DNA of 64,000 nucleotides from Pseudoxanthomonas suwonensis (GTDB taxonomy: Bacteria > Pseudomonadota > Gammaproteobacteria > Xanthomonadales > Xanthomonadaceae): positions 992,001 through 1,056,000 of the forward strand of contig NZ_CP011144.1 of assembly GCF_000972865.1 (NCBI RefSeq), written 5' to 3'. Below are positions 1-64,000 of the stretch, piece after piece (positions within the stretch are counted from its first letter, which is position 1; each line of letters starts with the position of its first letter). The position numbers and the translations under genes are program-made. The notes beneath the pieces are model-generated. The model saw only the letters and a program-made list of their open reading frames with translations. It did not search any database and was not told where the DNA came from.

Positions 1-765
1 CGTCGCCATGCGGCCGGTGCGCTGGTCGCGGCGGTGCGAATAGAAGCGCCGCGGGTCGGAGATCGTGCACAGTCCGCCGCCGTGGATCGACGCCGCGGGA
101 ACGCCGGCCGCCTGCAGGCGCCGCCGCGCCAGCGCGTACAGGTCCACGCACCAGTGGCCGGGCCGGGTCGCGGCGAAGGCGTCGCCGGCGCCGGGATCGA
201 CAGCGACGAAGGCATCGCGCACCTCCGCGCCGACCTCGTAGGCCTGCGGCCCGGCCGCCGGCCCGAGCCAGGCGAGCAGCCGCGAAGCCGGGGTGCGCAT
301 CGCCGCCACGGTCGCTTCCAGCACGCCGGACGCCAGCCCGCGCCAACCGGCGTGCGCGGCGCCGACTTCGCTGCCGTCGGCCGCGGCGAAGACCACCGGC
401 AGGCAGTCGGCGGTCAGGATCGCCAGCACGGCGCCGGGCACCGAGGTCACCGCCGCGTCGGCTTCCGGTTCGTCCGCGGCCGCGTCGTGCCCGCCCGATA
501 CTTCGAAACGGAACACGCCGGTGCCGTGCACCTGCCGCAGCCACGCCGGCGGCGACGGCAGCCCGAAACCCGACGCCAGCTCGGCGCGGTTGGCCGCCAC
601 CGCGGCCGGATCGTCGCCGCAGCGCGCGCCCAGGTTGAAGCGGTCGAACGGCGCGTGCGAGGCGCCGGCACCCTGGCGAAGCGTGGTGAACGCGACCACC
701 CCCGGCGGCGCGGGCCAGTCGGCCGGCAGGATCGCAGGGTCGGCGATGGCGTGGCCTGCGCCCAT
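1..765 (-). CDS. pgeF: Laccase-domain peptidoglycan-editing/purine nucleoside protein, C-terminus cut by window edge
   Basis: YfiH/PgeF (DUF152, multicopper polyphenol oxidase laccase) family. Known members act on purine nucleosides or edit wrongly built muropeptides, in the cytoplasm. The three conserved metal-ligand regions are visible: H80 in RQVHGTG, C121 in TADCLP and H138 in AAHAGWRG. The frame stays open from the ATG at 765 to base 1 (255 codons, no stop), close to the usual 240-260 residues, so only the last few residues are missing. The ATG is 16 bases below the rluD stop and in the same direction, which suggests the rluD-pgeF operon known from many gammaproteobacteria. A start further upstream would run into rluD. 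Confidence 0.9.
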   Translation of the reverse strand, partial: MGAGHAIADPAILPADWPAPPGVVAFTTLRQGAGASHAPFDRFNLGARCGDDPAAVAANRAELASGFGLPSPPAWLRQVHGTGVFRFEVSGGHDAAADEPEADAAVTSVPGAVLAILTADCLPVVFAAADGSEVGAAHAGWRGLASGVLEATVAAMRTPASRLLAWLGPAAGPQAYEVGAEVRDAFVAVDPGAGDAFAATRPGHWCVDLYALARRRLQAAGVPAASIHGGGLCTISDPRRFYSHRRDQRTGRMAT

Positions 766-781
766 GCGGATGCCTTGGCGC

Positions 782-1762
782 TCAGCGCCGCTGGCTCTCG
801 TCCCAGGCGCGGGTGTCCTCGCCCAGCACCCGCAACAGCCCGACCATGTCGGCCGGCACCGGCGCAGACACGCGCACCGGCGCGCCGCCGACCGGATGGG
901 CGAACTCCAGGGTCTCGGCATGCAGGGCCTGGCGCCTGAAACCGCGCAACTCCGCGGCCAAGGCCTCGCTCGCGCCCTTGGGCAGCTTCAGCGGGCCGCC
1001 GTACAGCGGGTCGCCGACGATGGGGTGGCGCAGGTGCTGCATGTGCACCCGGATCTGGTGGGTGCGGCCGGTCTCCAGCCGGCACTCCAGCGCGGTGTGC
1101 GCGCGGAAGCGCTCGCGCAGGCGGAAATGGGTGACCGCGTCGCGGCCGTCCTCGCGCACCGCCATGCGCAGGCGGTCGCGCGGGTGGCGGTCGATCGGCG
1201 CATCGGCGGTGCCGCCGGAGACCAGCGCGCCGACCACCACCGCCAGGTACTGGCGGTGGACCTCGCGCGCGGCCAGCTGCGCGACCAGGCCGGTATGCGC
1301 CGGCAGGGTCCGCGCCACCACCATGACCCCGCTGGTGTCCTTGTCCAGGCGGTGCACGATCCCGGCCCGCGGCAGCGCCGCCAAGCCCGGGTCGCGGTGC
1401 AGCAGCGCGTTGACCAGGGTCCCGGTCGGGTTGCCGGCGCCGGGATGGACCACCAGCCCGGCCGGCTTGTCCAGCACGAACAGGTCGGCGTCCTCGTAGA
1501 GGATGTCCAGCGGGATGTCCTCGGGCACGGCCTCGGTCTGGACCTCGGCCACCGCCACCAGGGTCACCGCCTCGCCGCCGCGGACCGGATCGCGCGGGCG
1601 TGCGGCCCGTCCGTCCAGCAGCGCGTCGCCGGACTTGATCCACGCCGCCAGGCGCGAACGCGAATACTCGGGGAACAGGTCGGCCAGGACCGCGTCGAAA
1701 CGGCGGCCGGCGGCCTCGTCGGGAACGGTGGCCTGGCGGGGAGCGTCGGAAGGCTGGGACAT
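782..1762 (-). CDS. rluD: 23S rRNA pseudouridine synthase RluD
   Basis: Makes pseudouridines at 1911, 1915 and 1917 in helix 69 of 23S rRNA. The 326-residue protein has an N-terminal S4 RNA-binding domain (about residues 16-75) and an RluA-type catalytic domain with the hallmark [10 protein letters not shown]140 is the expected nucleophile. The C-terminal RTHQIRVH motif is also typical. The frame stays open upstream, but MSQPSDAP at 1762 fits the family length, while the extension lies in the bamD promoter region. It is divergent from bamD with about 100 bases between the starts, a common gammaproteobacterial arrangement. pgeF follows. Confidence 0.93.
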
Positions 1763-1862
1763 GGGGAAACCGGTGCGGGGACGGTCCGGCGTGCTGGAGT
1801 CAGTCGCCGGACAGGCCACTAGGCTATCATCGGCCCTTCCGTTTCCGCGCCGTACGCCCCCG

Positions 1863-2741
1863 ATGGCCCATCGCCCCCGTTTCGCACTCCCCGCCCCGCT
1901 GCGCCTGGCCGCCCTGCTGCTGGCCGCGGCCTTCCTGGCCACCGGCTGCGGCCGCAACAGCAAGGAAGACGCCGACGAGGGCCTGCCGGTCACCGAGCTC
2001 TACGACAAGGCCCACAAGCGGATGCAGGCCGGCAACTGGTCCGAGGCGGAGCGGGTCTTCAAGCGCCTGGTCGCCCAGTACCCGTACGGCCCGTACACCG
2101 AACAGGCGCTGATGGAAACGGCCTACGCCCAGTTCAAGGCCGGCAAGCACGAGGACGCGGTCTCGACCATCGACCGCTTCATCCGCACCTACCCGACCCA
2201 CCGCAACATCGCCTACTTCTACTACCTGCGCGGCCTGGCCAACTCCAACCGCGACGCGGTGTTCCTGCAGCGGGTGTGGTCGCTTGACCCCAGCCGCCGC
2301 GACCTGGCCTCGCCGCAGCAGGCCTACGACGACTTCTCCCGCGTGGTCCAGCGCTATCCCAACAGCCGCTACGTCGACGACGCGCGCCAGCGGATGGTCG
2401 AGCTGCGCAACATGTTCGCCCGGCACGAGATGGACACCGCGCTGTACTACATGCGCCGCGGCGCTTGGCTGTCGGCGGTGAGCCGCGCCCAGTACATCCT
2501 CGAGACCTATCCGCAGAGCGAGTTCCAGAACGACGCGATCGCCGCGCTGGCCGAGTCCTACCGGCAGCTGGACAACCAGACCCTGTCGGCCGACGCGATC
2601 CGCGTGCTGCGGCTCAACGACCCGCAGCATCCCTACCTGCACGGCGACTGGCCCGACTACCCGTGGGCGGTCCGCAAGCTGAACCCCTTCGCCGGCGAGA
2701 AGTCGCCGACCGGCCAGCGCAACGCGACCCGCGACCGCTGA
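1863..2741 (+). CDS. bamD: Outer membrane assembly lipoprotein BamD
   Basis: Essential lipoprotein of the BAM complex, which inserts beta-barrel proteins into the outer membrane. The 292-residue precursor has a signal peptide ending in a lipobox, LATGC, with the lipidated Cys at residue 29. It is followed by TPR repeats (about residues 45-240), including the typical [10 protein letters not shown] and [16 protein letters not shown] regions. The ATG at 1863 was chosen because it starts a proper signal peptide; the frame is open further upstream but carries no signal there. It is divergent from rluD. A GC-rich hairpin follows the stop. Confidence 0.95.
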
Positions 2742-2769
2742 GCGGTCTGGCTGGTCGCGTTGGACGGCA

Positions 2770-2791
2770 AAGGCGCGCTCCGGCGCGCCTT
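2770..2791 (+). terminator. Hairpin after bamD
   Basis: A 9-bp stem with a TCCG loop begins 29 bases after the bamD stop. The run of T after it is weak (CCGCGTTTCC), so it may be an mRNA 3' end or a partial terminator. Confidence 0.5.
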
Positions 2792-2888
2792 CCGCGTTTC
2801 CGTGGGGCCGTCGCCTGTCTCTTGCGGCATGAGCATCCGGGCTTGCCAGAAATCAGGCATCGTCGGCGCGGGTGGCGCCCCCGAGGGT

Positions 2889-2926
2889 TCCGACGCCCGT
2901 GTCGCCGACTGAAGTCAGCTCCTACA
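2889..2926. repeat. Half REP unit downstream of nadE
   Basis: Only the inverted half of the GTAG-type REP is present (GTCGCCGACTGAAGTCAGCT followed by CCTACA). The matching head half to the left is degenerate. It sits 33 bases beyond the nadE stop. Confidence 0.8.
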
Positions 2927-2958
2927 CAAGGCGGGCGCGTGCCGCCGGACCGGCGATC

Positions 2959-4596
2959 TCAGCCGGCGAAGCCGTTGCTGATCGGATAGCGCCGCTCGCG
3001 CCCGAACGCGCGCCGCGACACCTTCGGCCCCGGCGCGGCCTGGTGCCGCTTCCACTCGCTGGTGCGCACCAGCCGCAGCACCCGGTCCACCACTTCGGCC
3101 GCGTAGCCGGCGGCGACGATCTCGTCGCGCGACTGCTCCTGGTCGACATAGCGGTAGAGGATGCCGTCGAGCACGTCGTAGGCCGGCAGCGAGTCCTGGT
3201 CGGTCTGGTTGACGCGCAGTTCGGCCGAGGGCGGCCGCGCGATCACCGCCGGCGGGATCACCGGCGCACCGCCGACCGTATTGCGCCACTTGGCCAGGCC
3301 GAACACCTCGGTCTTGTACAGGTCCTTCAACGGCGCGTAGCCGCCGCACATGTCGCCGTAGATGGTCGCGTAGCCGACCGCGTACTCGCTCTTGTTGCCG
3401 GTGGTCAGCAGCAGCCCGTGGAACTTGTTGGCCAGCGCCATCAGGATCGCGCCGCGGCTGCGCGACTGCAGGTTCTCCTCGGTGACGTCGGCCTCGCGGC
3501 CCTCGAACAGCGGGCCCAGCGCCTGCAGGAAGCCCTGGAACGCCGGTTCGATCGGCACCGTCTCCAGGCGCACGCCCAGCGCCGCGCACTGCTCGGCGGC
3601 CAGGTCGTTGGACAGGTCGGCGGTGTAGCGCGAGGGCAGCCGCACCGCGGTGACGTTGTCCGCGCCCAGCGCGTCGACCGCCAGCGCCAGCACCAGCGCC
3701 GAGTCGATGCCGCCGGACAGGCCCAGCCACACTTTCGAGAAGCCGTTCTTGCCGCAGTAGTCCTGAAGCCCGCGCACCACCGCGCGCCAGGCCAGCGCGT
3801 CCATGCTCTCGTCACCGTCGTCGATCCACTGCACCGGGACGAAGCTGCGCCCGGCGGTGTCGTAGTCCACCACCAGCCACTGGTCGGTGAACGCGGCCGC
3901 AGCCGGGTGCACGCTGCCATCGGCGTCGGCCACCACCGAGGCGCCGTCGAACACCACCGCATCCTGCCCGCCGACCAGGTTGAGGTAGACCAGCGCCGCG
4001 CCCGACTCGCGGGTGCGCTCGGCCAGCAGCGCGTCGCGCTGGGCGTGCTTGCCGCGCTCGAACGGCGAGGCGTTGGGCACCAGCACCAGCTGCGCGCCGG
4101 CGCGCACGGTGTCGGCCAGCGGCTCGGGGAACCACAGGTCCTCGCACACCAGCACACCGACGGGCACGCCCTCGAGCTCGAACACGCACGATCCGCCGTC
4201 GGGATCGACCTCGAAGTACCGGCGCTCGTCGAACACCGCGTAGTTGGGCAGCTCGCGCTTGCGGTAGGTGGCCTCGACCCGGCCGTCGCGCAGCACGCTG
4301 GCGGCGTTGTAGAGCACGCTGCCGGCCGACTCCGGCCAGCCCACCACCGCGACGATGCCGGTGGCCGCCTTCGCCAGCTCGTGCAGCGCCGCCTCGCAGG
4401 CGGCCAGGAACGCGGGCCGCAGCAGCAGGTCCTCCGGCGGATAGCCGCTGACCGCCAGTTCCGGAAACAGCACGATGTCGGCGCCGAACTCGTCGCGCGC
4501 CTCGGCGATCATCTCCGCGATCCGCTCCGCGTTGCGCGCCACCGCGCCGACCGGGAAGTCGAACTGGGCCAGGGCGATGCGCAGGGAGTCCTTCAT
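2959..4596 (-). CDS. nadE: Glutamine-dependent NAD+ synthetase
   Basis: Last step of NAD biosynthesis: amidates deamido-NAD using glutamine as nitrogen source. The 545-residue two-domain form has an N-terminal carbon-nitrogen hydrolase (glutaminase) domain with the catalytic triad E46, K113 and C151 (in LVCEDLWFP). Its C-terminal ATP-pyrophosphatase domain has the P-loop SGGIDS at residues 294-299. MKDSLRIALAQ at 4596 was chosen because the nitrilase fold starts directly there; the open frame upstream runs into repeat DNA. The gene stands alone between repeats. Confidence 0.95.
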   Translation of the reverse strand: MKDSLRIALAQFDFPVGAVARNAERIAEMIAEARDEFGADIVLFPELAVSGYPPEDLLLRPAFLAACEAALHELAKAATGIVAVVGWPESAGSVLYNAASVLRDGRVEATYRKRELPNYAVFDERRYFEVDPDGGSCVFELEGVPVGVLVCEDLWFPEPLADTVRAGAQLVLVPNASPFERGKHAQRDALLAERTRESGAALVYLNLVGGQDAVVFDGASVVADADGSVHPAAAAFTDQWLVVDYDTAGRSFVPVQWIDDGDESMDALAWRAVVRGLQDYCGKNGFSKVWLGLSGGIDSALVLALAVDALGADNVTAVRLPSRYTADLSNDLAAEQCAALGVRLETVPIEPAFQGFLQALGPLFEGREADVTEENLQSRSRGAILMALANKFHGLLLTTGNKSEYAVGYATIYGDMCGGYAPLKDLYKTEVFGLAKWRNTVGGAPVIPPAVIARPPSAELRVNQTDQDSLPAYDVLDGILYRYVDQEQSRDEIVAAGYAAEVVDRVLRLVRTSEWKRHQAAPGPKVSRRAFGRERRYPISNGFAG

Positions 4597-4721
4597 GGCG
4601 TCAGACCGTTCGTGGGATGCGGCCATGATACCGGCGCGGCGTGTGACGACGCCGGCGCCGGCCGGGCTTGCTGCGGGTGCAGCGACGCCTGCCTGCCGCC
4701 TGAGTGGGACGGGACGTTCCC

Positions 4722-4818
4722 TGTAGGAGCCGGGCTTGCCCGCGACCCGACGCCGTCGGCACAGGCGACGCACTCATGATCCCGACGCCCGTGTCGCCGA
4801 CTGAAGTCAGCTCCTACA
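4722..4818. repeat. GTAG REP unit (paired)
   Basis: A ~97-bp unit: head TGTAGGAGCCGGGCTTGCCC, about 40 bases of middle, then an inverted half ending in CTCCTACA. The two halves are inverted relatives, so the whole unit can fold on itself. It is the first of two units between nadE and sucD. Confidence 0.9.
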
Positions 4819-4842
4819 GAAGAGCGGCGGCGCCGGTGCTGT

Positions 4843-4932
4843 TGTAGGAGCCGGGTTCAGCCGGCGACGCGACGCCGTCGGCCTGGGCGACGCCCCCGTG
4901 ATCCCGACGCCCGTGTCGCCAGGGCTCCTACA
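4843..4932. repeat. GTAG REP unit (paired)
   Basis: Starts TGTAGGAGCCGGGTTCAGCC. The small GCCGG/CCGGC hairpin lies next to the GTAG. The inverted end is CTCCTACA, with the last hairpin shortened. It sits just beyond the sucD terminator. Confidence 0.9.
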
Positions 4933-4941
4933 AGGAGAGAG

Positions 4942-4972
4942 AAAAACAGAAGGCCGCCCGAGGGCGGCCTTC
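4942..4972 (-). terminator. Rho-independent terminator of sucCD
   Basis: On the minus strand a perfect 10-bp stem (GAAGGCCGCC with GGCGGCCTTC, loop CTCG) is followed by TGTTTTT. It begins 22 bases after the sucD stop. Confidence 0.9.
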
Positions 4973-4994
4973 CGGTGTCGCTTGGCGGTACCGA

Positions 4995-5867
4995 TCAGCC
5001 CAGGCGGGCCTTGATCGCCGCGCCCAGGTCGCCCGGCGAGCGCACCGTGGTCACGCCCGCCGCTTCCATCGCGGCGAACTTGCCCTCGGCCGTGCCCTGG
5101 CCACCCGAGGCGATCGCGCCGGCATGGCCCATGCGCTTGCCCGGAGGGGCCGAGGCGCCGGCGATGAAGCCGACGACCGGCTTCTTCACGTGCTGCTTGA
5201 TGTACTCGGCGCCCTCTTCCTCGGCGCTGCCGCCGATCTCGCCGACCATGATGATGCCCTCGGTCTGCGGGTCCTCGTTGAACAGCTTGAGGCAGTCGAC
5301 GAAGTTCAGGCCGTTGATCGGGTCGCCGCCGATGCCAATACAGGTCGACTGGCCCAGGCCCACGTCGGTGGTCTGCTTGACCGCCTCGTAGGTCAGCGTG
5401 CCCGAGCGCGAGACGATGCCGATCTTGCCCGGCTGGTGGATGTGGCCCGGCATGATGCCGATCTTGCACTCGCCCGGGGTGATGATGCCGGGGCAGTTCG
5501 GGCCGATCAGGACGACGTCGTCGTAGCCCTTCAGCACGTTCTTCACCCGCAGCATGTCCAGCACCGGGATGCCCTCGGTGATGCACACGATGACCTTGAT
5601 GCCGCCGGCGGCGGCCTCGAGGATCGCGTCGGCCGCGAACGGCGGCGGCACGTAGATGACCGAAGCGTCGGCGCCGGTGGCCTTGACCGCGTCGGCGACG
5701 GTGTTGAACACCGGCAGGCCGATGTGGGTCTGGCCGCCCTTGCCCGGGGTGACGCCGCCGACCACCTGGGTCCCGTACTCGACCATCTGCTCGGCGTGGA
5801 AGGTGCCCTGCTGGCCGGTGAAGCCCTGCACGATCACCTTGGTGGATTTGTTGATTAGAACGGACAT
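4995..5867 (-). CDS. sucD: Succinate-CoA ligase (ADP-forming) subunit alpha
   Basis: TCA-cycle enzyme converting succinyl-CoA to succinate with substrate-level phosphorylation; forms a complex with SucC. The 290-residue protein shows an N-terminal CoA-binding Rossmann domain ([13 protein letters not shown]) and the C-terminal ligase domain. The phosphohistidine is H248 in KRMGHAGAI. The ATG at 5867 matches the usual N-terminus MSVLINKST. It lies 173 bases downstream of sucC with two hairpins between, and is followed by a clear terminator. Confidence 0.97.
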
Positions 5868-5960
5868 GCTTTTAGTCCTCGTAATACGTATTGGGCGCCG
5901 GCTCCGGATGCGCGACATCGGCTGCGCCGATGTCGCTGGGCGTGCCTCCACAACCCCCGT

Positions 5961-6001
5961 CCCGCCGCTTTGCGGCGGGCCACCCCCTTGACTCAAGGGG
6001 G
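5961..6001 (-). other. Two tandem hairpins in the sucC-sucD spacer
   Basis: Two consecutive perfect hairpins: 5961-5979 (8-bp stem CCCGCCGC/GCGGCGGG, TTT loop) and 5983-6001 (8-bp stem CCCCCTTG/CAAGGGGG, ACT loop). Neither has a T tract. In a sucC-sucD mRNA they would lie between the cistrons, where such structures often set RNA stability or processing; that role is inferred. Confidence 0.55.
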
Positions 6002-6040
6002 AAGGAGTCCGGAATCACGCCTTCGCGGATGCCTTCTAGA

Positions 6041-7201
<1,161 letters not shown>

Positions 7202-7406
7202 GCTTCACCAGTGGGGTGGGGACGACCGCCGGGCCGGCCGCGGATCCGGGCCGGGACGGCCGGGGGGCTTGCGGGGCGGGGGCGGTATTGTCGCCGACAA
7301 GGCCGCGGCGGTGCAAAACGCCCGTCCCGCCGCGCTTTGCGCCGGCCACGGCACGCCCACGGGCTGCCCCCTATACTGGCCGCCGCCGCGACACGGGAGC
7401 CCCGGC

Positions 7407-9008
7407 TTGCCCCACGCATCGCTCATCGACCGCCTCGAATCGATCCCCCGCCGCGAGCTGTATTTCTTCAGCCTGTACCGGGTGCTGGAAGCCGCGATCA
7501 TGGCGGCGCTGGTGTTCAGCCCGCTGGCGGACGTGGTCGGCGAGCCTCGCAGCACCGTGCTGGGCGGGACCGTGGCGGTGGCCTACATGGCCGCCGCGGT
7601 GGTGCTGCTGGTGCTGGGCCGCAACGAGCGCTGGCTGGTGCCGCTGGTGTTCGGCGGCGCCTGCATCGACATCGTGGCCGCGACCCTCGTCACCCACGCC
7701 CTGCCCCCGGTCGCCGCCGGCATCGCGATGATGCTGCTGTTCAACGTCGCCGCCGCGGCGATGCTGCTGCCGCTGCGCTACGGCATGACCGTGGCGGTGC
7801 TGGCCAGCTCTGCGCTGGTCCTGGAGTTCCTGTGGTCGGCCCTGGTCGATGGCGAGCGGCCGCGCTCGCTGGCCGAACTGTCGATGTTCGTCACCAGCTA
7901 CCTGGCCCTGGCCTGGCTGGGCTACCGGATCGGCCAGCGCGCCCGCTCCAGCCAGAAACTGGCCGAGCAGCGCACCGCCGAGGTCGCCAACCTGGTGGAG
8001 GTCAACGAACTGATCATCCGCCGCATGCGCACCGGCGTGCTGGTGGTCGACTCGGACAACCGCATCACCCTGGCCAACGAGGCCGCCTCGTTGTTGCTGG
8101 GCGACGGCGGCGAGGCCGGCGACGCCGGCCTGAACCACCTGGCCCCCGAACTGGCCCGTCGCCTGCAGCGCTGGCGCAACGGCTGGCAGGTGGACGAGAC
8201 CCCGCTGCAGCTGTTCCCGGACCAGCCGGAGGTGCAACCGCGCTTCGCCCGGCTGCTGGCCGACAGCGACCAGACCCTGGTGTTCCTGGACGACACCACC
8301 GTGGTCTCGCGCCGCGCCGAGTCGCTGACCCTGGCCGCGCTGGGCCGCTTCTCGGCCAGCCTGGCGCACGAGATCCGCAACCCCCTGGCGGCGATCAACT
8401 ACGCGGTGCAGCTGCTGGAAGAGTCGCGGAATGTCGATGACGCCGACCGCCGCCTGCTGCAGATCATCCACCAGCAATGCCTGCGCACCAACGGCATCGT
8501 CGAGAGCGTGCTCGGCCTGGCCCGGCGCGAGCGCGCCAACCCGGAGAACATCGACCTGGGCAGCTTCGTGCGCCGCTTCGTCGAGGACTACCGGCAGACC
8601 CTGTCGATCGAGACCGACAGCCTGGAGGCGATCGTGCCCTCGCAGCCGGTCCCGTCGCTGGTCGACCCCAAGCACCTGCAGCAGATCCTGACCGCGCTGG
8701 TCCACAACGCGCTCAAGTACGGACGGATCATGGACGAGCCGGCGCGGGTCCGCCTGCGCGTGTTCCAGGACGGCCGCAACGCCTTCGTCGACGTGCTCGA
8801 CCGCGGCCCGGGCATCCCCGAAGGGGTGGCGGCGCAGCTGTTCCGCCCGTTCTTCACCACCTCCGAGCACGGCACCGGCCTGGGCCTGTACATCGCCCGC
8901 GAGTTGACCCGGGCCAACCAGGCCACCCTGGAATACGTGCCGGTCCCGGGCGGCGGCGCCTGTTTCCGGGTCGCGCTGCCGGGCCCGAACGCAATCCTGT
9001 CTTTGTGA
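7407..9008 (+). CDS. pilS: Two-component sensor histidine kinase PilS
   Basis: Membrane sensor kinase that controls type IV pilin transcription through PilR. The N-terminal ~185 residues hold about six transmembrane segments. Then come a PAS-like segment (residues ~210-290, TGVLVVDSDNRITLANEAA) and a HisKA domain with phospho-acceptor H321 in SLAHEIRNPL. The HATPase domain has HNALKYG, DRGPGIP and GTGLGLYIARE. The proposed start is a TTG at 7407, placed 7 bases after GGGAG and giving PHASLIDRLES. The frame is open upstream to 7200 but has no site as good. 533 residues. pilR follows after 49 bases. Confidence 0.9.
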   Translation: MPHASLIDRLESIPRRELYFFSLYRVLEAAIMAALVFSPLADVVGEPRSTVLGGTVAVAYMAAAVVLLVLGRNERWLVPLVFGGACIDIVAATLVTHALPPVAAGIAMMLLFNVAAAAMLLPLRYGMTVAVLASSALVLEFLWSALVDGERPRSLAELSMFVTSYLALAWLGYRIGQRARSSQKLAEQRTAEVANLVEVNELIIRRMRTGVLVVDSDNRITLANEAASLLLGDGGEAGDAGLNHLAPELARRLQRWRNGWQVDETPLQLFPDQPEVQPRFARLLADSDQTLVFLDDTTVVSRRAESLTLAALGRFSASLAHEIRNPLAAINYAVQLLEESRNVDDADRRLLQIIHQQCLRTNGIVESVLGLARRERANPENIDLGSFVRRFVEDYRQTLSIETDSLEAIVPSQPVPSLVDPKHLQQILTALVHNALKYGRIMDEPARVRLRVFQDGRNAFVDVLDRGPGIPEGVAAQLFRPFFTTSEHGTGLGLYIARELTRANQATLEYVPVPGGGACFRVALPGPNAILSL

Positions 9009-9057
9009 CGGCCATTCCAGACTTGGCCCGACTCCCCGACTCGGCTATCGTTCCGGC

Positions 9058-10458
9058 ATGAGCCCCGGCCGCAGTGCACTGATCGTCGACGACGAGCGCG
9101 ATATCCGCGAACTGCTGGTGCTGACCCTTGGCCGGATGGGCCTGCGGGTCGACACCGCAGCCAACCTGGCCGAAGCCCGCGAATTGCTGGGCGGCAACCG
9201 CTACGACCTGTGCTTCACCGACATGCGGCTGCCCGACGGCAGCGGCATCGAACTGGTCGGCGAGATCGCCCGCAACCATCCGCAGACCCCGGTGGCGATG
9301 ATCACCGCCTTCGGCAGCATGGACCTGGCGGTGGAGGCGCTGAAGGCTGGCGCCTTCGACTTCGTCAGCAAGCCGGTGGACATCAACGTGCTGCGCGGCC
9401 TGGTCCGCCACGCGCTGGAACTGAACAACGCCGAGCGGCCCAAGCCGCCCCCGCCACCGCCGGAGCAGGCCAGCCGCCTGCTCGGCGACTCGACGGCCAT
9501 GGCCACCCTGCGCGCCACCATCGGCAAGGTCGCGCGCAGCCAGGCGCCGGTGTACATCCTCGGCGAATCGGGCGTGGGCAAGGAACTGGTCGCGCGCACC
9601 ATCCACGAGCAGGGCGCGCGCGCGGCCGGGCCGTTCGTGCCGGTCAACTGCGGCGCGATCCCGGCCGAGCTGATGGAAAGCGAATTCTTCGGCCACAAGA
9701 AGGGCAGCTTCACCGGCGCGCATGCCGACAAGCCCGGCCTGTTCCAGGCCGCCAGCGGCGGCACCCTGTTCCTGGACGAGGTCGCCGAGCTGCCGCTGCC
9801 GATGCAGGTCAAGCTGCTGCGCGCGATCCAGGAGAAGTCGGTGCGCCCGGTCGGCGCGGCCGGCGAGGTGCCGGTGGACGTGCGCATCCTCTCGGCCACC
9901 CACAAGGACCTGTCCGGACTGGTGGCCGACGGCCGCTTCCGCCACGACCTGTACTACCGGATCAACGTGATCGAACTGCGCGTGCCGCCGCTGCGCGAGC
10001 GCACCGGCGACCTGCCGCAGTTGGCCAACGCGATCCTGCAGCGCCTGTCCGCCGGCCAGGGCCGCCCTGCGCCGGAACTGACCGCCGCGGCGATGGACGC
10101 GCTGGCCGGCTACGCCTTCCCCGGCAACGTGCGCGAGCTGGAGAACGTGCTGGAGCGCGCCCTGGCCCTGGCCGACGGCGACAGCATCGATGCGGCCGAC
10201 CTGCACCTGCCGCAGCCGATCGCCCGCGGCGGCGCGCCGTCCGAGGGCGGCGGCCTCCCGGCGACGGGACAGGCCGAGGCGGTGATCGACCTGGATCCGG
10301 GCACCGGCGCCCTGCCCTCGTACATCGAGCAGCTGGAGCGCGCCGCGATCCAGAAGGCGCTGGAAGAGAACCGCTGGAACAAGACCCGCACCGCCGCGCA
10401 GCTGGGCATCACCTTCCGCGCGCTGCGCTACAAGCTCAAGAAGCTGGGGATGGACTGA
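9058..10458 (+). CDS. pilR: Sigma-54-dependent response regulator PilR
   Basis: NtrC-family activator of pilin transcription, partner of the PilS kinase just upstream. 466 residues. The receiver domain has acidic pocket D11-D12 and phospho-acceptor D55 ([11 protein letters not shown]). An AAA+ sigma-54 activation domain follows, with Walker A GESGVGKE (169-176), the loop motif written GSFTGA here, and Walker [12 protein letters not shown]-terminal Fis-type helix-turn-helix ([22 protein letters not shown]) ends the protein. The proline-rich linker (PPPPPP near residue 130) is typical. The pilA target genes are not in the window. Confidence 0.93.
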
Positions 10459-10531
10459 GGCGGCGTGTTGCCGCCACCGGTTCCGGAGGCCATCGGCCGG
10501 CGACCCGACCGCCCCGCTCACGCGAACGCCT

Positions 10532-10631
10532 CTTGCGGGAGCCGGGTTCAGCCGGTGACCCTGCGCCGCAGGCACAGGCGACGCCCTCATGGCTCCGACG
10601 CCCGTGTCGCCGACTGAAGTCAGCTTCTACA
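10532..10631. repeat. GTAG-type REP unit, head degenerate
   Basis: Head altered to TTGCGGGAGCCGGGTTCAGC. The inverted half ends GTCAGCTTCTACA, also with one substitution. It sits between pilR and rsmA. Confidence 0.8.
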
Positions 10632-10658
10632 AAAAAAGAGCGGCCGCGCCGCGGCTGT

Positions 10659-10753
10659 TGTAGGAGCCGGGTTCAGCCGGCGACCCGACGGCGCCGGCAC
10701 AGGCGACGCCCCGTGATTCCGACGTCCGGGTCGCCGTCATGCCGGCTCCTACA
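10659..10753. repeat. GTAG REP unit (paired)
   Basis: Head TGTAGGAGCCGGGTTCAGCC; inverted end GCCGGCTCCTACA. It lies 55 bases before the rsmA start, so any rsmA promoter must overlap or follow it. Confidence 0.85.
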
Positions 10754-10807
10754 AAGAAGAGCGCGCAGCGCATCCGCGCATCCTGCCCCGACCGGCGATA
10801 ATGGCGC

Positions 10808-11590
10808 ATGAGCACCAGCCACCAGCCCAAGAAGTCCCTGGGCCAGAACTTCCTGCACGAGCGCGTCTACATCGACCGCATCGTCCAGGCCATCGACCCG
10901 CAGCCCGGCGACCGGGTGGTCGAGATCGGCCCCGGCCAGGGCGCGATCACCCTGCCGCTGCTGCGCCGCCACGGCGCGCTGACCGTGATCGAGTTCGACC
11001 GCGACCTGATCGCGCCCCTGCAGGCGATGGCCGAGGGCGTGGGCGAGCTGGCCATCATCCACCGCGACGTGCTGCAGGTGGACTTCACCGCGCTGGCCGC
11101 CGGCATCCCGATCAAGCTGGCCGGCAACCTGCCCTACAACATCTCCTCGCCGATCCTGTTCCACGCGCTGGACCACGCTGCGGCGATCCGGGACATGGTC
11201 TTCATGCTGCAGAAGGAGGTGGTCGACCGAATGGCTGCCGGTCCGGGCAGCAAGGTCTACGGCCGGCTGAGCGTGATGCTGCAGGCCTACTGCCGGGTCG
11301 TGCCGCTGTTCGTGGTGCCACCGGGTGCGTTCCGGCCGCCACCGAAGGTGGACTCGGCGGTGGTGCGCCTGGTCCCGCGCGACCCGGCCACGGTCGGCAT
11401 CGACGACCGCAAGCGTTTCGCCGACGTGGTCCGCGCCGCCTTCGGCCAGCGCCGCAAGACCCTGCGCAACGCGCTCAACGGCGTGTGCACACCGGCGCAG
11501 TTCGAGGCCGCCGGGGTCAGCCCGGACGCGCGCGCCGAGCAGATCGAGGTGGCGGCCTTCATCCGCCTGGCGAACGCGCAGGTCAGCTAG
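10808..11590 (+). CDS. rsmA: 16S rRNA (adenine1518/1519-N6) dimethyltransferase RsmA/KsgA
   Basis: Dimethylates two adjacent adenines in helix 45 of 16S rRNA during small-subunit maturation. 260 residues. The SAM-binding motif I is VVEIGPGQGAIT (about residues 38-49), and motif IV is NLPYNISSPILF. The N-terminus SLGQNFLHE is the family signature. The C-terminal all-helical domain is present. The ATG at 10808 is used; an out-of-frame ATG lies at 10801. In many gammaproteobacteria apaG and apaH follow directly. Here an 824-base, repeat-filled spacer separates them. Confidence 0.96.
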   Translation: MSTSHQPKKSLGQNFLHERVYIDRIVQAIDPQPGDRVVEIGPGQGAITLPLLRRHGALTVIEFDRDLIAPLQAMAEGVGELAIIHRDVLQVDFTALAAGIPIKLAGNLPYNISSPILFHALDHAAAIRDMVFMLQKEVVDRMAAGPGSKVYGRLSVMLQAYCRVVPLFVVPPGAFRPPPKVDSAVVRLVPRDPATVGIDDRKRFADVVRAAFGQRRKTLRNALNGVCTPAQFEAAGVSPDARAEQIEVAAFIRLANAQVS

Positions 11591-11735
11591 CGCTCCACGG
11601 CGACCTGGCCCGGATTTCGTTTCGTATGCGGGGACGCCGGCCACCTTCGCTGTGACTGCGATGCTGACAACGGCAACCGCAACGGCAGCCGCAACGTCAA
11701 CAGCACCGGGCGTGGTCGGCTTCGGGCTGAGCCGC

Positions 11736-11834
11736 GGCGGGCCGGGAGTATTGCGGTCGTCTCGACGGCACATCCGTGTGCCGACTCGCCAACGCGGCCA
11801 TCCATGGCCGCTGCCGCAATACTCCCGGCCCGCC
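11736..11834 (-). repeat. Three-way-junction structured repeat, copy A
   Basis: A perfect 21-bp stem (11736-11756 with 11814-11834) encloses two hairpins. One is 11767-11782 (6 bp, loop TCCG on the plus strand). The other is 11794-11811 (7 bp, loop TCCA). Sense is given as minus because the GGA-containing loops of the other copies appear on that strand. Similarity to copies B and C continues about 40-60 bases on both sides. Confidence 0.85.
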
Positions 11835-11905
11835 ACGTCTTCGGGAGCTTCAAGGTCGTGGCTTCGTTCCACCGGAGGACAGCCCACGGCTGCGGTCTTG
11901 GTTCT

Positions 11906-11993
11906 TGTAGGAGCCGGGTTCAGCCGGCGACCCGACGCCGTCGGCACGACGATGCCCTCATGTTTCCGACGCCCGTGTCGCCAGCAAGCTGCA
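11906..11993. repeat. GTAG REP unit, shortened
   Basis: Head TGTAGGAGCCGGGTTCAGCC. The end is changed to GTCGCCAGCAAGCTGCAGG, lacking the final CTCCTACA. It lies between structured repeat copies A and D. Confidence 0.8.
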
Positions 11994-12182
11994 GGGCGCC
12001 ATGGTTTTGCCCCTCCTTTTCGCCACAGGCGAAGGAGGTGAAGAGCGCTGCTTGCACGCCACCTGTGCGCAGCCCGATGAACGCCCGAAGGCCGTGCCTG
12101 AGGACCGGGCGGGCCGGGGATGGGCGCCTTTGCCGTTGCTGTTGCTTCCTGGATCGAAGCCGCGCCCTGAAAGCTCCCGAGG

Positions 12183-12292
12183 CCGCCGTGCCCAGGGGGT
12201 CTGGCGCAAGCAGCACAGGGATGTGCTGCGGTCGCGACTCGAAGGCAGGACGCCGCAGCGGAGCGATGCGCCAGACCCCCTGGGCACGGCGG
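12183..12292 (+). repeat. Three-way-junction structured repeat, copy D
   Basis: A perfect 25-bp stem (12183-12207 with 12268-12292) encloses an 8-bp hairpin, GCAGCACA-GGGA-TGTGCTGC, and a short second hairpin, GGC-AGGAC-GCC. The stem sequence is unrelated to copies A-C, but the layout, the GCGCAAG after the first arm and the linker GGTCGCGACTCG match copy E and resemble copy B. Confidence 0.8.
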
Positions 12293-12414
12293 ACCCCTCC
12301 GAAGCCAGCGCTCCTGCTTCGCTCAGCTTTGGCTGTCGCACAGAAGTACCACAATCCCCCCGCTTTCCCCGGCGTCATCTCGGCCATCACGTTCTTTTTG
12401 CTTACACTGTCGCC

Positions 12415-12798
12415 ATGCCACAGGCCACGCCCTACGCGATCGACGTGGAAGTCACGCCACGCTTCCTCGCGGACCAGTCCGAACCGGACGCGGACCGCTA
12501 CGTCTTCGCCTACACCATCCGCATCCACAACCGCGGCAGCGTCGCCGCGCGCCTGCTGGCGCGCCACTGGCACATCACCGACGGCCGCGGCCGCACCGAA
12601 GAGGTGCACGGCGACGGCGTGGTCGGCGAACAGCCATGGCTGGAGCCGGGCGACGACTACGAATACACCTCCGGCGTGGTGCTGGAGACCGGCGACGGCG
12701 AGATGCAGGGACGCTACGACATGCTGGCTGCCGACGGCACCCGCTTCGACGCCCCCATCGCCCCGTTCCTGCTGACCGTGCCGCGGACCCTGCACTGA
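12415..12798 (+). CDS. apaG: ApaG protein (CO2+/Mg2+ efflux ApaG family)
   Basis: 127 residues, the standard ApaG/DUF525 length. It is a fibronectin-type beta-sandwich with the conserved [40 protein letters not shown] and MQGRYDM regions. Its biochemical role is not settled; it is usually co-transcribed with apaH. The ATG at 12415 gives the family N-terminus. apaH starts 10 bases after the stop, so the two form an operon. Confidence 0.93.
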
Positions 12799-12808
12799 GG
12801 GCCGCCCG

Positions 12809-13660
12809 ATGAGCATCTGGGCCATCGGCGACCTGCAGGGCTGCTACGACGCCACCCAGCGCCTGCTGGAAAGGATCCGCTTCGATCCGGCCGCCGACAC
12901 GCTCTGGTTCTGCGGCGACCTGGTCAACCGCGGCGGCCAGTCGCTGGAGACCCTGCGCCTGGTGCACTCGCTGCGCGAGCGCAGCATCGTCGCGCTCGGC
13001 AACCACGACCTGTCGCTGCTGGCCGTGGGCGAGCGCGCGCCGGCCGAGAAGCGCAAGGTCAATCCCGACCTGCAGCGGGTCGTGTTGGCCGAGGACAGCG
13101 ACGAGCTGCTCGGCTGGCTGCGCCGGCAGAAGCTGGTCCACGCCGACCGCGAACTGGGCTGGATGATGGTCCACGCCGGCCTGGCGCCGCAGTGGACCAC
13201 CCAGCAGGCCGAGCAGTACTCGGCCGAGGTCGAACGCCAGCTGCAGGGCGACGGCTACCGCGGCCTGCTGCGCAACATGTACGGCGACAGGCCGAACTGG
13301 TCGCCGGGCCTGCGCGGCAACGACCGCTGGCGCGCGATCATCAACTGGTTCACCCGCGCCCGCTACTGCACCCCGCGCGGGCGCATCGCCATCGAGGAGA
13401 AGGGCCCGCCGGGCACCCAGGCCGCCGGGTTGTATCCCTGGTACGAGGCGCCGGGCCGGGTGGAGCGCGACCTCAAGATCGTGTGCGGGCACTGGTCGAC
13501 GCTGGGCCTGACCCTGACCCAGGGCATCCATGCGATCGACACCGGCGCGGTATGGGGCGGCAAGCTCACCGCGCTGCAGCTGGACAGCGAGGATCTGCGC
13601 GTGGTGCAGGTGCCGGGCCGCGACGTGACGGCGCTGCCGCCGCACCTGCGCAAGGAATGA
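12809..13660 (+). CDS. apaH: Bis(5'-nucleosyl)-tetraphosphatase (symmetrical)
   Basis: Hydrolyses Ap4A to two ADP and also removes Np4 caps from RNA. 283 residues. The metallophosphatase motifs are in order: IGDLQGCYD (residues 5-13), FCGDLVNRGG and LGNHDLSLLA, then WMMVHAGLAP and a later VCGHWSTLG. The start lies 10 bases after apaG. A REP unit follows 23 bases after the stop. Confidence 0.95.
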   Translation: MSIWAIGDLQGCYDATQRLLERIRFDPAADTLWFCGDLVNRGGQSLETLRLVHSLRERSIVALGNHDLSLLAVGERAPAEKRKVNPDLQRVVLAEDSDELLGWLRRQKLVHADRELGWMMVHAGLAPQWTTQQAEQYSAEVERQLQGDGYRGLLRNMYGDRPNWSPGLRGNDRWRAIINWFTRARYCTPRGRIAIEEKGPPGTQAAGLYPWYEAPGRVERDLKIVCGHWSTLGLTLTQGIHAIDTGAVWGGKLTALQLDSEDLRVVQVPGRDVTALPPHLRKE

Positions 13661-13683
13661 CGCCCGGGAGCGTGTTGTTCTTC

Positions 13684-13781
13684 TGTAGGAGCTGACTTCA
13701 GTCGGCGACACGGGTGTTGGAACCACGAGGGCGTCGCCTGTGCCGGCGTCGTCGTGTCGCCGACTGAAGTCAGCTCCTACA
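13684..13781. repeat. GTAG REP unit (paired)
   Basis: Head TGTAGGAGCTGACTTCAGTC; inverted end GACTGAAGTCAGCTCCTACA. Both halves are the CTGACTTCAG variant, so the unit is nearly a perfect large inverted repeat. First of two units between the convergent apaH and folA. Confidence 0.9.
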
Positions 13782-13806
13782 GAAGAGCGGCCGACGCTGC
13801 TGCTGT

Positions 13807-13904
13807 TGTAGGAGCCGGGTTCAGCCGGCGACCCGACACCGTCGGCACAGGCGACGCCCTCATGGTCCCGACGCCCGTGTCGCCGACTGAAGTCAGCTCC
13901 TGCA
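13807..13904. repeat. GTAG REP unit (paired)
   Basis: Head TGTAGGAGCCGGGTTCAGCC. The inverted end is CTCCTGCA, one substitution from the norm. Ends 26 bases beyond the folA stop. Confidence 0.85.
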
Positions 13905-13930
13905 AGGGAGCGACAACCGGTTCCATCGGG

Positions 13931-14425
13931 TCACAGGCGCCGGTACTCGACGAATTCGAAGGCCTGCGCATGCTTCCCGTCGGCCGCATGCGCCTCGCGC
14001 GACACCGCCCGCCACTGCGCCGGTTCCCATTCCGGGAAGAACGTGTCGGCATCCGCGACCACGGTGTCGACATGGGTCAGGTGCAGCACGTCGGCCCGGG
14101 GCAGTGCGAGCGCATATACCTCGCCGCCGCCGATCACACACAGTTCCTCCGTGCCCTCGGCGGCGGCCACGCCGAGTGCCTCGTCCAGCGAGGCCACCGC
14201 GCGCATGCCCGCGAACGGCACGCGGCCGCCGCGGGTCAGCACCAGGTTGGTCCGCCCGGGCAGCGCGCGGCCGAGCGATTCGGCGGTCCTGCGCCCCATC
14301 AGCACCGGCTTGCCCAGGGTCAGCGCCTTGAACCGCTTCAGGTCGTCCGGCAGCCGCCACGGCAGGTCGTTGCCGCGGCCGATCGCGCGGTTGCGGTCCA
14401 GCGCCGCGATCAGCGAGATCCGCAT
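13931..14425 (-). CDS. folA: Dihydrofolate reductase
   Basis: NADPH-dependent reduction of dihydrofolate, regenerating the tetrahydrofolate used up by ThyA. 164 residues. The conserved N-terminus ISLIAALDRNRAIGRGNDLPW holds the active-site region and WRLPDDLKRFK; PVLMGRRTAESLGR and VIGGGEVYALAL are the NADPH-binding segments. The start at 14425 (MRISLIAALD) is the family start. thyA lies upstream on the same strand. The spacer between them is filled by a large inverted repeat. Confidence 0.96.
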   Translation of the reverse strand: MRISLIAALDRNRAIGRGNDLPWRLPDDLKRFKALTLGKPVLMGRRTAESLGRALPGRTNLVLTRGGRVPFAGMRAVASLDEALGVAAAEGTEELCVIGGGEVYALALPRADVLHLTHVDTVVADADTFFPEWEPAQWRAVSREAHAADGKHAQAFEFVEYRRL

Positions 14426-14426
14426 C

Positions 14427-14585
14427 AGGGCCTGCCAGTGTCCATGCGGCGTGCCACGCCGGTTCTGTGGGGGTGTGCGGCAAGGAAGAGCGACGGCGCG
14501 TATGTCGATACGCAACGGAGCGATGACGCAGTCGCGCGCGTCCACAGGGCCGGTGTGGCATGTTGCATGGGCATTGGCAGGCCCT
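14427..14585 (+). repeat. ~44-bp hairpin element filling the folA-thyA spacer
   Basis: Arms 14427-14471 and 14541-14585 pair along their whole length without bulge or mismatch if G.U is allowed. About nine pairs are G.U or U.G as read on the plus strand; on the minus strand they would be A/C mismatches. A 6-bp inner hairpin GCGTAT-GTCG-ATACGC lies at 14498-14513. The tail CGGAGCGATG of the inner part also occurs in structured repeat copy D. It may be a non-autonomous element or an RNA antisense to the thyA-folA transcript. Confidence 0.75.
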
Positions 14586-14587
14586 AG

Positions 14588-15382
14588 CTAGACCGCCACC
14601 GGCGCCTTGATCGCCGGCAACGGATCGTAGCCCTCGATCGCGATGTCGTCGTAGGCGAAGGCGAACAGGTCGGTCACGTCCGGATTGAGCCGCAGCCTCG
14701 GCAGCGGCCGCGGCGCGCGCGCCAGCTGCTCGCGCGCCTGCACGAAGTGGTTCGAATACAGGTGCGCGTCGCCCAGGGTATGCACGAAGTCGCCGGCCTG
14801 CAGCCCGGTCACCTGCGCGACCATGTGGGTCAGCAGCGCGTAGCTGGCGATGTTGAACGGCACGCCGAGGAAGATGTCGCCGCTGCGCTGGTACAGCTGG
14901 CAGCTCAGCTTGCCGTCGGCGACGTAGAACTGGAACATCGTGTGGCACGGCATCAGTGCCATCTTCGGCAGGTCGGCCACGTTCCAGGCGCTGACGATCA
15001 GCCGGCGCGAGTCCGGGTTGCGCCGGATCTCCTCGACCACCCAGCGCACCTGGTCGATCTCGCTGCCGTCGCCGCCGGTCCAGCGCCGCCACTGCTTGCC
15101 GTACACCGGGCCCAGCTCGCCGTCCGCGTCGGCCCATTCGTCCCAGATGCTGACCTTGTTGTCCTTCAGGTAGGCGATGTTGGTCTCGCCCTGCAGGAAC
15201 CACAGCAACTCGTGCACGATCGAGCGCAGGTGCAGCTTCTTGGTGGTGACCAGCGGGAAGCCCTGGCCCAGGTCGAAGCGCATCTGCCAGCCGAACACGC
15301 TGCGGGTGCCGGTGCCGGTGCGGTCGGCCTTCTCGGTGCCGTGCCCGAGCACGTGGCCGAGCAGGTCCAGGTATTGCCTCAT
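14588..15382 (-). CDS. thyA: Thymidylate synthase
   Basis: Methylates dUMP to dTMP with methylene-tetrahydrofolate. 264 residues, the same length as the E. coli enzyme. The nucleophile is C146 in [16 protein letters not shown] and [17 protein letters not shown] form the phosphate- and dUMP-binding loops. The start codon at 15382 overlaps the lgt stop by four bases (ATGA), so translation is probably coupled to lgt. folA is downstream on the same strand, giving an lgt-thyA-folA order. Confidence 0.97.
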
Positions 15383-16260
15383 TCGGACGCCTCCGCCGGC
15401 CGCGGCTGCAGCACCGGCGCGCGGTGCGAGCGCCACAGCAGGAACAGGCCCAGCGCGATCAGCGGCAGGCTCAGCACCTGGCCCATGGTCAGCCAGCCGA
15501 AGGCCAGGTAGCCCAGCTGCGCGTCGGGCACGCGCACGAACTCCACGGCGAAGCGGAACACGCCGTAGAGCAGCGCGAACAGGCCCGACACCGCGTAGCG
15601 CGGCCGCGGCCTGGAGGAGAACCACCACAGCACGCAGAACATCACCAGGCCCTCGAGGAAGGCCTGGTACAGCTGCGAGGGGTGGCGGGCGAAGGCGTTC
15701 AGCGCGCCGGCGTCGAACTGCGCCTGCAGCGCGGCCGGATCCAGGCTGCGGTACGGTTCGGGCAGGCCGCTCGGGAACACCACGCCCCAGCCGGCCTCGG
15801 TGTACTTGCCCCAGAGCTCGCCGCCGATGTAGTTGCCGATGCGGCCGAAGCCCAGTCCCGGCGGCACCAGCGGGGCGATGAAGTCCATGGTGTCGAAGAA
15901 GTGCAGCCGGTGCCGGCGCGACCACAGCCAGGCTGCGGCCAGCACGCCGAGCAGGCCGCCGTGGAAGCTCATGCCGCCGTCCCAGACCCGCACCAGCATC
16001 AGCGGATCGCGCGCCAGTTCGTCCAGCGCGTAGAACAGCACGTAGCCCAGCCGTCCGCCGAGGATCACGCCGAGCATGCCGTAGAACAGCAGGTCGGCGA
16101 AGGCATTGGCGTCCACGCCCGGCAGGCGGCCGGCACGGATGCGCCGCCGGCCCAGCCACCAGGTCACCAGGAAGCCGAGCAGGTACATCAACCCGTACCA
16201 GTGCACGCGCACCGGCCCCAGCGAGAGGGCGATCGGGTCGATCTGGTGCAGGACGGTCAT
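15379..16260 (-). CDS. lgt: Phosphatidylglycerol-prolipoprotein diacylglyceryl transferase
   Basis: Inner-membrane enzyme that attaches diacylglycerol to the lipobox Cys of prolipoproteins such as BamD. 293 residues, about seven transmembrane segments. The Lgt signature [15 protein letters not shown] (about residue 138 onward) and the [12 protein letters not shown] segment are conserved. The C-terminus overlaps thyA as ATGA. The upstream spacer holds a degenerate REP. Confidence 0.95.
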
Positions 16261-16352
16261 CGCGCGGCCCCGGGAGCGGAGCGTCTATTGTGCCAGCGGA
16301 CCGCGGCGGGTGCGGACATGGCAGCTCATTCGCGCCCGCTCCGCGCTTCCCT

Positions 16353-16401
16353 TGCAGGAGCCGGTCTTGCCGGCGGCGCCGTCGGCACGGGCGACGCCGG
16401 C
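16353..16401. repeat. Degenerate REP head
   Basis: TGCAGGAGCCGGTCTTGCCG resembles the REP head with GTAG changed to GCAG; no matching inverted end is seen. It lies between lgt and the TerC-family gene. Confidence 0.5.
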
Positions 16402-16469
16402 GCGTTCCCGCCGGACCGTCGCCGCACCGGCCCCGGCACCGCGCAAGCGATGCCGGGTGGCGTCCGCAC

Positions 16470-16491
16470 GTTCCGGCGAAGCCGCCGGAAC
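16470..16491 (-). terminator. Hairpin after the TerC-family gene
   Basis: A perfect 9-bp stem (GTTCCGGCG/CGCCGGAAC) starts 6 bases beyond the stop of the minus-strand gene. No T tract follows, so termination is possible but unproven. Confidence 0.4.
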
Positions 16492-16496
16492 GGGGC

Positions 16497-17246
16497 TCAG
16501 AACTCGCCGGCGCCCGGCACGTGCTTGCGCAGCGCGCGACGGCGCATCAGCAGGTTCAGCGTCTCCACCAGCACCGAGAAGGCCATGGCGAAGTAGATGT
16601 AGGGCTTGGGCACGTGCAGGTCCAGGCCATCCAGGACCAGGACCATGCCGATCAGCAGGATGAAGGCCAGCGCCAGCATCTTGATGGTCGGGTTGGCGTC
16701 GATGAAGCGGCCCAGCGGGTTGGCCGCCAGCAGCATCACCGCCACCGCCAGCAGGATCGCGAAGATCATCACCGGGATGTGCTCGGCGATGCCGACCGCG
16801 GTGATCACCGAGTCCAGCGAGAACACGATGTCGATGATCGCGATCTGCACGATCACGATCCAGAACACCTGCGAACTCTTGGTGGTACGCGGGTCCTCGT
16901 CGTGGCCGCCGGTGATCAGCTCGCGGATCTCCATCGTGCCCTTCACCAGCAGGAACGCGCCGCCCAGCACCAGCACCAGGTCGCGGATCGAGATGCCCAT
17001 GCCGCCGATGTGGAACAGGTCGTGCTGCATCCGCGCCAGGAACGCCAGCGAGACCAGCAGCAGGATGCGGGTGATGCAGGCCACCGCGATGCCGAACCGG
17101 CGCGCGAACGCGCGCTGCTCGGGCGGCAGGCGGCCGACGGCGATCGAGATGAACACCAGGTTGTCGATGCCCAGCACGATTTCCAGCGCGCTCAGGGTCA
17201 CCAGGGTCAGCCAGACGTTCGGGTCGGCCAGGAATTCGAAGCTCAT
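16497..17246 (-). CDS. TerC-family integral membrane protein
   Basis: 249 residues with about seven transmembrane helices. The paired TerC-family signatures are [16 protein letters not shown] near residue 20 and [16 protein letters not shown] near residue 138; their acidic residues sit in membrane helices. Family members are linked to manganese or other metal export, often for proteins secreted by Sec, and to tellurite resistance. The exact substrate cannot be told from sequence. It stands alone, with dgkA upstream on the same strand 37 bases away, so the two may be co-transcribed. Confidence 0.85.
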
Positions 17247-17283
17247 CGTGGATCGGTTCCTACAGTCGTTTCAAAAAAAGCAG

Positions 17284-17664
17284 TCAGAGCAGCCGCGGGC
17301 CAAGGACCAGGCCCCAGACCAGCAGCACGTTCAGCATCAGCACGAACACCGCCGCCGAACCCATGTCCTTGGCCCGGCCGGCCAGTTCGTGGTGTTCGGC
17401 ACCGTAGCGCTCGATCACCGCCTCCACCGCCGAGTTCAGCAACTCGGCCGACAGCACCAGCAGCATCGACCCGACCAGCAGCGCCCGCTCGACCCCGTCT
17501 GTCCCCAGCCACAGCGCCAGCGGCGCCAGGACCACGAACAGGTAGATCTCCAGGCGGAAGGAGGATTCGTGCAGCCAGGCCGCGCGCAGCCCCTGCAGCG
17601 ACCATACGGTCGCCTTGAACATGCGCCCGGGCCCGCGCGGCAGGTGTCCGGTCTCGTCGGCCAT
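17284..17664 (-). CDS. dgkA: Diacylglycerol kinase
   Basis: Small inner-membrane kinase recycling diacylglycerol to phosphatidic acid. 126 residues with three transmembrane helices. The DgkA signature is ELLNSAVEAVIERYG (about residues 73-87), with acidic and basic residues at the membrane face (GRAKDMGSAAV). The ATG at 17664 gives the usual short cytoplasmic N-terminus before MFKATVWSLQG. The reading frame continues open upstream without domain support. Confidence 0.92.
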   Translation of the reverse strand: MADETGHLPRGPGRMFKATVWSLQGLRAAWLHESSFRLEIYLFVVLAPLALWLGTDGVERALLVGSMLLVLSAELLNSAVEAVIERYGAEHHELAGRAKDMGSAAVFVLMLNVLLVWGLVLGPRLL

Positions 17665-17984
17665 GCTCAGGCGCCTGCGGCGGCGTGCACGCGGCGGAGC
17701 CGGGCACGGGTCGTGGGCGGAACGGATGGGCGCATGGCGGGATCGGACAGCGACGGACCGCAGATTCTGCCACATCGGGCACCGGCAGCCCCGTCCAGGG
17801 CGGGCGGCCCGGCCGCGCCACGGGGCCGCCGGACGCGGCGGCAAGGCCCGGCGCGGCCCTGTCCGGCCGCCGCCGGCAGCGTGTCCTGGACCAGGTCGGC
17901 GGCCTCCCCGGCGCTTGCGGGTCAGGCGCCGTGCCCGGGCGGGCAGCGACGCACAGCCGGCGCGGTCCACGCCGGCCGGAGCCG
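17665..17984. other. 320-base spacer, no feature recognised
   Basis: Lies between the dgkA start and the tsaB stop, both on the minus strand. It is very GC-rich, with open frames in several phases but none with a recognisable product. There is no REP or clear hairpin family member. It should contain the dgkA promoter. Confidence 0.4.
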
Positions 17985-18692
17985 CTACCTGGCCGCGCGC
18001 AGCGCCTGCTGCTCGGCCAGGGTCAGGGCGACGTTGTCGCGCAGGTAGGCCGGCTCCACGCGCTCCGGCGCCACCGCCCCGCCACGGGCGTAGGCCGCGG
18101 CAGCCAGGCGCGCCAGGTCGGCGGCGCGCGGCAGCGCCGTTGCGTCGATCGGTGCCAGCGCGCCCGCCATCCGCTGCGCGAGCGCGCCCTGCGCGGCGGC
18201 GAAGCCGGTGCCCACGCCCTGCCAGTCGCCGACAGCATCCTCCGCCAGGACCACGGACTCCGGCGGCAGCACCCGCTCGGCGTCCAGCGCGGCCACTCCG
18301 TCGCTGCCGCGGAGGAAGGCGCCGGCATAGACCTCGCCCATGCGCGCATCGATCGCGGCCAGGATCCGCGCGGGCCCGTCGGCAGGCGCGCCGGCGGCCA
18401 GCACCGCCAGGGTCGACACCGGCACCACCGGCCGGTCCAGCCCCAGCGCGATGCCCTGCGCCAGCGCGATCGCCAGGCGCACCCCGGTGAACGCGCCCGG
18501 CCCGCGGCCGACCGCGACCGCGTCCAGCTGCGCGCGCGCCACCCCCGCCTCGGCCAGCAGCGCATCGGCCCAGGGCAGGGCCAGCTCGGCGTGCCGCCGC
18601 GGCGCGACCTCGAAGCGCTCGCGCACCTCGCCATCGAGGTAGAGGGCGACCGAGCAGGCTTCGGTGGCGGTTTCGAAGGCGAGCAGCTTCAT
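17985..18692 (-). CDS. tsaB: tRNA threonylcarbamoyladenosine biosynthesis protein TsaB
   Basis: Non-catalytic partner of TsaD in making t6A37 of ANN-decoding tRNAs. 235 residues, ASKHA fold. The N-terminal LAFETATEACSVAL and the GRGPGAFTGVRLAIALAQGIA block (about residue 63 onward) are TsaB signatures. The metal/ATP residues of TsaD are absent, as expected. The start at 18692 is the canonical MKLLAFET. Two REP units lie between it and the helicase gene upstream. Confidence 0.93.
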   Translation of the reverse strand: MKLLAFETATEACSVALYLDGEVRERFEVAPRRHAELALPWADALLAEAGVARAQLDAVAVGRGPGAFTGVRLAIALAQGIALGLDRPVVPVSTLAVLAAGAPADGPARILAAIDARMGEVYAGAFLRGSDGVAALDAERVLPPESVVLAEDAVGDWQGVGTGFAAAQGALAQRMAGALAPIDATALPRAADLARLAAAAYARGGAVAPERVEPAYLRDNVALTLAEQQALRAAR

Positions 18693-18757
18693 CGCGGGCA
18701 GGGGTGGCGGAAACGGCGGAACGGGAAGGGTAAACGATGCCCACCGGCCCCGGCGGT

Positions 18758-18854
18758 TGCAGGAGCCCAGCTTGCTGGCGACACGGGTGTCGCAAACACG
18801 AAGGCGTCGCCTGGACCCACGGCGTCGGGTCGCCGGCTGAACCCGGCTCCTACA
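18758..18854. repeat. GTAG REP unit, one end altered
   Basis: Left head TGCAGGAGCCCAGCTTGCTG; the inverted right end GGCTGAACCCGGCTCCTACA is canonical. It lies 66 bases upstream of the tsaB start. Confidence 0.85.
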
Positions 18855-18880
18855 ACAGCCGCGCCGCCGGGCCGCTCTTC

Positions 18881-18977
18881 TGTAGGAGCTGACTTCAGTC
18901 GGCGACACGGGCGTCGGAAACACGAGGGCGTCGCCTGGGCCAACGGCGTCGGGTCGCGGGCAAGCCCGGCTCCTACA
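18881..18977. repeat. GTAG REP unit overlapping the helicase stop codon
   Basis: Head TGTAGGAGCTGACTTCAGTC; inverted end CCGGCTCCTACA. Its terminal CTA (18973-18975) is the TAG stop of the minus-strand helicase gene. Confidence 0.9.
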
Positions 18978-21027
18978 TGCGGGCGAAGAAGGCCTGCACG
19001 TCCTCGATCCGCCGGGTCACCGCGAACGCCGGCAGCGACTGCATGAACACCCGCCCGTAGGGCTTGCCGGTCAGGCGCGGGTCGCACAGCACCAGCACGC
19101 CGCGGTCGGACTCGGTGCGGATCAGCCGGCCCACGCCCTGCTTGAGCGCGATCACCGCCTGCGGCAGCTGCTCGTCGCGGAACGGGTTGCCGCCGCGGCG
19201 ACGCACCGCCTCCAGCCGCGCCTCGAACACCGGGTCGTCCGGTGCGGCGAACGGCAGCTTGTCGATCACCACCACGCTCAGCGCGTCGCCGGCCACGTCC
19301 ACGCCCTCGCGGAAGGTGGCCGAACCCAGCAGCACGCCATTGCCCGATTCGCGGAAGCGGCGCAGCAACTCGGCCTTGGGCGCCTCGCCCTGCACGAACA
19401 GCGGCCACGACGCGCCGCGCAGCGCCTCGGCCGCCTCGCGCAGCGCGCGGTGCGAGGCGAACAGCAGGAAGGCGCGGCCGCCGGAGGCCTCCAGCACCGG
19501 CCGCACCGCCTCGAGCATGGCCGCGCCGAACGGGCGCGTGTTCGGTTCCGGCAGGTTCTTCGGCAGGTAGCACAGCGCCTGCCGCGGCCAGTCGAACGGA
19601 CTCGGTTCGAGCAGCGTGTCCGGATCGAACAGGCCGAGCTTGTGGCCGACGTGCTGGAAGCCGCCGCCGACCGCCAGCGTGGCCGAGGTGAACACCCAGG
19701 CCGCGTGCGAGCGCTCGCGATGCGCGCGCAGCGGCGCGGACACGTCCAGCGGCGTGCGCTGGCAGCGGAAGCCGCGCGCGCTCAGTTCGTACCAGTAGAC
19801 CTCGCCGCCGCGCGCGGCGGCATCGGCCAGCGCGGCCGCATCGAGTGACGCGTCGCCCTCGCCCGCCACCGCCTCCACCACCGCTTCGTCGCCGGCGTCG
19901 AACGCATCCGACGCGGCGCCGCCATCGCGCCAGCGCTCCAGCCGCGCGCGCAGGTCTCGCGCGCGCGCCACGCAGGCGTCGAACCCGGGCGAGGTCGTGG
20001 CCAGCGGCGCCATTGCGTCCTCGAGCGTGGCCAGCGCGTCGGCCACCACGTCGAAGCCGTCGGCGACCGCCGGCAGGGTCAGCGCGCGGTAGCGGGTGCC
20101 GCGCGGCGGCAGCGCCTCCATCGCCGCGCGCAGCTCGCGCAGCGCCTGCTCCAGCGCGCGCACCGGCGCCTGCACCACCGCCAGCGCGCCGGTGGTCTGC
20201 TTGCACTCGGCCAGGCAGTCGCGGCCCAGTTCCTGGATCTGGCGCATGCCGAAGCCTTCGCCGAAGAAGCTCGCCGCCAGTTCCGGCAGCTGGTGCGCCT
20301 CGTCGATCACGAACGCCTGCGCGCCGGGCAGGATCTCGCCGAAGCCTTCCTGCTTGAGCGCCAGGTCGGCCAGCAGCAGGTGGTGGTTGACCACCACCAG
20401 GTCGGCGGTCTGAGCCCGCTGCCGCGCCTGCACCACGAAGCACTCGTCCCAGAACGGACACTCGCTGCCCAGGCAGTTGTCGACCGTGGAGGTGACCAGT
20501 GGCAACAACGGCGAGTCGTCGGGCAGGCCGTCCAGTTCGGCCATGTCGCCGGCGCGGGTGCGGCCGGACCAGGCGACGATGCGCTGGAACTGGGTCGCCT
20601 GCTCCGGGCTGGAGAAGCGCGCATCGCTTCGTGCTGTCGGAAGCGTCAAGTCGCTTCCTTTGGCCTGGTTCAGCCGATAGAGGCACAGGTAGTTGGCGCG
20701 CCCTTTCAGCAAGGCCGAGCGCAGGCCCACGCCCAGCGCCTCGCGCACCCGCGGCAGGTCGCGGTGGTAGAGCTGGTCCTGTAGCGCGCGAGTGCCGGTC
20801 GACACGATCGTCTTCAGGCCCGACAGCAGCGCCGGCACCAGGTAGGCGTAGGTCTTGCCGGTACCGGTGCCGGCCTCGGCCAGCAGCACCTCGCGCTGGT
20901 CGATGGCCTCGGCCACCGCCGCGGTCAGGCGCTGCTGCGCGGGACGCGCGACGAAGCCGTCGACGCGCTCGGCGAGCGCGCCGCCGTCGCTGAGCGCTTC
21001 GCGGCTGGCCTGGGCGAGACGGGACAT
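18973..21027 (-). CDS. DinG/YoaA-family ATP-dependent DNA helicase
   Basis: XPD-like superfamily 2 helicase with an iron-sulfur cluster, acting in DNA repair. 684 residues. Walker A is EAGTGTGKTYAYL; the four cluster cysteines are one in NYLCLYRL and three in CLGSECPFWDEC. The DEAH box is VIDEAHQLPE and motif VI is QGVGRLIRTESDRG. The overall layout resembles YoaA more than the longer DinG. The start at 21027 (MSRLAQASREAL) is preferred over an in-frame ATG nine codons upstream. The protein ends ...QAFFARM, and its TAG stop is the TAG of an adjoining REP unit. Confidence 0.88.
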   Translation of the reverse strand: MSRLAQASREALSDGGALAERVDGFVARPAQQRLTAAVAEAIDQREVLLAEAGTGTGKTYAYLVPALLSGLKTIVSTGTRALQDQLYHRDLPRVREALGVGLRSALLKGRANYLCLYRLNQAKGSDLTLPTARSDARFSSPEQATQFQRIVAWSGRTRAGDMAELDGLPDDSPLLPLVTSTVDNCLGSECPFWDECFVVQARQRAQTADLVVVNHHLLLADLALKQEGFGEILPGAQAFVIDEAHQLPELAASFFGEGFGMRQIQELGRDCLAECKQTTGALAVVQAPVRALEQALRELRAAMEALPPRGTRYRALTLPAVADGFDVVADALATLEDAMAPLATTSPGFDACVARARDLRARLERWRDGGAASDAFDAGDEAVVEAVAGEGDASLDAAALADAAARGGEVYWYELSARGFRCQRTPLDVSAPLRAHRERSHAAWVFTSATLAVGGGFQHVGHKLGLFDPDTLLEPSPFDWPRQALCYLPKNLPEPNTRPFGAAMLEAVRPVLEASGGRAFLLFASHRALREAAEALRGASWPLFVQGEAPKAELLRRFRESGNGVLLGSATFREGVDVAGDALSVVVIDKLPFAAPDDPVFEARLEAVRRRGGNPFRDEQLPQAVIALKQGVGRLIRTESDRGVLVLCDPRLTGKPYGRVFMQSLPAFAVTRRIEDVQAFFARM

Positions 21028-21085
21028 CGGCAAGCGTGCGTCGATGCAGGCCACGGTCGCGCGCCGCTGCCGGCGCGCACCGCGG

Positions 21086-21613
21086 CTACATCCGCTTCAG
21101 GCCCGGCACCGTGCAGGTGCCGATCTGCGCGTTGGCCGAGGCGGCGTTCACCGCCTGCCCGCGCGCCAGCCGCGACTGCTCGATCGTGGCCCAGTGCCGG
21201 CGGCACAGCGGGCCGACCTTGGAACCGACGTCGAACGCGCGCCGCGCCAGGGTCTCGGCGCGGTCGTACTGGCCCTGCAGCAGCGCGACCTCGGCCCGCT
21301 CCTGCAGCACCGCCGGATCCTCGGGGACGATCAGCAGCGCCTGGTTGAGCGCCTCGGCCGCGTCGGCGACCTGGCCGGCGGCCAGCGCCCGCGCCGCCTT
21401 CTCGCGCAGGTCCTCGACCTGCGGGTCGCGCAGCGGCTGCACGTCCAGTTCGGTGTCGTCGACGCCGGCGGCGGCGTGCACCGCGGCCAGCCGCTCCTGC
21501 AGGCTCGGACCGGGTACCGGCGCCGGCGCCTGCACTGCCGTGCCGCACGCCGACAGCAGCAGGCACAGCATGGCGACGGCGGGGATGCGCGTGGGGAAAT
21601 CCATGCCGGCCAT
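21086..21613 (-). CDS. Small lipoprotein with a TPR-like domain
   Basis: 175 residues, not assigned to a named family. The N-terminus is a lipoprotein signal peptide with lipobox LLSAC (Cys at residue 23). Residues ~75-140 look like one or two tetratricopeptide repeats (AARALAAGQVADAAEALNQA, then AEVALLQGQYDRAETLARRA). Two late cysteines (CRRHW, GTCTVPG) may form a disulfide. The ATG at 21613 overlaps the stop of the PBP1b gene (TAATG), so coupling is likely; a second ATG at 21604 is equally good. The position suggests a periplasmic helper of PBP1b, comparable in place only to LpoB. That is inference. Confidence 0.7.
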   Translation of the reverse strand: MAGMDFPTRIPAVAMLCLLLSACGTAVQAPAPVPGPSLQERLAAVHAAAGVDDTELDVQPLRDPQVEDLREKAARALAAGQVADAAEALNQALLIVPEDPAVLQERAEVALLQGQYDRAETLARRAFDVGSKVGPLCRRHWATIEQSRLARGQAVNAASANAQIGTCTVPGLKRM

Positions 21614-24033
21614 TATGGCGCAGGCGTCGTGACGGGTTGCGCGGGCTGCGCCGGCACCTGTTCCGCCGGCCGGTCGCGGCCGAACAGGCGGCGCCAGAAG
21701 CCTTCGCCCTGCTGCGCCTCGCCACCGTCCGCCGGCTCGGTGTAGGCCGGCGCGCACGGCGCATACGCGGGCGCGCTGCCGGCCACGAACGGCAGCCGCC
21801 GCGCGCCGGGGCAGTCGGCGTCGGTCGCGTACGAACCCTGCGCCTGCACCCACTGCCAGTCCAGGCCCTTGTCCGACACCCGCAGCGGCGCACTGGGCAG
21901 GCGCGAGAACAGTCCCGACCAGACCCGCATCGCACCGGTGGCGCCGTACAGGCCGGTCTGCTCGTTCTGGTCGTTGCCCATCCACACCACCGCCAGGTGG
22001 TCGCCGGTGTAGCCGGCGAACCAGCTGTCGCGGCCATCGTTGCTGGTGCCGGTCTTGCCCGCCGGCGACAGCCGGCCCAGGCCGTCGGCCATCAGCTGGC
22101 GGCCGGTGCCGCTGCTGACCGCCTGCTGCAGCGCCACGGTGACCAGGTTGGCGGCGATCGAATCGCCTTCCTGCGCCGGCGCCGGCGCATCGTCGTAGCG
22201 CTTGAGCAGTCCGCCTTGCGGATCCAGCACGCCGCGCACCGCGCGCAGCGGCTGGATCTCGCCGCCGGAAGCGAGGAACTGGTACAGCTGCGCCATCGCG
22301 TACGGGCTCTGGTCGGTGGAGCCGAGGATCAGCGCCGGGTTCGGCTGCGCCTCGATTCCGGCCAGCACGCGGACCAGCTGCGCCAGCCGCTCCGGGCCGA
22401 TCTGCATGCCGACCCTCACCGTGGCCTGGTTGTAGGAATGGGCCAGTGCGTCGACCAGGCGCACCGTGCCGTGGCTGGTGTTGTCGGAATTGTCCGGGGT
22501 CCAGGTCCTGCCTCGGGCCAGTTGCACGGTGACCGGCGTGTCCTCGACGAACGTGGCCAGCGAGAAGCGTTGCGGCTGGGCCAGCGCCAGCAGATACACG
22601 TAGGGCTTGAGCAGCGAGCCGACCGGGCGCCTGGCCTCGACCGCGCGGTTGAAGCCGTGGGTGTCCACGTCGCGACCGCCGACCACCGCCAGCACGTCGC
22701 CGGCATGCACGTCGGTGACCACCACGCCGGCCTGCAGCGGCGGCCGCTTGCCGGTCTGCAGCGTCTCCACCGCGCGCACCACCGCGCCCTCGGCGTAGGC
22801 CTGCGCCGAGGGCGACATGCCGGTCAGCACGGTCAGGCCGGCGCCCTGCAGCGCGCTTTCCGGATAGTCGTTGGCCAGCTGCCGGCGGACCAGGTCGATA
22901 TAGGCGGGGAAGCGGTTGGCCGCGGCCACGCCGGGATGCCGGGTAACCCCCAGCGGCGCCTGGCGCGCGCGCTCGTACTCGGCCGCGTCGATCAGGCCGG
23001 TGTCGCGCATCATCGACAGGGCGATGTTGCGCCGCTCGAGCGCGCGCTCGGGATGCTTGCGCGGGTCGTAGTACGACGGTCCCTTCACCAGGCCGATCAG
23101 CAGCGCCATCTGCTCGGTGGTCAGTTCGCCGAGGTCGCGCCCGAACCAGTATTCCGCGCCCGAGGCCACGCCATGGATCGCCTGCCCGCCGCGCTGGCCC
23201 AGGTAGACCTGGTTGAGGAAGGTCTCCAGGATCGTGCGCTTGTCGTAGCGCGCCTCCAGCAGGATCGCGTACAGGATCTCGTTGAACTTGCGGGTGAAGG
23301 TCTGTTCCTTGCCGATGCCGAGCAGGCCGCTGCGCGCCAGCAGCTGGGTGAGGGTGCTGCCGCCCTGCTCGACCCGGCCGCTGCGCAGGTTGACCAGCAT
23401 CGCCCGGGCGATGCCCGACAGGTCGATGCCGCGGTGGTGGGCGAAGTCGCGGTCCTCCACCGCCTGCAGGCCGGTGACCAGCAGCTCGGGCACCTCATCG
23501 ATCCGCACCAGCCGCCGTTCCTCCTGACGCTGGCCGTACAGGGTGGCGATGCGCGCCGGGTCCAGGCGCGCGGCCTTGACCGCCTGGCGCGTGTCCGCAT
23601 CGCGCAGGCTGGTCACGCGCCCGCCCGAGATCGTGACGTCGAGCCGCCGCGCCGGCACCTGGCCGTCGACGTCGGCGTAGCCGCGGCTGGCGATGGTGAA
23701 GCGGCCGCCGTCGGCGCGGTAGCTGCCGGGGCGCTCGCCGGCGCCGTCGTCCTGGTAGCCGGCCGCGTCCAGTTCGGTCTGCAGGGTGCGCGCGTCCATC
23801 GCCAGCTGCGGCGCCAGCTGCAACGGCCGGGCGTAGACCCGGGTCGGGATCTGCCACTGCAGCGCGCCGAAGCGCTCGCTGACCTGGTGGTTCAGGTACA
23901 GCATGTAGGGAATGAGGAAACCGGCCGCCAGCGCGGCGGCGGCCAGCAGCAGGGTCAGCAGGTGGCGGCGCCAGGCCGGAGCGGCGGCGCTGTCCTCGTC
24001 TTCGATGTCGTCCGGCTTGTGGCGTCGGGGCAC
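21613..24033 (-). CDS. mrcB: Penicillin-binding protein 1b (bifunctional)
   Basis: Bifunctional peptidoglycan glycosyltransferase and transpeptidase anchored in the inner membrane. 806 residues. There is one transmembrane helix near 22-46 and a UB2H-like region. The GT51 domain has E193-D194 in AVEDRDFAHHRG and GGSTLTQ at 224-230. The transpeptidase domain has SxxK with S473 (GSLLKP), a SYN motif (HSYNQAT) and K660 in GKTGTSNDG. All catalytic residues are present. The start at 24033 gives a basic cytoplasmic head. A small lipoprotein gene overlaps its stop. Confidence 0.93.
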   Translation of the reverse strand: MPRRHKPDDIEDEDSAAAPAWRRHLLTLLLAAAALAAGFLIPYMLYLNHQVSERFGALQWQIPTRVYARPLQLAPQLAMDARTLQTELDAAGYQDDGAGERPGSYRADGGRFTIASRGYADVDGQVPARRLDVTISGGRVTSLRDADTRQAVKAARLDPARIATLYGQRQEERRLVRIDEVPELLVTGLQAVEDRDFAHHRGIDLSGIARAMLVNLRSGRVEQGGSTLTQLLARSGLLGIGKEQTFTRKFNEILYAILLEARYDKRTILETFLNQVYLGQRGGQAIHGVASGAEYWFGRDLGELTTEQMALLIGLVKGPSYYDPRKHPERALERRNIALSMMRDTGLIDAAEYERARQAPLGVTRHPGVAAANRFPAYIDLVRRQLANDYPESALQGAGLTVLTGMSPSAQAYAEGAVVRAVETLQTGKRPPLQAGVVVTDVHAGDVLAVVGGRDVDTHGFNRAVEARRPVGSLLKPYVYLLALAQPQRFSLATFVEDTPVTVQLARGRTWTPDNSDNTSHGTVRLVDALAHSYNQATVRVGMQIGPERLAQLVRVLAGIEAQPNPALILGSTDQSPYAMAQLYQFLASGGEIQPLRAVRGVLDPQGGLLKRYDDAPAPAQEGDSIAANLVTVALQQAVSSGTGRQLMADGLGRLSPAGKTGTSNDGRDSWFAGYTGDHLAVVWMGNDQNEQTGLYGATGAMRVWSGLFSRLPSAPLRVSDKGLDWQWVQAQGSYATDADCPGARRLPFVAGSAPAYAPCAPAYTEPADGGEAQQGEGFWRRLFGRDRPAEQVPAQPAQPVTTPAP

Positions 24034-24129
24034 GGGGATGCGAGAATGCGGAGTCGGCCGAGTCTAGCGCGTCGTTCACGCGACGACGCCACCACCCCGG
24101 CCGTCCCCTTCAGTTGGAGTTGCAACAGG

Positions 24130-26229
24130 ATGCCCAGTCTCCCGGCAGACGCGCACTATTGGTACCTGCGCGCGAAGGCCTTGCTGCATCGGGGAATGGC
24201 CAGCCTGCGCACCCGCGGCTGGCGTGCGACCTGGGAACGCGCCCTGCTGCAGTTCCGTCCCCTCAAGGCGGAACGGCGCGTCGCGCTGTACCTGCCGGAT
24301 GCCGCGGCATTCGCGCCCTTTGCGGTGCCCGCCCATCCGGAGCCGCGGGCCAGCATCGTGATCCCGGTCTACAACCACTGTACGGCCACGCTCGCATGCC
24401 TGCGCGCGCTGGCCGCCCATCCGCCGGCAGCCGCCTGCGAGATCATCGTGGTCGACGACGGCAGCAGCGACGAAACCGCGGCATGGATGCCGCTCATCGA
24501 CGGCCTTCGCTACCACCGCCGGGTCGCCAACGGCGGCTTCATCGCCGCCTGCAACGACGGCGCGGCGCTGGCCCGCGGCGAGTACCTGGTCCTGCTCAAC
24601 AACGACACCATCCCCCAGCCCGGCTGGCTGGACGCGCTGCTCGACACCTTCCGCGCGCATCCGGGCACCGGCCTGGCGGGCGCGCAGCTGCTCTACCCGG
24701 ACGGCAGGCTGCAGGAAGCCGGAGGCGTCGCCTTTTCCGACGGCTCCACCTGGAGCTACGGACGGTTCGAGTCGCCCGATGACCCGCGCTACGCCTACGT
24801 CCGCGACGCGGACTACTGCTCCGGTGCGGCACTGGCCATTCCGCTGGCGCTGTTCCGCGAACTCGGTGGCCTGGACACGCGCTATGCGCCCGCCTACTAC
24901 GAGGACACCGACCTGGCGTTCGCGGTCCGCGCCGCGGGCCATCGCGTGCTCTACCAGCCCGCAAGCCGGGTCGTGCACGACGAAGGCACCACCGCCGGCA
25001 CCGACACGTCCAGCGGGGTGAAGGCCTACCAGGTGCGCAACCGCGGAACATTCGCGCGCAAGTGGCAGGAGCGGTTGCGGTCGCTGCCCGATCCGGCCGG
25101 CGTGCCGGGCCCCGCCGTGCTGCATCGCCACCAGCGCCAGATCCTCGTGGTGGACGCGCTGACACCGCGGCCGGACCGGGATTCCGGTTCGCTGCGCATG
25201 TTCAACCTGATCGACATGCTGGTCCGCTCGGGCGCGCACGTGGTCTTCGTCGCCGCCAACCACGAACGGATCGAGCCCTACACGGCGCGATTGCAGGCGC
25301 TGGGCGTGGAGGTCTGGTACGCGCCGTTCCTGGCGGGCGGCATGCCAGCCTGGCTGCGCGTCCACGGCGGGCGCTTCGCCGTGACCATGGCCAGCAGGCA
25401 CTACGTGGCAAGCGAGCTGCTGCCACTGCTGGAGCGCTACGCGCCCTCGGCGCGGCGCGTGTTCGACACCGTCGACCTGCACTACGTGCGCGAGCGGCGC
25501 GGCGCGGAACTGGCCGGCGACGCCGGCGCACTGAGTGCGGCCGAGGCCACCCGCGCCCGGGAGCTGGAGGCGATGGACCGCACCCACGTGACCCTGGTGG
25601 TGAGCGACGTCGAGCGGACGCAGCTGGCCGTCGACGCGCCCGCCGTGCGCGTCGAGGTGCTCTCCAACCTGCACGCGGTCGCCGGCCCGGGCCTGCCGTT
25701 CGACCAGCGCAGCGACCTGGTGTTCGTCGGCGGCTTCCGCCATCCACCCAACATCGACGCGGTGCTGTGGTTCGCGCGCGAGGTGTTCCCGCGCGTGCGC
25801 GAACGGCTGCCGCAGGTGCGTTTCCATTGCATCGGCGCCGAGCCGCCTGCCGAGGTCCGCGCGCTGGCGCAACAACCCGGGATCGTGGTGCACGGGCACG
25901 TACCGGACCTGGCGCCGTACATGGACCGGGTGCGCGTGGCAGTAGCGCCGCTACGCTTCGGTGCCGGGGTCAAGGGCAAGGTCAACCTGAGCATGGCCCA
26001 TGGCCAGCCGGTGGTGGCGACCGCGTGCGCGGTGGAAGGCATGCACCTGCGCGACGGCGTGGACGTGGCGGTCGCCGACGATCCGGCCGCGTTCGCCGAT
26101 GCGGTGGTCGCCCTCTATGGCGACCGCGGGCGCTGGGAGCGGCAGGCGCAGGCGGGCCTGGACAACGTCGCCCGGCACTTCTCGTTCGAGGCGGCCAGCG
26201 CCACGGTGCGCCGGGTGTTCTTCGACTGA
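24130..26229 (+). CDS. Two-domain glycosyltransferase (GT2 plus GT4-like)
   Basis: 699 residues. An N-terminal GT-A domain of family 2 (about residues 75-300) shows SIVIPVYNH, IIVVDDGSSDET, LLNNDTIPQPGW and the acceptor-side YEDTDLAFAVR. A C-terminal GT-B domain (about 340-690) has DLVFVGGFRHPPNIDAV, HGHVPDLAPYMDRVRVAVAP and GAGVKGKVNLSMAHG, the usual donor-binding end. Such fusions build cell-surface polysaccharides or glycosylate proteins. No export or O-antigen genes accompany it, so the product is unknown. The ATG at 24130 follows AACAGG. Divergent from mrcB. A degenerate REP follows. Confidence 0.85.
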   Translation: MPSLPADAHYWYLRAKALLHRGMASLRTRGWRATWERALLQFRPLKAERRVALYLPDAAAFAPFAVPAHPEPRASIVIPVYNHCTATLACLRALAAHPPAAACEIIVVDDGSSDETAAWMPLIDGLRYHRRVANGGFIAACNDGAALARGEYLVLLNNDTIPQPGWLDALLDTFRAHPGTGLAGAQLLYPDGRLQEAGGVAFSDGSTWSYGRFESPDDPRYAYVRDADYCSGAALAIPLALFRELGGLDTRYAPAYYEDTDLAFAVRAAGHRVLYQPASRVVHDEGTTAGTDTSSGVKAYQVRNRGTFARKWQERLRSLPDPAGVPGPAVLHRHQRQILVVDALTPRPDRDSGSLRMFNLIDMLVRSGAHVVFVAANHERIEPYTARLQALGVEVWYAPFLAGGMPAWLRVHGGRFAVTMASRHYVASELLPLLERYAPSARRVFDTVDLHYVRERRGAELAGDAGALSAAEATRARELEAMDRTHVTLVVSDVERTQLAVDAPAVRVEVLSNLHAVAGPGLPFDQRSDLVFVGGFRHPPNIDAVLWFAREVFPRVRERLPQVRFHCIGAEPPAEVRALAQQPGIVVHGHVPDLAPYMDRVRVAVAPLRFGAGVKGKVNLSMAHGQPVVATACAVEGMHLRDGVDVAVADDPAAFADAVVALYGDRGRWERQAQAGLDNVARHFSFEAASATVRRVFFD

Positions 26230-26249
26230 TCGATCGCGCAGGCGGGTCT

Positions 26250-26334
26250 TGCAGGAGCCGATTCATCGGCGACGCGACGCCGTCGGCACAGGCGACACTC
26301 TTATGGTTCCAGCCCCCATGAATGGGCTCCTGCA
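26250..26334. repeat. Degenerate REP unit
   Basis: Head TGCAGGAGCCGATTCATCGG and inverted end ATGGGCTCCTGCA. Both ends carry GCAG in place of GTAG and the inner hairpins have drifted together. Lies between convergent genes. Confidence 0.7.
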
Positions 26335-26345
26335 CAGGACAGGAG

Positions 26346-27851
26346 TCAGGGAGCGCCGCTGCGCGCGCGCTCCAGGCGCACGGCGAAATCCTCCAGCCCG
26401 GCGGCCGCCGGATCCAGCGCGCGCGCCGCCGCCAGCGCGCGCACGGCCACGCCCAGTTCGCCGGCGCGCAGGCGCTCCTCGCCTACCGCCAGCCAGCGTT
26501 GCGCCAGGCGCTGGCGTGCCACCGCCAGCCCCGGGTCCGACGGCGCCAGCGCCTGCCAGGCGTCATGGCAACCCTGGGCAGTGCGCAGGCGGTTGTCGCG
26601 CAGCTCCTGCTCCACGCAGCTGGCGGCCGCGGCCTGCATCCTGGCCGCGGCCGCGCGCACCGCCGGATCCTGTGGCGCCAGCGCCTGCGCCGCGCGCAGC
26701 CGGTCATAGGCGCTGGTGCCGGGCGGCTCGATCCAGTCGCCGCGCTGCACGGCCTGCTCGAACCCCTCCAGTTCCCGGCGCAGGGCCGTGGCCGACGTCC
26801 GCGCGGGCATCGCCGGCGCATGCAGGCGTGCCTCGGCCGCGCGCGCGCGCTCCAGGTCCCGTGCGGCCTCGGCCACCTCGCCGGCCGTCGGTGCCAGCTG
26901 CCGCGCCTGCGCCAGCGCGTCCTCGGCCGCGTCGAAACGGAAATCGGCCGCGCGCTGGCGCGCCCTGGCCGCCAGCGCCAGCGCGGTGCGCTGCACGCCC
27001 TCGGTGACGGCCGCCTCCTCCGGCGCCAGTTCGCGCAGGCGCAGGTAGCGATCGGCGGCGTCCTCCAGCCGTCCGCGCCGCAGCGCACGCTCGGCCTGCC
27101 GCACCTGCCCGGCCAGCGCCTGGGCATAGGCGGCGCGCAGGTCCGGCAATTCCATGTGTCCCGGATCCGCGCGCCGCGCCAGTTCCAGCCAGCGCGCGGC
27201 GGCGGCCAGGTCGCCCTCGTGCAGCGCCTGCGGCACCCGCTCCAGCAGCAGCGACAGCGCGTCCTCGCGGCCTTCAAGCGCGGCGGTGTCGTCCGGCGCG
27301 ATCGCCAGCCACTGCGCGAACAGTGGCAGCGCCACCTCCGCGTCGCCGGCCGCGAGCGCGGCCTGGGCCTGCCCGCGCAGCGCGCCGAGGTCGACGCCCG
27401 CCAGTTCGGCCTGGCGCAGCCGCCCGGCCACCGCGTCCACCTGCGCGCGCGGCAGCTGCAGTTCGCCGGCCAGCGCCACCCAGCGCCGCGCCTCGTCCAG
27501 CCGACCGCCTTCTATCGCCGCCCGCGCGTGTACCAGCGCCGCCTGCCCGACCCGTGCCAGTCCGGTGCGTGCCTCGCCGCGATCGCTGTCCAGCGCCTGC
27601 GCGGCTTCATATTTCTGCCGCGCCCCCTGTCCGTCGGCCTGGTCGAGGCGGCCCTCGGCCAGGGCCCGGTCGCCTTCGGCCAGCAGCCGGTCGATCCGCG
27701 CCTGCGGCCACAGCCGCTCGCCCAAGGGTTCGCGCAGCAGGGCCAGCAGCAGCGCCAGCGACACCGCAGCGACGGCCAGCCAGGGCCAGTGCCGGCGCCA
27801 GCCGGCCGGCGGCGGCTTCCGCTGCGGGCCGGGGCGGGGCTGCATGTTCAA
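26346..27851 (-). CDS. Membrane-anchored alpha-helical repeat protein (TPR-like)
   Basis: 501 residues, no named family recognised. A basic, proline-rich N-terminus (residues 1-22) precedes one transmembrane helix (about 23-42, WPWLAVAAVSLALLLALL). The rest is alanine- and arginine-rich and helical, with many TPR-like pairs such as ALAEGRLDQADGQGARQKYEAA and RALRRGRLEDAADRYLRLRELAP. There are no enzymatic motifs. A periplasmic scaffold is the simplest reading. An alternative ATG lies two codons downstream. The gene is convergent with the glycosyltransferase. Confidence 0.75.
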   Translation of the reverse strand: MNMQPRPGPQRKPPPAGWRRHWPWLAVAAVSLALLLALLREPLGERLWPQARIDRLLAEGDRALAEGRLDQADGQGARQKYEAAQALDSDRGEARTGLARVGQAALVHARAAIEGGRLDEARRWVALAGELQLPRAQVDAVAGRLRQAELAGVDLGALRGQAQAALAAGDAEVALPLFAQWLAIAPDDTAALEGREDALSLLLERVPQALHEGDLAAAARWLELARRADPGHMELPDLRAAYAQALAGQVRQAERALRRGRLEDAADRYLRLRELAPEEAAVTEGVQRTALALAARARQRAADFRFDAAEDALAQARQLAPTAGEVAEAARDLERARAAEARLHAPAMPARTSATALRRELEGFEQAVQRGDWIEPPGTSAYDRLRAAQALAPQDPAVRAAAARMQAAAASCVEQELRDNRLRTAQGCHDAWQALAPSDPGLAVARQRLAQRWLAVGEERLRAGELGVAVRALAAARALDPAAAGLEDFAVRLERARSGAP

Positions 27852-27992
27852 CGCACCAAGGATCGAGTCACCGGCGCAGCTTAGCGCGGCCCCGTGCAGG
27901 CGCCGTCAGCCACCACCATGGCGCGGGCGCAATGTGCGATCGGTCGAATCCGTCAGGGGGCGGCCGCCGGCCCGCGCGCAGCCGCTGAAACG

Positions 27993-28021
27993 CCGACGGC
28001 CCGCACAGGGCGGGCCGTCGG
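27993..28021 (-). terminator. Hairpin after rpoZ
   Basis: A perfect 12-bp stem (CCGACGGCCCGC/GCGGGCCGTCGG, loop of 5) lies 35 bases beyond the rpoZ stop. It is followed on the minus strand by CGTTTC, a weak T tract. Confidence 0.6.
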
Positions 28022-28055
28022 GAGCAATGCGGAACGGGACGCCGCGGTCCGGGGC

Positions 28056-28355
28056 TCAGTCGTCGCCCTTGGACAGGTCGTCGTCGGCCACGACCTCGGC
28101 GGCGGCCCACTCCAGCGCCTCGCGCTCGGCGCGCTCGCGCTCGGCCTTCTCGACCTCGTCGATCAGGGCGTTGTCGATGGTGCGCGCGGCGATCTCGCGC
28201 AGCGCCAGCACGGTCGGCTTGTCGTCGCTCTCGCTGTTGTCCAGGGTGGCCGGCACGCCGTTGGCCAGCTGGCGGGCGCGCTTGGAGGCCATCATGACCA
28301 GTTCGAAGCGGTTGTCGACCACTTCCAGGCAATCTTCGACGGTGATACGGGCCAT
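28056..28355 (-). CDS. rpoZ: RNA polymerase omega subunit
   Basis: Smallest core subunit of RNA polymerase; helps assemble beta-prime and takes part in ppGpp binding. 99 residues. The N-terminus [20 protein letters not shown] and the KRARQLANG segment are the omega signature. The acidic tail ([17 protein letters not shown]) is typical of Xanthomonads. The start at 28355 is the family one, though the frame is open upstream. gmk lies upstream on the same strand but is separated by 351 bases with a REP. spoT, a frequent neighbour, is not here. Confidence 0.96.
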
Positions 28356-28706
28356 AGGGGTTCCAGGCGACTGCGGTCGCCGCTCACGAAAGGGGGATCG
28401 GGCGCGGAGTTTAGCCGGCGGGCCGGCTACGGGCAAGTCGGGCAGCTGAACGATCCTTTGCAATCAATCGCTTAGCCCTTGAAACGCTCGACGCCAGTTC
28501 CGCAGGAGCCGGGCATGGCCAGCGCGCGGTGCCGTCAAGAACGGTGCCCTCACGGCTCCGGCACTCCTTCAGCCGTTGGAGGAGCCGGGTTCAGCCGGCG
28601 CCACGGCGGCGGTGGCACAGGCGACGCCTTCAATTGTTCCGACGCCCGTGTCGCCCACTGAAGTGGGCTCCTACAGGGGCAGTGCCGATCACCCGGGCGG
28701 TGGAGC
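28356..28706. other. 351-base spacer between gmk and rpoZ
   Basis: Holds one full REP unit and, near 28498-28530, a fragment resembling a REP head (CGCAGGAGCCGGGCATGGCC). The 90 bases nearest rpoZ are AT-richer and probably hold its promoter. No gene seen. Confidence 0.5.
28577..28675. repeat. GTAG REP unit, head altered
   Basis: Head TGGAGGAGCCGGGTTCAGCC; inverted end CACTGAAGTGGGCTCCTACA. In the right-hand hairpin the usual GACTGAAGTCAG has become CACTGAAGTGGG, which keeps the pairing. Confidence 0.85.
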
Positions 28707-29336
28707 TCAGGCGTCCGGCGCCAGCAGCGCCGCGATCAGGCCACCGTGCCGGGTCTGCTGCTGCGCCCGGCGCAGGCGACTGGCGGTGAACACCGCGCAC
28801 ATGTCGTCCACCGCGGTCTCGAACACCTCGTTGACGATCACGTAGTCGAACTCGGCGTAGTGCGACATCTCCTCGCGCGCGGCCGCCAGCCGCTGCGCGA
28901 TCACCGCCTCGCTGTCCTGGCCGCGGTGGCGCATGCGCTGCTCCAGCGCCTCGCGCGACGGCGGCAGGATGAACACGCTGATCGCATCGGGCACCTTGGC
29001 CCGCACCTGCGCCGCACCCTGCCAGTCGATCTCCAGCAGCACGTCGTGGCCGGCGGCCAGCTGCGGCTCCACCGACTGCCGCGCGGTGCCCTTCCAGTCG
29101 CCGTGCACGCGGGCGTACTCGAAGAAGTCGCCGGCGTCGATCATGCGCTGGAACTCGTCGGCCGGGACGAAGTGGTAGTGCTGGGCATGGCGCTCGCCCG
29201 GGCGCGGCGCGCGCGAGGTGAACGAGATCGACAGGCGGATCTGCGGATCGCGCGCCAGCACCGCGTTGACGATGCTGCTCTTGCCCGCGCCCGAGGGCGC
29301 GGCGACGACGAAGAGGGTGCCTCGCATCTGGCTCAT
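28707..29336 (-). CDS. gmk: Guanylate kinase
   Basis: Phosphorylates GMP to GDP with ATP. 209 residues. The P-loop APSGAGKSS is near the N-terminus (about residues 13-21), and the GMP-binding FTSRAPRPGE and FFEYARVHG segments follow. The start at 29336 overlaps the yicC stop as ATGA, giving tight coupling in a yicC-gmk operon, the usual arrangement. Confidence 0.96.
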   Translation of the reverse strand: MSQMRGTLFVVAAPSGAGKSSIVNAVLARDPQIRLSISFTSRAPRPGERHAQHYHFVPADEFQRMIDAGDFFEYARVHGDWKGTARQSVEPQLAAGHDVLLEIDWQGAAQVRAKVPDAISVFILPPSREALEQRMRHRGQDSEAVIAQRLAAAREEMSHYAEFDYVIVNEVFETAVDDMCAVFTASRLRRAQQQTRHGGLIAALLAPDA

Positions 29337-30193
29337 TCGATGTTCTGTACCTGTTCGCGGACCTGGTCGATCAGCACCTTCAGCTCTACCGCGGCGGCCG
29401 AGGTGCGCGCGTCCACCGACTTGGAGCCCAGGGTATTGGCCTCGCGGTTGAATTCCTGCAGCAGGAAGTCCAGGCGCCGGCCCACCGGCTCGCGCTGGCC
29501 GAGCACGCGACGGATCTCGACGAGGTGGCTGCCGAGCCGGTCCAGCTCCTCGTCCACGTCCAGCTTCTGCAGCCACAGCACCAGTTCCTGCTCGGTGCGG
29601 CCCGGGTCGACCGGGTGCGGCAGGTCGGCCAGGCGCGCGGCCAGCTTGGCGCGCTGGCCCTCGCGGATCGCCGGGATCAGTTCGCGCACCTGCACGGCGA
29701 TGCGTTCGATCGCATCCACCCGCTCGGAAATCGCCGCGGCCAGCTTGGCGCCCTCGCGCTCGCGCGCGGCGACGAAGTCGTCCAGCACCCGGTCCAGCAG
29801 CTCCAGCGCCTGCGCCTGCAGTGCCTCGCCGTCGGCGGCCGGCGCCTGCAGCACGCCGGGCAGCTGCAGCAGCTCGGTGAACTCCACCCGCAACCGCGGG
29901 AAATTCGCGTCCAGCCGCTGCGCCAGGGCGCCCAGCTGTTCCAGCAGCGGCTCGTTGACCGCCAGCGAAACCGCCGCCTCCGGTGCGCGCAGGCGCAGCG
30001 CCAGGTCCAGCTTGCCGCGCTGGATCCGCGCGGCGACCCGTTCGCGCAGCGCCGGTTCCAGCACGCGCAGTTCGTCGGCCAGGCGCAGGCCGATCTCGAG
30101 GAAGCGATGGTTGACCGAGCGCAGTTCGCAGCCCAGTACGCCCCAGGGGGTGCCGCGTTCGCCGCTGGCGAAGGCGGTCATGCTACGGATCAT
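29333..30193 (-). CDS. yicC: YicC-family endoribonuclease
   Basis: 286 residues. YicC of E. coli is an endoribonuclease that helps destroy the small RNA RyhB; the family is widespread. The N-terminus MIRSMTAFASGE, the RSVNHRFLEIGLRL region and the C-terminal GRRLDFLLQEFNREANTLGSK signature are all present. The stop overlaps the gmk start. The gene is divergent from rph across 144 bases. Confidence 0.94.
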   Translation of the reverse strand: MIRSMTAFASGERGTPWGVLGCELRSVNHRFLEIGLRLADELRVLEPALRERVAARIQRGKLDLALRLRAPEAAVSLAVNEPLLEQLGALAQRLDANFPRLRVEFTELLQLPGVLQAPAADGEALQAQALELLDRVLDDFVAAREREGAKLAAAISERVDAIERIAVQVRELIPAIREGQRAKLAARLADLPHPVDPGRTEQELVLWLQKLDVDEELDRLGSHLVEIRRVLGQREPVGRRLDFLLQEFNREANTLGSKSVDARTSAAAVELKVLIDQVREQVQNIE

Positions 30194-30337
30194 GCAGGGT
30201 CCTTCTGTGGTCGCGCGCCGGTGACGGGCACGGGCGGCAAGGCGCGAATGTTAATCTAGCTGGCCCTTCGCGGCACCCCGCGCCGCCGGCCGGCCCGGCG
30301 CGCCCGGCATACCCCCCTCGCCCACGGAAACCCCCGC

Positions 30338-31066
30338 ATGACCTTCGTCCGCCCCAGTGGCCGCGCCTCCGACCAGTTGCGCGAAGTGCGCATCGAACGC
30401 GGCTTCACCCGCCACGCCGAGGGTTCGGTGCTGGTCAGCTTCGGCGATACCCGGGTGCTGTGCACCGCCAGCGTCGAGGGCAAGGTGCCGTCGTTCCTGC
30501 GCGGCAAGGGCGAAGGCTGGGTCACCGCCGAGTACGGGATGCTGCCGCGCTCCACCCACAGCCGTTCCGACCGCGAGGCCGCGCGCGGCAAGCAGGGCGG
30601 GCGCACCCTGGAGATCCAGCGCCTGATCGGCCGCACCATGCGCGCCTGCGTCGACCGCGGCGCGCTGGGCGAACGCACCATCGTCCTGGACTGCGACGTG
30701 CTGCAGGCCGACGGCGGCACCCGCACCGCGGCGATCACCGGCGCCTACGTCGCCCTGGTCGACGCGGTGCGCTGGCTGCAGGCGCGGCGCGAGATCGCGC
30801 GCGACCCGGTGTACGGCGCGGTGGCGGCGGTGTCGGTGGGCGTGTACCAGGGCATGCCGGTGCTGGACCTGGACTATGCCGAGGACAGCGCCTGCGACAC
30901 CGACATGAACGTGGTGATGAACGACGGCGGCGGGTTCATCGAACTGCAGGGCACCGCCGAGGGCCACGCCTTCCGCCGCACCGAGCTCGACGCGCTGCTG
31001 GCGCTGGCCGAGAAAGGCATCGGCGAACTGTTCGCCGCGCAGCGGGCGGCGCTGACGCAGCCCTGA
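30338..31066 (+). CDS. rph: Ribonuclease PH
   Basis: Phosphorolytic 3'-5' exoribonuclease that trims tRNA 3' ends. 242 residues. The conserved N-terminal [15 protein letters not shown], the [24 protein letters not shown] segment and the phosphate-binding [18 protein letters not shown] are complete, so unlike the frameshifted gene of E. coli K-12 this one looks active. rdgB follows on the same strand after a 140-base spacer with an inverted repeat. Confidence 0.96.
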
Positions 31067-31074
31067 AGCAGCCC

Positions 31075-31157
31075 AAAAGGGGTCAGAGTGAATTTCGCAG
31101 CATGCGCCCCTTCCGACCTGATGGATCTCTGGGGCGAAATTCACTCTGACCCCTTTT
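31075..31157. mobile_element. Short inverted-repeat element, GGGGTCAGAGTGAATTTCGC type
   Basis: Perfect 24-bp inverted ends, 31075-31098 and 31134-31157, each containing GGGGTCAGAGTGAATTTCGC next to an A or T run, flank a 35-base centre. It lies alone between rph and rdgB. The motif recurs in many proteobacterial genomes near small transposases, from memory; none is present here, so it would be a non-autonomous relic or a bidirectional transcription-stop hairpin. Confidence 0.65.
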
Positions 31158-31206
31158 TGGCCGCCCCCTTTTTAGCCCCCTGACTCCTTTTGGATTTCTT
31201 TTCGCG

Positions 31207-31857
31207 ATGAGACTGGTCCTCGCCAGCGGCAACCCCGGCAAGCTCGCCGAGCTGCGGGCGCTGCTGGCCGACAGCGGCGCCAGCCTGCTCCCGCAGGCCG
31301 AACTGGGCGTGGCCGACGTCGAGGAGACCGGCCTGAGCTTCGTCGAGAACGCGCTGCTGAAGGCACGCCACGCCGCGCGCGCGACCGGCCTGCCGGCGCT
31401 CGCCGACGATTCGGGCCTGTGCGTGGACGCGCTCGGCGGCGCGCCGGGGCTGTATTCGGCGCGCTACGCCGGCGGCCACGGCGACAGCGCGGCCAACATC
31501 GTCCGGCTGCTGGGCGAGCTGGACGGGCTGAACCCGCAGTGGCGCACCGCCCACTTCTACGCGGTGGTCGTGCTGCTGCGCCACGCCGACGATCCGCAGC
31601 CACTCATCGCCGAGGGCGTCTGGCCCGGAATCATCCTCGATGCGCCGCGCGGCAGCGGCGGCTTCGGCTACGACCCGGTATTCCTCGACACCGAGCACGG
31701 CCTGTCGGCGGCCGAACTGGATCCGGCGCTGAAGAACCGGATCAGCCACCGCGGCCGCGCCCTGGAGCAGCTGCGCGCGCGCCTGCCGGCGGCCCTGGCA
31801 GCGCTACGCGAAAAGGGCTCCGCCGGCCCAAGCAAGCCTCCATGCCCCCCGCCCTGA
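31207..31857 (+). CDS. rdgB: RdgB/HAM1 family non-canonical purine NTP pyrophosphatase
   Basis: Removes ITP, dITP and XTP from the nucleotide pool. 216 residues, slightly long because of a proline-rich tail (SAGPSKPPCPPP). The N-terminal LASGNPGKLAEL, the ADDSGLCVDALGGAPGLYSARYAG block and FGYDPVF are the family motifs. Its last 16 bases overlap the start of hemW in another frame. Confidence 0.95.
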   Translation: MRLVLASGNPGKLAELRALLADSGASLLPQAELGVADVEETGLSFVENALLKARHAARATGLPALADDSGLCVDALGGAPGLYSARYAGGHGDSAANIVRLLGELDGLNPQWRTAHFYAVVVLLRHADDPQPLIAEGVWPGIILDAPRGSGGFGYDPVFLDTEHGLSAAELDPALKNRISHRGRALEQLRARLPAALAALREKGSAGPSKPPCPPP

Positions 31858-32999
31858 TCCCACCGCCGCTGTCGCTGTACGTGCACCTGCCCTGGTGCGT
31901 GCGCAAGTGCCCATACTGCGACTTCAACTCGCATGCGGCCAAGGGGGCGTTGCCGTTCGACGACTACGTCGACGCGCTGGTGCGCGACCTGGAACACGAC
32001 CTGCCGCTGGTGTGGGGCCGCACCGTGCACAGCGTGTTCTTCGGCGGCGGCACCCCGAGCCTGTTCCCGCCGGAAGCCATCGACCGCATCCTGCAGGCGG
32101 CCAGCGCGCGCCTGCGCTTCGCCCCCGACGCGGAGATCACCCTGGAGGCCAACCCCGGCACCGCCGAGCACGGCCGCTTCGACGGCTACCGCGCCGCCGG
32201 CGTGAACCGGATCAGCTTCGGCATCCAGAGCTTCGACGACGGCTGCCTGCGACGGCTGGGCCGGATCCACGACAGCAGCGAGGCCGAGGCGGCGGTGAAG
32301 CTGGCCCAGGATGCCGGCTTCGACAACCTCAACCTGGACCTGATGTACGCCCTGCCCGGCCAGGACCTGGCGATGGCCGAGACCGACCTGGAGCGCGCCT
32401 TCGCCCTGCAGCCGGCGCACGTCAGCCACTACCAGCTCACCCTGGAACCGAACACCGTGTTCTTCGCCCGGCCGCCGCAGGGCATCCCCGACGAAGACGG
32501 CGCCTGGGACATCCAGGAACGCTGCCAGGCGCTGCTGGCACAGGCCGGTTACGGCCACTACGAGACCAGCGCCTACGCGCGGCCCGGCCAGCAGTGCGCA
32601 CACAACCTCAACTACTGGCGCTATGGCGACTACCTGGGGATCGGCGCCGGCGCCCACGGCAAGATCACCCTCGGCGCGGAGCAGGCGATCCTGCGCCGCT
32701 GGAAGCACAAGCACCCGGCCACCTGGATGGCCGCGGCCGGTAGCCCGGGCGCGATCGGCGGCGACGACCGGATCGACCCGGCACGGCGCCCGTTCGAGTT
32801 CATGCTCAACGCCCTGCGCCTGCACCAGGGCTTCGCCCTGGCCGACTTCGAGGCGCGCACCGGGCTACCCCGCGAATCCCTGCTGCCCGCGCTGGCGCGC
32901 GCGAAGGAACGGGAATGGCTGGCGATCTCGGACACCCACGTGGCGCCCACCGCCCTGGGCCGTCGCTTCGCCAACGATGTGATCGGCCTGTTCCTGTGA
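31842..32999 (+). CDS. hemW: Radical SAM heme chaperone HemW
   Basis: Coproporphyrinogen-oxidase-like radical SAM protein that binds and delivers heme. 385 residues. The cluster cysteines C19, C23 and C26 form CxxxCxxC (WCVRKCPYCDFN); the extra Cys that true HemN has in CxxxCxxCxC is missing, which favours HemW. FFGGGTPSL, NRISFGIQSF and NLDLMYALPGQ follow, then the C-terminal HemN domain. The start at 31842 overlaps rdgB, as in many relatives. Confidence 0.93.
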   Translation: MPPALIPPPLSLYVHLPWCVRKCPYCDFNSHAAKGALPFDDYVDALVRDLEHDLPLVWGRTVHSVFFGGGTPSLFPPEAIDRILQAASARLRFAPDAEITLEANPGTAEHGRFDGYRAAGVNRISFGIQSFDDGCLRRLGRIHDSSEAEAAVKLAQDAGFDNLNLDLMYALPGQDLAMAETDLERAFALQPAHVSHYQLTLEPNTVFFARPPQGIPDEDGAWDIQERCQALLAQAGYGHYETSAYARPGQQCAHNLNYWRYGDYLGIGAGAHGKITLGAEQAILRRWKHKHPATWMAAAGSPGAIGGDDRIDPARRPFEFMLNALRLHQGFALADFEARTGLPRESLLPALARAKEREWLAISDTHVAPTALGRRFANDVIGLFL

Positions 33000-33084
33000 G
33001 GGCGGGCTCCGGGCGGCCCCGCGCTGTGGCCGGTCCGGCGCAAACGTGTTAAATACCGCAATCACAGGGGAGCCGGGCCACCGG

Positions 33085-35460
33085 ATGTCATCTACCATCC
33101 GTCCAACGCCGACAGCCGGTGATGTGCCGCGAACGCTCGCGAACGCATCGCTGCCGCCGCGCGTGCGCCACATCCTGGAGGCGGTCAACGAGCTGGCCGG
33201 GCAGACCCTGACCACCTCGCTCAACCTGGCCCTGAACGAGTTCGAGCGGCAGCTGTTCAAGCAGGCCGACCGCGCGCGCAGCAGCCAGCACCAGTCCGAG
33301 CACTTCGCCGAACTGCAGCGCCTGCGCCAGAACCGCGCCGACGTGGTGCCGCGCTACCTGGCCGGGCTGGAGTCCTCGCTGGCGCGGCTGCGCGAGGCCT
33401 CGGAGGCCGAGCCGGCCGAGGAGCCGGCGCCGGACCCGCTGCAGTACCAGCGCCTGACCCTGGTCGAGGACACCGACCTGGACCGCGACATCGTCCTGCG
33501 CGAGATCGGGCGGCGCGAGACGCAGCGGAGCGGCACGCCGCTGCTGCTGCTGGGCCAGCGCTTCGGCGTGCTCGCCGGGCGCCCGGCCTTCGATGCCGAG
33601 CGCCTGCCGATCGGCCCCTACGCGCTGTGCCGGGTGCTGCGCGACGCCGGCGAAGCGCTGCACATGAGCCTGGACTCGCAACTGCTGCTGTACCGGATGT
33701 TCGAGCGCCAGGTGATGGAGCGCTACGGCGAACTGGTCGAGCGGCTGAACGTGCTGCTGACCCATGAAGGCGTATTGCCGGGGCTGGTCTACCTGCCCTA
33801 CCGGCCGCGCACCCAGGGCCAGAGCCGCACGCGCGGCGCGGCGGCCGGTTCGGCCGGCGCGGTCAGCCAGCGCCCGCTGACCGGTTGGCACGGCCAGGCG
33901 CGGCCTTCAGCCTGGAGCGGGGCGCTGATGGCCGGGCTCGCGGCCCGGCAGGCGCCGGCCGGTGGCGGCGAAGCGCCGCCGACCGACGGAACAGCCACGA
34001 CGGGCGAGCAGGGCGCACCGGTGGCCGTGGCCGAGATGCCGGAGCAGGCGGTCTTCTCCGCCCTGCAGGGCATGCTCTCCGATCATCGCGGCGGCGGCGG
34101 CGCACCGGGCACCGGCGCGCAGGCCCCCGGCGTGATCCTGCCGCTGGACGCGGTGGTCAACGTGCTCGGCACGATGCAGGCCCTGCCGACCGCGACCCGC
34201 GCTCCCGGCCGCCCGCGCCGGACCATGGACGACCTGCGCCAGGCGATGCTGGCGCGCGTGCGCGAATCGCACGGCCCCGAGGCCGGGCTGTCGCAGGAGC
34301 ACAGCGACACCTTCGAGCTGCTGGGCATGCTGTACCACGAGATCGGCCGCGAGGTGCACGAGGACGCGCCGGCGCAGGACCTGCTGGAAAAGCTGCAGGT
34401 GCCGGTGGTGCGCGCGGCGGTGCAGGACCGCAGCTTCTTCGTCCGCGACCAGCACCCGGCGCGCGAGCTGCTCAATTCCGTCGCCGAATCCGGCGCCACC
34501 TGGCTGGCCGACGACGACGCCGACCCGCAGCTGGTCCTGCGCCTGGAACAGGCCGTGGACAAGGTGGTGGAGGAGTACGACGGCGACGAGACCGTGTTCG
34601 AGCGCGCCAACCGCGAGGTGCAGGAACACTACCGGACGCATGCGCACAAGGCCGAGGTCAGCGAACGCCGCCAGGTCGAGGCCGCGCGCGGCCGCGATCG
34701 CCTGGAGACGGCCAAGCGCAACGCCACCGATGCCATCGCCGCGCGCCTGCGCGGGCGCAAGCCGCCGCAATTCGTGCAGGCGCTGCTGAACCAGGCCTGG
34801 GCCGACGTGCTGACCCTGACCGCGCTGCGCCACGGCGAGGAGTCGCCGGAGTGGCGCGAGCGCGAGGAAGCGACCGAACGCATCGTCGAGATCACCTGCG
34901 CCGCCGACGCGCCGTCCGACCCGGAACTGGCCGGGCAGATCGACACCGCGCTGCGCCAGGTCGGCTACCACGAGGACGAGGCCAGCGCGATCGCGCGCCG
35001 GCTCTCGCGCAGCGACGACGACGAGAGCACCTCGCGCACCGAACTGACCGCCAAGCTCAAGGCGCGCGCGCGCCTGGGCGAAGGCGAGCACGGCGAGGCG
35101 AAGAAGGTGAAGCTGCCGCCGCGCACCACCGATGAGCAGGCCTGCTACGAGCACCTGCGCACGCTGCCGTTCGGCACCTGGTTCGAGTTCGTGTTCAACC
35201 AGCAGGGCGACGTGCGCCGGCAGCGGCTGTCGTGGTACAGCCCGGTCACCGACAACGCGCTGTTCGTCAATTCGCGCGGGCACAAGGTCGGCGAGCAGTC
35301 GCTCGACAGCCTGGCGCGGCTGATGGCGCAGGGCCAGGCGCGGGTCGTCACCGAGGACAAGGGCCGGCTGATCGACCGTGCCTGGCAGGCCACGCTGCGC
35401 GCGCTGCGCGGCCTGGCCGGCCGGCCCGCGACCGGCGCCCTGGGAGCGGCAGGCGCATGA
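33085..35460 (+). CDS. DUF1631 family protein
   Basis: 791 residues, matching the DUF1631 family (sometimes wrongly labelled thymidine phosphorylase) known from Xanthomonads and Pseudomonads; function unknown. It is largely helical and acidic with a low-complexity linker (about residues 240-320). The last ~110 residues differ: they look like a small beta-barrel (LPFGTWFEFVFNQQGDVRRQRLSWYSP, NALFVNSRGHK), reminiscent of a PilZ-like fold. The ATG at 33085 is preferred to a GTG 13 codons upstream because GGGGAG precedes it. The stop overlaps the start of a PilZ gene (ATGA). Confidence 0.85.
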   Translation: MSSTIRPTPTAGDVPRTLANASLPPRVRHILEAVNELAGQTLTTSLNLALNEFERQLFKQADRARSSQHQSEHFAELQRLRQNRADVVPRYLAGLESSLARLREASEAEPAEEPAPDPLQYQRLTLVEDTDLDRDIVLREIGRRETQRSGTPLLLLGQRFGVLAGRPAFDAERLPIGPYALCRVLRDAGEALHMSLDSQLLLYRMFERQVMERYGELVERLNVLLTHEGVLPGLVYLPYRPRTQGQSRTRGAAAGSAGAVSQRPLTGWHGQARPSAWSGALMAGLAARQAPAGGGEAPPTDGTATTGEQGAPVAVAEMPEQAVFSALQGMLSDHRGGGGAPGTGAQAPGVILPLDAVVNVLGTMQALPTATRAPGRPRRTMDDLRQAMLARVRESHGPEAGLSQEHSDTFELLGMLYHEIGREVHEDAPAQDLLEKLQVPVVRAAVQDRSFFVRDQHPARELLNSVAESGATWLADDDADPQLVLRLEQAVDKVVEEYDGDETVFERANREVQEHYRTHAHKAEVSERRQVEAARGRDRLETAKRNATDAIAARLRGRKPPQFVQALLNQAWADVLTLTALRHGEESPEWREREEATERIVEITCAADAPSDPELAGQIDTALRQVGYHEDEASAIARRLSRSDDDESTSRTELTAKLKARARLGEGEHGEAKKVKLPPRTTDEQACYEHLRTLPFGTWFEFVFNQQGDVRRQRLSWYSPVTDNALFVNSRGHKVGEQSLDSLARLMAQGQARVVTEDKGRLIDRAWQATLRALRGLAGRPATGALGAAGA

Positions 35461-35801
35461 TCCACGACGCCCGCCGCGCCCCGCGCCGCCACGTCACCGA
35501 CAGCGTGCCGGTGATCGACACGATGACCGACGGGATCGTCGGCCAGCTGGGCAACCTGTCGGAAAGCGGCATGCTGCTGATCGCTTCGGCGCCGCTGGTC
35601 GAGGATGGGCTGTACCAGTTGCGCTTCCACCTAGGCGGTCGCAGTTCGCCGATCAATGTCGGCGTGCACGTGCTGTGGTCGGTGGCGGCCAACACGCCGG
35701 GCCAGAGCTGGTGCGGGTTCCGCTTCCTGACCATCTCCGAAGAGCAGCGCGCGCACATCCGCGAATGGGTCCAGGCCGGCGAGGAAGCCACCGCGGGCTG
35801 A
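35457..35801 (+). CDS. PilZ domain protein
   Basis: 114 residues, a stand-alone PilZ domain, the usual c-di-GMP receptor. The N-terminal arginine motif (RRAPRRH, residues 6-12) and the second motif NLSESGMLL (about 33-41) correspond to RxxxR and (D/N)xSxxG, so binding is plausible. Its ATG overlaps the DUF1631 stop by four bases, implying matched synthesis of the two proteins. pepQ follows 89 bases later. Confidence 0.85.
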   Translation: MIHDARRAPRRHVTDSVPVIDTMTDGIVGQLGNLSESGMLLIASAPLVEDGLYQLRFHLGGRSSPINVGVHVLWSVAANTPGQSWCGFRFLTISEEQRAHIREWVQAGEEATAG

Positions 35802-35890
35802 GTCGCTGTGCTGCCGGTATCCGGCGAACGATCACTTCGTCCCACGCGGTATCGGGCAAAATGGCGCCCTTTCCCCCGAGCGTCCCGCCG

Positions 35891-37213
35891 ATGAACGCCG
35901 CCGATCCCACTTCGCTCTATCCGCAGCACCTGGCCACGCTGCGCGCGCGCGCCGACGAGGCGCTGGCGCGCAGTGGCCATGACCACCTGCTGATCCCCAG
36001 CGGCCGCCGCCACTACCAGCTGTTCGACGATCGCGACTATCCGTTCGCGGTCAATCCGCACTTCAAACACTGGCTGCCGCTCACCCGGGTTACCGACAGC
36101 TGGCTGGTGTACACGCCCGGGCAGCGGCCGAAGGTCGTCTACCTGCAGCCGTTCGACTACTGGCACGTGGTGCCGGAGGCGCCGAATGGCTGGTGGGTCG
36201 AGCACTTCGACGTGCAGGTGATCCGCACGCCGGAGGAGGCACTGCCGTTGCTGCCCGGACCGGCCGCGCGCTGCGCGATCCTGGGCGAGGCCAACAGCGC
36301 GCTCGGCGACTACTTGCCGAACAATCCGGCCGCGGCGCTGGACTACCTGCACTACCAGCGTTCGTACAAGACCCCGTACGAGGTGGCGCTGATGCGCGTG
36401 GCCCAGCGCAGGGCCGCGCATGCGCACCGCGCCGCCGAGCGTGCCTTCCGCGCCGGCGCCGGCGAATTCGACATCCACATGGCCTACTGCGAGGCCGCGC
36501 GCCAGGACGCGACCGAGGTGCCGTACCAGAACATCGTCGCGCTCAACACGCACGGAGCGGTGCTGCACTACACCGAGCTGGATCGCGATCCCCCGACCGA
36601 GTCGCTGAGCTTCCTGATCGACGCCGGCGCCAGCCACTGCGGCTACGCCGCCGACATCACCCGTACCTATGCCGCCGACCGCGGCAGCGACTTCCAGGCG
36701 ATGATCGACGCGGTCGACGCGGCGCAGCAGGCGATGTGCGCGGGCGTGCGCGCCGGGGTCGACTACCGGCAGCTGCACGTGGATGCGCACCTGGCGCTGA
36801 TGGGCATCCTGCGTGATTTCGGCGTGCTGAGGGTCTCGCCGGAAGCGGCGCTGGCCACCGGGGTGAGCGCGGCGTTCTTCCCGCACGGCCTCGGCCACCC
36901 GATCGGCCTGCAGGTGCACGACGTGGCCGGCTTCGCCGCCAGCGACAGCGGCGGCACGATCCCGCGCCCGGAAGGCCATCCCTACCTGCGCATGACCCGG
37001 GTGCTCGAGCCGGGCATGGTGGTCACCATCGAACCGGGCCTGTACTTCATCGACATGCTGCTGGACGAGGTCAAGAAGAACGGCCACGCCGCCAGCGTCG
37101 ACTGGGCGCGGGTGGACGAGTTCCGCCCGTACGGGGGCATCCGCATCGAGGACGACGTGCTGTGTACCGGCGACGCGGCGGAGAACCTGACCCGGCCGGC
37201 GTTCGCGGGCTGA
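35891..37213 (+). CDS. pepQ: Xaa-Pro dipeptidase
   Basis: Cleaves X-Pro dipeptides; M24B metallopeptidase in the cytoplasm. 440 residues. Dinuclear metal ligands are visible: the Asp pair in LIDAGASHCGYAADITRTY, the His in FPHGLGHPIGLQVHD, and the Glu residues in VTIEPGLYF and GGIRIEDD. The start at 35891 (MNAADPTSLY) fits the family; an ATG ten codons earlier (MAPFPPSVPP) is less likely. Two REP units follow the stop. Confidence 0.93.
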   Translation: MNAADPTSLYPQHLATLRARADEALARSGHDHLLIPSGRRHYQLFDDRDYPFAVNPHFKHWLPLTRVTDSWLVYTPGQRPKVVYLQPFDYWHVVPEAPNGWWVEHFDVQVIRTPEEALPLLPGPAARCAILGEANSALGDYLPNNPAAALDYLHYQRSYKTPYEVALMRVAQRRAAHAHRAAERAFRAGAGEFDIHMAYCEAARQDATEVPYQNIVALNTHGAVLHYTELDRDPPTESLSFLIDAGASHCGYAADITRTYAADRGSDFQAMIDAVDAAQQAMCAGVRAGVDYRQLHVDAHLALMGILRDFGVLRVSPEAALATGVSAAFFPHGLGHPIGLQVHDVAGFAASDSGGTIPRPEGHPYLRMTRVLEPGMVVTIEPGLYFIDMLLDEVKKNGHAASVDWARVDEFRPYGGIRIEDDVLCTGDAAENLTRPAFAG

Positions 37214-37230
37214 CGCGGGCTTCGTACCAT

Positions 37231-37327
37231 CGCAGGAGCCGGGCTTGCCCGCGACCCGACGCCGTCGGCACAGGCGACGCTCTCGTGATTCCGACGCCCG
37301 TGTCGCCGACTGAAGTCAGCTCCTACA
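37231..37327. repeat. GTAG REP unit, head altered
   Basis: Head CGCAGGAGCCGGGCTTGCCC; canonical inverted end GTCAGCTCCTACA. Starts 18 bases after pepQ. Confidence 0.85.
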
Positions 37328-37348
37328 AAAGAGCGGCGGCGAGGCTGT

Positions 37349-37445
37349 TGTAGGAGCCGGGTTCAGCCGGCGACCCGACGCCGGCGGCCCAGGCGATGCC
37401 CTCTCGATTCCGACGCCGGTGTCGCCTGCAAGCCGGTCTCCTGCA
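37349..37445. repeat. GTAG REP unit, tail altered
   Basis: Head TGTAGGAGCCGGGTTCAGCC; tail AAGCCGGTCTCCTGCA. It ends 17 bases from the stop of the convergent TetR gene. Confidence 0.85.
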
Positions 37446-37461
37446 CCCGGGACGCGCGAAC

Positions 37462-38058
37462 TCAGCCCGGAATCAGCGTGTTGATCACATGTTCGAGGTA
37501 TTCCTCGAACTCCTCGTGGGTCATCTTCGGCTGGTGCGGGCGCAGCTGCAGGAAGCCGACGTAGGCGGCGTAGGTCAGCCGCGCGCGGTTCTGCGCCTCG
37601 CCGCGGCCCAGGCCGGCCTGGCGGAACGAGGCGGTGAGGTATTCGAGGCGGCGCTGCGACACGCGCTGGATCACCGGCTGCACCGCCGGGTGCTCCAGCG
37701 CCTTGAGCAGCTCGCTGTAGATCGCATGCGGCTTGGTCTCGTGGCCGACCAGCTGGAACAGCATGCGCAGCCGCTCGCGCGGGTCAGGCACATCCTCCAG
37801 GCTGCCGAACACCTGCTCCTGCTCCACTTCCTCCCAGCGCTCCAGCGCCGCCTGCAGCAGCGCGTCGCGCGAGGGGAAATGCCAGTAGAAGCTGCCCTTG
37901 GTCACGCCCAGGCGGCGCGCCAGCGGCTCGACCGCGACCGCGGCCACGCCCTGTTCGGCGATCACGTCGAGGGCGATCTGGGCCCAGTCGGCGGCGCTGA
38001 GGCGGGCGCTGCGGGCGGGAACGGAGGGAGCGGGCGAAGGCATGGCGGTCGAGTTCAT
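37462..38058 (-). CDS. TetR-family transcriptional regulator
   Basis: 198 residues. The N-terminal helix-turn-helix (about residues 20-65) reads ...LARRLGVTKGSFYWHFPSRDALLQAAL, a clear TetR motif. The C-terminal ligand domain is not recognised by family. It is divergent from an alpha/beta hydrolase and fadE, whose promoter carries two 18-bp palindromes, so it probably represses that unit and responds to a fatty acyl ligand (inference). MNSTAMPS at 38058 is used; an ATG five codons later is possible. A possible degenerate operator lies near its own promoter (38071-38100). Confidence 0.88.
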   Translation of the reverse strand: MNSTAMPSPAPSVPARSARLSAADWAQIALDVIAEQGVAAVAVEPLARRLGVTKGSFYWHFPSRDALLQAALERWEEVEQEQVFGSLEDVPDPRERLRMLFQLVGHETKPHAIYSELLKALEHPAVQPVIQRVSQRRLEYLTASFRQAGLGRGEAQNRARLTYAAYVGFLQLRPHQPKMTHEEFEEYLEHVINTLIPG

Positions 38059-38164
38059 GACTGGATTTAACCATACGCCGTAGTGCGTTGCAGTATGCGG
38101 TTGCCGACGAAACCGTGTCCGGATCACTGGCCGGCCCTGGCCCGGCGCCAGCCACACGGCAAAG

Positions 38165-38182
38165 CCATACGCATTCGTATTG
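38165..38182 (+). promoter_or_regulatory. Putative TetR operator 1
   Basis: CCATACGCATTCGTATTG: inverted halves CCATAC and GTATTG, with ATACG/CGTAT around a CATT centre. It overlaps the -35-like TTGACT (38180-38185). The second copy lies 36 bp downstream, between centres. Confidence 0.65.
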
Positions 38183-38209
38183 ACTTTGCCGTGAAACGAT
38201 CCATACCAT
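38180..38209 (+). promoter_or_regulatory. Putative promoter of the hydrolase-fadE unit
   Basis: TTGACT (-35-like), 18 bases, then TACCAT (-10-like, 4 of 6). Transcription would start within a few bases of the ATG at 38215, so the mRNA may be leaderless. Both boxes lie inside the palindromes. Confidence 0.5.
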
Positions 38210-38218
38210 CTCGTATGG
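38201..38218 (+). promoter_or_regulatory. Putative TetR operator 2
   Basis: CCATACCATCTCGTATGG: perfect 6-bp halves with a 6-base centre. It covers the -10 region and the first codon of the hydrolase gene, where bound repressor would block transcription. Confidence 0.65.
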
Positions 38219-39168
38219 ATTCGGCCGCCAGCCATCGCCCGACAGTCACCGACCTGCGCCTGGCCGGCGCCGGCCTGACCCTGGCCGGCAGCCGCCACCA
38301 GGTCGCGGCGGCGACCGGCGCCACGCCGTCGGTGCTGTACGCGCACGGCTTCGGCCAGACCCGCCGCGCCTGGTCGGCGACCGCCGATGCGCTGGCCATC
38401 CACGGCCATGCCGGGCTGGCGTACGACGCGCGCGGCCATGGCGGCTCGGAGCGCAATGCCGGCGACGAGGTGTACACCGGCCACCAGTTCACCGACGACC
38501 TGATCGTGCTGGCCGGCGAACTGCCGCAGCCGCCGCTGCTGGTCGCCGCCTCGATGGGCGGCCTGTTCGGCCTGCTCGCCGAATCGCGCTGGCCCGGGCT
38601 GTTCCGCGCGATGGTCCTGGTCGACATCACACCGCGCTGGGAGACTGCCGGGCTGGAGCGCATCCTCGGCTTCATGACCGCCTTCCCGGAGGGCTTCGCC
38701 TCGCTGGAGCAGGCGGCTGGGGCGATCGCCGCCTACCTGCCGCACCGCCGCCGCGACGCCGGCGCGGCGCGGTCGCCCGGCTCGCTGCGCGAATTGCTGC
38801 GCGAGGGTGGCGACGGCCGCTGGCGCTGGCACTGGGACCCGCGCCTGGTCGACGAACTGGCGCGCGACAGCGAGCAGCACCAGGACGACATCGCCGAGGC
38901 CACCCGCGCGGTGCGCTGCCCGCTGCTGCTGGTCAGCGGCGGCCGCAGCGACCTGGTGTCCGAGCGCACCGTCGCCGATTTCCTGGACCTGGCGCCGCAC
39001 GCGCGCCACGTGCAGCTGGCCGATGCCACGCATATGCTGGCCGGCGACGACAACGACCGTTTTACCGCCACCGTGCTGGAATACCTGGCGGAACTGGACC
39101 GGACCGAGGGGACCGGCAGTTCCGCCGTGCAAAGGGCGCCCGCGCCCGTCACCGGAGCAAACCCATGA
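38215..39168 (+). CDS. Alpha/beta hydrolase
   Basis: 317 residues. The fold is marked by LYAHGFGQTRRAWS (oxyanion HG), the nucleophile elbow ASMGGLFG (Ser before MGG), a late Asp in SGGRSDLVSERT and His in ADATHMLAGDDND. Substrate unknown; the neighbours suggest an ester or thioester of a fatty acid. The ATG at 38215 lies inside operator 2. Earlier in-frame starts would put the promoter within the gene. The stop overlaps fadE (ATGA). Confidence 0.85.
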   Translation: MDSAASHRPTVTDLRLAGAGLTLAGSRHQVAAATGATPSVLYAHGFGQTRRAWSATADALAIHGHAGLAYDARGHGGSERNAGDEVYTGHQFTDDLIVLAGELPQPPLLVAASMGGLFGLLAESRWPGLFRAMVLVDITPRWETAGLERILGFMTAFPEGFASLEQAAGAIAAYLPHRRRDAGAARSPGSLRELLREGGDGRWRWHWDPRLVDELARDSEQHQDDIAEATRAVRCPLLLVSGGRSDLVSERTVADFLDLAPHARHVQLADATHMLAGDDNDRFTATVLEYLAELDRTEGTGSSAVQRAPAPVTGANP

Positions 39169-41636
39169 GTATTGCCGCGCCCATCCTGGCCTTCCTGCTG
39201 ATCGGCGGGTTCGCCGCCTACCACCGGCTGCGCCTGGCCACCTGGGCCGCGCTGCTGGCCGCCGCGCTGGTCGCCTGCTGGCTGCTCGGCGCGCACCGTC
39301 CGACCGTGGCGGTGATCGGCATCCTCTCGGCGCTGGTGGCCGTGCCGCTGCTGATCCCGGCGATCCGCAAGCCGCTGGTGGTCGCGCCGCTGCTCAACGT
39401 GTTCCGCAGGATCCTGCCGCCGCTGTCGCAGACCGAGCGCATCGCGCTGGAGACCGGCTCGGTCGGCTTCGAGGGCGAGCTGTTCACCGGCGACCCGGAC
39501 TGGCAGATGCTGCTGGACTACCCCAAGCCGCAGCTCACCGCCGAGGAGCAGGCCTTCCTCGACGGCCCGACCGAAGAACTGTGCCGGATGATCGACGACT
39601 GGGCGATCACCCACGTCCACGCCGACCTGCCGCCGGAGCTGTGGGACTTCATCAAGAAGAACCGCTTCTTCGGCATGATCATCCCCAAGCAGTACGGCGG
39701 CCTGGGCTTCTCGGCGCTGGCCCACCACAAGGTGATCCAGAAGATCGCCTCGGTCTCCAGCGTGGTCAGCTCCACCGTCGGCGTGCCCAACTCGCTGGGC
39801 CCGGGCGAACTGCTCAACCACTACGGCACCCAGGAGCAGAAGGATTACTACCTGCCGCGCCTGGCGAGCGGCCAGGAAGTGCCCTGTTTCGGCCTGACCG
39901 GCCCGTTCGCCGGCTCCGACGCGACCTCGATCCCGGACTTCGGCATCGTCTGCAAGGGCGAGTGGAACGGCGCCAACGTGCTCGGCGTGAAGCTCACCTT
40001 CGACAAGCGCTACATCACCCTGGCGCCGGTGGCCACGCTCATCGGCCTGGCCTTCCGCATGTACGACCCGGACGGCCTGATCGGCGACACCCAGGACATC
40101 GGCATCACCCTGGCGCTGCTGCCGCGCGACACCGACGGCGTGGAGATCGGCCGCCGCCACTTCCCGCTCAACTCGCCGTTCCAGAACGGCCCGATCCGTG
40201 GCCGCGACGTGTTCATCCCGCTGAGCCAGCTGATCGGCGGCGCGGAGATGGCCGGCAAGGGCTGGAACATGCTCAACGAGTGCCTGGCCGTGGGCCGCTC
40301 GATCACCCTGCCCTCGACCGCCTCCGGCGGCGCCAAGATCGGCGCGCGCGTGACCGGCGCCTATGCCCGCATCCGCAAGCAGTTCGGCCTGTCGATCGGC
40401 CGCTTCGAGGGCGTGGAGGAGGCGCTGGCCCGGATCGGCGGCAAGGCCTACACGATCAGCGCGCTGTCGCAGGCCACCGCCGCCGCCGTGGACCGCGGCG
40501 ACGTGCCGTCGGTGCCGTCGGCCATTGCGAAATACCACTGCACCAGCATGGGCCGCGAGGTCGTGTCCGACGTGATGGACGTGATCGGCGGCAAGGGCAT
40601 CATCCTGGGGCCGCGCAACTTCGCCGGCCGCAACTGGCAGGCCGCGCCGATCAGCATCACGGTCGAGGGCGCCAACATCATGACCCGCAGCCTGCTGATC
40701 TTCGGCCAGGGCGCGATCCTGTGCCATCCGTGGGTGATGAAGGAGATGAAGGCCGCGCAGGACCCGGACCGCAAGGCCGGCCTGGAGGCCTTCGACGAGA
40801 GCCTGGCCGGGCACGTGCGCTTCGGCATCTCCAACGCGTTCCGCTCGTTCTGGTTCGGCATCACCGGCTCGAAGATCGGCGGCGCCCCGGGCGACGACTA
40901 CACCCGCCCGTTCTTCCGCAAGCTCGACCGCTATGCCGCCAACCTGGCGCTGATGGCCGACGTGTCGATGCTGCTGCTGGGCGGCAAGCTGAAGTTCAAA
41001 GAATCGCTGTCCGGCCGCCTGGGCGACGTGCTCAGCCACCTGTACATGGCCAGCGCCGTGCTCAAGCGCCACCACGACGAAGGCGCGCCGGAGGCCGACA
41101 AGCCGCTGCTGGCGTGGAGCATGTACAACAGCTTCCACGTAATCGAGACCGCGCTGTCAGATGCCTTGCGCAACTTCCCGATCCGTCCGGTCGGCTGGGC
41201 GCTGTGGCTGCTGGTGTTCCCGCTCGGCCGCCGCGCCGAGGCCCCGGGCGACCGGCTCAACCATCGCGTCGCCTCGCTGCTGATGGCCCCGAACGAGGCG
41301 CGCGACCGCCTCGGTGCGGGCGTGTTCCTCACTCCATGCGCGAACAATCCCGGCGGGCGCATCGACAGCTACCTGGCCAAGGCGGTGCACGCCGAGCCGG
41401 TGGAGCGCAAGTTCCTCAAGGCGCTCAAGACCAAGGGCATCGAGGCACTGGAGTTCCCGGCGCAGCTGGACGAGGCGGTGGCCGAGGGCGTGATCACCGC
41501 CGAGGAGCGCAAGCTGCTGGAGGAGCTGCGCGAGATCACCCTGGAGACGATCACCGTGGACGACTTCGACAGCCACGAGCTGCGCGCAGCCAGTTACTAC
41601 GACCAGCCGAAGCCGGGCACGCGCGAAGCGGCCTGA
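39165..41636 (+). CDS. fadE: Acyl-CoA dehydrogenase FadE
   Basis: First step of fatty-acid beta-oxidation: FAD-linked formation of trans-2-enoyl-CoA. 823 residues, the length of the long FadE type (about 815 in E. coli). Two or three N-terminal hydrophobic segments (residues ~1-75) are followed by the dehydrogenase core (IIPKQYGGLGFSALAHHKVI; CFGLTGPFAGSDA in the flavin region; SITVEGANIMTRSLLIFGQGAI) and the C-terminal DUF1974 domain. It is translationally coupled to the hydrolase and followed by a strong hairpin. Confidence 0.95.
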   Translation: MSIAAPILAFLLIGGFAAYHRLRLATWAALLAAALVACWLLGAHRPTVAVIGILSALVAVPLLIPAIRKPLVVAPLLNVFRRILPPLSQTERIALETGSVGFEGELFTGDPDWQMLLDYPKPQLTAEEQAFLDGPTEELCRMIDDWAITHVHADLPPELWDFIKKNRFFGMIIPKQYGGLGFSALAHHKVIQKIASVSSVVSSTVGVPNSLGPGELLNHYGTQEQKDYYLPRLASGQEVPCFGLTGPFAGSDATSIPDFGIVCKGEWNGANVLGVKLTFDKRYITLAPVATLIGLAFRMYDPDGLIGDTQDIGITLALLPRDTDGVEIGRRHFPLNSPFQNGPIRGRDVFIPLSQLIGGAEMAGKGWNMLNECLAVGRSITLPSTASGGAKIGARVTGAYARIRKQFGLSIGRFEGVEEALARIGGKAYTISALSQATAAAVDRGDVPSVPSAIAKYHCTSMGREVVSDVMDVIGGKGIILGPRNFAGRNWQAAPISITVEGANIMTRSLLIFGQGAILCHPWVMKEMKAAQDPDRKAGLEAFDESLAGHVRFGISNAFRSFWFGITGSKIGGAPGDDYTRPFFRKLDRYAANLALMADVSMLLLGGKLKFKESLSGRLGDVLSHLYMASAVLKRHHDEGAPEADKPLLAWSMYNSFHVIETALSDALRNFPIRPVGWALWLLVFPLGRRAEAPGDRLNHRVASLLMAPNEARDRLGAGVFLTPCANNPGGRIDSYLAKAVHAEPVERKFLKALKTKGIEALEFPAQLDEAVAEGVITAEERKLLEELREITLETITVDDFDSHELRAASYYDQPKPGTREAA

Positions 41637-41653
41637 CCGGAAGCACTTCACTG

Positions 41654-41679
41654 CGACGGCGGGCCCTGGCCCGCCGTCG
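41654..41679 (+). terminator. Hairpin after fadE
   Basis: A perfect 11-bp stem (CGACGGCGGGC/GCCCGCCGTCG, CCTG loop) lies 18 bases beyond the stop. No T tract follows, so read-through into the next gene is possible. Confidence 0.5.
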
Positions 41680-41697
41680 TCCTGTCCGGAACACGAA

Positions 41698-42177
41698 ATG
41701 GCGAACCGACTGCTCGACCTCTACCGCAAGCTGCAACGCTGGCCCGGCGGCGACCGGCTGTTCTCGCGCGCGGTGTGCTTCAAGGCGCCCTACTTCGCCA
41801 GCATCGCCCCGCGCATCGTCCGCCTCGAGCCCGGTCGCTGCGAGGCCACGATCCGGCATCGCCGCCGGGTGAGCAACCACCTCGGCACGGTGCACGCGAT
41901 CGCGCTGTGCAACCTGGCCGAACTGGTCGCCGGGGTGATGACCGATGCCAGCCTGCCGGCATCGATGCGCTGGATCCCCCGCGGCATGACCGTCGAGTAC
42001 CTGAAGAAGGCGACCGGACCGATGCACGCGGTGGCCACGCCGGACGTGCCGCTGGTCGAGTCGGCGGAAGGCTATGACCTGCCGGTCGGGGTGGTCGTGC
42101 GCGACCGCTCCGGCGACACCGTGTTCCGCGCGCGCATTGCGATGTGGGTGTCGCCGCGGCCCGCCCGCGCGGCCTGA
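41698..42177 (+). CDS. Hotdog-fold thioesterase-like protein (DUF4442)
   Basis: 159 residues resembling the DUF4442/PaaI-like hotdog family, which includes acyl-CoA thioesterases. Conserved-looking segments are NHLGTVHAIALCNLAELVAG (central helix), MTVEYLKKATG and a C-terminal strand VRDRSGDTVFRARIAMWV. The ATG is 18 bases after the fadE hairpin. The position suggests a role in acyl-CoA turnover with FadE; the substrate is not determined. Confidence 0.78.
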   Translation: MANRLLDLYRKLQRWPGGDRLFSRAVCFKAPYFASIAPRIVRLEPGRCEATIRHRRRVSNHLGTVHAIALCNLAELVAGVMTDASLPASMRWIPRGMTVEYLKKATGPMHAVATPDVPLVESAEGYDLPVGVVVRDRSGDTVFRARIAMWVSPRPARAA

Positions 42178-42223
42178 GCTCCGACGAAACCGGTCCGGCC
42201 CCGTCGCCGGCAAGGAGTCGACG

Positions 42224-42604
42224 ATGCACCACGACCTCCCACTGATGCTGTGCGCCCTGCACAGCTTCGGCTTCGCCGCGTTCCATCTGGCGTTCTGGCG
42301 CCTGTTCGACTGGAAGCGCGAACTGGCCAAGGTCGGCCTGCCGACCCGCGCCATCACCCAGATCCTCAACCTGCGGCTGGTCTACGTCTTCCTGGGCATC
42401 GGCACGCTGTGCCTGCTGTTCCCGCAGGAGTTGCGCGGCACCGCGCTGGGCCATGGCGTGCTCTGGTTCATGGTCCTGTTCTGGGCCGGCCGCACGGTCG
42501 AGCAGTTCGTGTTCCTGCGCATCCACCACCCGGGCGTGCACGTCCTGACCGCGTCGTTCGTGCTGGGCGCGGTCCTGTTCGCGGTGCCGCTGCTGGCGCC
42601 CTGA
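42224..42604 (+). CDS. Small four-helix membrane protein
   Basis: 126 residues, no named family. Four hydrophobic segments: about 5-25, 45-65, 75-93 and 100-124. An AAGGAG ribosome-binding site lies 7 bases upstream of the ATG. It is the last gene of the fadE direction and ends 6 bases from the stop of the convergent transporter gene. The role is unknown. Confidence 0.7.
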   Translation: MHHDLPLMLCALHSFGFAAFHLAFWRLFDWKRELAKVGLPTRAITQILNLRLVYVFLGIGTLCLLFPQELRGTALGHGVLWFMVLFWAGRTVEQFVFLRIHHPGVHVLTASFVLGAVLFAVPLLAP

Positions 42605-42610
42605 GCCGGA

Positions 42611-43987
42611 TCAGCCGCGCCCGGCCACCGGTTGCGGTTCGCCGGCCGGCGCGGTCTCCGGCAGCCCGCGCTGGGCGCGCACCACCGCCCAGGCGCTGGC
42701 GGTCATGCACAGGGCCACGCCCACCCCGGCCAGGAACACCACGCTGGAACCGAACGCCGCCAGCGCCTTGTGCAGCCAGACGAAGCTGAGGTCGCTGCCG
42801 CGGTAGACCATCGTGTCGATCACCGCCTTGGCCTTGTAGCGCGCCTCGCGGTCGACCCGGGTGTAGATCGTCTCGCGCGCCGGCTTGGCCAGCGAGAACT
42901 CGCAGGCGCGGGTCATCACCTGCACCACCCAGATCAGCATCGGCAGCGGCGAGGCCGCCAGCAGGGCGAAGCCGAGCAGGATCGCCGAGGCCGGCACCAG
43001 CAGCAGCGGCGCGATGCCGAAGCGGCGCAGCAGCCAGCGGGTCAGGAACACCTGGATCAGGATGGTCAGCAGGTTCACCGCCAGGTCCAGCCGCGCGTAG
43101 TAGGCGGTGCGGGTGGCGTCGTCGAGCAGCTTGCGGGCGATGGCCGCCTGCTCGTTGTACAGCAGCGTGCCCACGCCCACGCCGAAGAACATCAGCAGGG
43201 CCATCGCGCGCAGCAGCGGGTCCTGCCAGACCAGGCGCAGGCCGGCCAGCACCGAGCCGCCCATCGCCTCCTCGCCGCTGCGCTCGTGGTGGGCGCGCTC
43301 GCGGGCGATGGCCCACGGCCGCAGCATCAGGATGCACAGCAGGCACACCCCCAGGAACCCGGCCGACACCAGCAGCAGGTTGCCCACCCCGATCCGCTCC
43401 GCCAGCAGCCGGGTGATCGACGGGCCGAGCAGCGCGCCGAGGGTGCCACCGGCGCCGATGTAACCGTAGACCTTCTTCGCGTTCTCGTTGTCGAACACGT
43501 CGGCCATGTAGCTCCAGAACACCGACACTGCGAACAGGTTGAACACCGCCACCCAGACGAAGAACGCCGCGCCCCGGCCGGGCAGCGCGCGGTCGAACGC
43601 CCAGTGGAAGAACCCCAGGCAGGCGATGAAGAACAGGTACACCGCCGGCAGGAACACCCGCCGCGGATAGCGCGAGACCAACGCGCCGTACACCGGCTGC
43701 AGCAGGACCATGCAGACGAAGGTCGCGGTGAACAGCAGCTGCAGGGTGAAGGCGCCCAGGTCGATGCCGGCGCGCTGCGCCCAGTCGACCAGCGCCGGCG
43801 GGAACACCGCGGCCACGTCGCCGGAGGCGCCCATCGCGTCGCGCACCGGGCGCAGCACGTAGTAGCCGGTCAGCAGGCAGAAGAAGTACAGCAGCGACCA
43901 CCACAGCGCCGGCGAGGCGACCCCGAGGACGTCCAGCACCTGGCGCAGGTCGCTGGGACGGGACGGTGTTCCGGGGGGCTGGGTCAT
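42611..43987 (-). CDS. MFS-like transporter of the Npt1/Npt2 (NTP/NDP exchanger) type
   Basis: 458 residues with about 11-12 transmembrane helices. Opening WWSLLYFFCLLTGYYVLRPVRDAMG, the SVFWSYMADVFDNENAKKVYGYIGAGGTLGALLGP block and the YKAKAVIDTMVYRGSDLSF segment resemble bacterial proteins annotated as Npt-type nucleotide transporters or MFS. True ATP/ADP exchange is known mainly in intracellular bacteria and plastids, so the substrate here is uncertain. The start at 43987 is chosen because the first helix follows closely. Divergent from the oxidoreductase. Confidence 0.75.
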   Translation of the reverse strand: MTQPPGTPSRPSDLRQVLDVLGVASPALWWSLLYFFCLLTGYYVLRPVRDAMGASGDVAAVFPPALVDWAQRAGIDLGAFTLQLLFTATFVCMVLLQPVYGALVSRYPRRVFLPAVYLFFIACLGFFHWAFDRALPGRGAAFFVWVAVFNLFAVSVFWSYMADVFDNENAKKVYGYIGAGGTLGALLGPSITRLLAERIGVGNLLLVSAGFLGVCLLCILMLRPWAIARERAHHERSGEEAMGGSVLAGLRLVWQDPLLRAMALLMFFGVGVGTLLYNEQAAIARKLLDDATRTAYYARLDLAVNLLTILIQVFLTRWLLRRFGIAPLLLVPASAILLGFALLAASPLPMLIWVVQVMTRACEFSLAKPARETIYTRVDREARYKAKAVIDTMVYRGSDLSFVWLHKALAAFGSSVVFLAGVGVALCMTASAWAVVRAQRGLPETAPAGEPQPVAGRG

Positions 43988-44166
43988 GCGTCGTGCGGCC
44001 GGTCCGCGGCCGGGCTGCCGGCCACCACGCGCGCACGGTATCCGATGCACTGCAACATCGCCAGCGCCACGGACGCCGGCGGCCCGGGCTTGCGCGGGTA
44101 CCGCGGCTGTCGCCAGCATCCGGGCAGCGGCCCGCGCGGCGCCGGCCGCGCCGCCTGGGGGAGTGC

Positions 44167-45765
44167 GTGTACGACTACATCGTCATCGGCGCCGGTTCGG
44201 CCGGCTGCGTGCTGGCCGCCCGGCTCAGCGAGGACCCGGCCTGCCGCGTGCTGCTGCTGGAAGCCGGCCCGCGCGACTGGAACCCGCTGATCCACATGCC
44301 GGCCGGCCTCGGCCGCCTGGTCAACGACCGCACGATCAACTGGGACTACAGCACCGAACCGGAGCCGCAGCTGCAGGGCCGCCGCCTGTGGTGGCCGCGC
44401 GGCAAGGTGCTGGGCGGCTGCAGTTCGATCAACGCGATGTGCTACACCCGCGGCGTTCCGGCCGACTACGACGGATGGGAGTCTGCTGGCGCGGCCGGCT
44501 GGAACTGGGTGGCGGTGCTGCCCTGGTTCCTGCGCGCCGAGGACAACGCCCGCGGCGCCGGCCCGCTGCACGGCGCCGGCGGCCCGTTGCGGGTCTCGGA
44601 CCTGCGCCACGCCAATCCGCTCTCGCACGCCTTCGTCGAGGCCGGGGCGCAGGCCGGCTGGCCACGCAACGACGACTTCAACGGCGCCGTGCAGGCCGGC
44701 GTCGGCTTCTACCAGGTCACCCAACGCGACGGCGCGCGCTGCTCGGCCGCGGGCGCGTACCTGGCGCCGGCGCGGGGACGGCCGAACCTGCACGTGGCCA
44801 CCGGCGCGCTGGCGCAGCGGATCGTGGTCGAAGGCGGTCGCGCCGCCGGCGTCGAGTACCGCCGCCGCGGACGCCAGCACCGCGTCTATGCGGCCGGCGA
44901 GGTGCTGGTGTGCGGCGGCGCGGTCAACTCGCCGCAGCTGCTGATGCTGTCGGGGATCGGCCCGGCCGGCGAACTGCGCGCGCACGGGATCGCGGTGGCC
45001 GCGGACCTGCCCGGCGTCGGCGCCAACCTGCAGGACCACCTGGACATCTGCACCCTGCACCATTGCCCGCCCGGGGTCAGCTACGACCGCGCCAGCGAGC
45101 TGAAGATCGCCTTCGACTGGTTCCTGCGCGGCCGCCGCGGCGCCGGCAGCAGCAACATCGCCGAGGCGGGCGGCTTCGTCCGCTCGGCGCTGGCGAGCGA
45201 CGACCGGCCCGACGTGCAGTTCCACTTCGTCCCGGCCATGCTCGACGACCACGGCCGCAACCGCCTGGCCGGCGACGGCTTCACCGTCCACGCCTGCTTC
45301 CTGCGCCCGCGCAGCCGCGGCCGCATCCGCCTGCGCGACGCCGACCCGCGCACGCCGCCGGCGATCGAGGCGTGCTACCTGTCGGATCCCGACGGCTTCG
45401 ACCTGCGGATGATGGTCGAATGCGCCAGGCTGTCGCGCGAGCTGGTCGCGCAGCCGGCGTTCGACCGCTGGCGCGGCGCGCCGATCTTCCCGGCGCGCGC
45501 GGACCTGTCGGATGCGGAACTGGCGCAGTTCGTGCGCGCCAAGGCCGAGACCATCTACCACCCGGCCGGCACCTGCCGGATGGGCACGGACGCCGATGCC
45601 GTGGTCGACCCACAGCTGCGCGTGCGCGGCATCGACGGCCTGCGGGTGGTCGACGCCTCGGTGATGCCGACCCTGCCCGGCGGCAACACCAACGCGCCCA
45701 CGATCATGATCGCCGAGCGCGCCGCCGACCTGCTCCGCGGCAGCGGCACGACCGATCTTCTGTAG
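44167..45765 (+). CDS. GMC-family oxidoreductase (choline dehydrogenase-like)
   Basis: FAD-dependent alcohol dehydrogenase, 532 residues. The N-terminal Rossmann motif is YIVIGAGSAGCVLAARLSED. GMC signature 1 covers RGKVLGGCSSINAMCYTRG and signature 2 is GGAVNSPQLLMLSGIGP. The catalytic His lies in TIYHPAGTCRMGTD. The start is a GTG at 44167, directly before the Rossmann strand, with GGGGGAG a few bases upstream. Related enzymes oxidise choline or medium-chain alcohols (AlkJ). The stop TAG is the TAG of the first REP in the array that follows. Confidence 0.88.
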   Translation: MYDYIVIGAGSAGCVLAARLSEDPACRVLLLEAGPRDWNPLIHMPAGLGRLVNDRTINWDYSTEPEPQLQGRRLWWPRGKVLGGCSSINAMCYTRGVPADYDGWESAGAAGWNWVAVLPWFLRAEDNARGAGPLHGAGGPLRVSDLRHANPLSHAFVEAGAQAGWPRNDDFNGAVQAGVGFYQVTQRDGARCSAAGAYLAPARGRPNLHVATGALAQRIVVEGGRAAGVEYRRRGRQHRVYAAGEVLVCGGAVNSPQLLMLSGIGPAGELRAHGIAVAADLPGVGANLQDHLDICTLHHCPPGVSYDRASELKIAFDWFLRGRRGAGSSNIAEAGGFVRSALASDDRPDVQFHFVPAMLDDHGRNRLAGDGFTVHACFLRPRSRGRIRLRDADPRTPPAIEACYLSDPDGFDLRMMVECARLSRELVAQPAFDRWRGAPIFPARADLSDAELAQFVRAKAETIYHPAGTCRMGTDADAVVDPQLRVRGIDGLRVVDASVMPTLPGGNTNAPTIMIAERAADLLRGSGTTDLL

Positions 45766-46338
45766 GAACCGGCTTCAGTCGCCGACACGAGCGTCGGAAT
45801 CACGAAGGCATCGCCCGTGCCGGCGGCGTCGCGTCGCCGGCTGAACCCGGCTCCTACAACAGCCACGGCGCCGCTCTTCTGTAGGAGCTGACTTCAGTCG
45901 GCGACACGGGCGTCGGGATCACGAGGGCGTCGCCCGTGCCGGCGGCGTCGCGTCGCCGGCTGAACCCGGCTCCTACAACAGCCGCGGCGCGGCCGCTCTT
46001 CTGTAGGAGCCGACTTCAGTCGGCGACACGGGCGTCCGGATCACGAGGGCGTCGCCTGTGCCGGCAGCGTCGCGTCGCCGGCTGAACCCGGCTCCTACAA
46101 CAGCCACGGCGCCGCTCTTCTGTAGGAGCTGACTTCAGTCGGCGACACGGGCGTCGGAATCACGAGGGCGTCGCCTGTGCCGGCAGCGTCGCGTCGCCGG
46201 CTGAACCCGGCTCCTACAACAGCCACGGCGCCGCTCTTCTGTAGGAGCTGACTTCAGTCGGCGACACGGGCGTCGGGATCACGAGGGCGTCGCCCGTGCC
46301 GGCGGCGTCGCGTCGCCGGCTGAACCCGGCTCCTACAG
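45761..46338. repeat. Tandem array of five GTAG REP units
   Basis: Units begin at 45761, 45880, 46002, 46121 and 46240, with periods of 119, 122, 119 and 119 bases; the last unit ends at 46338. Each unit has a left half mostly TGTAGGAGCTGACTTCAGTC and a right half GCTGAACCCGGCTCCTACAA. The linkers ACAGCCACGGCGCCGCTCTTC are also repeated, so whole unit-plus-linker blocks were duplicated. The first unit is the most diverged. It fills the gap between the oxidoreductase and the M48 protease. Confidence 0.95.
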
Positions 46339-46388
46339 AAGCGGGCAGCCGCGCGGATCCGCGTGTCCGGCATGCTGCTGGAGCCGCC

Positions 46389-48290
46389 TCAGGCCCGCTC
46401 CAGCAGCGCCGGCAGCGGGCAGTGCAGCACCGCGCACACGGTGCGCAGCAGTTCGGCCTCGGCCACGCTGACCTTCTGGTCGCTGGAGACCGCGTGGACC
46501 AGCGCCTCGACCAGCATTTCCTTGGCCGGCGGCGCCAGCCTGTCCAGCGGCTCCCACACCGCGTCCAGCGCCTGCACGCCCTCGGCCGGCGGTGCGTACG
46601 GCAGGTGGTCGCGCGGCAGCACCCGCTGCAACCCGGCCAGGTAGGCGCGCTGCGCCTGCATCGGCGCGCCCGGGTGGCCGGCCTCGGCCACTACCGCCAG
46701 CAGCGTGGCGAACTCCGCGCGCACGCCGGTGGCCTTGTTGCGGCCGAAGCGGGTGTGGCGCGAGGGATCCAGCGCCTCGCGCACCTGCACCTGCAGCAGC
46801 CGCGACAGGCAGTACTCGAACACCGACACCCGCCCGTCGGTGTGGACCATCGCGTCGATCGTGTCGAGGAAGGTGTCCAGTTCCGGGCGCGGCCGCTGGC
46901 GCAGCACCGGGAAGGCCAGCGAGGCCAGCGGCAGCCGCAACGACGGGTGCAGCGACTCCAGGTGCTGGCGGCGCAGCTCGAACGCGCGCTGGGCCAACGC
47001 CTCGCCGCAGCGCGCGGCCACCTCGCTGCGCTGGCGCACCGCGACCGCCGCGTCGGCGTCCAGCAGCAGGCCCACCAGCAGCGGCATCACCGCCTCGCGC
47101 TGCCGCGCCAACCCGCGCAGCTCCGGCCCGAGCTGCTCGACCAGGTCGTGCGCCCGCAGGTAGTCGTCCTCGGCCGGCGTGGCCACCTGGCTGACCACCA
47201 TCGGCGGCGTGATCACGACCTGCGCACCGGCCGGCGGCAACGGCGGCGGCCCGCCCGCGCCGGCATCGTGCGCGGCCAAGCCCAGCGCGATGTCCTCGGC
47301 CAGGCCGTCCGGCGGCGACATCCGCCAGCGCGCTTCCAGTTCCTGCAGCTGGCGCGCGTCGAAGCTCGGCTCCAGCCGGCGGATGCGATCGACCAGCGGC
47401 GGGTGGGTGGCGAACATGCCCGCCAGCGCCGTGCCGGACCCGAACAGCATGTGGCTCACTTCCTCGGCGTCGGCCTTGTCCTGCAGCTTCGAGCCGGCCG
47501 GCAGGCCGCCGATCTTCTTCAGCGCGCCGGCCAGCCCGCGCGTCTGCCGGGTGAACTGCACCGCCGAGGCGTCGGCCAGGTACTCGCGCTGGCGGCTGAC
47601 CCCGGCCTTGATCATCCGTCCGAAGAACACGCCGATGGCGCCCACCACTACCGCCACCAGCGCGGCGATCAGCACCGGCGTGCCGTCGCGGCTGCGGCCC
47701 AGGCGCCCGTAGATCAGGATCCGCTGGCCGATCAGGCTCAGCATCAGGATCCCGAACAGCACGCCCATCAGGCGGATGTTCAGGCGCATGTCGCCGTTGA
47801 GCACGTGGCTGAACTCGTGCGCGATCACGCCCTGCAGTTCATCGCGGTTGAGCCGGTCCAGCGCGCCGCGGGTCACCGCGACGGCCGCATCCGACGGGCT
47901 GTAGCCGGCGGCGAAGGCGTTGATGCCGGCCTCGTTCTCCATCACGAACAGCTTGGGCACCGGCACGCCGGACGCGATCGCGATCTCCTCGACCACGTTG
48001 CGCAGCCGCCGCAGCGAAGGATCGCGTGTGTCCTCGGGCACCCAGGTGCCGCCCATCTGCGCCGCCACCACCGCGCCGCCGCCGCGCAGCGACGCGATCC
48101 GGTACAGCGACCCCAGGCCGATCACCGCCAGGGTCAGCACGGTGGCGAACACGGTCGCGCCGATGCTGCCGGTGAACACCAGCGTGGCCAGGTCCACCGC
48201 CAGCACAATGCCGCCGACCGCCAGCGCGAACAGCAGCACCAGCCGCCCCGAGCCGCGGCGCGCCGCGGCCTGATGTTCGAAGAAGTTCAT
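46389..48290 (-). CDS. M48-family membrane metalloprotease with C-terminal TerB-like domain
   Basis: 633 residues. Two transmembrane helices near the N-terminus (about 17-40, 46-66) and two more after the active site. The zinc site is HEFSH at residues 158-162, as in HtpX, a membrane-protein quality-control protease. From about residue 330 the protein continues, unlike HtpX (about 290 residues). The last ~160 residues are helical and carry two spaced motifs, DGRVSVFE and DQKVSVAE, resembling the paired metal sites of TerB-like domains. lemA lies 21 bases upstream, a frequent pairing. Confidence 0.85.
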   Translation of the reverse strand: MNFFEHQAAARRGSGRLVLLFALAVGGIVLAVDLATLVFTGSIGATVFATVLTLAVIGLGSLYRIASLRGGGAVVAAQMGGTWVPEDTRDPSLRRLRNVVEEIAIASGVPVPKLFVMENEAGINAFAAGYSPSDAAVAVTRGALDRLNRDELQGVIAHEFSHVLNGDMRLNIRLMGVLFGILMLSLIGQRILIYGRLGRSRDGTPVLIAALVAVVVGAIGVFFGRMIKAGVSRQREYLADASAVQFTRQTRGLAGALKKIGGLPAGSKLQDKADAEEVSHMLFGSGTALAGMFATHPPLVDRIRRLEPSFDARQLQELEARWRMSPPDGLAEDIALGLAAHDAGAGGPPPLPPAGAQVVITPPMVVSQVATPAEDDYLRAHDLVEQLGPELRGLARQREAVMPLLVGLLLDADAAVAVRQRSEVAARCGEALAQRAFELRRQHLESLHPSLRLPLASLAFPVLRQRPRPELDTFLDTIDAMVHTDGRVSVFEYCLSRLLQVQVREALDPSRHTRFGRNKATGVRAEFATLLAVVAEAGHPGAPMQAQRAYLAGLQRVLPRDHLPYAPPAEGVQALDAVWEPLDRLAPPAKEMLVEALVHAVSSDQKVSVAEAELLRTVCAVLHCPLPALLERA

Positions 48291-48311
48291 GGGTGCAGGT
48301 CCGTCAACGGC

Positions 48312-48914
48312 TCAGAACTGCACCTTCGGCGCCTCGCGCACCTGGGCCTTGTCGGCGGGGATGTCGAGCAGCGCGGCATGGGCGAAGTTGAACATGCCGG
48401 CGACCACGCTGGAGGGGAAGATCTCGCGCCGGTTGTTGTAGGCCATCACCGCGTCGTTGTAGGCCTGCCGCGCGAACGCCACCCGGTTCTCGGTGGAGGA
48501 CAGTTCCTCGCTCAGCTGCATCATGTTCTGGTTGGCCTTCAGGTCCGGGTAGGCCTCGGCCACCGCCAGCAGCCGGCCGAGCACGCCGTTGAGCTGGCCC
48601 TGGCTGGCAGCCAGCTGCGCCATCTCCGCCTCGCCGCCGGGATGGGCCTTGGCCGCGGCCAGGCCGGCCTGCGCGACCGAGCGTGCGGCGACCACCGCCT
48701 CCAGGGTCTCGCGTTCGTGGCCCATGTAGGCCTTGGCGGTTTCCACCAGGTTCGGGATCAGGTCGAAACGGCGCTGCAACTGCACGTCGATCTGGGCGAA
48801 GGCGTTCTTCCAGGCGTTGCGGCTGGTCACCAGGCCGTTGTAGATGCCCACGGCCCACAGGGCCACGGCCACCAGGACGCCCAAAAACACCAACAGGATC
48901 AACAAACTGCCCAT
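48312..48914 (-). CDS. LemA family protein
   Basis: 200 residues. One N-terminal transmembrane helix (about residues 3-25) with the N-terminus outside, then a long helical bundle. The LemA signatures YNGLVTSRNAWKNAFAQIDVQLQRRFDLIPNLVE and FARQAYNDAVMAYNNRREIFP are present. Function is unclear; the family often accompanies M48 proteases, as here, where the protease gene starts 21 bases downstream in the same direction. Confidence 0.93.
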   Translation of the reverse strand: MGSLLILLVFLGVLVAVALWAVGIYNGLVTSRNAWKNAFAQIDVQLQRRFDLIPNLVETAKAYMGHERETLEAVVAARSVAQAGLAAAKAHPGGEAEMAQLAASQGQLNGVLGRLLAVAEAYPDLKANQNMMQLSEELSSTENRVAFARQAYNDAVMAYNNRREIFPSSVVAGMFNFAHAALLDIPADKAQVREAPKVQF

Positions 48915-48992
48915 TCATCTTCTCCTGGTTTGTGCACACATGGAAACCGGCGCTAGAATCGGCCGCAGCGGTAGCTTACAGGCATCAAAACC

Positions 48993-50384
48993 ATGAAAGA
49001 CGGGCGCGTCCGGCCGACCAGGCCACGGGGAATCCGACCGCTGACCACGGGTTCACTGAGCATGGGTTCGCTGGCACTGCTGCTGGCGATGGCGCTTCCC
49101 TCCACCGCGCAGACCCCGACGCTGTCGCCGTCGGCGCTGCCGCCACCGACCCAGCCGCTGCCCTACCGCGTCTATGCCAACGCCGGCGTGCAGCCGGTGG
49201 CACCCGGTTTCGACGTCGCCCGCTTCGAGGCGCTGGCCGAGCAGCTGGTCCAGGGCCAGCGCATTCCCGGCATGGCGATGGCGATCGTGCACAACGGCCG
49301 CGTCCTCAGCGCGCGCGGCTACGGCGTCACCGACGTGGTCCGCCCGCAGCCGGTCGACTCGCACACCGTGTTCCGCCTGGCTTCGCTGTCCAAGGCCTTC
49401 GCCGGCACCATGACCGGCCTGCTGGTCAACGACGGCAGCCTGCGCTGGGACAGCAAGGTCTCCGACTACGTGCCCGGCTTCCAGCTGGCCGAACCCGGCT
49501 ACGCCGACCAGGTCACCGTGGCCGACCTGCTCAGCCACCGCGTCGGCCTGAAGGCGCACAACGCCTACGATCGCGACATCGAAGGCAACGCCGAGTACTA
49601 CCAGGTGGCGCAGAAGCTCGGGGCGGCGCCGCTGACCTGCCCGCCCGGCCAGTGCTACGCCTACCAGAACGTGGCCTTCAGCCTGGTCGGCGACGTGGTC
49701 TTCGCCGCCTCGGGCACCTTCTACGAACAGGCGGTGCAGCGCCGCCTGCTCGAACCGCTGGGCATGAACGACGCCAGCCTGGGCCTGGCCGGGATCGAAT
49801 CCAGCCCGCGCTGGGCGCGGCCGCACGTGCGCAGCCGCAACGGCTGGGTCTCGGTCAGTCCCAAGCCGACCTATTACCGCCTGCCGCCCGCCGCCGGGGT
49901 CAACGCCAGCATCAGCGACATGGCGCAGTGGCTGCTCGCGCAGACCGGCCACCGCCCCGACGTGCTGTCGGCGCCGCTGCTGGCCACGCTGCACGCGCCG
50001 GTGGTGTCCACCCCGGGCGAGATGCGCTCGGGCTGGCGCCGCGACCGCGTGCATGCCGCCAGCTACGCGCTGGGCTGGCGCGTGTTCGACTACGCCGGCG
50101 AGCAAGTGGTGTTCCATGCCGGCGCGGTACAGGGCTACCGCGGGCTGACCGCGGTGCTGCCCGACCGCGACCTGGGCATTGCCATCCTCTGGAACAGCGA
50201 AAGCTCGCTGCCCAGCGGCCTGCTGCCGACCATCATCGACCGCGCGGTCGGCCTGCCGGCGCAGCGCTGGCTGGACGTGGACACCGACTTCGGCGCCGAC
50301 AACCTGATGGCCGACGGCGCCACGCCCGAACCGGTCCAGCCGCAGGGCACCTCGTCCTCGTCGTCGGTCGCCTCGCCGCACTGA
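48993..50384 (+). CDS. Class-C beta-lactamase-like serine hydrolase, exported
   Basis: 463 residues, with a signal-like hydrophobic stretch near 27-40. Motifs of the beta-lactamase/D-peptidase fold are complete: SLSK at 131-134, YQN from Y224 and HAG from H375, the last in the KTG position. Such proteins may be esterases, D-aminopeptidases or beta-lactamases; HAG is more usual in esterase/peptidase members (EstB-like) than in AmpC. The tail is Ser/Pro-rich (GTSSSSSVASPH). Divergent from lemA across 78 bases. Confidence 0.85.
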   Translation: MKDGRVRPTRPRGIRPLTTGSLSMGSLALLLAMALPSTAQTPTLSPSALPPPTQPLPYRVYANAGVQPVAPGFDVARFEALAEQLVQGQRIPGMAMAIVHNGRVLSARGYGVTDVVRPQPVDSHTVFRLASLSKAFAGTMTGLLVNDGSLRWDSKVSDYVPGFQLAEPGYADQVTVADLLSHRVGLKAHNAYDRDIEGNAEYYQVAQKLGAAPLTCPPGQCYAYQNVAFSLVGDVVFAASGTFYEQAVQRRLLEPLGMNDASLGLAGIESSPRWARPHVRSRNGWVSVSPKPTYYRLPPAAGVNASISDMAQWLLAQTGHRPDVLSAPLLATLHAPVVSTPGEMRSGWRRDRVHAASYALGWRVFDYAGEQVVFHAGAVQGYRGLTAVLPDRDLGIAILWNSESSLPSGLLPTIIDRAVGLPAQRWLDVDTDFGADNLMADGATPEPVQPQGTSSSSSVASPH

Positions 50385-50636
50385 CGACCCGCCGGGCGGC
50401 CGCATGGCCGCCACGCACGGGAAACCCCGCGACCTGTCGTCCCGGCGAGACGCTTCGCCACAGCCGAAGTGCTCCATAGCAGCCGTATGGCCGGTCATGG
50501 CTGCTCGAGCCTGGGGATCCAATGACTAGTCAAAGTCGCTGGCATCGGCCGGGGGCCGCCGTCCTTGGGCGGCGTGGCGGTCGTGGCTTCCATGGCCTGG
50601 CGAAAAGACACCGCGATCTGACGGTTCCGGGCCTCC

Positions 50637-50733
50637 TGTAGGAGCCCAGCTTGCTGGCGACCGGGCGTCGGAACCATGACGGCGTCGCCTGGGCCGAGGG
50701 CGTCGTGTCGCCGGCTGAACCCGGCTCCTACAA
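50637..50733. repeat. GTAG REP unit (paired)
   Basis: Head TGTAGGAGCCCAGCTTGCTG; inverted end GGCTGAACCCGGCTCCTACA. The linker to the next unit (ACAGCCACGGCG...) matches the linkers of the five-unit array. Confidence 0.9.
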
Positions 50734-50756
50734 CAGCCACGGCGCGTCCGCTTTTC

Positions 50757-50853
50757 TGTAGGAGCTGACTTCAGTCGGCGACACGGGCGTCGGGATCACG
50801 GGGGTGTCGCCTGGGCCGACGGCGTCGCATCGCGGGCAAGCCCGGCTCCTACA
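50757..50853. repeat. GTAG REP unit (paired)
   Basis: Head TGTAGGAGCTGACTTCAGTC; inverted end CAAGCCCGGCTCCTACA. It ends 54 bases before structured repeat copy B. Confidence 0.9.
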
Positions 50854-50907
50854 GAACAGCGCGGCGGCGGCTGTTGCTAGCTACGACCCCGACGTTCCCG
50901 AAGACGT

Positions 50908-51006
50908 GGCAGTGCGGGTGTGTTGCGACAGCGGCCAGGGATGGCCGCGTCGGCGAGTCGGCACAGGGACGTGCCGTCGAGACGACCGCAACATACCCGC
51001 ACTGCC
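50908..51006 (+). repeat. Three-way-junction structured repeat, copy B
   Basis: A 20-bp stem (50908-50927 with 50987-51006), perfect except for one G.U on the plus strand. It encloses GCGGCCA-GGGA-TGGCCGC (7 bp) and GGCAC-AGGGAC-GTGCC (5 bp). The stem sequence is close to copy C; orientation is opposite to A and C. Confidence 0.85.
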
Positions 51007-51063
51007 GCGGCTCAGCCCGAAACCGGCCGCCCCAGGCGCTCTTGCGGCTGCCTCGGCCGGCGC

Positions 51064-51085
51064 GGCCCATTCCCTTGAATGGGCC
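51064..51085. other. Perfect hairpin beside the H1-like terminator
   Basis: A 9-bp stem GGCCCATTC/GAATGGGCC with a CCTT loop, eight bases beyond the terminator of the H1-like gene. It may act as a second stop signal. Confidence 0.5.
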
Positions 51086-51093
51086 AAGAACAT

Positions 51094-51132
51094 AAAAAAA
51101 ACTCCCCCCCCGCTGGGCATCGGGGAGGGAGT
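51094..51132 (-). terminator. Rho-independent terminator of the H1-like gene
   Basis: On the minus strand ACTCCCTCCCC pairs with GGGGGGGGAGT (one mismatch) and is followed by TTTTTTT. It lies 28 bases after the stop. Confidence 0.9.
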
Positions 51133-51159
51133 CATTTCGGTACGGCTATCGGGGTTGGA

Positions 51160-51603
51160 TCAGATCAGCGGAGCCGGGGTAGCCGGCAGCGCGACCGGGG
51201 CCGCCTTCTTCTTGGCGACCTTCTTCTTGGCGGCCTTCTTGGCCGGCTTCTTGGCGGCGGCCTTCTTCGCGGCCTTCTTCACAGCCTTCTTGGCGACCTT
51301 CTTCTTGGCGACCTTCTTCACCGCCTTCTTGGCGGCCTTCTTGGCGACCTTCTTCTTGGCGGCCTTCTTCACCACCTTCTTGGCGGCGGCCTTCTTCGCG
51401 GTCTTCTTCACCGCCTTCTTGGCGACCTTCTTCTTGGCGGCCTTCCTCACCACCTTCTTGGCGGCGGCCTTCTTCACGGCCTTCTTGGCGACCTTCTTCT
51501 TGGCGGCCTTCTTCACCGCCTTCTTGGCGCCGGCCTTCTTGGCGACCTTCTTCACCGCCTTCTTGGCGGCCGGTTTCTTTTTCGCAGCTTTCTTCGTTGC
51601 CAT
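51160..51603 (-). CDS. Histone H1-like lysine/alanine-rich DNA-binding protein
   Basis: 147 residues built almost wholly of KKA, KKV and AKK repeats; only the last ~15 residues (PVALPATPAPLI) differ. It resembles eukaryotic H1 tails, chlamydial Hc1/Hc2, and the H1-like proteins of Xanthomonads and Bordetella, which bind and compact DNA. There is no folded domain. The DNA is strongly repetitive (GCGGCCTTCTTGGC-like units), so copy number may vary between strains. A GAGGAG site precedes the ATG. A long leader and a clear terminator frame it. Confidence 0.9.
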   Translation of the reverse strand: MATKKAAKKKPAAKKAVKKVAKKAGAKKAVKKAAKKKVAKKAVKKAAAKKVVRKAAKKKVAKKAVKKTAKKAAAKKVVKKAAKKKVAKKAAKKAVKKVAKKKVAKKAVKKAAKKAAAKKPAKKAAKKKVAKKKAAPVALPATPAPLI

Positions 51604-51882
51604 GGTTGGCTCCTCGTCAGTGAACTACGGATGGGTAACGCCCAGTGCGAAAACCCGCGGCGGAAGCCGCCGGGGGGAGTCCGTCGGCGCGATACGCACG
51701 TCGATACGGATACGGGAAAACCCGCGCGATGCGGATGCGCGGGCGGTAGATCGGGGATTCGCTGCTTTTCTTGGAGGGAAGCGGGCCTGATCCACCGTCT
51801 GAAGGTTCCTGGCGGATGCCCGAGTTGTGCTTCGCGTTGTGGTGTTGATTCGACTCACTCGCTTCGGCAGGCAGCGTCTGCT
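51604..51882 (-). other. Long 5' leader of the H1-like gene with terminator-like hairpins
   Basis: If the promoter at 51889-51917 is right, the mRNA starts about 280 bases before the ATG. On the minus strand the leader holds a 7-bp hairpin CCCGCGC/GCGCGGG followed by TTTT (51717-51743). It also holds a second, bulged GC hairpin followed by TTTT (51650-51674). A 77-codon open frame with a GTG start (51858 to 51625) spans it. The layout would suit attenuation; nothing proves it. Confidence 0.5.
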
Positions 51883-51888
51883 GGGCGA

Positions 51889-51917
51889 AACCTAATCACG
51901 GTTTTTTTCACTGTCAA
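51889..51917 (-). promoter_or_regulatory. Putative sigma-70 promoter of the H1-like gene
   Basis: Minus strand: perfect -35 TTGACA (51912-51917), a 17-base spacer containing seven A residues, then TAGGTT (51889-51894) as a weak -10. Confidence 0.6.
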
Positions 51918-52420
51918 CACCCGTGCGCGATTTTTTTTCCGGCGGCGCGACCGGCCGCCGCCGCAGCGCGGCGCTGCGCGCGACGGCGCGCGCCGCCCGC
52001 GATCCGTGCCGGCGTCGAGTGCGTTGCAAACCGATGCGGAAAACAAGTGCTTTTTTCGCAGGCGCATCCACACGCATCGTTTCGACAACCTGCGTCGCCG
52101 CGAACGCGGGGGTGTGGCGAAGCTGCCCGCACGCCCTTTCCGGCCGCGAAAAAAAATCCGCGCCGGGCGCCTTTGTTTCGCGTCGCACAAGCCGATTTGC
52201 GCAGAACTGCGCAAGCCCGCGACACCGCCATCGACGCGTCGCGCCGCCTTCCATGCATCGTTCGCGATCGGAAACGGCGACGGCGACGGCGCGCGCCCGG
52301 GTTCGATCGCCGCCGCGCGCCGCACATGTCGCGAAGGCATCTGCTCATTCCCTGGATGCGGGAGGAACCTTCGCCCGCGCCGGTGCCCGGGCACGACATG
52401 GGCACCGGCACCGGCGGCGC
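51918..52420. other. ~500-base non-coding region with A/T tracts
   Basis: Between the H1-like promoter and the gcvH terminator. Runs of 6-8 A or T punctuate very GC-rich DNA, for example near 51931, 52051 and 52147, plus the tracts at both borders. Several frames are open but the predicted peptides are basic, low-complexity and disagree with each other, so no gene is called. Bent or easily melted DNA upstream of a nucleoid-protein gene is possible. Confidence 0.45.
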
Positions 52421-52450
52421 AAAAAAAACGCCCGCCGGAGGCGGGCGTTT
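52421..52450 (-). terminator. Rho-independent terminator of gcvH
   Basis: Minus strand: a perfect 10-bp stem AAACGCCCGC/GCGGGCGTTT followed by five more T. It lies 35 bases after the gcvH stop. Confidence 0.92.
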
Positions 52451-52484
52451 CCAGGAATCCTGGACGGATCGCGAAGGCCGCGGA

Positions 52485-52880
52485 TCAGTCGTCCTCGCCC
52501 TCGATCAGCTCGGCGTAGTCGTCCGGGGCGAGCAGTTCGGCCAGCTGGTCGGCGTCGCTGGACTCGACCACGAACAGCCAGCCCTCGCCGTAGGCGTCCT
52601 CGTTGATGGTCTCCGGCTTGTCGGCCAGCGCCGAGTTGACCTCGACGATCGTGCCGCTGACCGGGGCGTACACGTCCGAGGCGGCCTTGACCGACTCCAC
52701 CACCGCCACCGCGTTGCCGGCCTCGACGCTGTCGCCGACATTGGGCAGCTCGACGTAGACCAGGTCGCCGAGCAGGCCCTGGGCATGGTCGGAGATACCG
52801 ACGGTGACGCGGCCGTTGCCTTCGACGCGCGCCCACTCGTGGGACTTGAGGAACTTGAGGTCGCCGGGGATCTCGCTCAT
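52485..52880 (-). CDS. gcvH: Glycine cleavage system H protein
   Basis: Lipoyl carrier that shuttles the aminomethyl group of glycine between the P, T and L proteins. 131 residues. The lipoylated Lys is K65 in [47 protein letters not shown] is the family N-terminal region. The start at 52880 is [10 protein letters not shown]; an ATG six codons earlier is less likely. gcvT lies upstream on the same strand; gcvP is not in the window. Confidence 0.97.
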
Positions 52881-52986
52881 GGGGGCTGCTCCGGTCACGC
52901 GATGGGTTCTGGATGGGCGGCTAGTTTAGCGGAGGACTCCGCCGCACTGGCAAACGGCCGGCGCGGCGCGCGCCGGCCGCGGCAGG

Positions 52987-54093
52987 TCAACCGAGCACGC
53001 CGGGCTGGGCCTGGCCGTCGCGCACGAACGGGAATTTCACCACCCGCACCGGCACCTCGCGGCCGCGGATGTCGACCCGGACCTGGCCCGGATCGCCGGC
53101 CGGCACGCGCGCGAACGCGATCGCCTTGCCCAGGGTCGGGGAGAAGGTGCCCGACAGGATCTCGCCCTCGCCCTGCGCGGTGAGCACCTTCTGCCCGTGG
53201 CGCAGCACGCCCTTCTCGTCCATCACCAGGCCGAGCAGCTGGCGCGGGGTGCCGGCGGCCTTCTGCGCCTCCAGCTCGGCGCGGCCGATGAAGTCGCGGC
53301 CGTCGTCCAGGGTCACGGTCCAGGCCAGCGCGGCTTCCCACGGGGTGGTCGTCTCGTCCATGTCCTGGCCGTAGAGGTTCATGCCCGCCTCCAGGCGCAG
53401 GGTGTCGCGCGCGCCGAGCCCGGCCGGCTTGACCCCGGCCTCCAGCAGCGCGTTCCAGAACGCGACCGCGTCGGCTTCCGGCAGCACGATCTCGAACCCG
53501 TCCTCGCCGGTGTAGCCGGTGCGTGCCAGGAACAGCGGCACGCCGGCCGCGGACTGCGCCTCGACCGCGGCGAAGCGGCCCAGCTTCTCTGCCGCCGCGC
53601 GGTCGGACTCGCGCAGCAGGCCGACCACGCGCTCGCGCGCCTGCGGGCCCTGCACCGCGACCATGGCGAAGTCCGGCCGCTCGGTCACCTCGACCCCGAA
53701 CGCGGCGGCCTGCTGCTGGATCCAGCCCAGGTCCTTGTCGCGGGTGGCGGCATTGACCACCAGGCGGAAGAACGACTCGCCCAGGTAGTAGGTGATCAGG
53801 TCGTCGATCACCCCGCCGCGCTCGTCGAGCATGCACGAGTACAGCGCCTTGCCCGGCACCTTGAGCTTGTCCACCGAGTTGGCCAGCAGCCGGCGCAGGA
53901 ACTCGCGCACCCGCTCGCCGCGCAGGTCGACCACGGTCATGTGGCTGACGTCGAACATGCCGGCCTCGCGCCGGACCAGGTGGTGCTCGTCGAGCTGCGA
54001 GCCGTAGTGGATCGGCATGTCCCAGCCGCCGAAGTCGACCATCTTGGCGCCGAGCGCGCGGTGGGTGTCGTTGAGGACGGTCTTGCGGGTCAT
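52987..54093 (-). CDS. gcvT: Glycine cleavage system T protein (aminomethyltransferase)
   Basis: Transfers the methylene group from the H-protein-bound intermediate to tetrahydrofolate, releasing ammonia. 368 residues. [43 protein letters not shown] and the Asp in NLYGQDMDE are the folate-binding hallmarks. gcvH follows after 106 bases in the same direction, so an operon is likely. Confidence 0.96.
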
Positions 54094-54292
54094 GGCGGTC
54101 TCGCGGAAAGGAAGACCGCCATTATCCCAGATGCGGCGGATTCCTCCGCCAAACGCCTTTCCGGCGGGCGCGCTGTCCTTCTCCCTCCGGGACTAGGTGC
54201 CCTCGGGGTAGAAGGTGCCCGAAGGGCGGATGAGGGTACGGAGGAGCGACGGACGCTTGAACTCACGCAGCCTCACCCGACCCTCTCCCCAA

Positions 54293-54315
54293 CCCCTCTC
54301 CCGAAGGGAGAGGGG
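54293..54315 (-). terminator. CCCCTCTCCC hairpin after nfeD
   Basis: A perfect 10-bp stem (CCCCTCTCCC/GGGAGAGGGG, GAA loop) 31 bases beyond the stop, with another CCCTCTCCCC copy adjoining. It is a widespread intergenic hairpin type; the T tract is absent. Confidence 0.5.
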
Positions 54316-54345
54316 CTCAGGCGGCAGCGACGATGACTGCGGTGC

Positions 54346-54777
54346 TCACGCCTCCTGCACCTTCAGCACCATGCCGTTCACCGCGACCACCCGGACCGGG
54401 GTGCCGGCCGGCAGGTCGGGGCCTTCCACCACCCAGAAGGCATCGCCCAGCTTGACCCGCCCGCGGCCGGCGACGATGGCCTGGTCGAGCGGGGCGACCA
54501 GGCCGACGGTCTGCTCGGCGCGGCGGTTGAGCAGCGGCTGGTCGCTCTGGCGCGCGCCCTTGCGGAACCAGCGCCGGTAGACCTGGATGGAGACGAAGCT
54601 CAGCACCACGAACGCCGCCACCTGCGCCAGCACCGGGATGTCCGGCACCAGCAGCACCGCCAGGAACACCGCCACCGCGGCGAAGCCCATCCACAGCAGG
54701 AAGGCGCCCGGCGCCAGCGTCTCGGCCGCGATCAGCAGCAGCGCCAGTGCCGCCCAGGCCACCACGTCGACGCGCAT
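54346..54777 (-). CDS. NfeD-like membrane protein
   Basis: 143 residues. Three or four transmembrane helices in the first ~75 residues, then a soluble OB-fold domain (about 85-143; VGLVAPLDQAIVAGRGRVKLGDAFW), as in short NfeD/YbbK proteins. These pair with SPFH proteins in membrane microdomains. The SPFH gene ends 3 bases upstream, so the two form an operon. Confidence 0.9.
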   Translation of the reverse strand: MRVDVVAWAALALLLIAAETLAPGAFLLWMGFAAVAVFLAVLLVPDIPVLAQVAAFVVLSFVSIQVYRRWFRKGARQSDQPLLNRRAEQTVGLVAPLDQAIVAGRGRVKLGDAFWVVEGPDLPAGTPVRVVAVNGMVLKVQEA

Positions 54778-54780
54778 GGC

Positions 54781-55746
54781 TCAGCCCCCCGGCCTGGGCG
54801 GCTGCGCCCGCGGCGCGCCCGCCTTCTGCTGCTGGTCGGCCAGGGCCCCGCGGGCCAGTTCGGCGATGCCGGCGATCGAGCCGATCACGCCGCTGGCTTC
54901 CATCGGCATCAGCACGAACTTCTGGTTCGGCGCGGTGGCCAGCTTCTCGAACGCCGCCACGTACTTCTGGGCCACGAAGTAGTTGATCGCCTGCACGTCG
55001 CCGTTGGCGATCGCCTCGGACACCATCTGGGTGGCCTTGGCCTCGGCCTCGGCCAGGCGCTCGCGCGCCTCGGCCTCGCGGAACGCCGCTTCCTTCTGGC
55101 CTTCGGCCTGGAGGATGGCGGCCTGCTTGTCGCCCTCGGCGCGCAGGATCTCCGAGGAACGGTGGCCCTCGGCCTCGAGGATCACCGCGCGGCGGTCGCG
55201 CTCGGCCTTCATCTGCCGGGCCATCGAATCGATCAGGTCGCGCGGCGGCTGGATGTCGCGGATCTCGATCCGGGTGACCTTGATGCCCCACGGATGGGTG
55301 GCGTGGTCGACCACGTTGAGCAGCTGGGCGTTGATCTTCTCGCGGTTGGACAGCGATTCGTCCAGGTCCATCGAGCCGATCACGGTACGGATGTTGGTCT
55401 GGACCAGGGCGATCGTCGCCACCTCCAGGTTGGCCACCTCGTAGGCGGCCTTGGCCGCGTCCAGCACCTGGAAGAACACCACCCCGTCCACCCGCACCAC
55501 CGCGTTGTCCTTGGTGATCACTTCCTGGCTGGGCACGTCCAGCACCTGCTCCATCATGTTCACCTTGCGGCCGACGCCGTAGATGATCGGGATCAGGAAG
55601 TGCAGGCCCGGGTCCAGGGTATGGGTGTACTTGCCGAAGCGCTCCACCGTCCACTCGTAGCCCTGCGGCACCATCCGCACCGTCTTGAACAGCACGATCG
55701 CGCCGGCCACCAGCAGCACCAGTGCCAGAAAACCCGATGAGAACAT
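54781..55746 (-). CDS. SPFH/stomatin-family membrane protein (QmcA-like)
   Basis: 321 residues. One N-terminal transmembrane helix (about 3-20), an SPFH domain with VPQGYEWTVERFGKYTHTLDPGLHFLIP, then a long coiled coil rich in Ala and Glu (about 180-265). Similar to E. coli QmcA, which scaffolds inner-membrane proteins and interacts with FtsH-type proteolysis. The ATG at 55746 follows AAGGAGCGGGGGG, a strong ribosome-binding site, which decides against an in-frame start ten codons upstream. Divergent from the ECF sigma gene. Confidence 0.92.
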   Translation of the reverse strand: MFSSGFLALVLLVAGAIVLFKTVRMVPQGYEWTVERFGKYTHTLDPGLHFLIPIIYGVGRKVNMMEQVLDVPSQEVITKDNAVVRVDGVVFFQVLDAAKAAYEVANLEVATIALVQTNIRTVIGSMDLDESLSNREKINAQLLNVVDHATHPWGIKVTRIEIRDIQPPRDLIDSMARQMKAERDRRAVILEAEGHRSSEILRAEGDKQAAILQAEGQKEAAFREAEARERLAEAEAKATQMVSEAIANGDVQAINYFVAQKYVAAFEKLATAPNQKFVLMPMEASGVIGSIAGIAELARGALADQQQKAGAPRAQPPRPGG

Positions 55747-55897
55747 CCCCCCGCTCCTTCGGCCGTTCGCGGCCACTCCCTAGTCCGGCCCAGTATAGGC
55801 ACTACCGCGACCGGGAACCGGCGCGGCGGAGCGACGGTCGCAGGAACAGCACGCCAGGCTGCGACCCTTTTGCAGCTGCCCGCATCCAGATAGCGGT

Positions 55898-56548
55898 ATG
55901 ACCACCGAATCCAGCCTGCTCGCCCCCGCCAGCTGCATGGCCCTGGCCCCGGCCGTGGCCGCCGCGGACCTGCGCGACGACCGCGCCGCGCCGCGCTCGG
56001 GCTTCGCCATCGAGGTGCCCGAGGCGCTGCTGGCGCGCGCGCGGCGCGGCGAGGCGGCGGCGTTCGAGCAGCTGTACCGCTGGTTCGAGCGGCCGGTGTT
56101 CACCCTGGCGCTGCGCCTGTGCGGCGACCGCGACGAGGCCAGCGAGGCGCTGCAGGAAACCATGCTAAAGCTGCTGCGCCGGGTCGGCGAGTACCGCGGC
56201 AGCGGACCGTTCTGGGGCTGGCTGCGGCAGATCGCGATCAACGAGGCGCTGCAGCGGCTGCGTCGTGGCCGCCGGCTGGACGAAACCCTGCCGCTGGACG
56301 GCCACGAATTCGAGGACGGCGCGCCGCCGCCGCCGGCCGCCGCCGACGCGGCGCTGCTGCAGCGCGCCCTGCTGGTCCTGCCGGCCGCCACCCGCAGCGT
56401 GCTGTGGCTGTACCACGCCGAAGGCTATACCCACGAGGAGATCGCGGAGCTGATGCAGCGCACCCCGAGTTTCTCCAAGTCGCAGCTGGCGCGCGGCACG
56501 CGCCGGCTGCGCGCGCTGCTGCAGGTCGAGGAGGCTTCCCATGTCTGA
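55898..56548 (+). CDS. ECF-family RNA polymerase sigma factor
   Basis: 216 residues. Region 2 (about 48-118) contains FEQLYRWFERPVFTLALRLCGDRDEASEALQETMLKLLRRV. Region 4 (about 150-210) has LPAATRSVLWLYHAEGYTHEEIAELMQRTPSFSKSQLARGTRRLR; in many ECFs the turn before the recognition helix reads xTxxxVxSxLxRG, close to TPSFSKSQLARG here. A ~35-residue N-terminal extension is unusual. The stop lies inside the next gene, which overlaps by 8 bases. The cognate promoter is not identifiable by eye. Confidence 0.9.
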   Translation: MTTESSLLAPASCMALAPAVAAADLRDDRAAPRSGFAIEVPEALLARARRGEAAAFEQLYRWFERPVFTLALRLCGDRDEASEALQETMLKLLRRVGEYRGSGPFWGWLRQIAINEALQRLRRGRRLDETLPLDGHEFEDGAPPPPAAADAALLQRALLVLPAATRSVLWLYHAEGYTHEEIAELMQRTPSFSKSQLARGTRRLRALLQVEEASHV

Positions 56549-57230
56549 GCGCAACACCCCCGCAGCGGCCGACTGGCATCACGCCTTCGCCGCACTGCCG
56601 CTGGAAACCCCGCCGGGCGACGGCTGGCAGCGCGTCGCCGCCGGACTGGCGCGTCCGCCACGGCCGCGCCGCCGCGTGCTGCCCTGGGCGGTGGCCGCGG
56701 CGACCGCCTGCCTGGCCGCGCTGCCCGTGCTCGGCCTGCTGCGCGCGCCGGCGCCGCCGGCACCGGATGCGGTGGCGGGCATCGACAGCCGCACCGCCGC
56801 GCCAGACGCGACCACCGGACACAGCGCGGCGGCGGTCCTGCCGGTCACCGACACCGCGCCGCGCAACGAACCGCCGGCGCCGGTCGCATCGTCGGCCGCC
56901 CCGCCCGCGCCCGACGCCGTCCCGGCCACCCGCCCCCCCATGGAACCGCTGTACGCCGAATCGGCGCGGCTGGAAGCGCTGCTGGCCCAGCTGTCGGGAC
57001 CGGAACCGGGCGACGGCGTGCAGCTGGCGCTGAGCGCGTCGCTGCGCTCGCAGGTATCCGCCATCGACGAGGCGCTGGCCGGCAACGCGCTCGACGAGCC
57101 CGCGCTCGCCGGCCTGTGGCAGCAGCGCGTGGACGTCCTGCGCGAACTGGCCAGCCTGGCGGCCGGCCAGCGCTGGAACGCCCTGTACGGCGGCGGCGAT
57201 ACCGACTACGCCCTGGTCCAGGTCTATTGA
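56541..57230 (+). CDS. Probable anti-sigma factor, single-pass membrane protein
   Basis: 229 residues, no named family. A ~45-residue cytoplasmic part is followed by one transmembrane helix (about 48-70, VLPWAVAAATACLAALPVLGLL), a Pro/Ala-rich periplasmic linker (about 72-135) and a helical C-terminal domain. No ZAS zinc motif (HxxxCxxC) is present. Overlap with the ECF sigma gene and this topology make an anti-sigma role likely. The PDZ gene follows after 50 bases. Confidence 0.72.
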   Translation: MSERNTPAAADWHHAFAALPLETPPGDGWQRVAAGLARPPRPRRRVLPWAVAAATACLAALPVLGLLRAPAPPAPDAVAGIDSRTAAPDATTGHSAAAVLPVTDTAPRNEPPAPVASSAAPPAPDAVPATRPPMEPLYAESARLEALLAQLSGPEPGDGVQLALSASLRSQVSAIDEALAGNALDEPALAGLWQQRVDVLRELASLAAGQRWNALYGGGDTDYALVQVY

Positions 57231-57280
57231 ACCCGGCCCCCAGCCCCAACACGCACCACACGACCACACGAGAGAACGAC

Positions 57281-58342
57281 ATGAAACACCCCCGCTTCCC
57301 CCTCGCCAGGCGCCTCGCCCCGCTCGCCCTGTCCCTCGCCTGCGCGCTGGCGCTGCCGGCCTGGGCGCAGGACGACACGGCCGCCCGCCAGAAGCAGCTC
57401 GAGGCCGCGCGCGCCGACCTGCAGGATGCCGCGCGCCGGATCGCCGAGCTGTCCGGCGAATCGGTCCTGGACGGAAACCGCATCCAGTCGATCCGCGTTG
57501 CCGGCGCCGAGGCCGGCAAGCCGCGCCTGGGCGTGCTGCTGGGCGTCGACGGACAGGCCGGCGTGCGCATCGCCGGCGTCACCCCCGGCAGCGGCGCGGA
57601 CAAGGCCGGGCTGAAGGCCGGCGACCGCCTGCTGAAGGTGCGCGGCAAGGCGATCGCCGGTGGCTCGGGCGAGCAGCGCGTGGAGGACGCGCGCAAGGCG
57701 CTGGCCGGGCTGGAGAAGGACAAGCCGGTGCGCATTGCCTACCAGCGCGAGGGCAGGCAACACGAGGTCGACGTGACCCCGGGCGCGACCCAGGCGCTGG
57801 CGTTCACCCGTGCGTTCCCCGGCAGCGGCGAGGACTTTGCCGCGGTGTTCGACGGCGCCGAACTGGCGCGGCTGAAGGAGCTGGGGCCGCAGCTGCGCGG
57901 CGAGGTGATCCGGCTGTCGCGACCCGGCGCCTGCCAGGGCGATGGCTGCAGCGTGCCGCTGCTGGCCGAGGCGTTGCGCTGGGACGGCCTGAACCTGCTG
58001 GCGCTGGAGCCGCAGCTGGGCCGTTACTTCGGCACCGACCGCGGCGTACTGGTGCTGTCGCAGGGTGCGCTGCCGGGGCTGCAGGCCGGCGACGTGATCC
58101 AGAAGATCGAGGGCAAGGCGGTGGCCACCCCGCGCGAGGCGATGCAGGCGATGACCGCCAAGCAGCCCGGCGAGCAGGCCAGGGTCACGGTTGTGCGCGA
58201 CCGCAGTGCGCGCGAGGTGCCGGTGACGGTGCCCGAGCGGATGCGTTCGCTCGACTTCATCCCGGTCCCGCCAGCGTCACCGGCACCGCCTGCCCCACCC
58301 GCGCCCAGGCCGACGCCGGCCGTGGCCGCCACGCCCGCCTGA
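57281..58342 (+). CDS. Exported double-PDZ protein
   Basis: 353 residues. A Sec signal peptide (cleavage after PAWAQ, about residue 29) is followed by a short helical segment. The first PDZ domain (about 75-175) has GVRIAGVTPGSGADKAGLKAGDRLLKVRGK; the second (about 235-325) has LPGLQAGDVIQKIEGKAVATPREAMQAM. The tail is Pro/Ala-rich. There is no protease domain, so it is not a DegP or site-2 protease by itself. As third gene of the ECF operon it may sense or bind envelope substrates and tune release of the sigma factor (inference). A terminator follows. Confidence 0.82.
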   Translation: MKHPRFPLARRLAPLALSLACALALPAWAQDDTAARQKQLEAARADLQDAARRIAELSGESVLDGNRIQSIRVAGAEAGKPRLGVLLGVDGQAGVRIAGVTPGSGADKAGLKAGDRLLKVRGKAIAGGSGEQRVEDARKALAGLEKDKPVRIAYQREGRQHEVDVTPGATQALAFTRAFPGSGEDFAAVFDGAELARLKELGPQLRGEVIRLSRPGACQGDGCSVPLLAEALRWDGLNLLALEPQLGRYFGTDRGVLVLSQGALPGLQAGDVIQKIEGKAVATPREAMQAMTAKQPGEQARVTVVRDRSAREVPVTVPERMRSLDFIPVPPASPAPPAPPAPRPTPAVAATPA

Positions 58343-58394
58343 GCACGGCGGCCCCGCAAGACACCTACGCGCCGGACCCCACCGGCCTTCCCCC

Positions 58395-58422
58395 TCCCCC
58401 GCGGCATGCGGGGGATTTTTTT
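58395..58422 (+). terminator. Rho-independent terminator of the ECF-PDZ operon
   Basis: An 8-bp stem TCCCCCGC/GCGGGGGA with loop GGCAT, followed by seven T; 53 bases after the stop. Confidence 0.92.
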
Positions 58423-58514
58423 GTTCCTGGCTCATTTGAGAGGGGATGGGTCATAAGGCAACTGCAACTGCAACCGCAAGAGCGCCGGGGGTGGTGGGCT
58501 TCGGGCTGAGCCGC

Positions 58515-58613
58515 GGCAGTGCGGGTGTGTTGCGGTCGGCTCGACGGCACATCCGTGTGCCGACTCGCCGACGCGGCCATCCATGGCCGCTGCCGCAACA
58601 CACCCGCACTGCC
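58515..58613 (-). repeat. Three-way-junction structured repeat, copy C
   Basis: A perfect 21-bp stem (58515-58535 with 58593-58613). It differs from copy A at five base pairs, each changed on both arms so pairing is kept. Inner hairpins have the same sequence as in copy A (loops TCCG and TCCA on the plus strand). Confidence 0.88.
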
Positions 58614-58690
58614 ACGTCTTCGGGAAATTTGGGGCGTGGCTCCGTTCCGTCGTCCAGAAGCAACAGCCGTCGTTGCGCCGCTCGCTGTTC

Positions 58691-58784
58691 TGTAGGAGCC
58701 GGGCTTGCCCGCGACACGACACCGGCACGGGCGACGCCCTCATGATCCCGACGCCCGTGTCGCCGACTGAAGTCAGCTCCTACA
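58691..58784. repeat. GTAG REP unit (paired)
   Basis: Head TGTAGGAGCCGGGCTTGCCC; inverted end GTCAGCTCCTACA. Slightly short (94 bases) through a small deletion in the middle. Confidence 0.88.
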
Positions 58785-58808
58785 GAAAAGCGGCTGCGCC
58801 GTGGCGGT

Positions 58809-58905
58809 TGTAGGAGCCGGGTTCAGCCGGCGACACGACGACCTCGGCACAGGCGACGCCCTCGTGATTCCGACACCCGGGTCGCCAGCAAGCTGGGCTC
58901 CTACA
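58809..58905. repeat. GTAG REP unit (paired)
   Basis: Head TGTAGGAGCCGGGTTCAGCC; inverted end CAGCAAGCTGGGCTCCTACA. Confidence 0.88.
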
Positions 58906-58974
58906 GGAAACCCGGAACCATCGGGCGGCGGTTTTTCGCCAGACCATAGAAGCCACGACCACAACGCCGCCCGA

Positions 58975-59087
58975 GGACGTCGTCCTGCCGGGGTATGGCG
59001 CAAGTGGCACAGGGATGTGCCACGGCCCCGAGTTGAGGGCAGGATGCCCGACCGAGGGGTAAGCCATGCCCTGGCAGGACGGCGGCC
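58975..59087 (+). repeat. Three-way-junction structured repeat, copy E
   Basis: A 25-bp stem (58975-58999 with 59063-59087) with one A/G mismatch and three G.U pairs on the plus strand. It encloses GTGGCACA-GGGA-TGTGCCAC (8 bp) and GGGCA-GGA-TGCCC (5 bp). It shares GCGCAAG and the GRYCSCGAGTYG-like linker with copy D. The outer stem differs in sequence from D. Confidence 0.82.
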
Positions 59088-59105
59088 CCGGCCGAAGCCA
59101 GTGCT

Positions 59106-60050
59106 TCAGCGCGCCGGTTCGACCCACTTGGCGAAGACTTCGTCGATCTTCGCGTCCGCCACCTTCCCGCCCTGCTCTTCCTCGCCGGCCTGGGTGAACA
59201 GCGGGATGATCATCGCCATGCCGTCGACCTTGGTCTTCAGGTGCAGGCCCGGCGGCTGCGACAGGAAGCGGTCCCAGCGCGCGCGCACCCGCGCCCAGTA
59301 GTCCTGCGTGCCTTCCCAGTAGCGGTAGGCCGGGCCGAAGTCGACGTCGGTGTCCTTCTGGTAGTCGTTGAAGCCGAACTCGCGGGCGATCTCCTCGTGG
59401 CTGCCGTCGGTCTTGCGCAGCACCTTGGTGTTGAACTGCTCGTGGGTCCAGCCGCCCGGAGTGAGGGTGTGGCGGTTGACCACCGACAGCGCGTTGTAGT
59501 CGCTGCGGGTGGTGTGCTCGCGCCGCGGCAACGGGCGCCAGGACAGGTCGGAGGTCCAGGTCGCCACGCCGTTGTCGTAGGTCCAGCGGCCGGTGCCGCA
59601 GTAGCGCGGCGCGTCGCTGACCTCGTAGACGCACTGGGTCCAGGCGCCGCGGGTCAGCTCGGCCGGGATCGCGTGCACGGTCCAGGTCTGGTCGCCGGTG
59701 AACTCGAAGCGCTGCTTGGCCTCGTAGATCCAGTCCTGGCGCCAGTGCTTGGTGACGTGGCCACTCCTGGCGTCGACCAGCAGGTGCTGCAGTACGACCT
59801 TGCCCGGGGTGTCCTCGACCACGATCACCACCTCGTCGCCGCCGCTGCGCATGGCCGAGGCGCGCTCGTAGCCGGGCTTCAGCAGCACGGTCTCGTCGAA
59901 GGCGAAATCGACCAGGTATTCGCCCTGCATGGCCAGGATGCTCTGGCGATCGCGCTGCGGGTCGGGCGCGGCGGCGTGCACGGTGGCACTGGCGGCGAAG
60001 GCCAGCGCGGCGAGGAGGGCTACCAGGTGCTTCATGGTGGCTGGTGACAT
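59106..60050 (-). CDS. Exported protein of the DUF6607 type, heme-locus accessory
   Basis: 314 residues. A signal peptide ends near residue 27 (ASATVHAA). The mature part is rich in Trp and Tyr with beta-strand character (VTKHWRQDWIYEAKQRFEFTG, VATWTSDLSWRPLPRREHTTRSDYN). I recall similar proteins annotated DUF6607; no function is established. The ATG at 60050 is preferred because AGGCAA lies before it; an in-frame ATG at 60035 is possible. It is the last gene of the hemP-receptor cluster, 68 bases after the previous gene. Confidence 0.72.
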   Translation of the reverse strand: MSPATMKHLVALLAALAFAASATVHAAAPDPQRDRQSILAMQGEYLVDFAFDETVLLKPGYERASAMRSGGDEVVIVVEDTPGKVVLQHLLVDARSGHVTKHWRQDWIYEAKQRFEFTGDQTWTVHAIPAELTRGAWTQCVYEVSDAPRYCGTGRWTYDNGVATWTSDLSWRPLPRREHTTRSDYNALSVVNRHTLTPGGWTHEQFNTKVLRKTDGSHEEIAREFGFNDYQKDTDVDFGPAYRYWEGTQDYWARVRARWDRFLSQPPGLHLKTKVDGMAMIIPLFTQAGEEEQGGKVADAKIDEVFAKWVEPAR

Positions 60051-60118
60051 GGGATTGCCTGCTGTGGATCCGGGTTGAAAGGTAGATGAAGGCCGTCCAT
60101 GGCGATGCGAGGTTCCGC

Positions 60119-60736
60119 TTACAGCTTGACCAGCGGCACCTCGCCGCCGCTGGGGGGAGAGACCTGCGCCGGACCGGCCGCCGCGCGCGCGCAGCAGCAC
60201 TCGTCCAGCCGCACTTCGCCTTCGGCGCCTTCCTGGCGGGCGATCCGGCGCGCGGCCGCCAGGCCCAGCGTCGACAGCGGTGCTGGACTGGCGGCAAGCG
60301 TCGCGGCGTGGCTTTCCTGCGCCAGCACGTGCAGGCGCAGGGCGCATACGCGCCAACCGTTGCCGCCCAGGCGCCCGGCCAGCCGCCGCCACAGGCGGTC
60401 GGCCACGCCCTGGGCCGCGTCCCCGCATTGGACCGGCAACTGCGCCGCCAGCATGTCCCACGCCAGGAAGTCGCTGTCCGGCAGCAGGAACAGGCGCCAG
60501 CAGCATTGGCCGCCGTCGTCGAAGAACGACAGGCTTTCCTGCAGCCCGTCGCTGTCCACGCCGGTGGCCGCTTCGGCGCGCACCGCCTGCATCCAGCCAG
60601 CCAGCTCGCCGCCGCGCTGCGGCCGGTACAGGCACAGCACGCTGCCCAGCTCGGCCAGCTGCCGCGGGCGCGGCAGCGACGGGCGCGCCTGTACCGGCGC
60701 GCTGCCGTCACCGACCGCGGGTCCGTGGCGGGCCAT
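60119..60736 (-). CDS. Uncharacterised protein linked to the heme receptor
   Basis: 205 residues, no named family recognised with confidence; I recall similar Xanthomonad genes labelled hemin transport protein. No signal peptide or membrane segment, so cytoplasmic. Cysteines cluster unusually: GGQCCWRL in the middle and DECCCARA near the C-terminus, possible heme or metal ligands. The start lies 2 bases beyond the receptor stop, so the two are certainly in one operon. Confidence 0.7.
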   Translation of the reverse strand: MARHGPAVGDGSAPVQARPSLPRPRQLAELGSVLCLYRPQRGGELAGWMQAVRAEAATGVDSDGLQESLSFFDDGGQCCWRLFLLPDSDFLAWDMLAAQLPVQCGDAAQGVADRLWRRLAGRLGGNGWRVCALRLHVLAQESHAATLAASPAPLSTLGLAAARRIARQEGAEGEVRLDECCCARAAAGPAQVSPPSGGEVPLVKL

Positions 60737-60738
60737 CG

Positions 60739-62937
60739 CTACCAGCTCACCGCCAGGCTGGCCGACACGCTGCGGCCCGGCCGGGTATAGCGGTCCAGCG
60801 TGGCCGCGCTGGCCGCCACGCCGATCGGCACGTCGGCCCAGTCGGTGTACTTGCGGTCGCCGAGATTGAACACGCCGAAATCGATCCGCGCGCCCGGGGC
60901 GAACTTCCAGTTCACCATCAGGTCGAGCGCGCCGTAGCCGGAGGGACGGTAGTACACCGGGTCGGAGACGCGTTCCTTGCGGCCGGCGAAGCTGCCGGCC
61001 AGTTCCGCGCCCCAGGCGCCGCCGTCGTAGGCCAGCCCCAGCGAGGCGCGCAGCGGGTCGACCGAATCCAGCGGCACGTCGTCGGTCTTGTTGTCGCCGC
61101 GGGCCCAGGCCGCCGCGCCGCGCAGCGACCAGCCGCTCCAGCCGTCGGACAGTGCGCCGAAGTCCACGCCCGCCTTCAGCTCGGCACCATAGATCCGCGC
61201 GTCGGCCACGTTGCGCGACTGGAACACCATCAAGCCCTGCTCGTTGAAGCCGACGTTGACGAACGACTCGATGAAGTCGCGGTAGTCGTTGTAGTACCCG
61301 CTCAGGCCGAAGTAGGCGGCCTTGCCGACGAAGCGCAGGCCCAGCTCGACGCCGTCGCTGGTCTCCGGCTTCAGGTCCGGGTTTGGGATGGCGGTGTAGC
61401 CGAACTGGAAGTTGGTGAAACCCAGGTTGACGTCGTTGTACGGCGGCGCGCGGAAGCCGTGCGCGTAGTTGCCGAACATCGACCAGCACTCGTCGAAGCG
61501 CCAGATCGCGCCGAACTTGGGCGACACGGCGGTGTCGTCCAGGTCGCTGACCGGTACTCCCGGGTTGTCGCCTGCGAAGATCGGGTCGATCTCCGGCTCG
61601 AGCCGGTAGACGTCCACGCGCAGGCCCGGCACCAGGCTGAGCCGGCCGTCGGCCAGGCGCATCTCGTCCTGCACGAACAGGCCGACCTCGGCGGTGTCGC
61701 TGAGCGGGAAGTCGCGCACCGGGAACACGTCCGGCAGGATCGTGCTGCTGGACACGCCGGTGTTGAGGTTGGTCTGCACGCCGTTGCGCAGCTGCTCGGT
61801 ACGGGTCCGGGCCGCATCCAGGCCGTAGGTGAAGTCGTGGCTGACGCTGCCGCCGGACAGCGCCTTGTGGAAGATCGCCTGCAGCCCGTAGACGTGCTGG
61901 TCGAACTCGAACCGGCGCTGGCGCCGGATGTTGCCGGTGCGCAGTTCGTCGGTGTCCTGGGTGGTGCGGCTGTCCTGCCAGTAGACCTTCCAGTCCAGGC
62001 TGTCGGCCAGGCCGGCGGCGAGCGAATCCAGTTCGTGGCCCAGCGACACGCGGCGGCGCTGCTGGCGGTCGTCGCCCTGCAGCGAGCGGGTGGTCGCGTT
62101 GATCGCCGACAGCACGTCGCTCTCGGTGCGGTCCTCGTTGCTTTCGGCGGTCAGCTTGAACCGCTGGTCCGCCGACGGCGCGAACACCAGCTTGGCCAGC
62201 ACGCTGTTGCCGTCGCGGTCCTGCGGATTGGGCGCGGTGCGGGTGGCGCCGGCGCTGCGGTCGTCGCCCTGGTTGCGGGTTTCCTGGCCCTGGCGGTGGC
62301 TGAGCGCGACCATGCCGCTCCAGCGCTCGCCGCCGAACGCGGCGGTGGCGCCGCCGAACAGGCCGCGCCAGTCGCCCTCGTAGCCGAACTTCAGGCCGAA
62401 ATAGGCGTCCTTGTCAGCGGCCAGGTAGTCGGCCGGGTCCTTGGTGACGAACGCGACCACGCCGCCCAGCGCGTCGGAGCCGTACAGCGAGCTGGCAGGC
62501 CCGCGCACGATCTCCACCCGCTTGAGCGTGTCGAGGTCGACGAAGTTGCGGTTGGCGTTGGCGAAGCTGCCGATCGAGAACGCGTCGGACACGGCGATGC
62601 CGTCGGTCTGGATCTGCACGCGATTGCCGTCCAGGCCGCGGATGCGGAAGCCGCCCAGGCCGAAGCGGCCGAAGCTGGAAGTGACCGAGATGCCAGGCTC
62701 GTAGCGAACCAGGTCCTTGATGTCGCGGGCCAGGGTGTCGTCGAGGCGCTCGCGGTCGATCACGTCGACCGAGGCGGGCACGTCGACAATGGCGCGTTCG
62801 GTGCGGGTGGCGGTGACCTGGACGCGGTCGAACTCGCGCATGCCGGCGTCGGCGGAATCGAGGACAGCGGCGTGGGCGGGCATAGCGGTGGCGAGGACCG
62901 CGCAGATGGCGGCGCCGAGCGGGGTGATGCGATTCAT
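60739..62937 (-). CDS. TonB-dependent hemoglobin/heme receptor
   Basis: 732 residues. Signal peptide MNRITPLGAAICAVLATAMPAHA. TonB-box-like region near residue 38 (FDRVQVTATRTERAI), plug domain (about 50-165, FRIRGLDGNRVQIQTDGI, VEIVRGPASSLYGSDALGG) and a 22-strand barrel. It ends AVSW, with a C-terminal aromatic residue as in outer-membrane proteins. NFANAHGFRAPPYNDVNLGF-like residues (YAHGFRAPPYNDVN) correspond to the FRAP motif of heme receptors. hemP directly upstream supports heme as ligand. Confidence 0.9.
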   Translation of the reverse strand: MNRITPLGAAICAVLATAMPAHAAVLDSADAGMREFDRVQVTATRTERAIVDVPASVDVIDRERLDDTLARDIKDLVRYEPGISVTSSFGRFGLGGFRIRGLDGNRVQIQTDGIAVSDAFSIGSFANANRNFVDLDTLKRVEIVRGPASSLYGSDALGGVVAFVTKDPADYLAADKDAYFGLKFGYEGDWRGLFGGATAAFGGERWSGMVALSHRQGQETRNQGDDRSAGATRTAPNPQDRDGNSVLAKLVFAPSADQRFKLTAESNEDRTESDVLSAINATTRSLQGDDRQQRRRVSLGHELDSLAAGLADSLDWKVYWQDSRTTQDTDELRTGNIRRQRRFEFDQHVYGLQAIFHKALSGGSVSHDFTYGLDAARTRTEQLRNGVQTNLNTGVSSSTILPDVFPVRDFPLSDTAEVGLFVQDEMRLADGRLSLVPGLRVDVYRLEPEIDPIFAGDNPGVPVSDLDDTAVSPKFGAIWRFDECWSMFGNYAHGFRAPPYNDVNLGFTNFQFGYTAIPNPDLKPETSDGVELGLRFVGKAAYFGLSGYYNDYRDFIESFVNVGFNEQGLMVFQSRNVADARIYGAELKAGVDFGALSDGWSGWSLRGAAAWARGDNKTDDVPLDSVDPLRASLGLAYDGGAWGAELAGSFAGRKERVSDPVYYRPSGYGALDLMVNWKFAPGARIDFGVFNLGDRKYTDWADVPIGVAASAATLDRYTRPGRSVSASLAVSW

Positions 62938-63093
62938 CGGTGTCAGCTTCGTGGTTCCGGAAGTGGGAGAACCCGGTGGGCTGGCGTCCGGTGAAGCGTG
63001 GCTGGCATCCAGGGAGAGAGCGGTGGCGCGCGGCCGTCCGCGCAGTCGGCGCGGACGGGGTCGGCAGCGGGCGCGCAGGGCGCCCACCGACGG

Positions 63094-63288
63094 TTACTTG
63101 GTCAGGATCAGCTTGTCGTTGCTGGTGTGGCGCAGGCGGTAGAGCTTGTCGCCGTGGCGGATCAGGATCTCGCGGCGGCCCTTCAGCAACTGCTCGCTGC
63201 CCAGCACCACGTCGGTATCGGCGTGCGGCGCCGGCGCTGGCGTGCGGGCGGGTTCGGCATGCGGCAGGGTCAGGCGGTGCACGTTCAT
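63094..63288 (-). CDS. hemP: Hemin uptake protein HemP/HmuP
   Basis: 64 residues. The C-terminal half carries the family signature (GRREILIRHGDKLYRLRHT, then SNDKLILTK to the end). HmuP-type proteins are small regulators needed with Fur to express heme receptors. The N-terminal half is Ala/Pro/His-rich. A Fur box sits 42 bases upstream and the TonB receptor starts 157 bases downstream. Confidence 0.93.
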   Translation of the reverse strand: MNVHRLTLPHAEPARTPAPAPHADTDVVLGSEQLLKGRREILIRHGDKLYRLRHTSNDKLILTK

Positions 63289-63329
63289 GGATGGGGCTCC
63301 AGCGGGAAGGGTCGTGGAACCCAGCGAAT

Positions 63330-63348
63330 GATAATGATTCGCATTACC
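63330..63348 (-). promoter_or_regulatory. Fur box upstream of hemP
   Basis: GATAATGATTCGCATTACC on the plus strand matches about 15 of 19 positions of the E. coli consensus GATAATGATAATCATTATC. Iron-Fur would block the hemP promoter; the heme genes downstream would then be iron-starvation induced. Confidence 0.85.
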
Positions 63349-63360
63349 CTGTCAAGCGGG

Positions 63361-64000
63361 TCAGACGTTCGCCGCGGCGACCTCCAGCCGCCGCCAGACC
63401 GGCTCGTCGTAGCGCCGGACCAGCTCCAGCGCGCCGAGGTTCTCCCGCAGCTGCGCGGGGGTGCTGGCGCCGAGGATCACGCTGCTCACGTGCGGGTTGC
63501 GCAGGCACCAGGCGATCGCCAGCGGCGCCGGTTTCTCGCCCAGCTCGGCGGCGACCGCGACGAAGCGCCGGGCGCGCTCCAGCCGGCGCTCCTCGCTGTG
63601 CCCGACCACCAGCCGCTGCAGCCAGCCGGCATCGGGCTGCGCCAGCCGTCCCTCGCGGTGGATGCCGTCGGCGTACTTGCCGCTGAGCAGGCCCGAGGCC
63701 AGCGGCGACCAGGTGGTCGTGCCCAGGCCCAGTTCCGAATACAGCGGCGCGTACTCCAGCTCGACCCGCTCGCGGTGCAGCAGGTTGTACTGCGGCTGCT
63801 CCATCGTCGGCGCCGCCAGGTGGTGGGTGCGGGCGAACTTCGCCGCCTCGCGGATCAGCGCCTCGGGCCATTCGGAAGTGCCCCAGTACAGCACCTTGCC
63901 CTGCCGCACCAGCAGGTCCATCGCCGCCACCGTCTCTTCCACCGGCGTGTCCGGGTCGGGGCGGTGGCAGTAGTAGAGGTCGAGGTAGTCCACCCGCAGC
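63361..64000 (-). CDS. Aldo/keto reductase, N-terminus cut by window edge
   Basis: The frame is open from base 64000 to the TGA at 63361-63363 (213 codons), missing roughly the first 100-120 residues, including the catalytic Asp and Tyr. What remains fits the potassium-channel-beta/YghZ-like branch: DYLDLYYCHRPDPDTPVEET, VRQGKVLYWGTSEWPEALI, MEQPQYNLLHRERVE, TTWSPLASGLLSGKY and the C-terminal NADPH-binding ILGASTPAQLRENLGALE. Substrate unknown. The stop is 12 bases beyond the Fur box, but transcription is in the same direction as hemP. Confidence 0.88.
   Translation of the reverse strand, partial: LRVDYLDLYYCHRPDPDTPVEETVAAMDLLVRQGKVLYWGTSEWPEALIREAAKFARTHHLAAPTMEQPQYNLLHRERVELEYAPLYSELGLGTTTWSPLASGLLSGKYADGIHREGRLAQPDAGWLQRLVVGHSEERRLERARRFVAVAAELGEKPAPLAIAWCLRNPHVSSVILGASTPAQLRENLGALELVRRYDEPVWRRLEVAAANV

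Follow-up and report, generated by a model that had tools for sequence, protein, structure and literature searches.

The genome of Pseudoxanthomonas suwonensis contains a dispersed repeat, represented by five copies in the 64,000-nucleotide stretch analysed here (the window), that appears, judging from its sequence, to join a known kind of RNA, TwoAYGGAY, to a new arrangement, a spreading inverted doublet with REP sequences in its middle. Its structure, covariation, loops conserved on one strand, occurrence as doublets, spread and insertion polymorphism at one site were all established by computation. With a probability of about 0.55, the element is a TwoAYGGAY-like RNA doublet that acts through RsmA, either by titration of this protein or by tethering it. 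A preliminary description of the window had suggested a mobile element, a structured RNA or a protein-binding site, which was broadly right; the element looks like all three.

Structure of the copies

All five copies fold at the positions first given for them (Table 1) into a long stem around two hairpins, with energies for the exact intervals of A to E of -74.3, -91.2, -73.5, -79.0 and -81.3 kcal/mol. They had been taken for a single family; instead they form two related families, A, C and D (family 1) and B and E (family 2). The GGA-type loops described earlier were found in the copies, and their strands can now be assigned, minus in A and D and plus in B, C and E. When the sequences of A and C are read, the five matched stem changes between them prove correct; one further, one-sided change, which yields a G.T wobble, had been overlooked, and copy C has lost its innermost stem pair. 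Covariation at two pairs of the inner hairpin, C-G/U-A and A-U/G-C, is also real; the like-for-like comparison is of B with E, and D, which had been named in place of B, is of the other family and on the opposite strand.

Table 1. Repeat copies and associated features in the window
Feature	Position	Strand	Basis and remarks
Copy A, family 1	11721..11846 (core 11736-11834)	-	Model R2, 149.0 bits; left end of doublet A-B
REP core (one)	11905..11940	+	Sequence; middle of doublet A-B
Copy B, family 2	12172..12308 (core 12183-12292)	+	Model R1, 143.1 bits; right end of doublet A-B
Likely scar of deleted family-2 copy	50543..50592	-	Sequence; matched by family 2 plus flanks in blastn
Copy C, family 1	50896..51021 (core 50908-51006)	+	Model R2, 145.7 bits
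Copy D, family 1	58500..58625 (core 58515-58613)	-	Model R2, 153.9 bits
REP repeats, TGTAGGAGC type, four cores	58690..58907		Repeat search; middle of doublet D-E
Copy E, family 2	58966..59101 (core 58975-59087)	+	Model R1, 150.4 bits; right end of doublet D-E
First GGA loop of E with closing pairs, ACAGGGATGT	59009..59018	+	Sequence; like CsrA SELEX consensus
Second GGA loop of E, CAGGATG	59040..59046	+	Sequence; 29 nt from first GGA

On the inner side of copy C the outer and inner flanks of a family-2 copy are present and the long palindrome is gone. Comparison with intact copies places the junction of this likely scar near 50560-50569, and the family-2 partner of C seems to have been reduced to it.

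Covariation was found in all three helices. Among the 38 proposed pairs, 20 were significant at E<0.05, compared to one of 8,740 other pairs, and this lone pair extends a helix; the null was our own, tree-based and modelled on R-scape, not R-scape itself. Cells of the alignment were paired in 96.0% of cases, and in 35.7-46.6% when the alignment was slid. Alignments A4, A5 and A6 were fitted to the model structures, so that their pair counts lean towards these structures; in two sequence-only alignments from the single genome, double changes occurred at 5 pairs out of 45 in one and 12 out of 38 in the other. A4, in which 10 of 65 rows come from P. suwonensis itself, keeps matches at E<=1e-8 and leaves out weaker ones in L132, L225, L237 and L241; from A5 and A6 the 33-bit family-1 copy is absent, as are three family-2 copies out of the 55; and an earlier alignment, A3, which included opposite-strand matches, was excluded from the counts. 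Selection acting on the folded single strand is well supported. This agrees with the preliminary description, which had proposed selection on a folded RNA or DNA and had named a lack of significant covariation among many aligned copies as grounds for abandoning it; the R-scape-like null revealed no such lack.

At majority Watson-Crick pairs G.T cells outnumber A.C cells (45:23, 19:6 and 110:37), a one-strand bias. Counted as distinct types in the wider alignment the ratio is 30 to 14; distinct changes of family 1 in the P. suwonensis genome (13 G.T, 16 A.C) show no G.T excess.

The GGA loops

GGA is kept on one strand in both loops, in 79 and 80 of 82 family-1 copies and in 51 of 52 family-2 copies for each loop. 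The N of the ANGGA loops varies and the stems change, while GGA is nearly constant; in family 2 the second loop reads CAGGA, with ANGGA in 0 of 52. In the window, each perfect hairpin being scored once per strand, ANGGA or CAGGA lay in the loop region of 8 of the 16 hairpins within the elements vs. 2 of 338 outside, more than would be expected by chance. Of 82 family-1 copies examined, two GGAs were found in 78, and these were 28 nt apart in 76. Measured from first to last GGA, the distance in family 2 was 28-30 nt for 13 of 51 copies and 41-42 nt for 38, the longer value arising because the count also caught a later GGA; in E the loop-to-loop distance is 29 nt. The first hairpin has 7-8 pairs.

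These loops agree with the SELEX consensus for CsrA, RUACARGGAUGU, and with the distance of 10-63 nt over which two sites can be bridged, and very stable stems may impede CsrA binding (PMC7652899). As in CsrA/RsmA-binding RNAs, at least two GGA sites in hairpin loops stand at bridging distance.

Relation to TwoAYGGAY

TwoAYGGAY has been listed for human gut, gamma-Proteobacteria and Clostridiales (PMC2864571); it was proposed to be a CsrA-binding RNA, and tandem GA pairs were reported in it (PMC4333381). Its Rfam family, RF01731, belongs to clan CL00106, which is shared with RsmV. The repeats have its layout, with two hairpins that bear AYGGAY-like loops set inside an outer stem, and a loose sequence pattern finds a tandem-GA-like motif in the second stem of 78 of 82 family-1 and 50 of 52 family-2 copies of the genome. 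In some relatives this place reads as Watson-Crick pairs. In a permissive search copy D matched RF01731 with 47.0 bits, above the curated cut-off of 43, at 58503-58625 on the GGA strand; the earlier view that no described family has this shape must be given up. At the gathering threshold Rfam gave nothing in the whole window, and fast filters lose the D match. Other Rfam matches (VA, microRNA families, isrG etc.) scored well short of their cut-offs and were attributed to chance, and a match to RsmV at 59006-59021, with 12.5 bits against a cut-off of 100, was set aside as evidence of membership.

In the P. suwonensis genome, with 150 of 261 candidates scored, there were nine RF01731 matches at E<=0.01, all at family-1 places; three passed the cut-off, and no family-2 copy in this genome did. 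None of 14 control genomes had a match. A search of relatives under stricter filters (E-value limit 0.001, at most 51 candidates per genome, with copy counts therefore floors) found matches in 7 of 41 genomes, four over the cut-off; P. suwonensis itself gave none here, compared to nine before, most likely because of the filters. RF01731 also had five and nine matches, some partial, in two genomes from a different family within the order. Besides the few copies over the cut-off, the repeats deviate from TwoAYGGAY in the base before GGA, which is not only Y, and in the CAGGA loop of family 2, and in the literature found TwoAYGGAY is not described as a dispersed inverted doublet.

Doublets, placement and spread

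With a threshold of 90 bits, covariance models found at least 82 family-1 and at least 55 family-2 copies in the genome, lower bounds from 150 scored candidates per family. Clusters of two copies were inverted, family 1 with family 2, in 47 of 49 cases, an arrangement that had been overlooked earlier. Cores of the TGTAGGAGC REP type lie in the middle of 46 of the 47 doublets. An 83rd family-1 position, used in the doublet, gene-context and Mantel counts, is a weak 33-bit match with a coding-like outer side, so that one of the 47 may be half decayed or spurious. The two ends of doublets vary together (Mantel r 0.31, as high in 0 of 2000 permutations), and the doublet therefore seems to spread as a unit. 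Of the traits of a MITE, terminal inverted repeats and a target-site duplication, the first is suggested by outer ends that by eye are alike in inverted orientation, but these ends lose their conservation gradually in GCAACC-type simple repeats, and no duplication was resolved.

Of the 89 clusters, 84 were examined against the predicted genes. None of their copies is contained in a gene, and two run 10 and 35 bp into the end of one. Where the outer neighbour is known, its 3' end is faced by 61 of 82 family-1 and 31 of 50 family-2 copies. Within tandem gene contexts, the ratio of 3' to 5' ends of the outer gene facing the copy was 18:13 for family 1 in doublets, 15:18 for family 2 and 11:5 for solo family 1. 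Three of 81 contexts were between divergent genes.

Doublet A-B lies between ksgA and apaG (identified by Pfam RrnaAD and ApaG matches). As the preliminary description had advised, this site was compared in related strains. Relatives lack the doublet there: the gap is 825 bp here vs. a median of 70.5 in 74 relatives. Congeners have 0 to 74 model matches per genome, very unevenly, in numbers that mix both families and possibly include opposite-strand matches. Model matches were absent from 2 of 16 genomes of the genus, which indicates that the element is dispensable. Copy D found no match in the plasmid and phage records searched. Outside the order, the class-wide search yielded a single weak match (G516); this search and the order-wide one ran with stricter filters, on at most 9 and 11 candidates per genome respectively, and their counts are floors.

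Alternative explanations

Like REPs and REPINs, whose singletons are remnants of dimers (PMC3733652), the inverted dimers are dispersed in intergenic regions; they differ in being about 100-113 bp long with a three-way junction, whereas a REP is a palindrome of 20-40 bp. The doublet might be a selfish REPIN-like element without an RNA function for the host, folding as single-stranded DNA with hairpin loops recognised by a transposase. High and very uneven match numbers among congeners and inverted doublets placed between genes but rarely between divergent ones, all much as for the REPs of PMC3733652, would be expected of it, as would joint variation of the two ends, and one-strand bias also fits folded single-stranded DNA. 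Two Y1_Tnp genes were found in the genome in a search limited to this family, one among TGTAGGAGC REPs and the other between different inverted repeats. Unlike REPINs with their RAYT, strong copies flank neither gene, the best R3 match nearby being of 29.6 bits and within REPs, and such an element does not predict CsrA-type GGA loops or a match to a CsrA-type Rfam family. This origin is doubtful, though of the alternatives it has most in its favor. If it were purely a case of single-stranded DNA transposition, the doublet would be a larger architecture of REPIN-like element, with its transposase still to be found.

An intergenic RNA element working without RsmA, as a bidirectional terminator or a stabiliser of mRNA 3' ends, would account for the great stability of the structures (-73.5 to -91.2 kcal/mol) and for the many copies that face a 3' end. 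It is improbable, however: a single terminator-like site was seen in the D-E region, of ordinary type, located upstream of D and distinct from the elements, and conserved GGA loops are not required for termination. Template switching between the arms can correct long palindromes, and such repair could make matched changes without selection on the fold. The likely deletion beside copy C is consistent with this process, which nevertheless leaves unexplained the G.T excess of the wider alignment, the conserved loops, and the covariation of short inner hairpins whose loops are kept; as the source of the matched changes it is very improbable.

Possible action through RsmA

In the RsmA reading each copy would be a TwoAYGGAY-like structured RNA, with a long outer stem and two GGA-loop hairpins about 28-29 nt apart, a layout that would let one RsmA/CsrA dimer clamp both loops. 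Two inverted elements make up the doublet that has spread through intergenic regions of the genus. Its two GGA strands run outward in opposite directions, so that a transcript crossing a doublet from either side would carry one sense element, and most likely with it one RsmA-dimer site. Read-through transcripts would contain the element and be bound by RsmA, with the presumed effect of titrating RsmA or tethering it to the 3' regions of mRNAs. A more far-reaching version is possible but tentative: a sponge RNA of the CsrA family may have become, through a mobile doublet, a repeat that spreads and now numbers at least 137 copies, of which nearly all have two GGA loops; read-through transcripts of both directions would feed one RsmA pool and the copy number of a mobile element would set the activity of a global post-transcriptional regulator.

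GGA motifs in hairpin loops on one RNA are shared with CsrB, RsmX, RsmY, RsmZ and RsmU. Those are dedicated sRNAs, in contrast to well over a hundred dispersed copies with no recognised promoter; a sigma-70-type promoter was sought across D-E and not found, although at this G+C the test is a weak one. RsmU of Xanthomonas is a known RsmA-binding sRNA derived from a 3'-UTR. Changing all four of its GGA motifs did not abolish RsmA binding (PMC7694677), which indicates that the motif by itself does not fully predict binding. Several observations count against action through RsmA: where genes stand in tandem, orientation to transcription is inconsistent, family 2 has CAGGA in its second loop, family 1 in this genome shows no G.T excess when distinct changes are counted, few copies exceed the RF01731 cut-off, the stems are stable and the element is dispensable.

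RsmA/CsrA is a global regulator, and if the repeats bind it, a mobile repeat would help to set the level of free RsmA, in place of a dedicated sRNA gene. RsmU is the one antagonist RNA binding RsmA that was found for this bacterial family in the literature, without a survey (PMC7694677). Congeners with 0 to 74 matches would then be a natural experiment, and TwoAYGGAY, for which a link to CsrA was predicted (PMC4333381), would gain a many-copy lineage for testing. The single csrA gene of the genome has its predicted end about 340 bp from one family-1 copy. By eye, no csrA-adjacent copy was seen among the matches listed for a few relatives, and this proximity is treated as chance.

Two Families Arranged in Doublets

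Folding all five copies in the window bore out the architecture proposed in the preliminary description, a three-way junction with an outer stem around two hairpins with GGA loops. Their kinship as repeats also stood, but they do not form a single family; two related families are present, with members on both strands (Table). The P. suwonensis genome is a single contig of 3.89 Mb that includes the window. The best matches to the window's ksgA, at 91% identity, are from Pseudoxanthomonas species, among named records from which this or a very near genome is perhaps absent. Covariance models, one per family and each built from 28 copies, found at least 82 copies of family 1 and at least 55 of family 2 at ≥90 bits in this genome, which are minimum counts because 150 candidates were scored per model. 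When 83 family-1 positions (the 83rd a weak 33-bit match) and 55 family-2 positions were clustered, 49 clusters held two copies and 40 a single copy, 89 in all. One member of each family, inverted and divergent, makes up 47 of the 49; the others are a divergent family-2 pair and a pair whose copies are oriented alike. Across the 49, partners are separated by 91–506 bp.

Short palindromic repeats (REPs) lie in the middle of 46 of these 47 doublets. Among relatives' loci in a 65-row alignment, 17 of 20 neighbouring matches less than 1 kb apart share the divergent orientation, with gaps as small as 39 bp, and the REP core, in the pattern used, is absent from 14 of the 17 divergent pairs. Since divergent pairs occur in relatives mostly without this core, the inverted doublet seems to be the core unit, and the mid-doublet REPs appear to have been added later in this lineage.

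Features of the window and of other loci
Feature	Location	GGA strand	Family
Copy A	window	-	1
Copy C	window	+	1
Copy D	window	-	1
Copy B	window	+	2
Copy E	window	+	2
Inverted repeat	window 31068-31164		
Tandem cluster of REP pairs	window 45830-46351		
Dense 12- and 15-bp repeats	window 51151-51642		
Predicted minus-strand gene	window 51160-51603		
csrA	G000:C1:3197467-3198138 (P. suwonensis genome)		
Match to family-1 model (R2)	L257 5704-5828 (Stenotrophomonas panacihumi locus)		

Gene context was obtained with a codon-usage gene finder for 84 clusters, that is, all but five solo family-2 copies. None of the 84 lies inside a called gene, and two overlap gene ends, by 10 and 35 bp. Where both neighbours are known (81 clusters), these are convergent in 30, tandem in 48 and divergent in 3; copy orientation in the tandem contexts is mixed. 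The shortage of divergent sites is suggestive only, because divergent gaps are also few window-wide (of the gaps ≥150 bp, 3 are divergent, compared to 13 tandem and 6 convergent). The dense 12- and 15-bp repeats of the window fall within a predicted gene whose product, guessed from the DNA, would be a histone H1-like protein rich in lysine and alanine.

Covariation and Apparent Strand Selection

The claim of covarying stems was upheld. Sequence-only alignments from the P. suwonensis genome contain compensatory double changes at 5 of 45 pairs in family 1 and 12 of 38 in family 2. In the wider alignment, 55 of whose 65 rows come from relatives, double changes occur at 33 of 38 pairs, and 96.0% of cells are paired compared to 35.7–46.6% with the structure slid. 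A null of our own, modelled on R-scape, re-placed substitutions per branch of a FastTree tree in 100 replicates; 20 of the 38 proposed pairs reached E < 0.05 compared to 1 of 8,740 others, a result favoured by the fitting of this alignment to the structure. The single other pair extends the second hairpin.

GGA is found in the first loop of 79 and the second loop of 80 of 82 family-1 copies, in each loop of 51 of 52 family-2 copies, and in both loops of all 65 rows of the wider alignment, counts that are mildly biased because the model was built from GGA copies and copies without GGA would score lower. In family 1 both loops read ANGGA, with N variable, as does the first family-2 loop; the second family-2 loop reads CAGGA. 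Such loops occur in 2 of 338 perfect hairpins outside the elements in the window. At majority Watson-Crick pairs, G.T cells outnumber A.C cells 45:23 in family 1, 19:6 in family 2 and 110:37 in the wider alignment; as distinct types the ratios are 13:16, 14:6 and 30:14. From this excess selection appears to act on one strand, the GGA strand, clearly only in the wider alignment.

Relation to Known RNAs and Repeats

The preliminary description knew of no described family of this shape. Copy D, however, matches the Rfam family RF01731 (TwoAYGGAY), a predicted CsrA binder, end to end on the GGA strand, at 47.0 bits against a cut-off of 43. The taxa of RF01731 are given in a table entry of PMC2864571, and clan CL00106 holds both this family and RsmV. 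RF01731 matches nine places at E ≤ 0.01 in the P. suwonensis genome, three above the cut-off, all family 1. By the account in PMC7652899, the element loops are similar to the CsrA SELEX consensus and the GGA spacing is compatible with bridging by one dimer; most SELEX hairpins had ≤4 contiguous pairs, fewer than the hairpins of these elements. A single csrA match was found in the genome; this sole copy lies, from its predicted gene end, about 340 bp from a family-1 copy. By title and abstract opening, no publication among the matches listed describes dispersed RsmA-binding repeats in Pseudoxanthomonas or its relatives. REPs are described in PMC3733652, together with self-complementary terminal repeats of Stenotrophomonas that by their description are alike in organisation; the portion available does not mention GGA loops.

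Spread and Possible Mechanism

The ksgA-apaG gap, which contains A and B, is 825 bp here, whereas it is 6–290 bp (median 70.5) in relatives, measured in 74 of the 80 fetched, those with both genes in order. At E ≤ 0.01 the two models matched 4 and 5 times across the 80 relatives' loci, and the sole match inside the gap is a truncated remnant in Pseudoxanthomonas broegbernensis (L250). Other repeats occupy the gap in some relatives (L245, L247). The S. panacihumi match (47.8 bits), outside the gap, is a possible copy in another genus. Matches to the family-2 model (R1) ranged from 0 (two genomes) to 74 in 16 same-genus genomes, with at most 81 candidates scored; 3 of 8 genomes from other genera of the family had matches, and 0 of 16 from other families. 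Among 299 genomes from the order, a broader model (R3) matched 27; of these, 25 belong to the same family (this genome included) and 2 to another. Class-wide, 3 of 369 matched, two being this genome and one congener.

The two ends of a doublet vary together (47 doublets; Mantel r 0.31, a value reached in 0 of 2000 permutations). Their comparison showed neither exact termini nor a target duplication. Many solo copies are doublets that have decayed: of 35 solo family-1 copies, 20 match family 2, or the inner flank of family 2, on the side where the partner is expected, and in 12 the match extends ≥25 nt into family 2 or past it; 15 have no such match there. Beside copy C the family-2 flanks are present and the palindrome itself is missing.

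Inverted pairing, covarying ends, decayed solo copies and the difference in the ksgA-apaG gap suggest that doublets are transposed or copied as one unit. They would persist in 3′ and intergenic regions, where read-through would yield RNAs predicted, from motif and family likeness, to bind RsmA. In our reading the doublet would make orientation irrelevant, as either transcribed strand would include one sense element. A purely selfish single-stranded DNA element is possible, but the two Y1 transposase genes detected in this genome are not flanked by strong copies.

REPs of the TGTAGGAGC type flank one of these two genes (L348) and also form the tandem cluster of pairs in the window, at a spacing of about 119–122 bp. 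The window's inverted repeat has AAAAGGGGTCAGAGTGAATTT-type arms and resembles the repeats flanking the second gene (L349, AAAAGGGGTCAGGTTCATTTT). GCAACC-type hexanucleotide arrays adjoin many left ends on the outer side of family-1 copies (e.g., L134, L142, L166); they obscure where the element ends and could represent a target or a by-product. Beside several right ends (e.g., L134, L146, L161) the family-2 outer end is partly duplicated in tandem, with a unit of about 45–55 bp.
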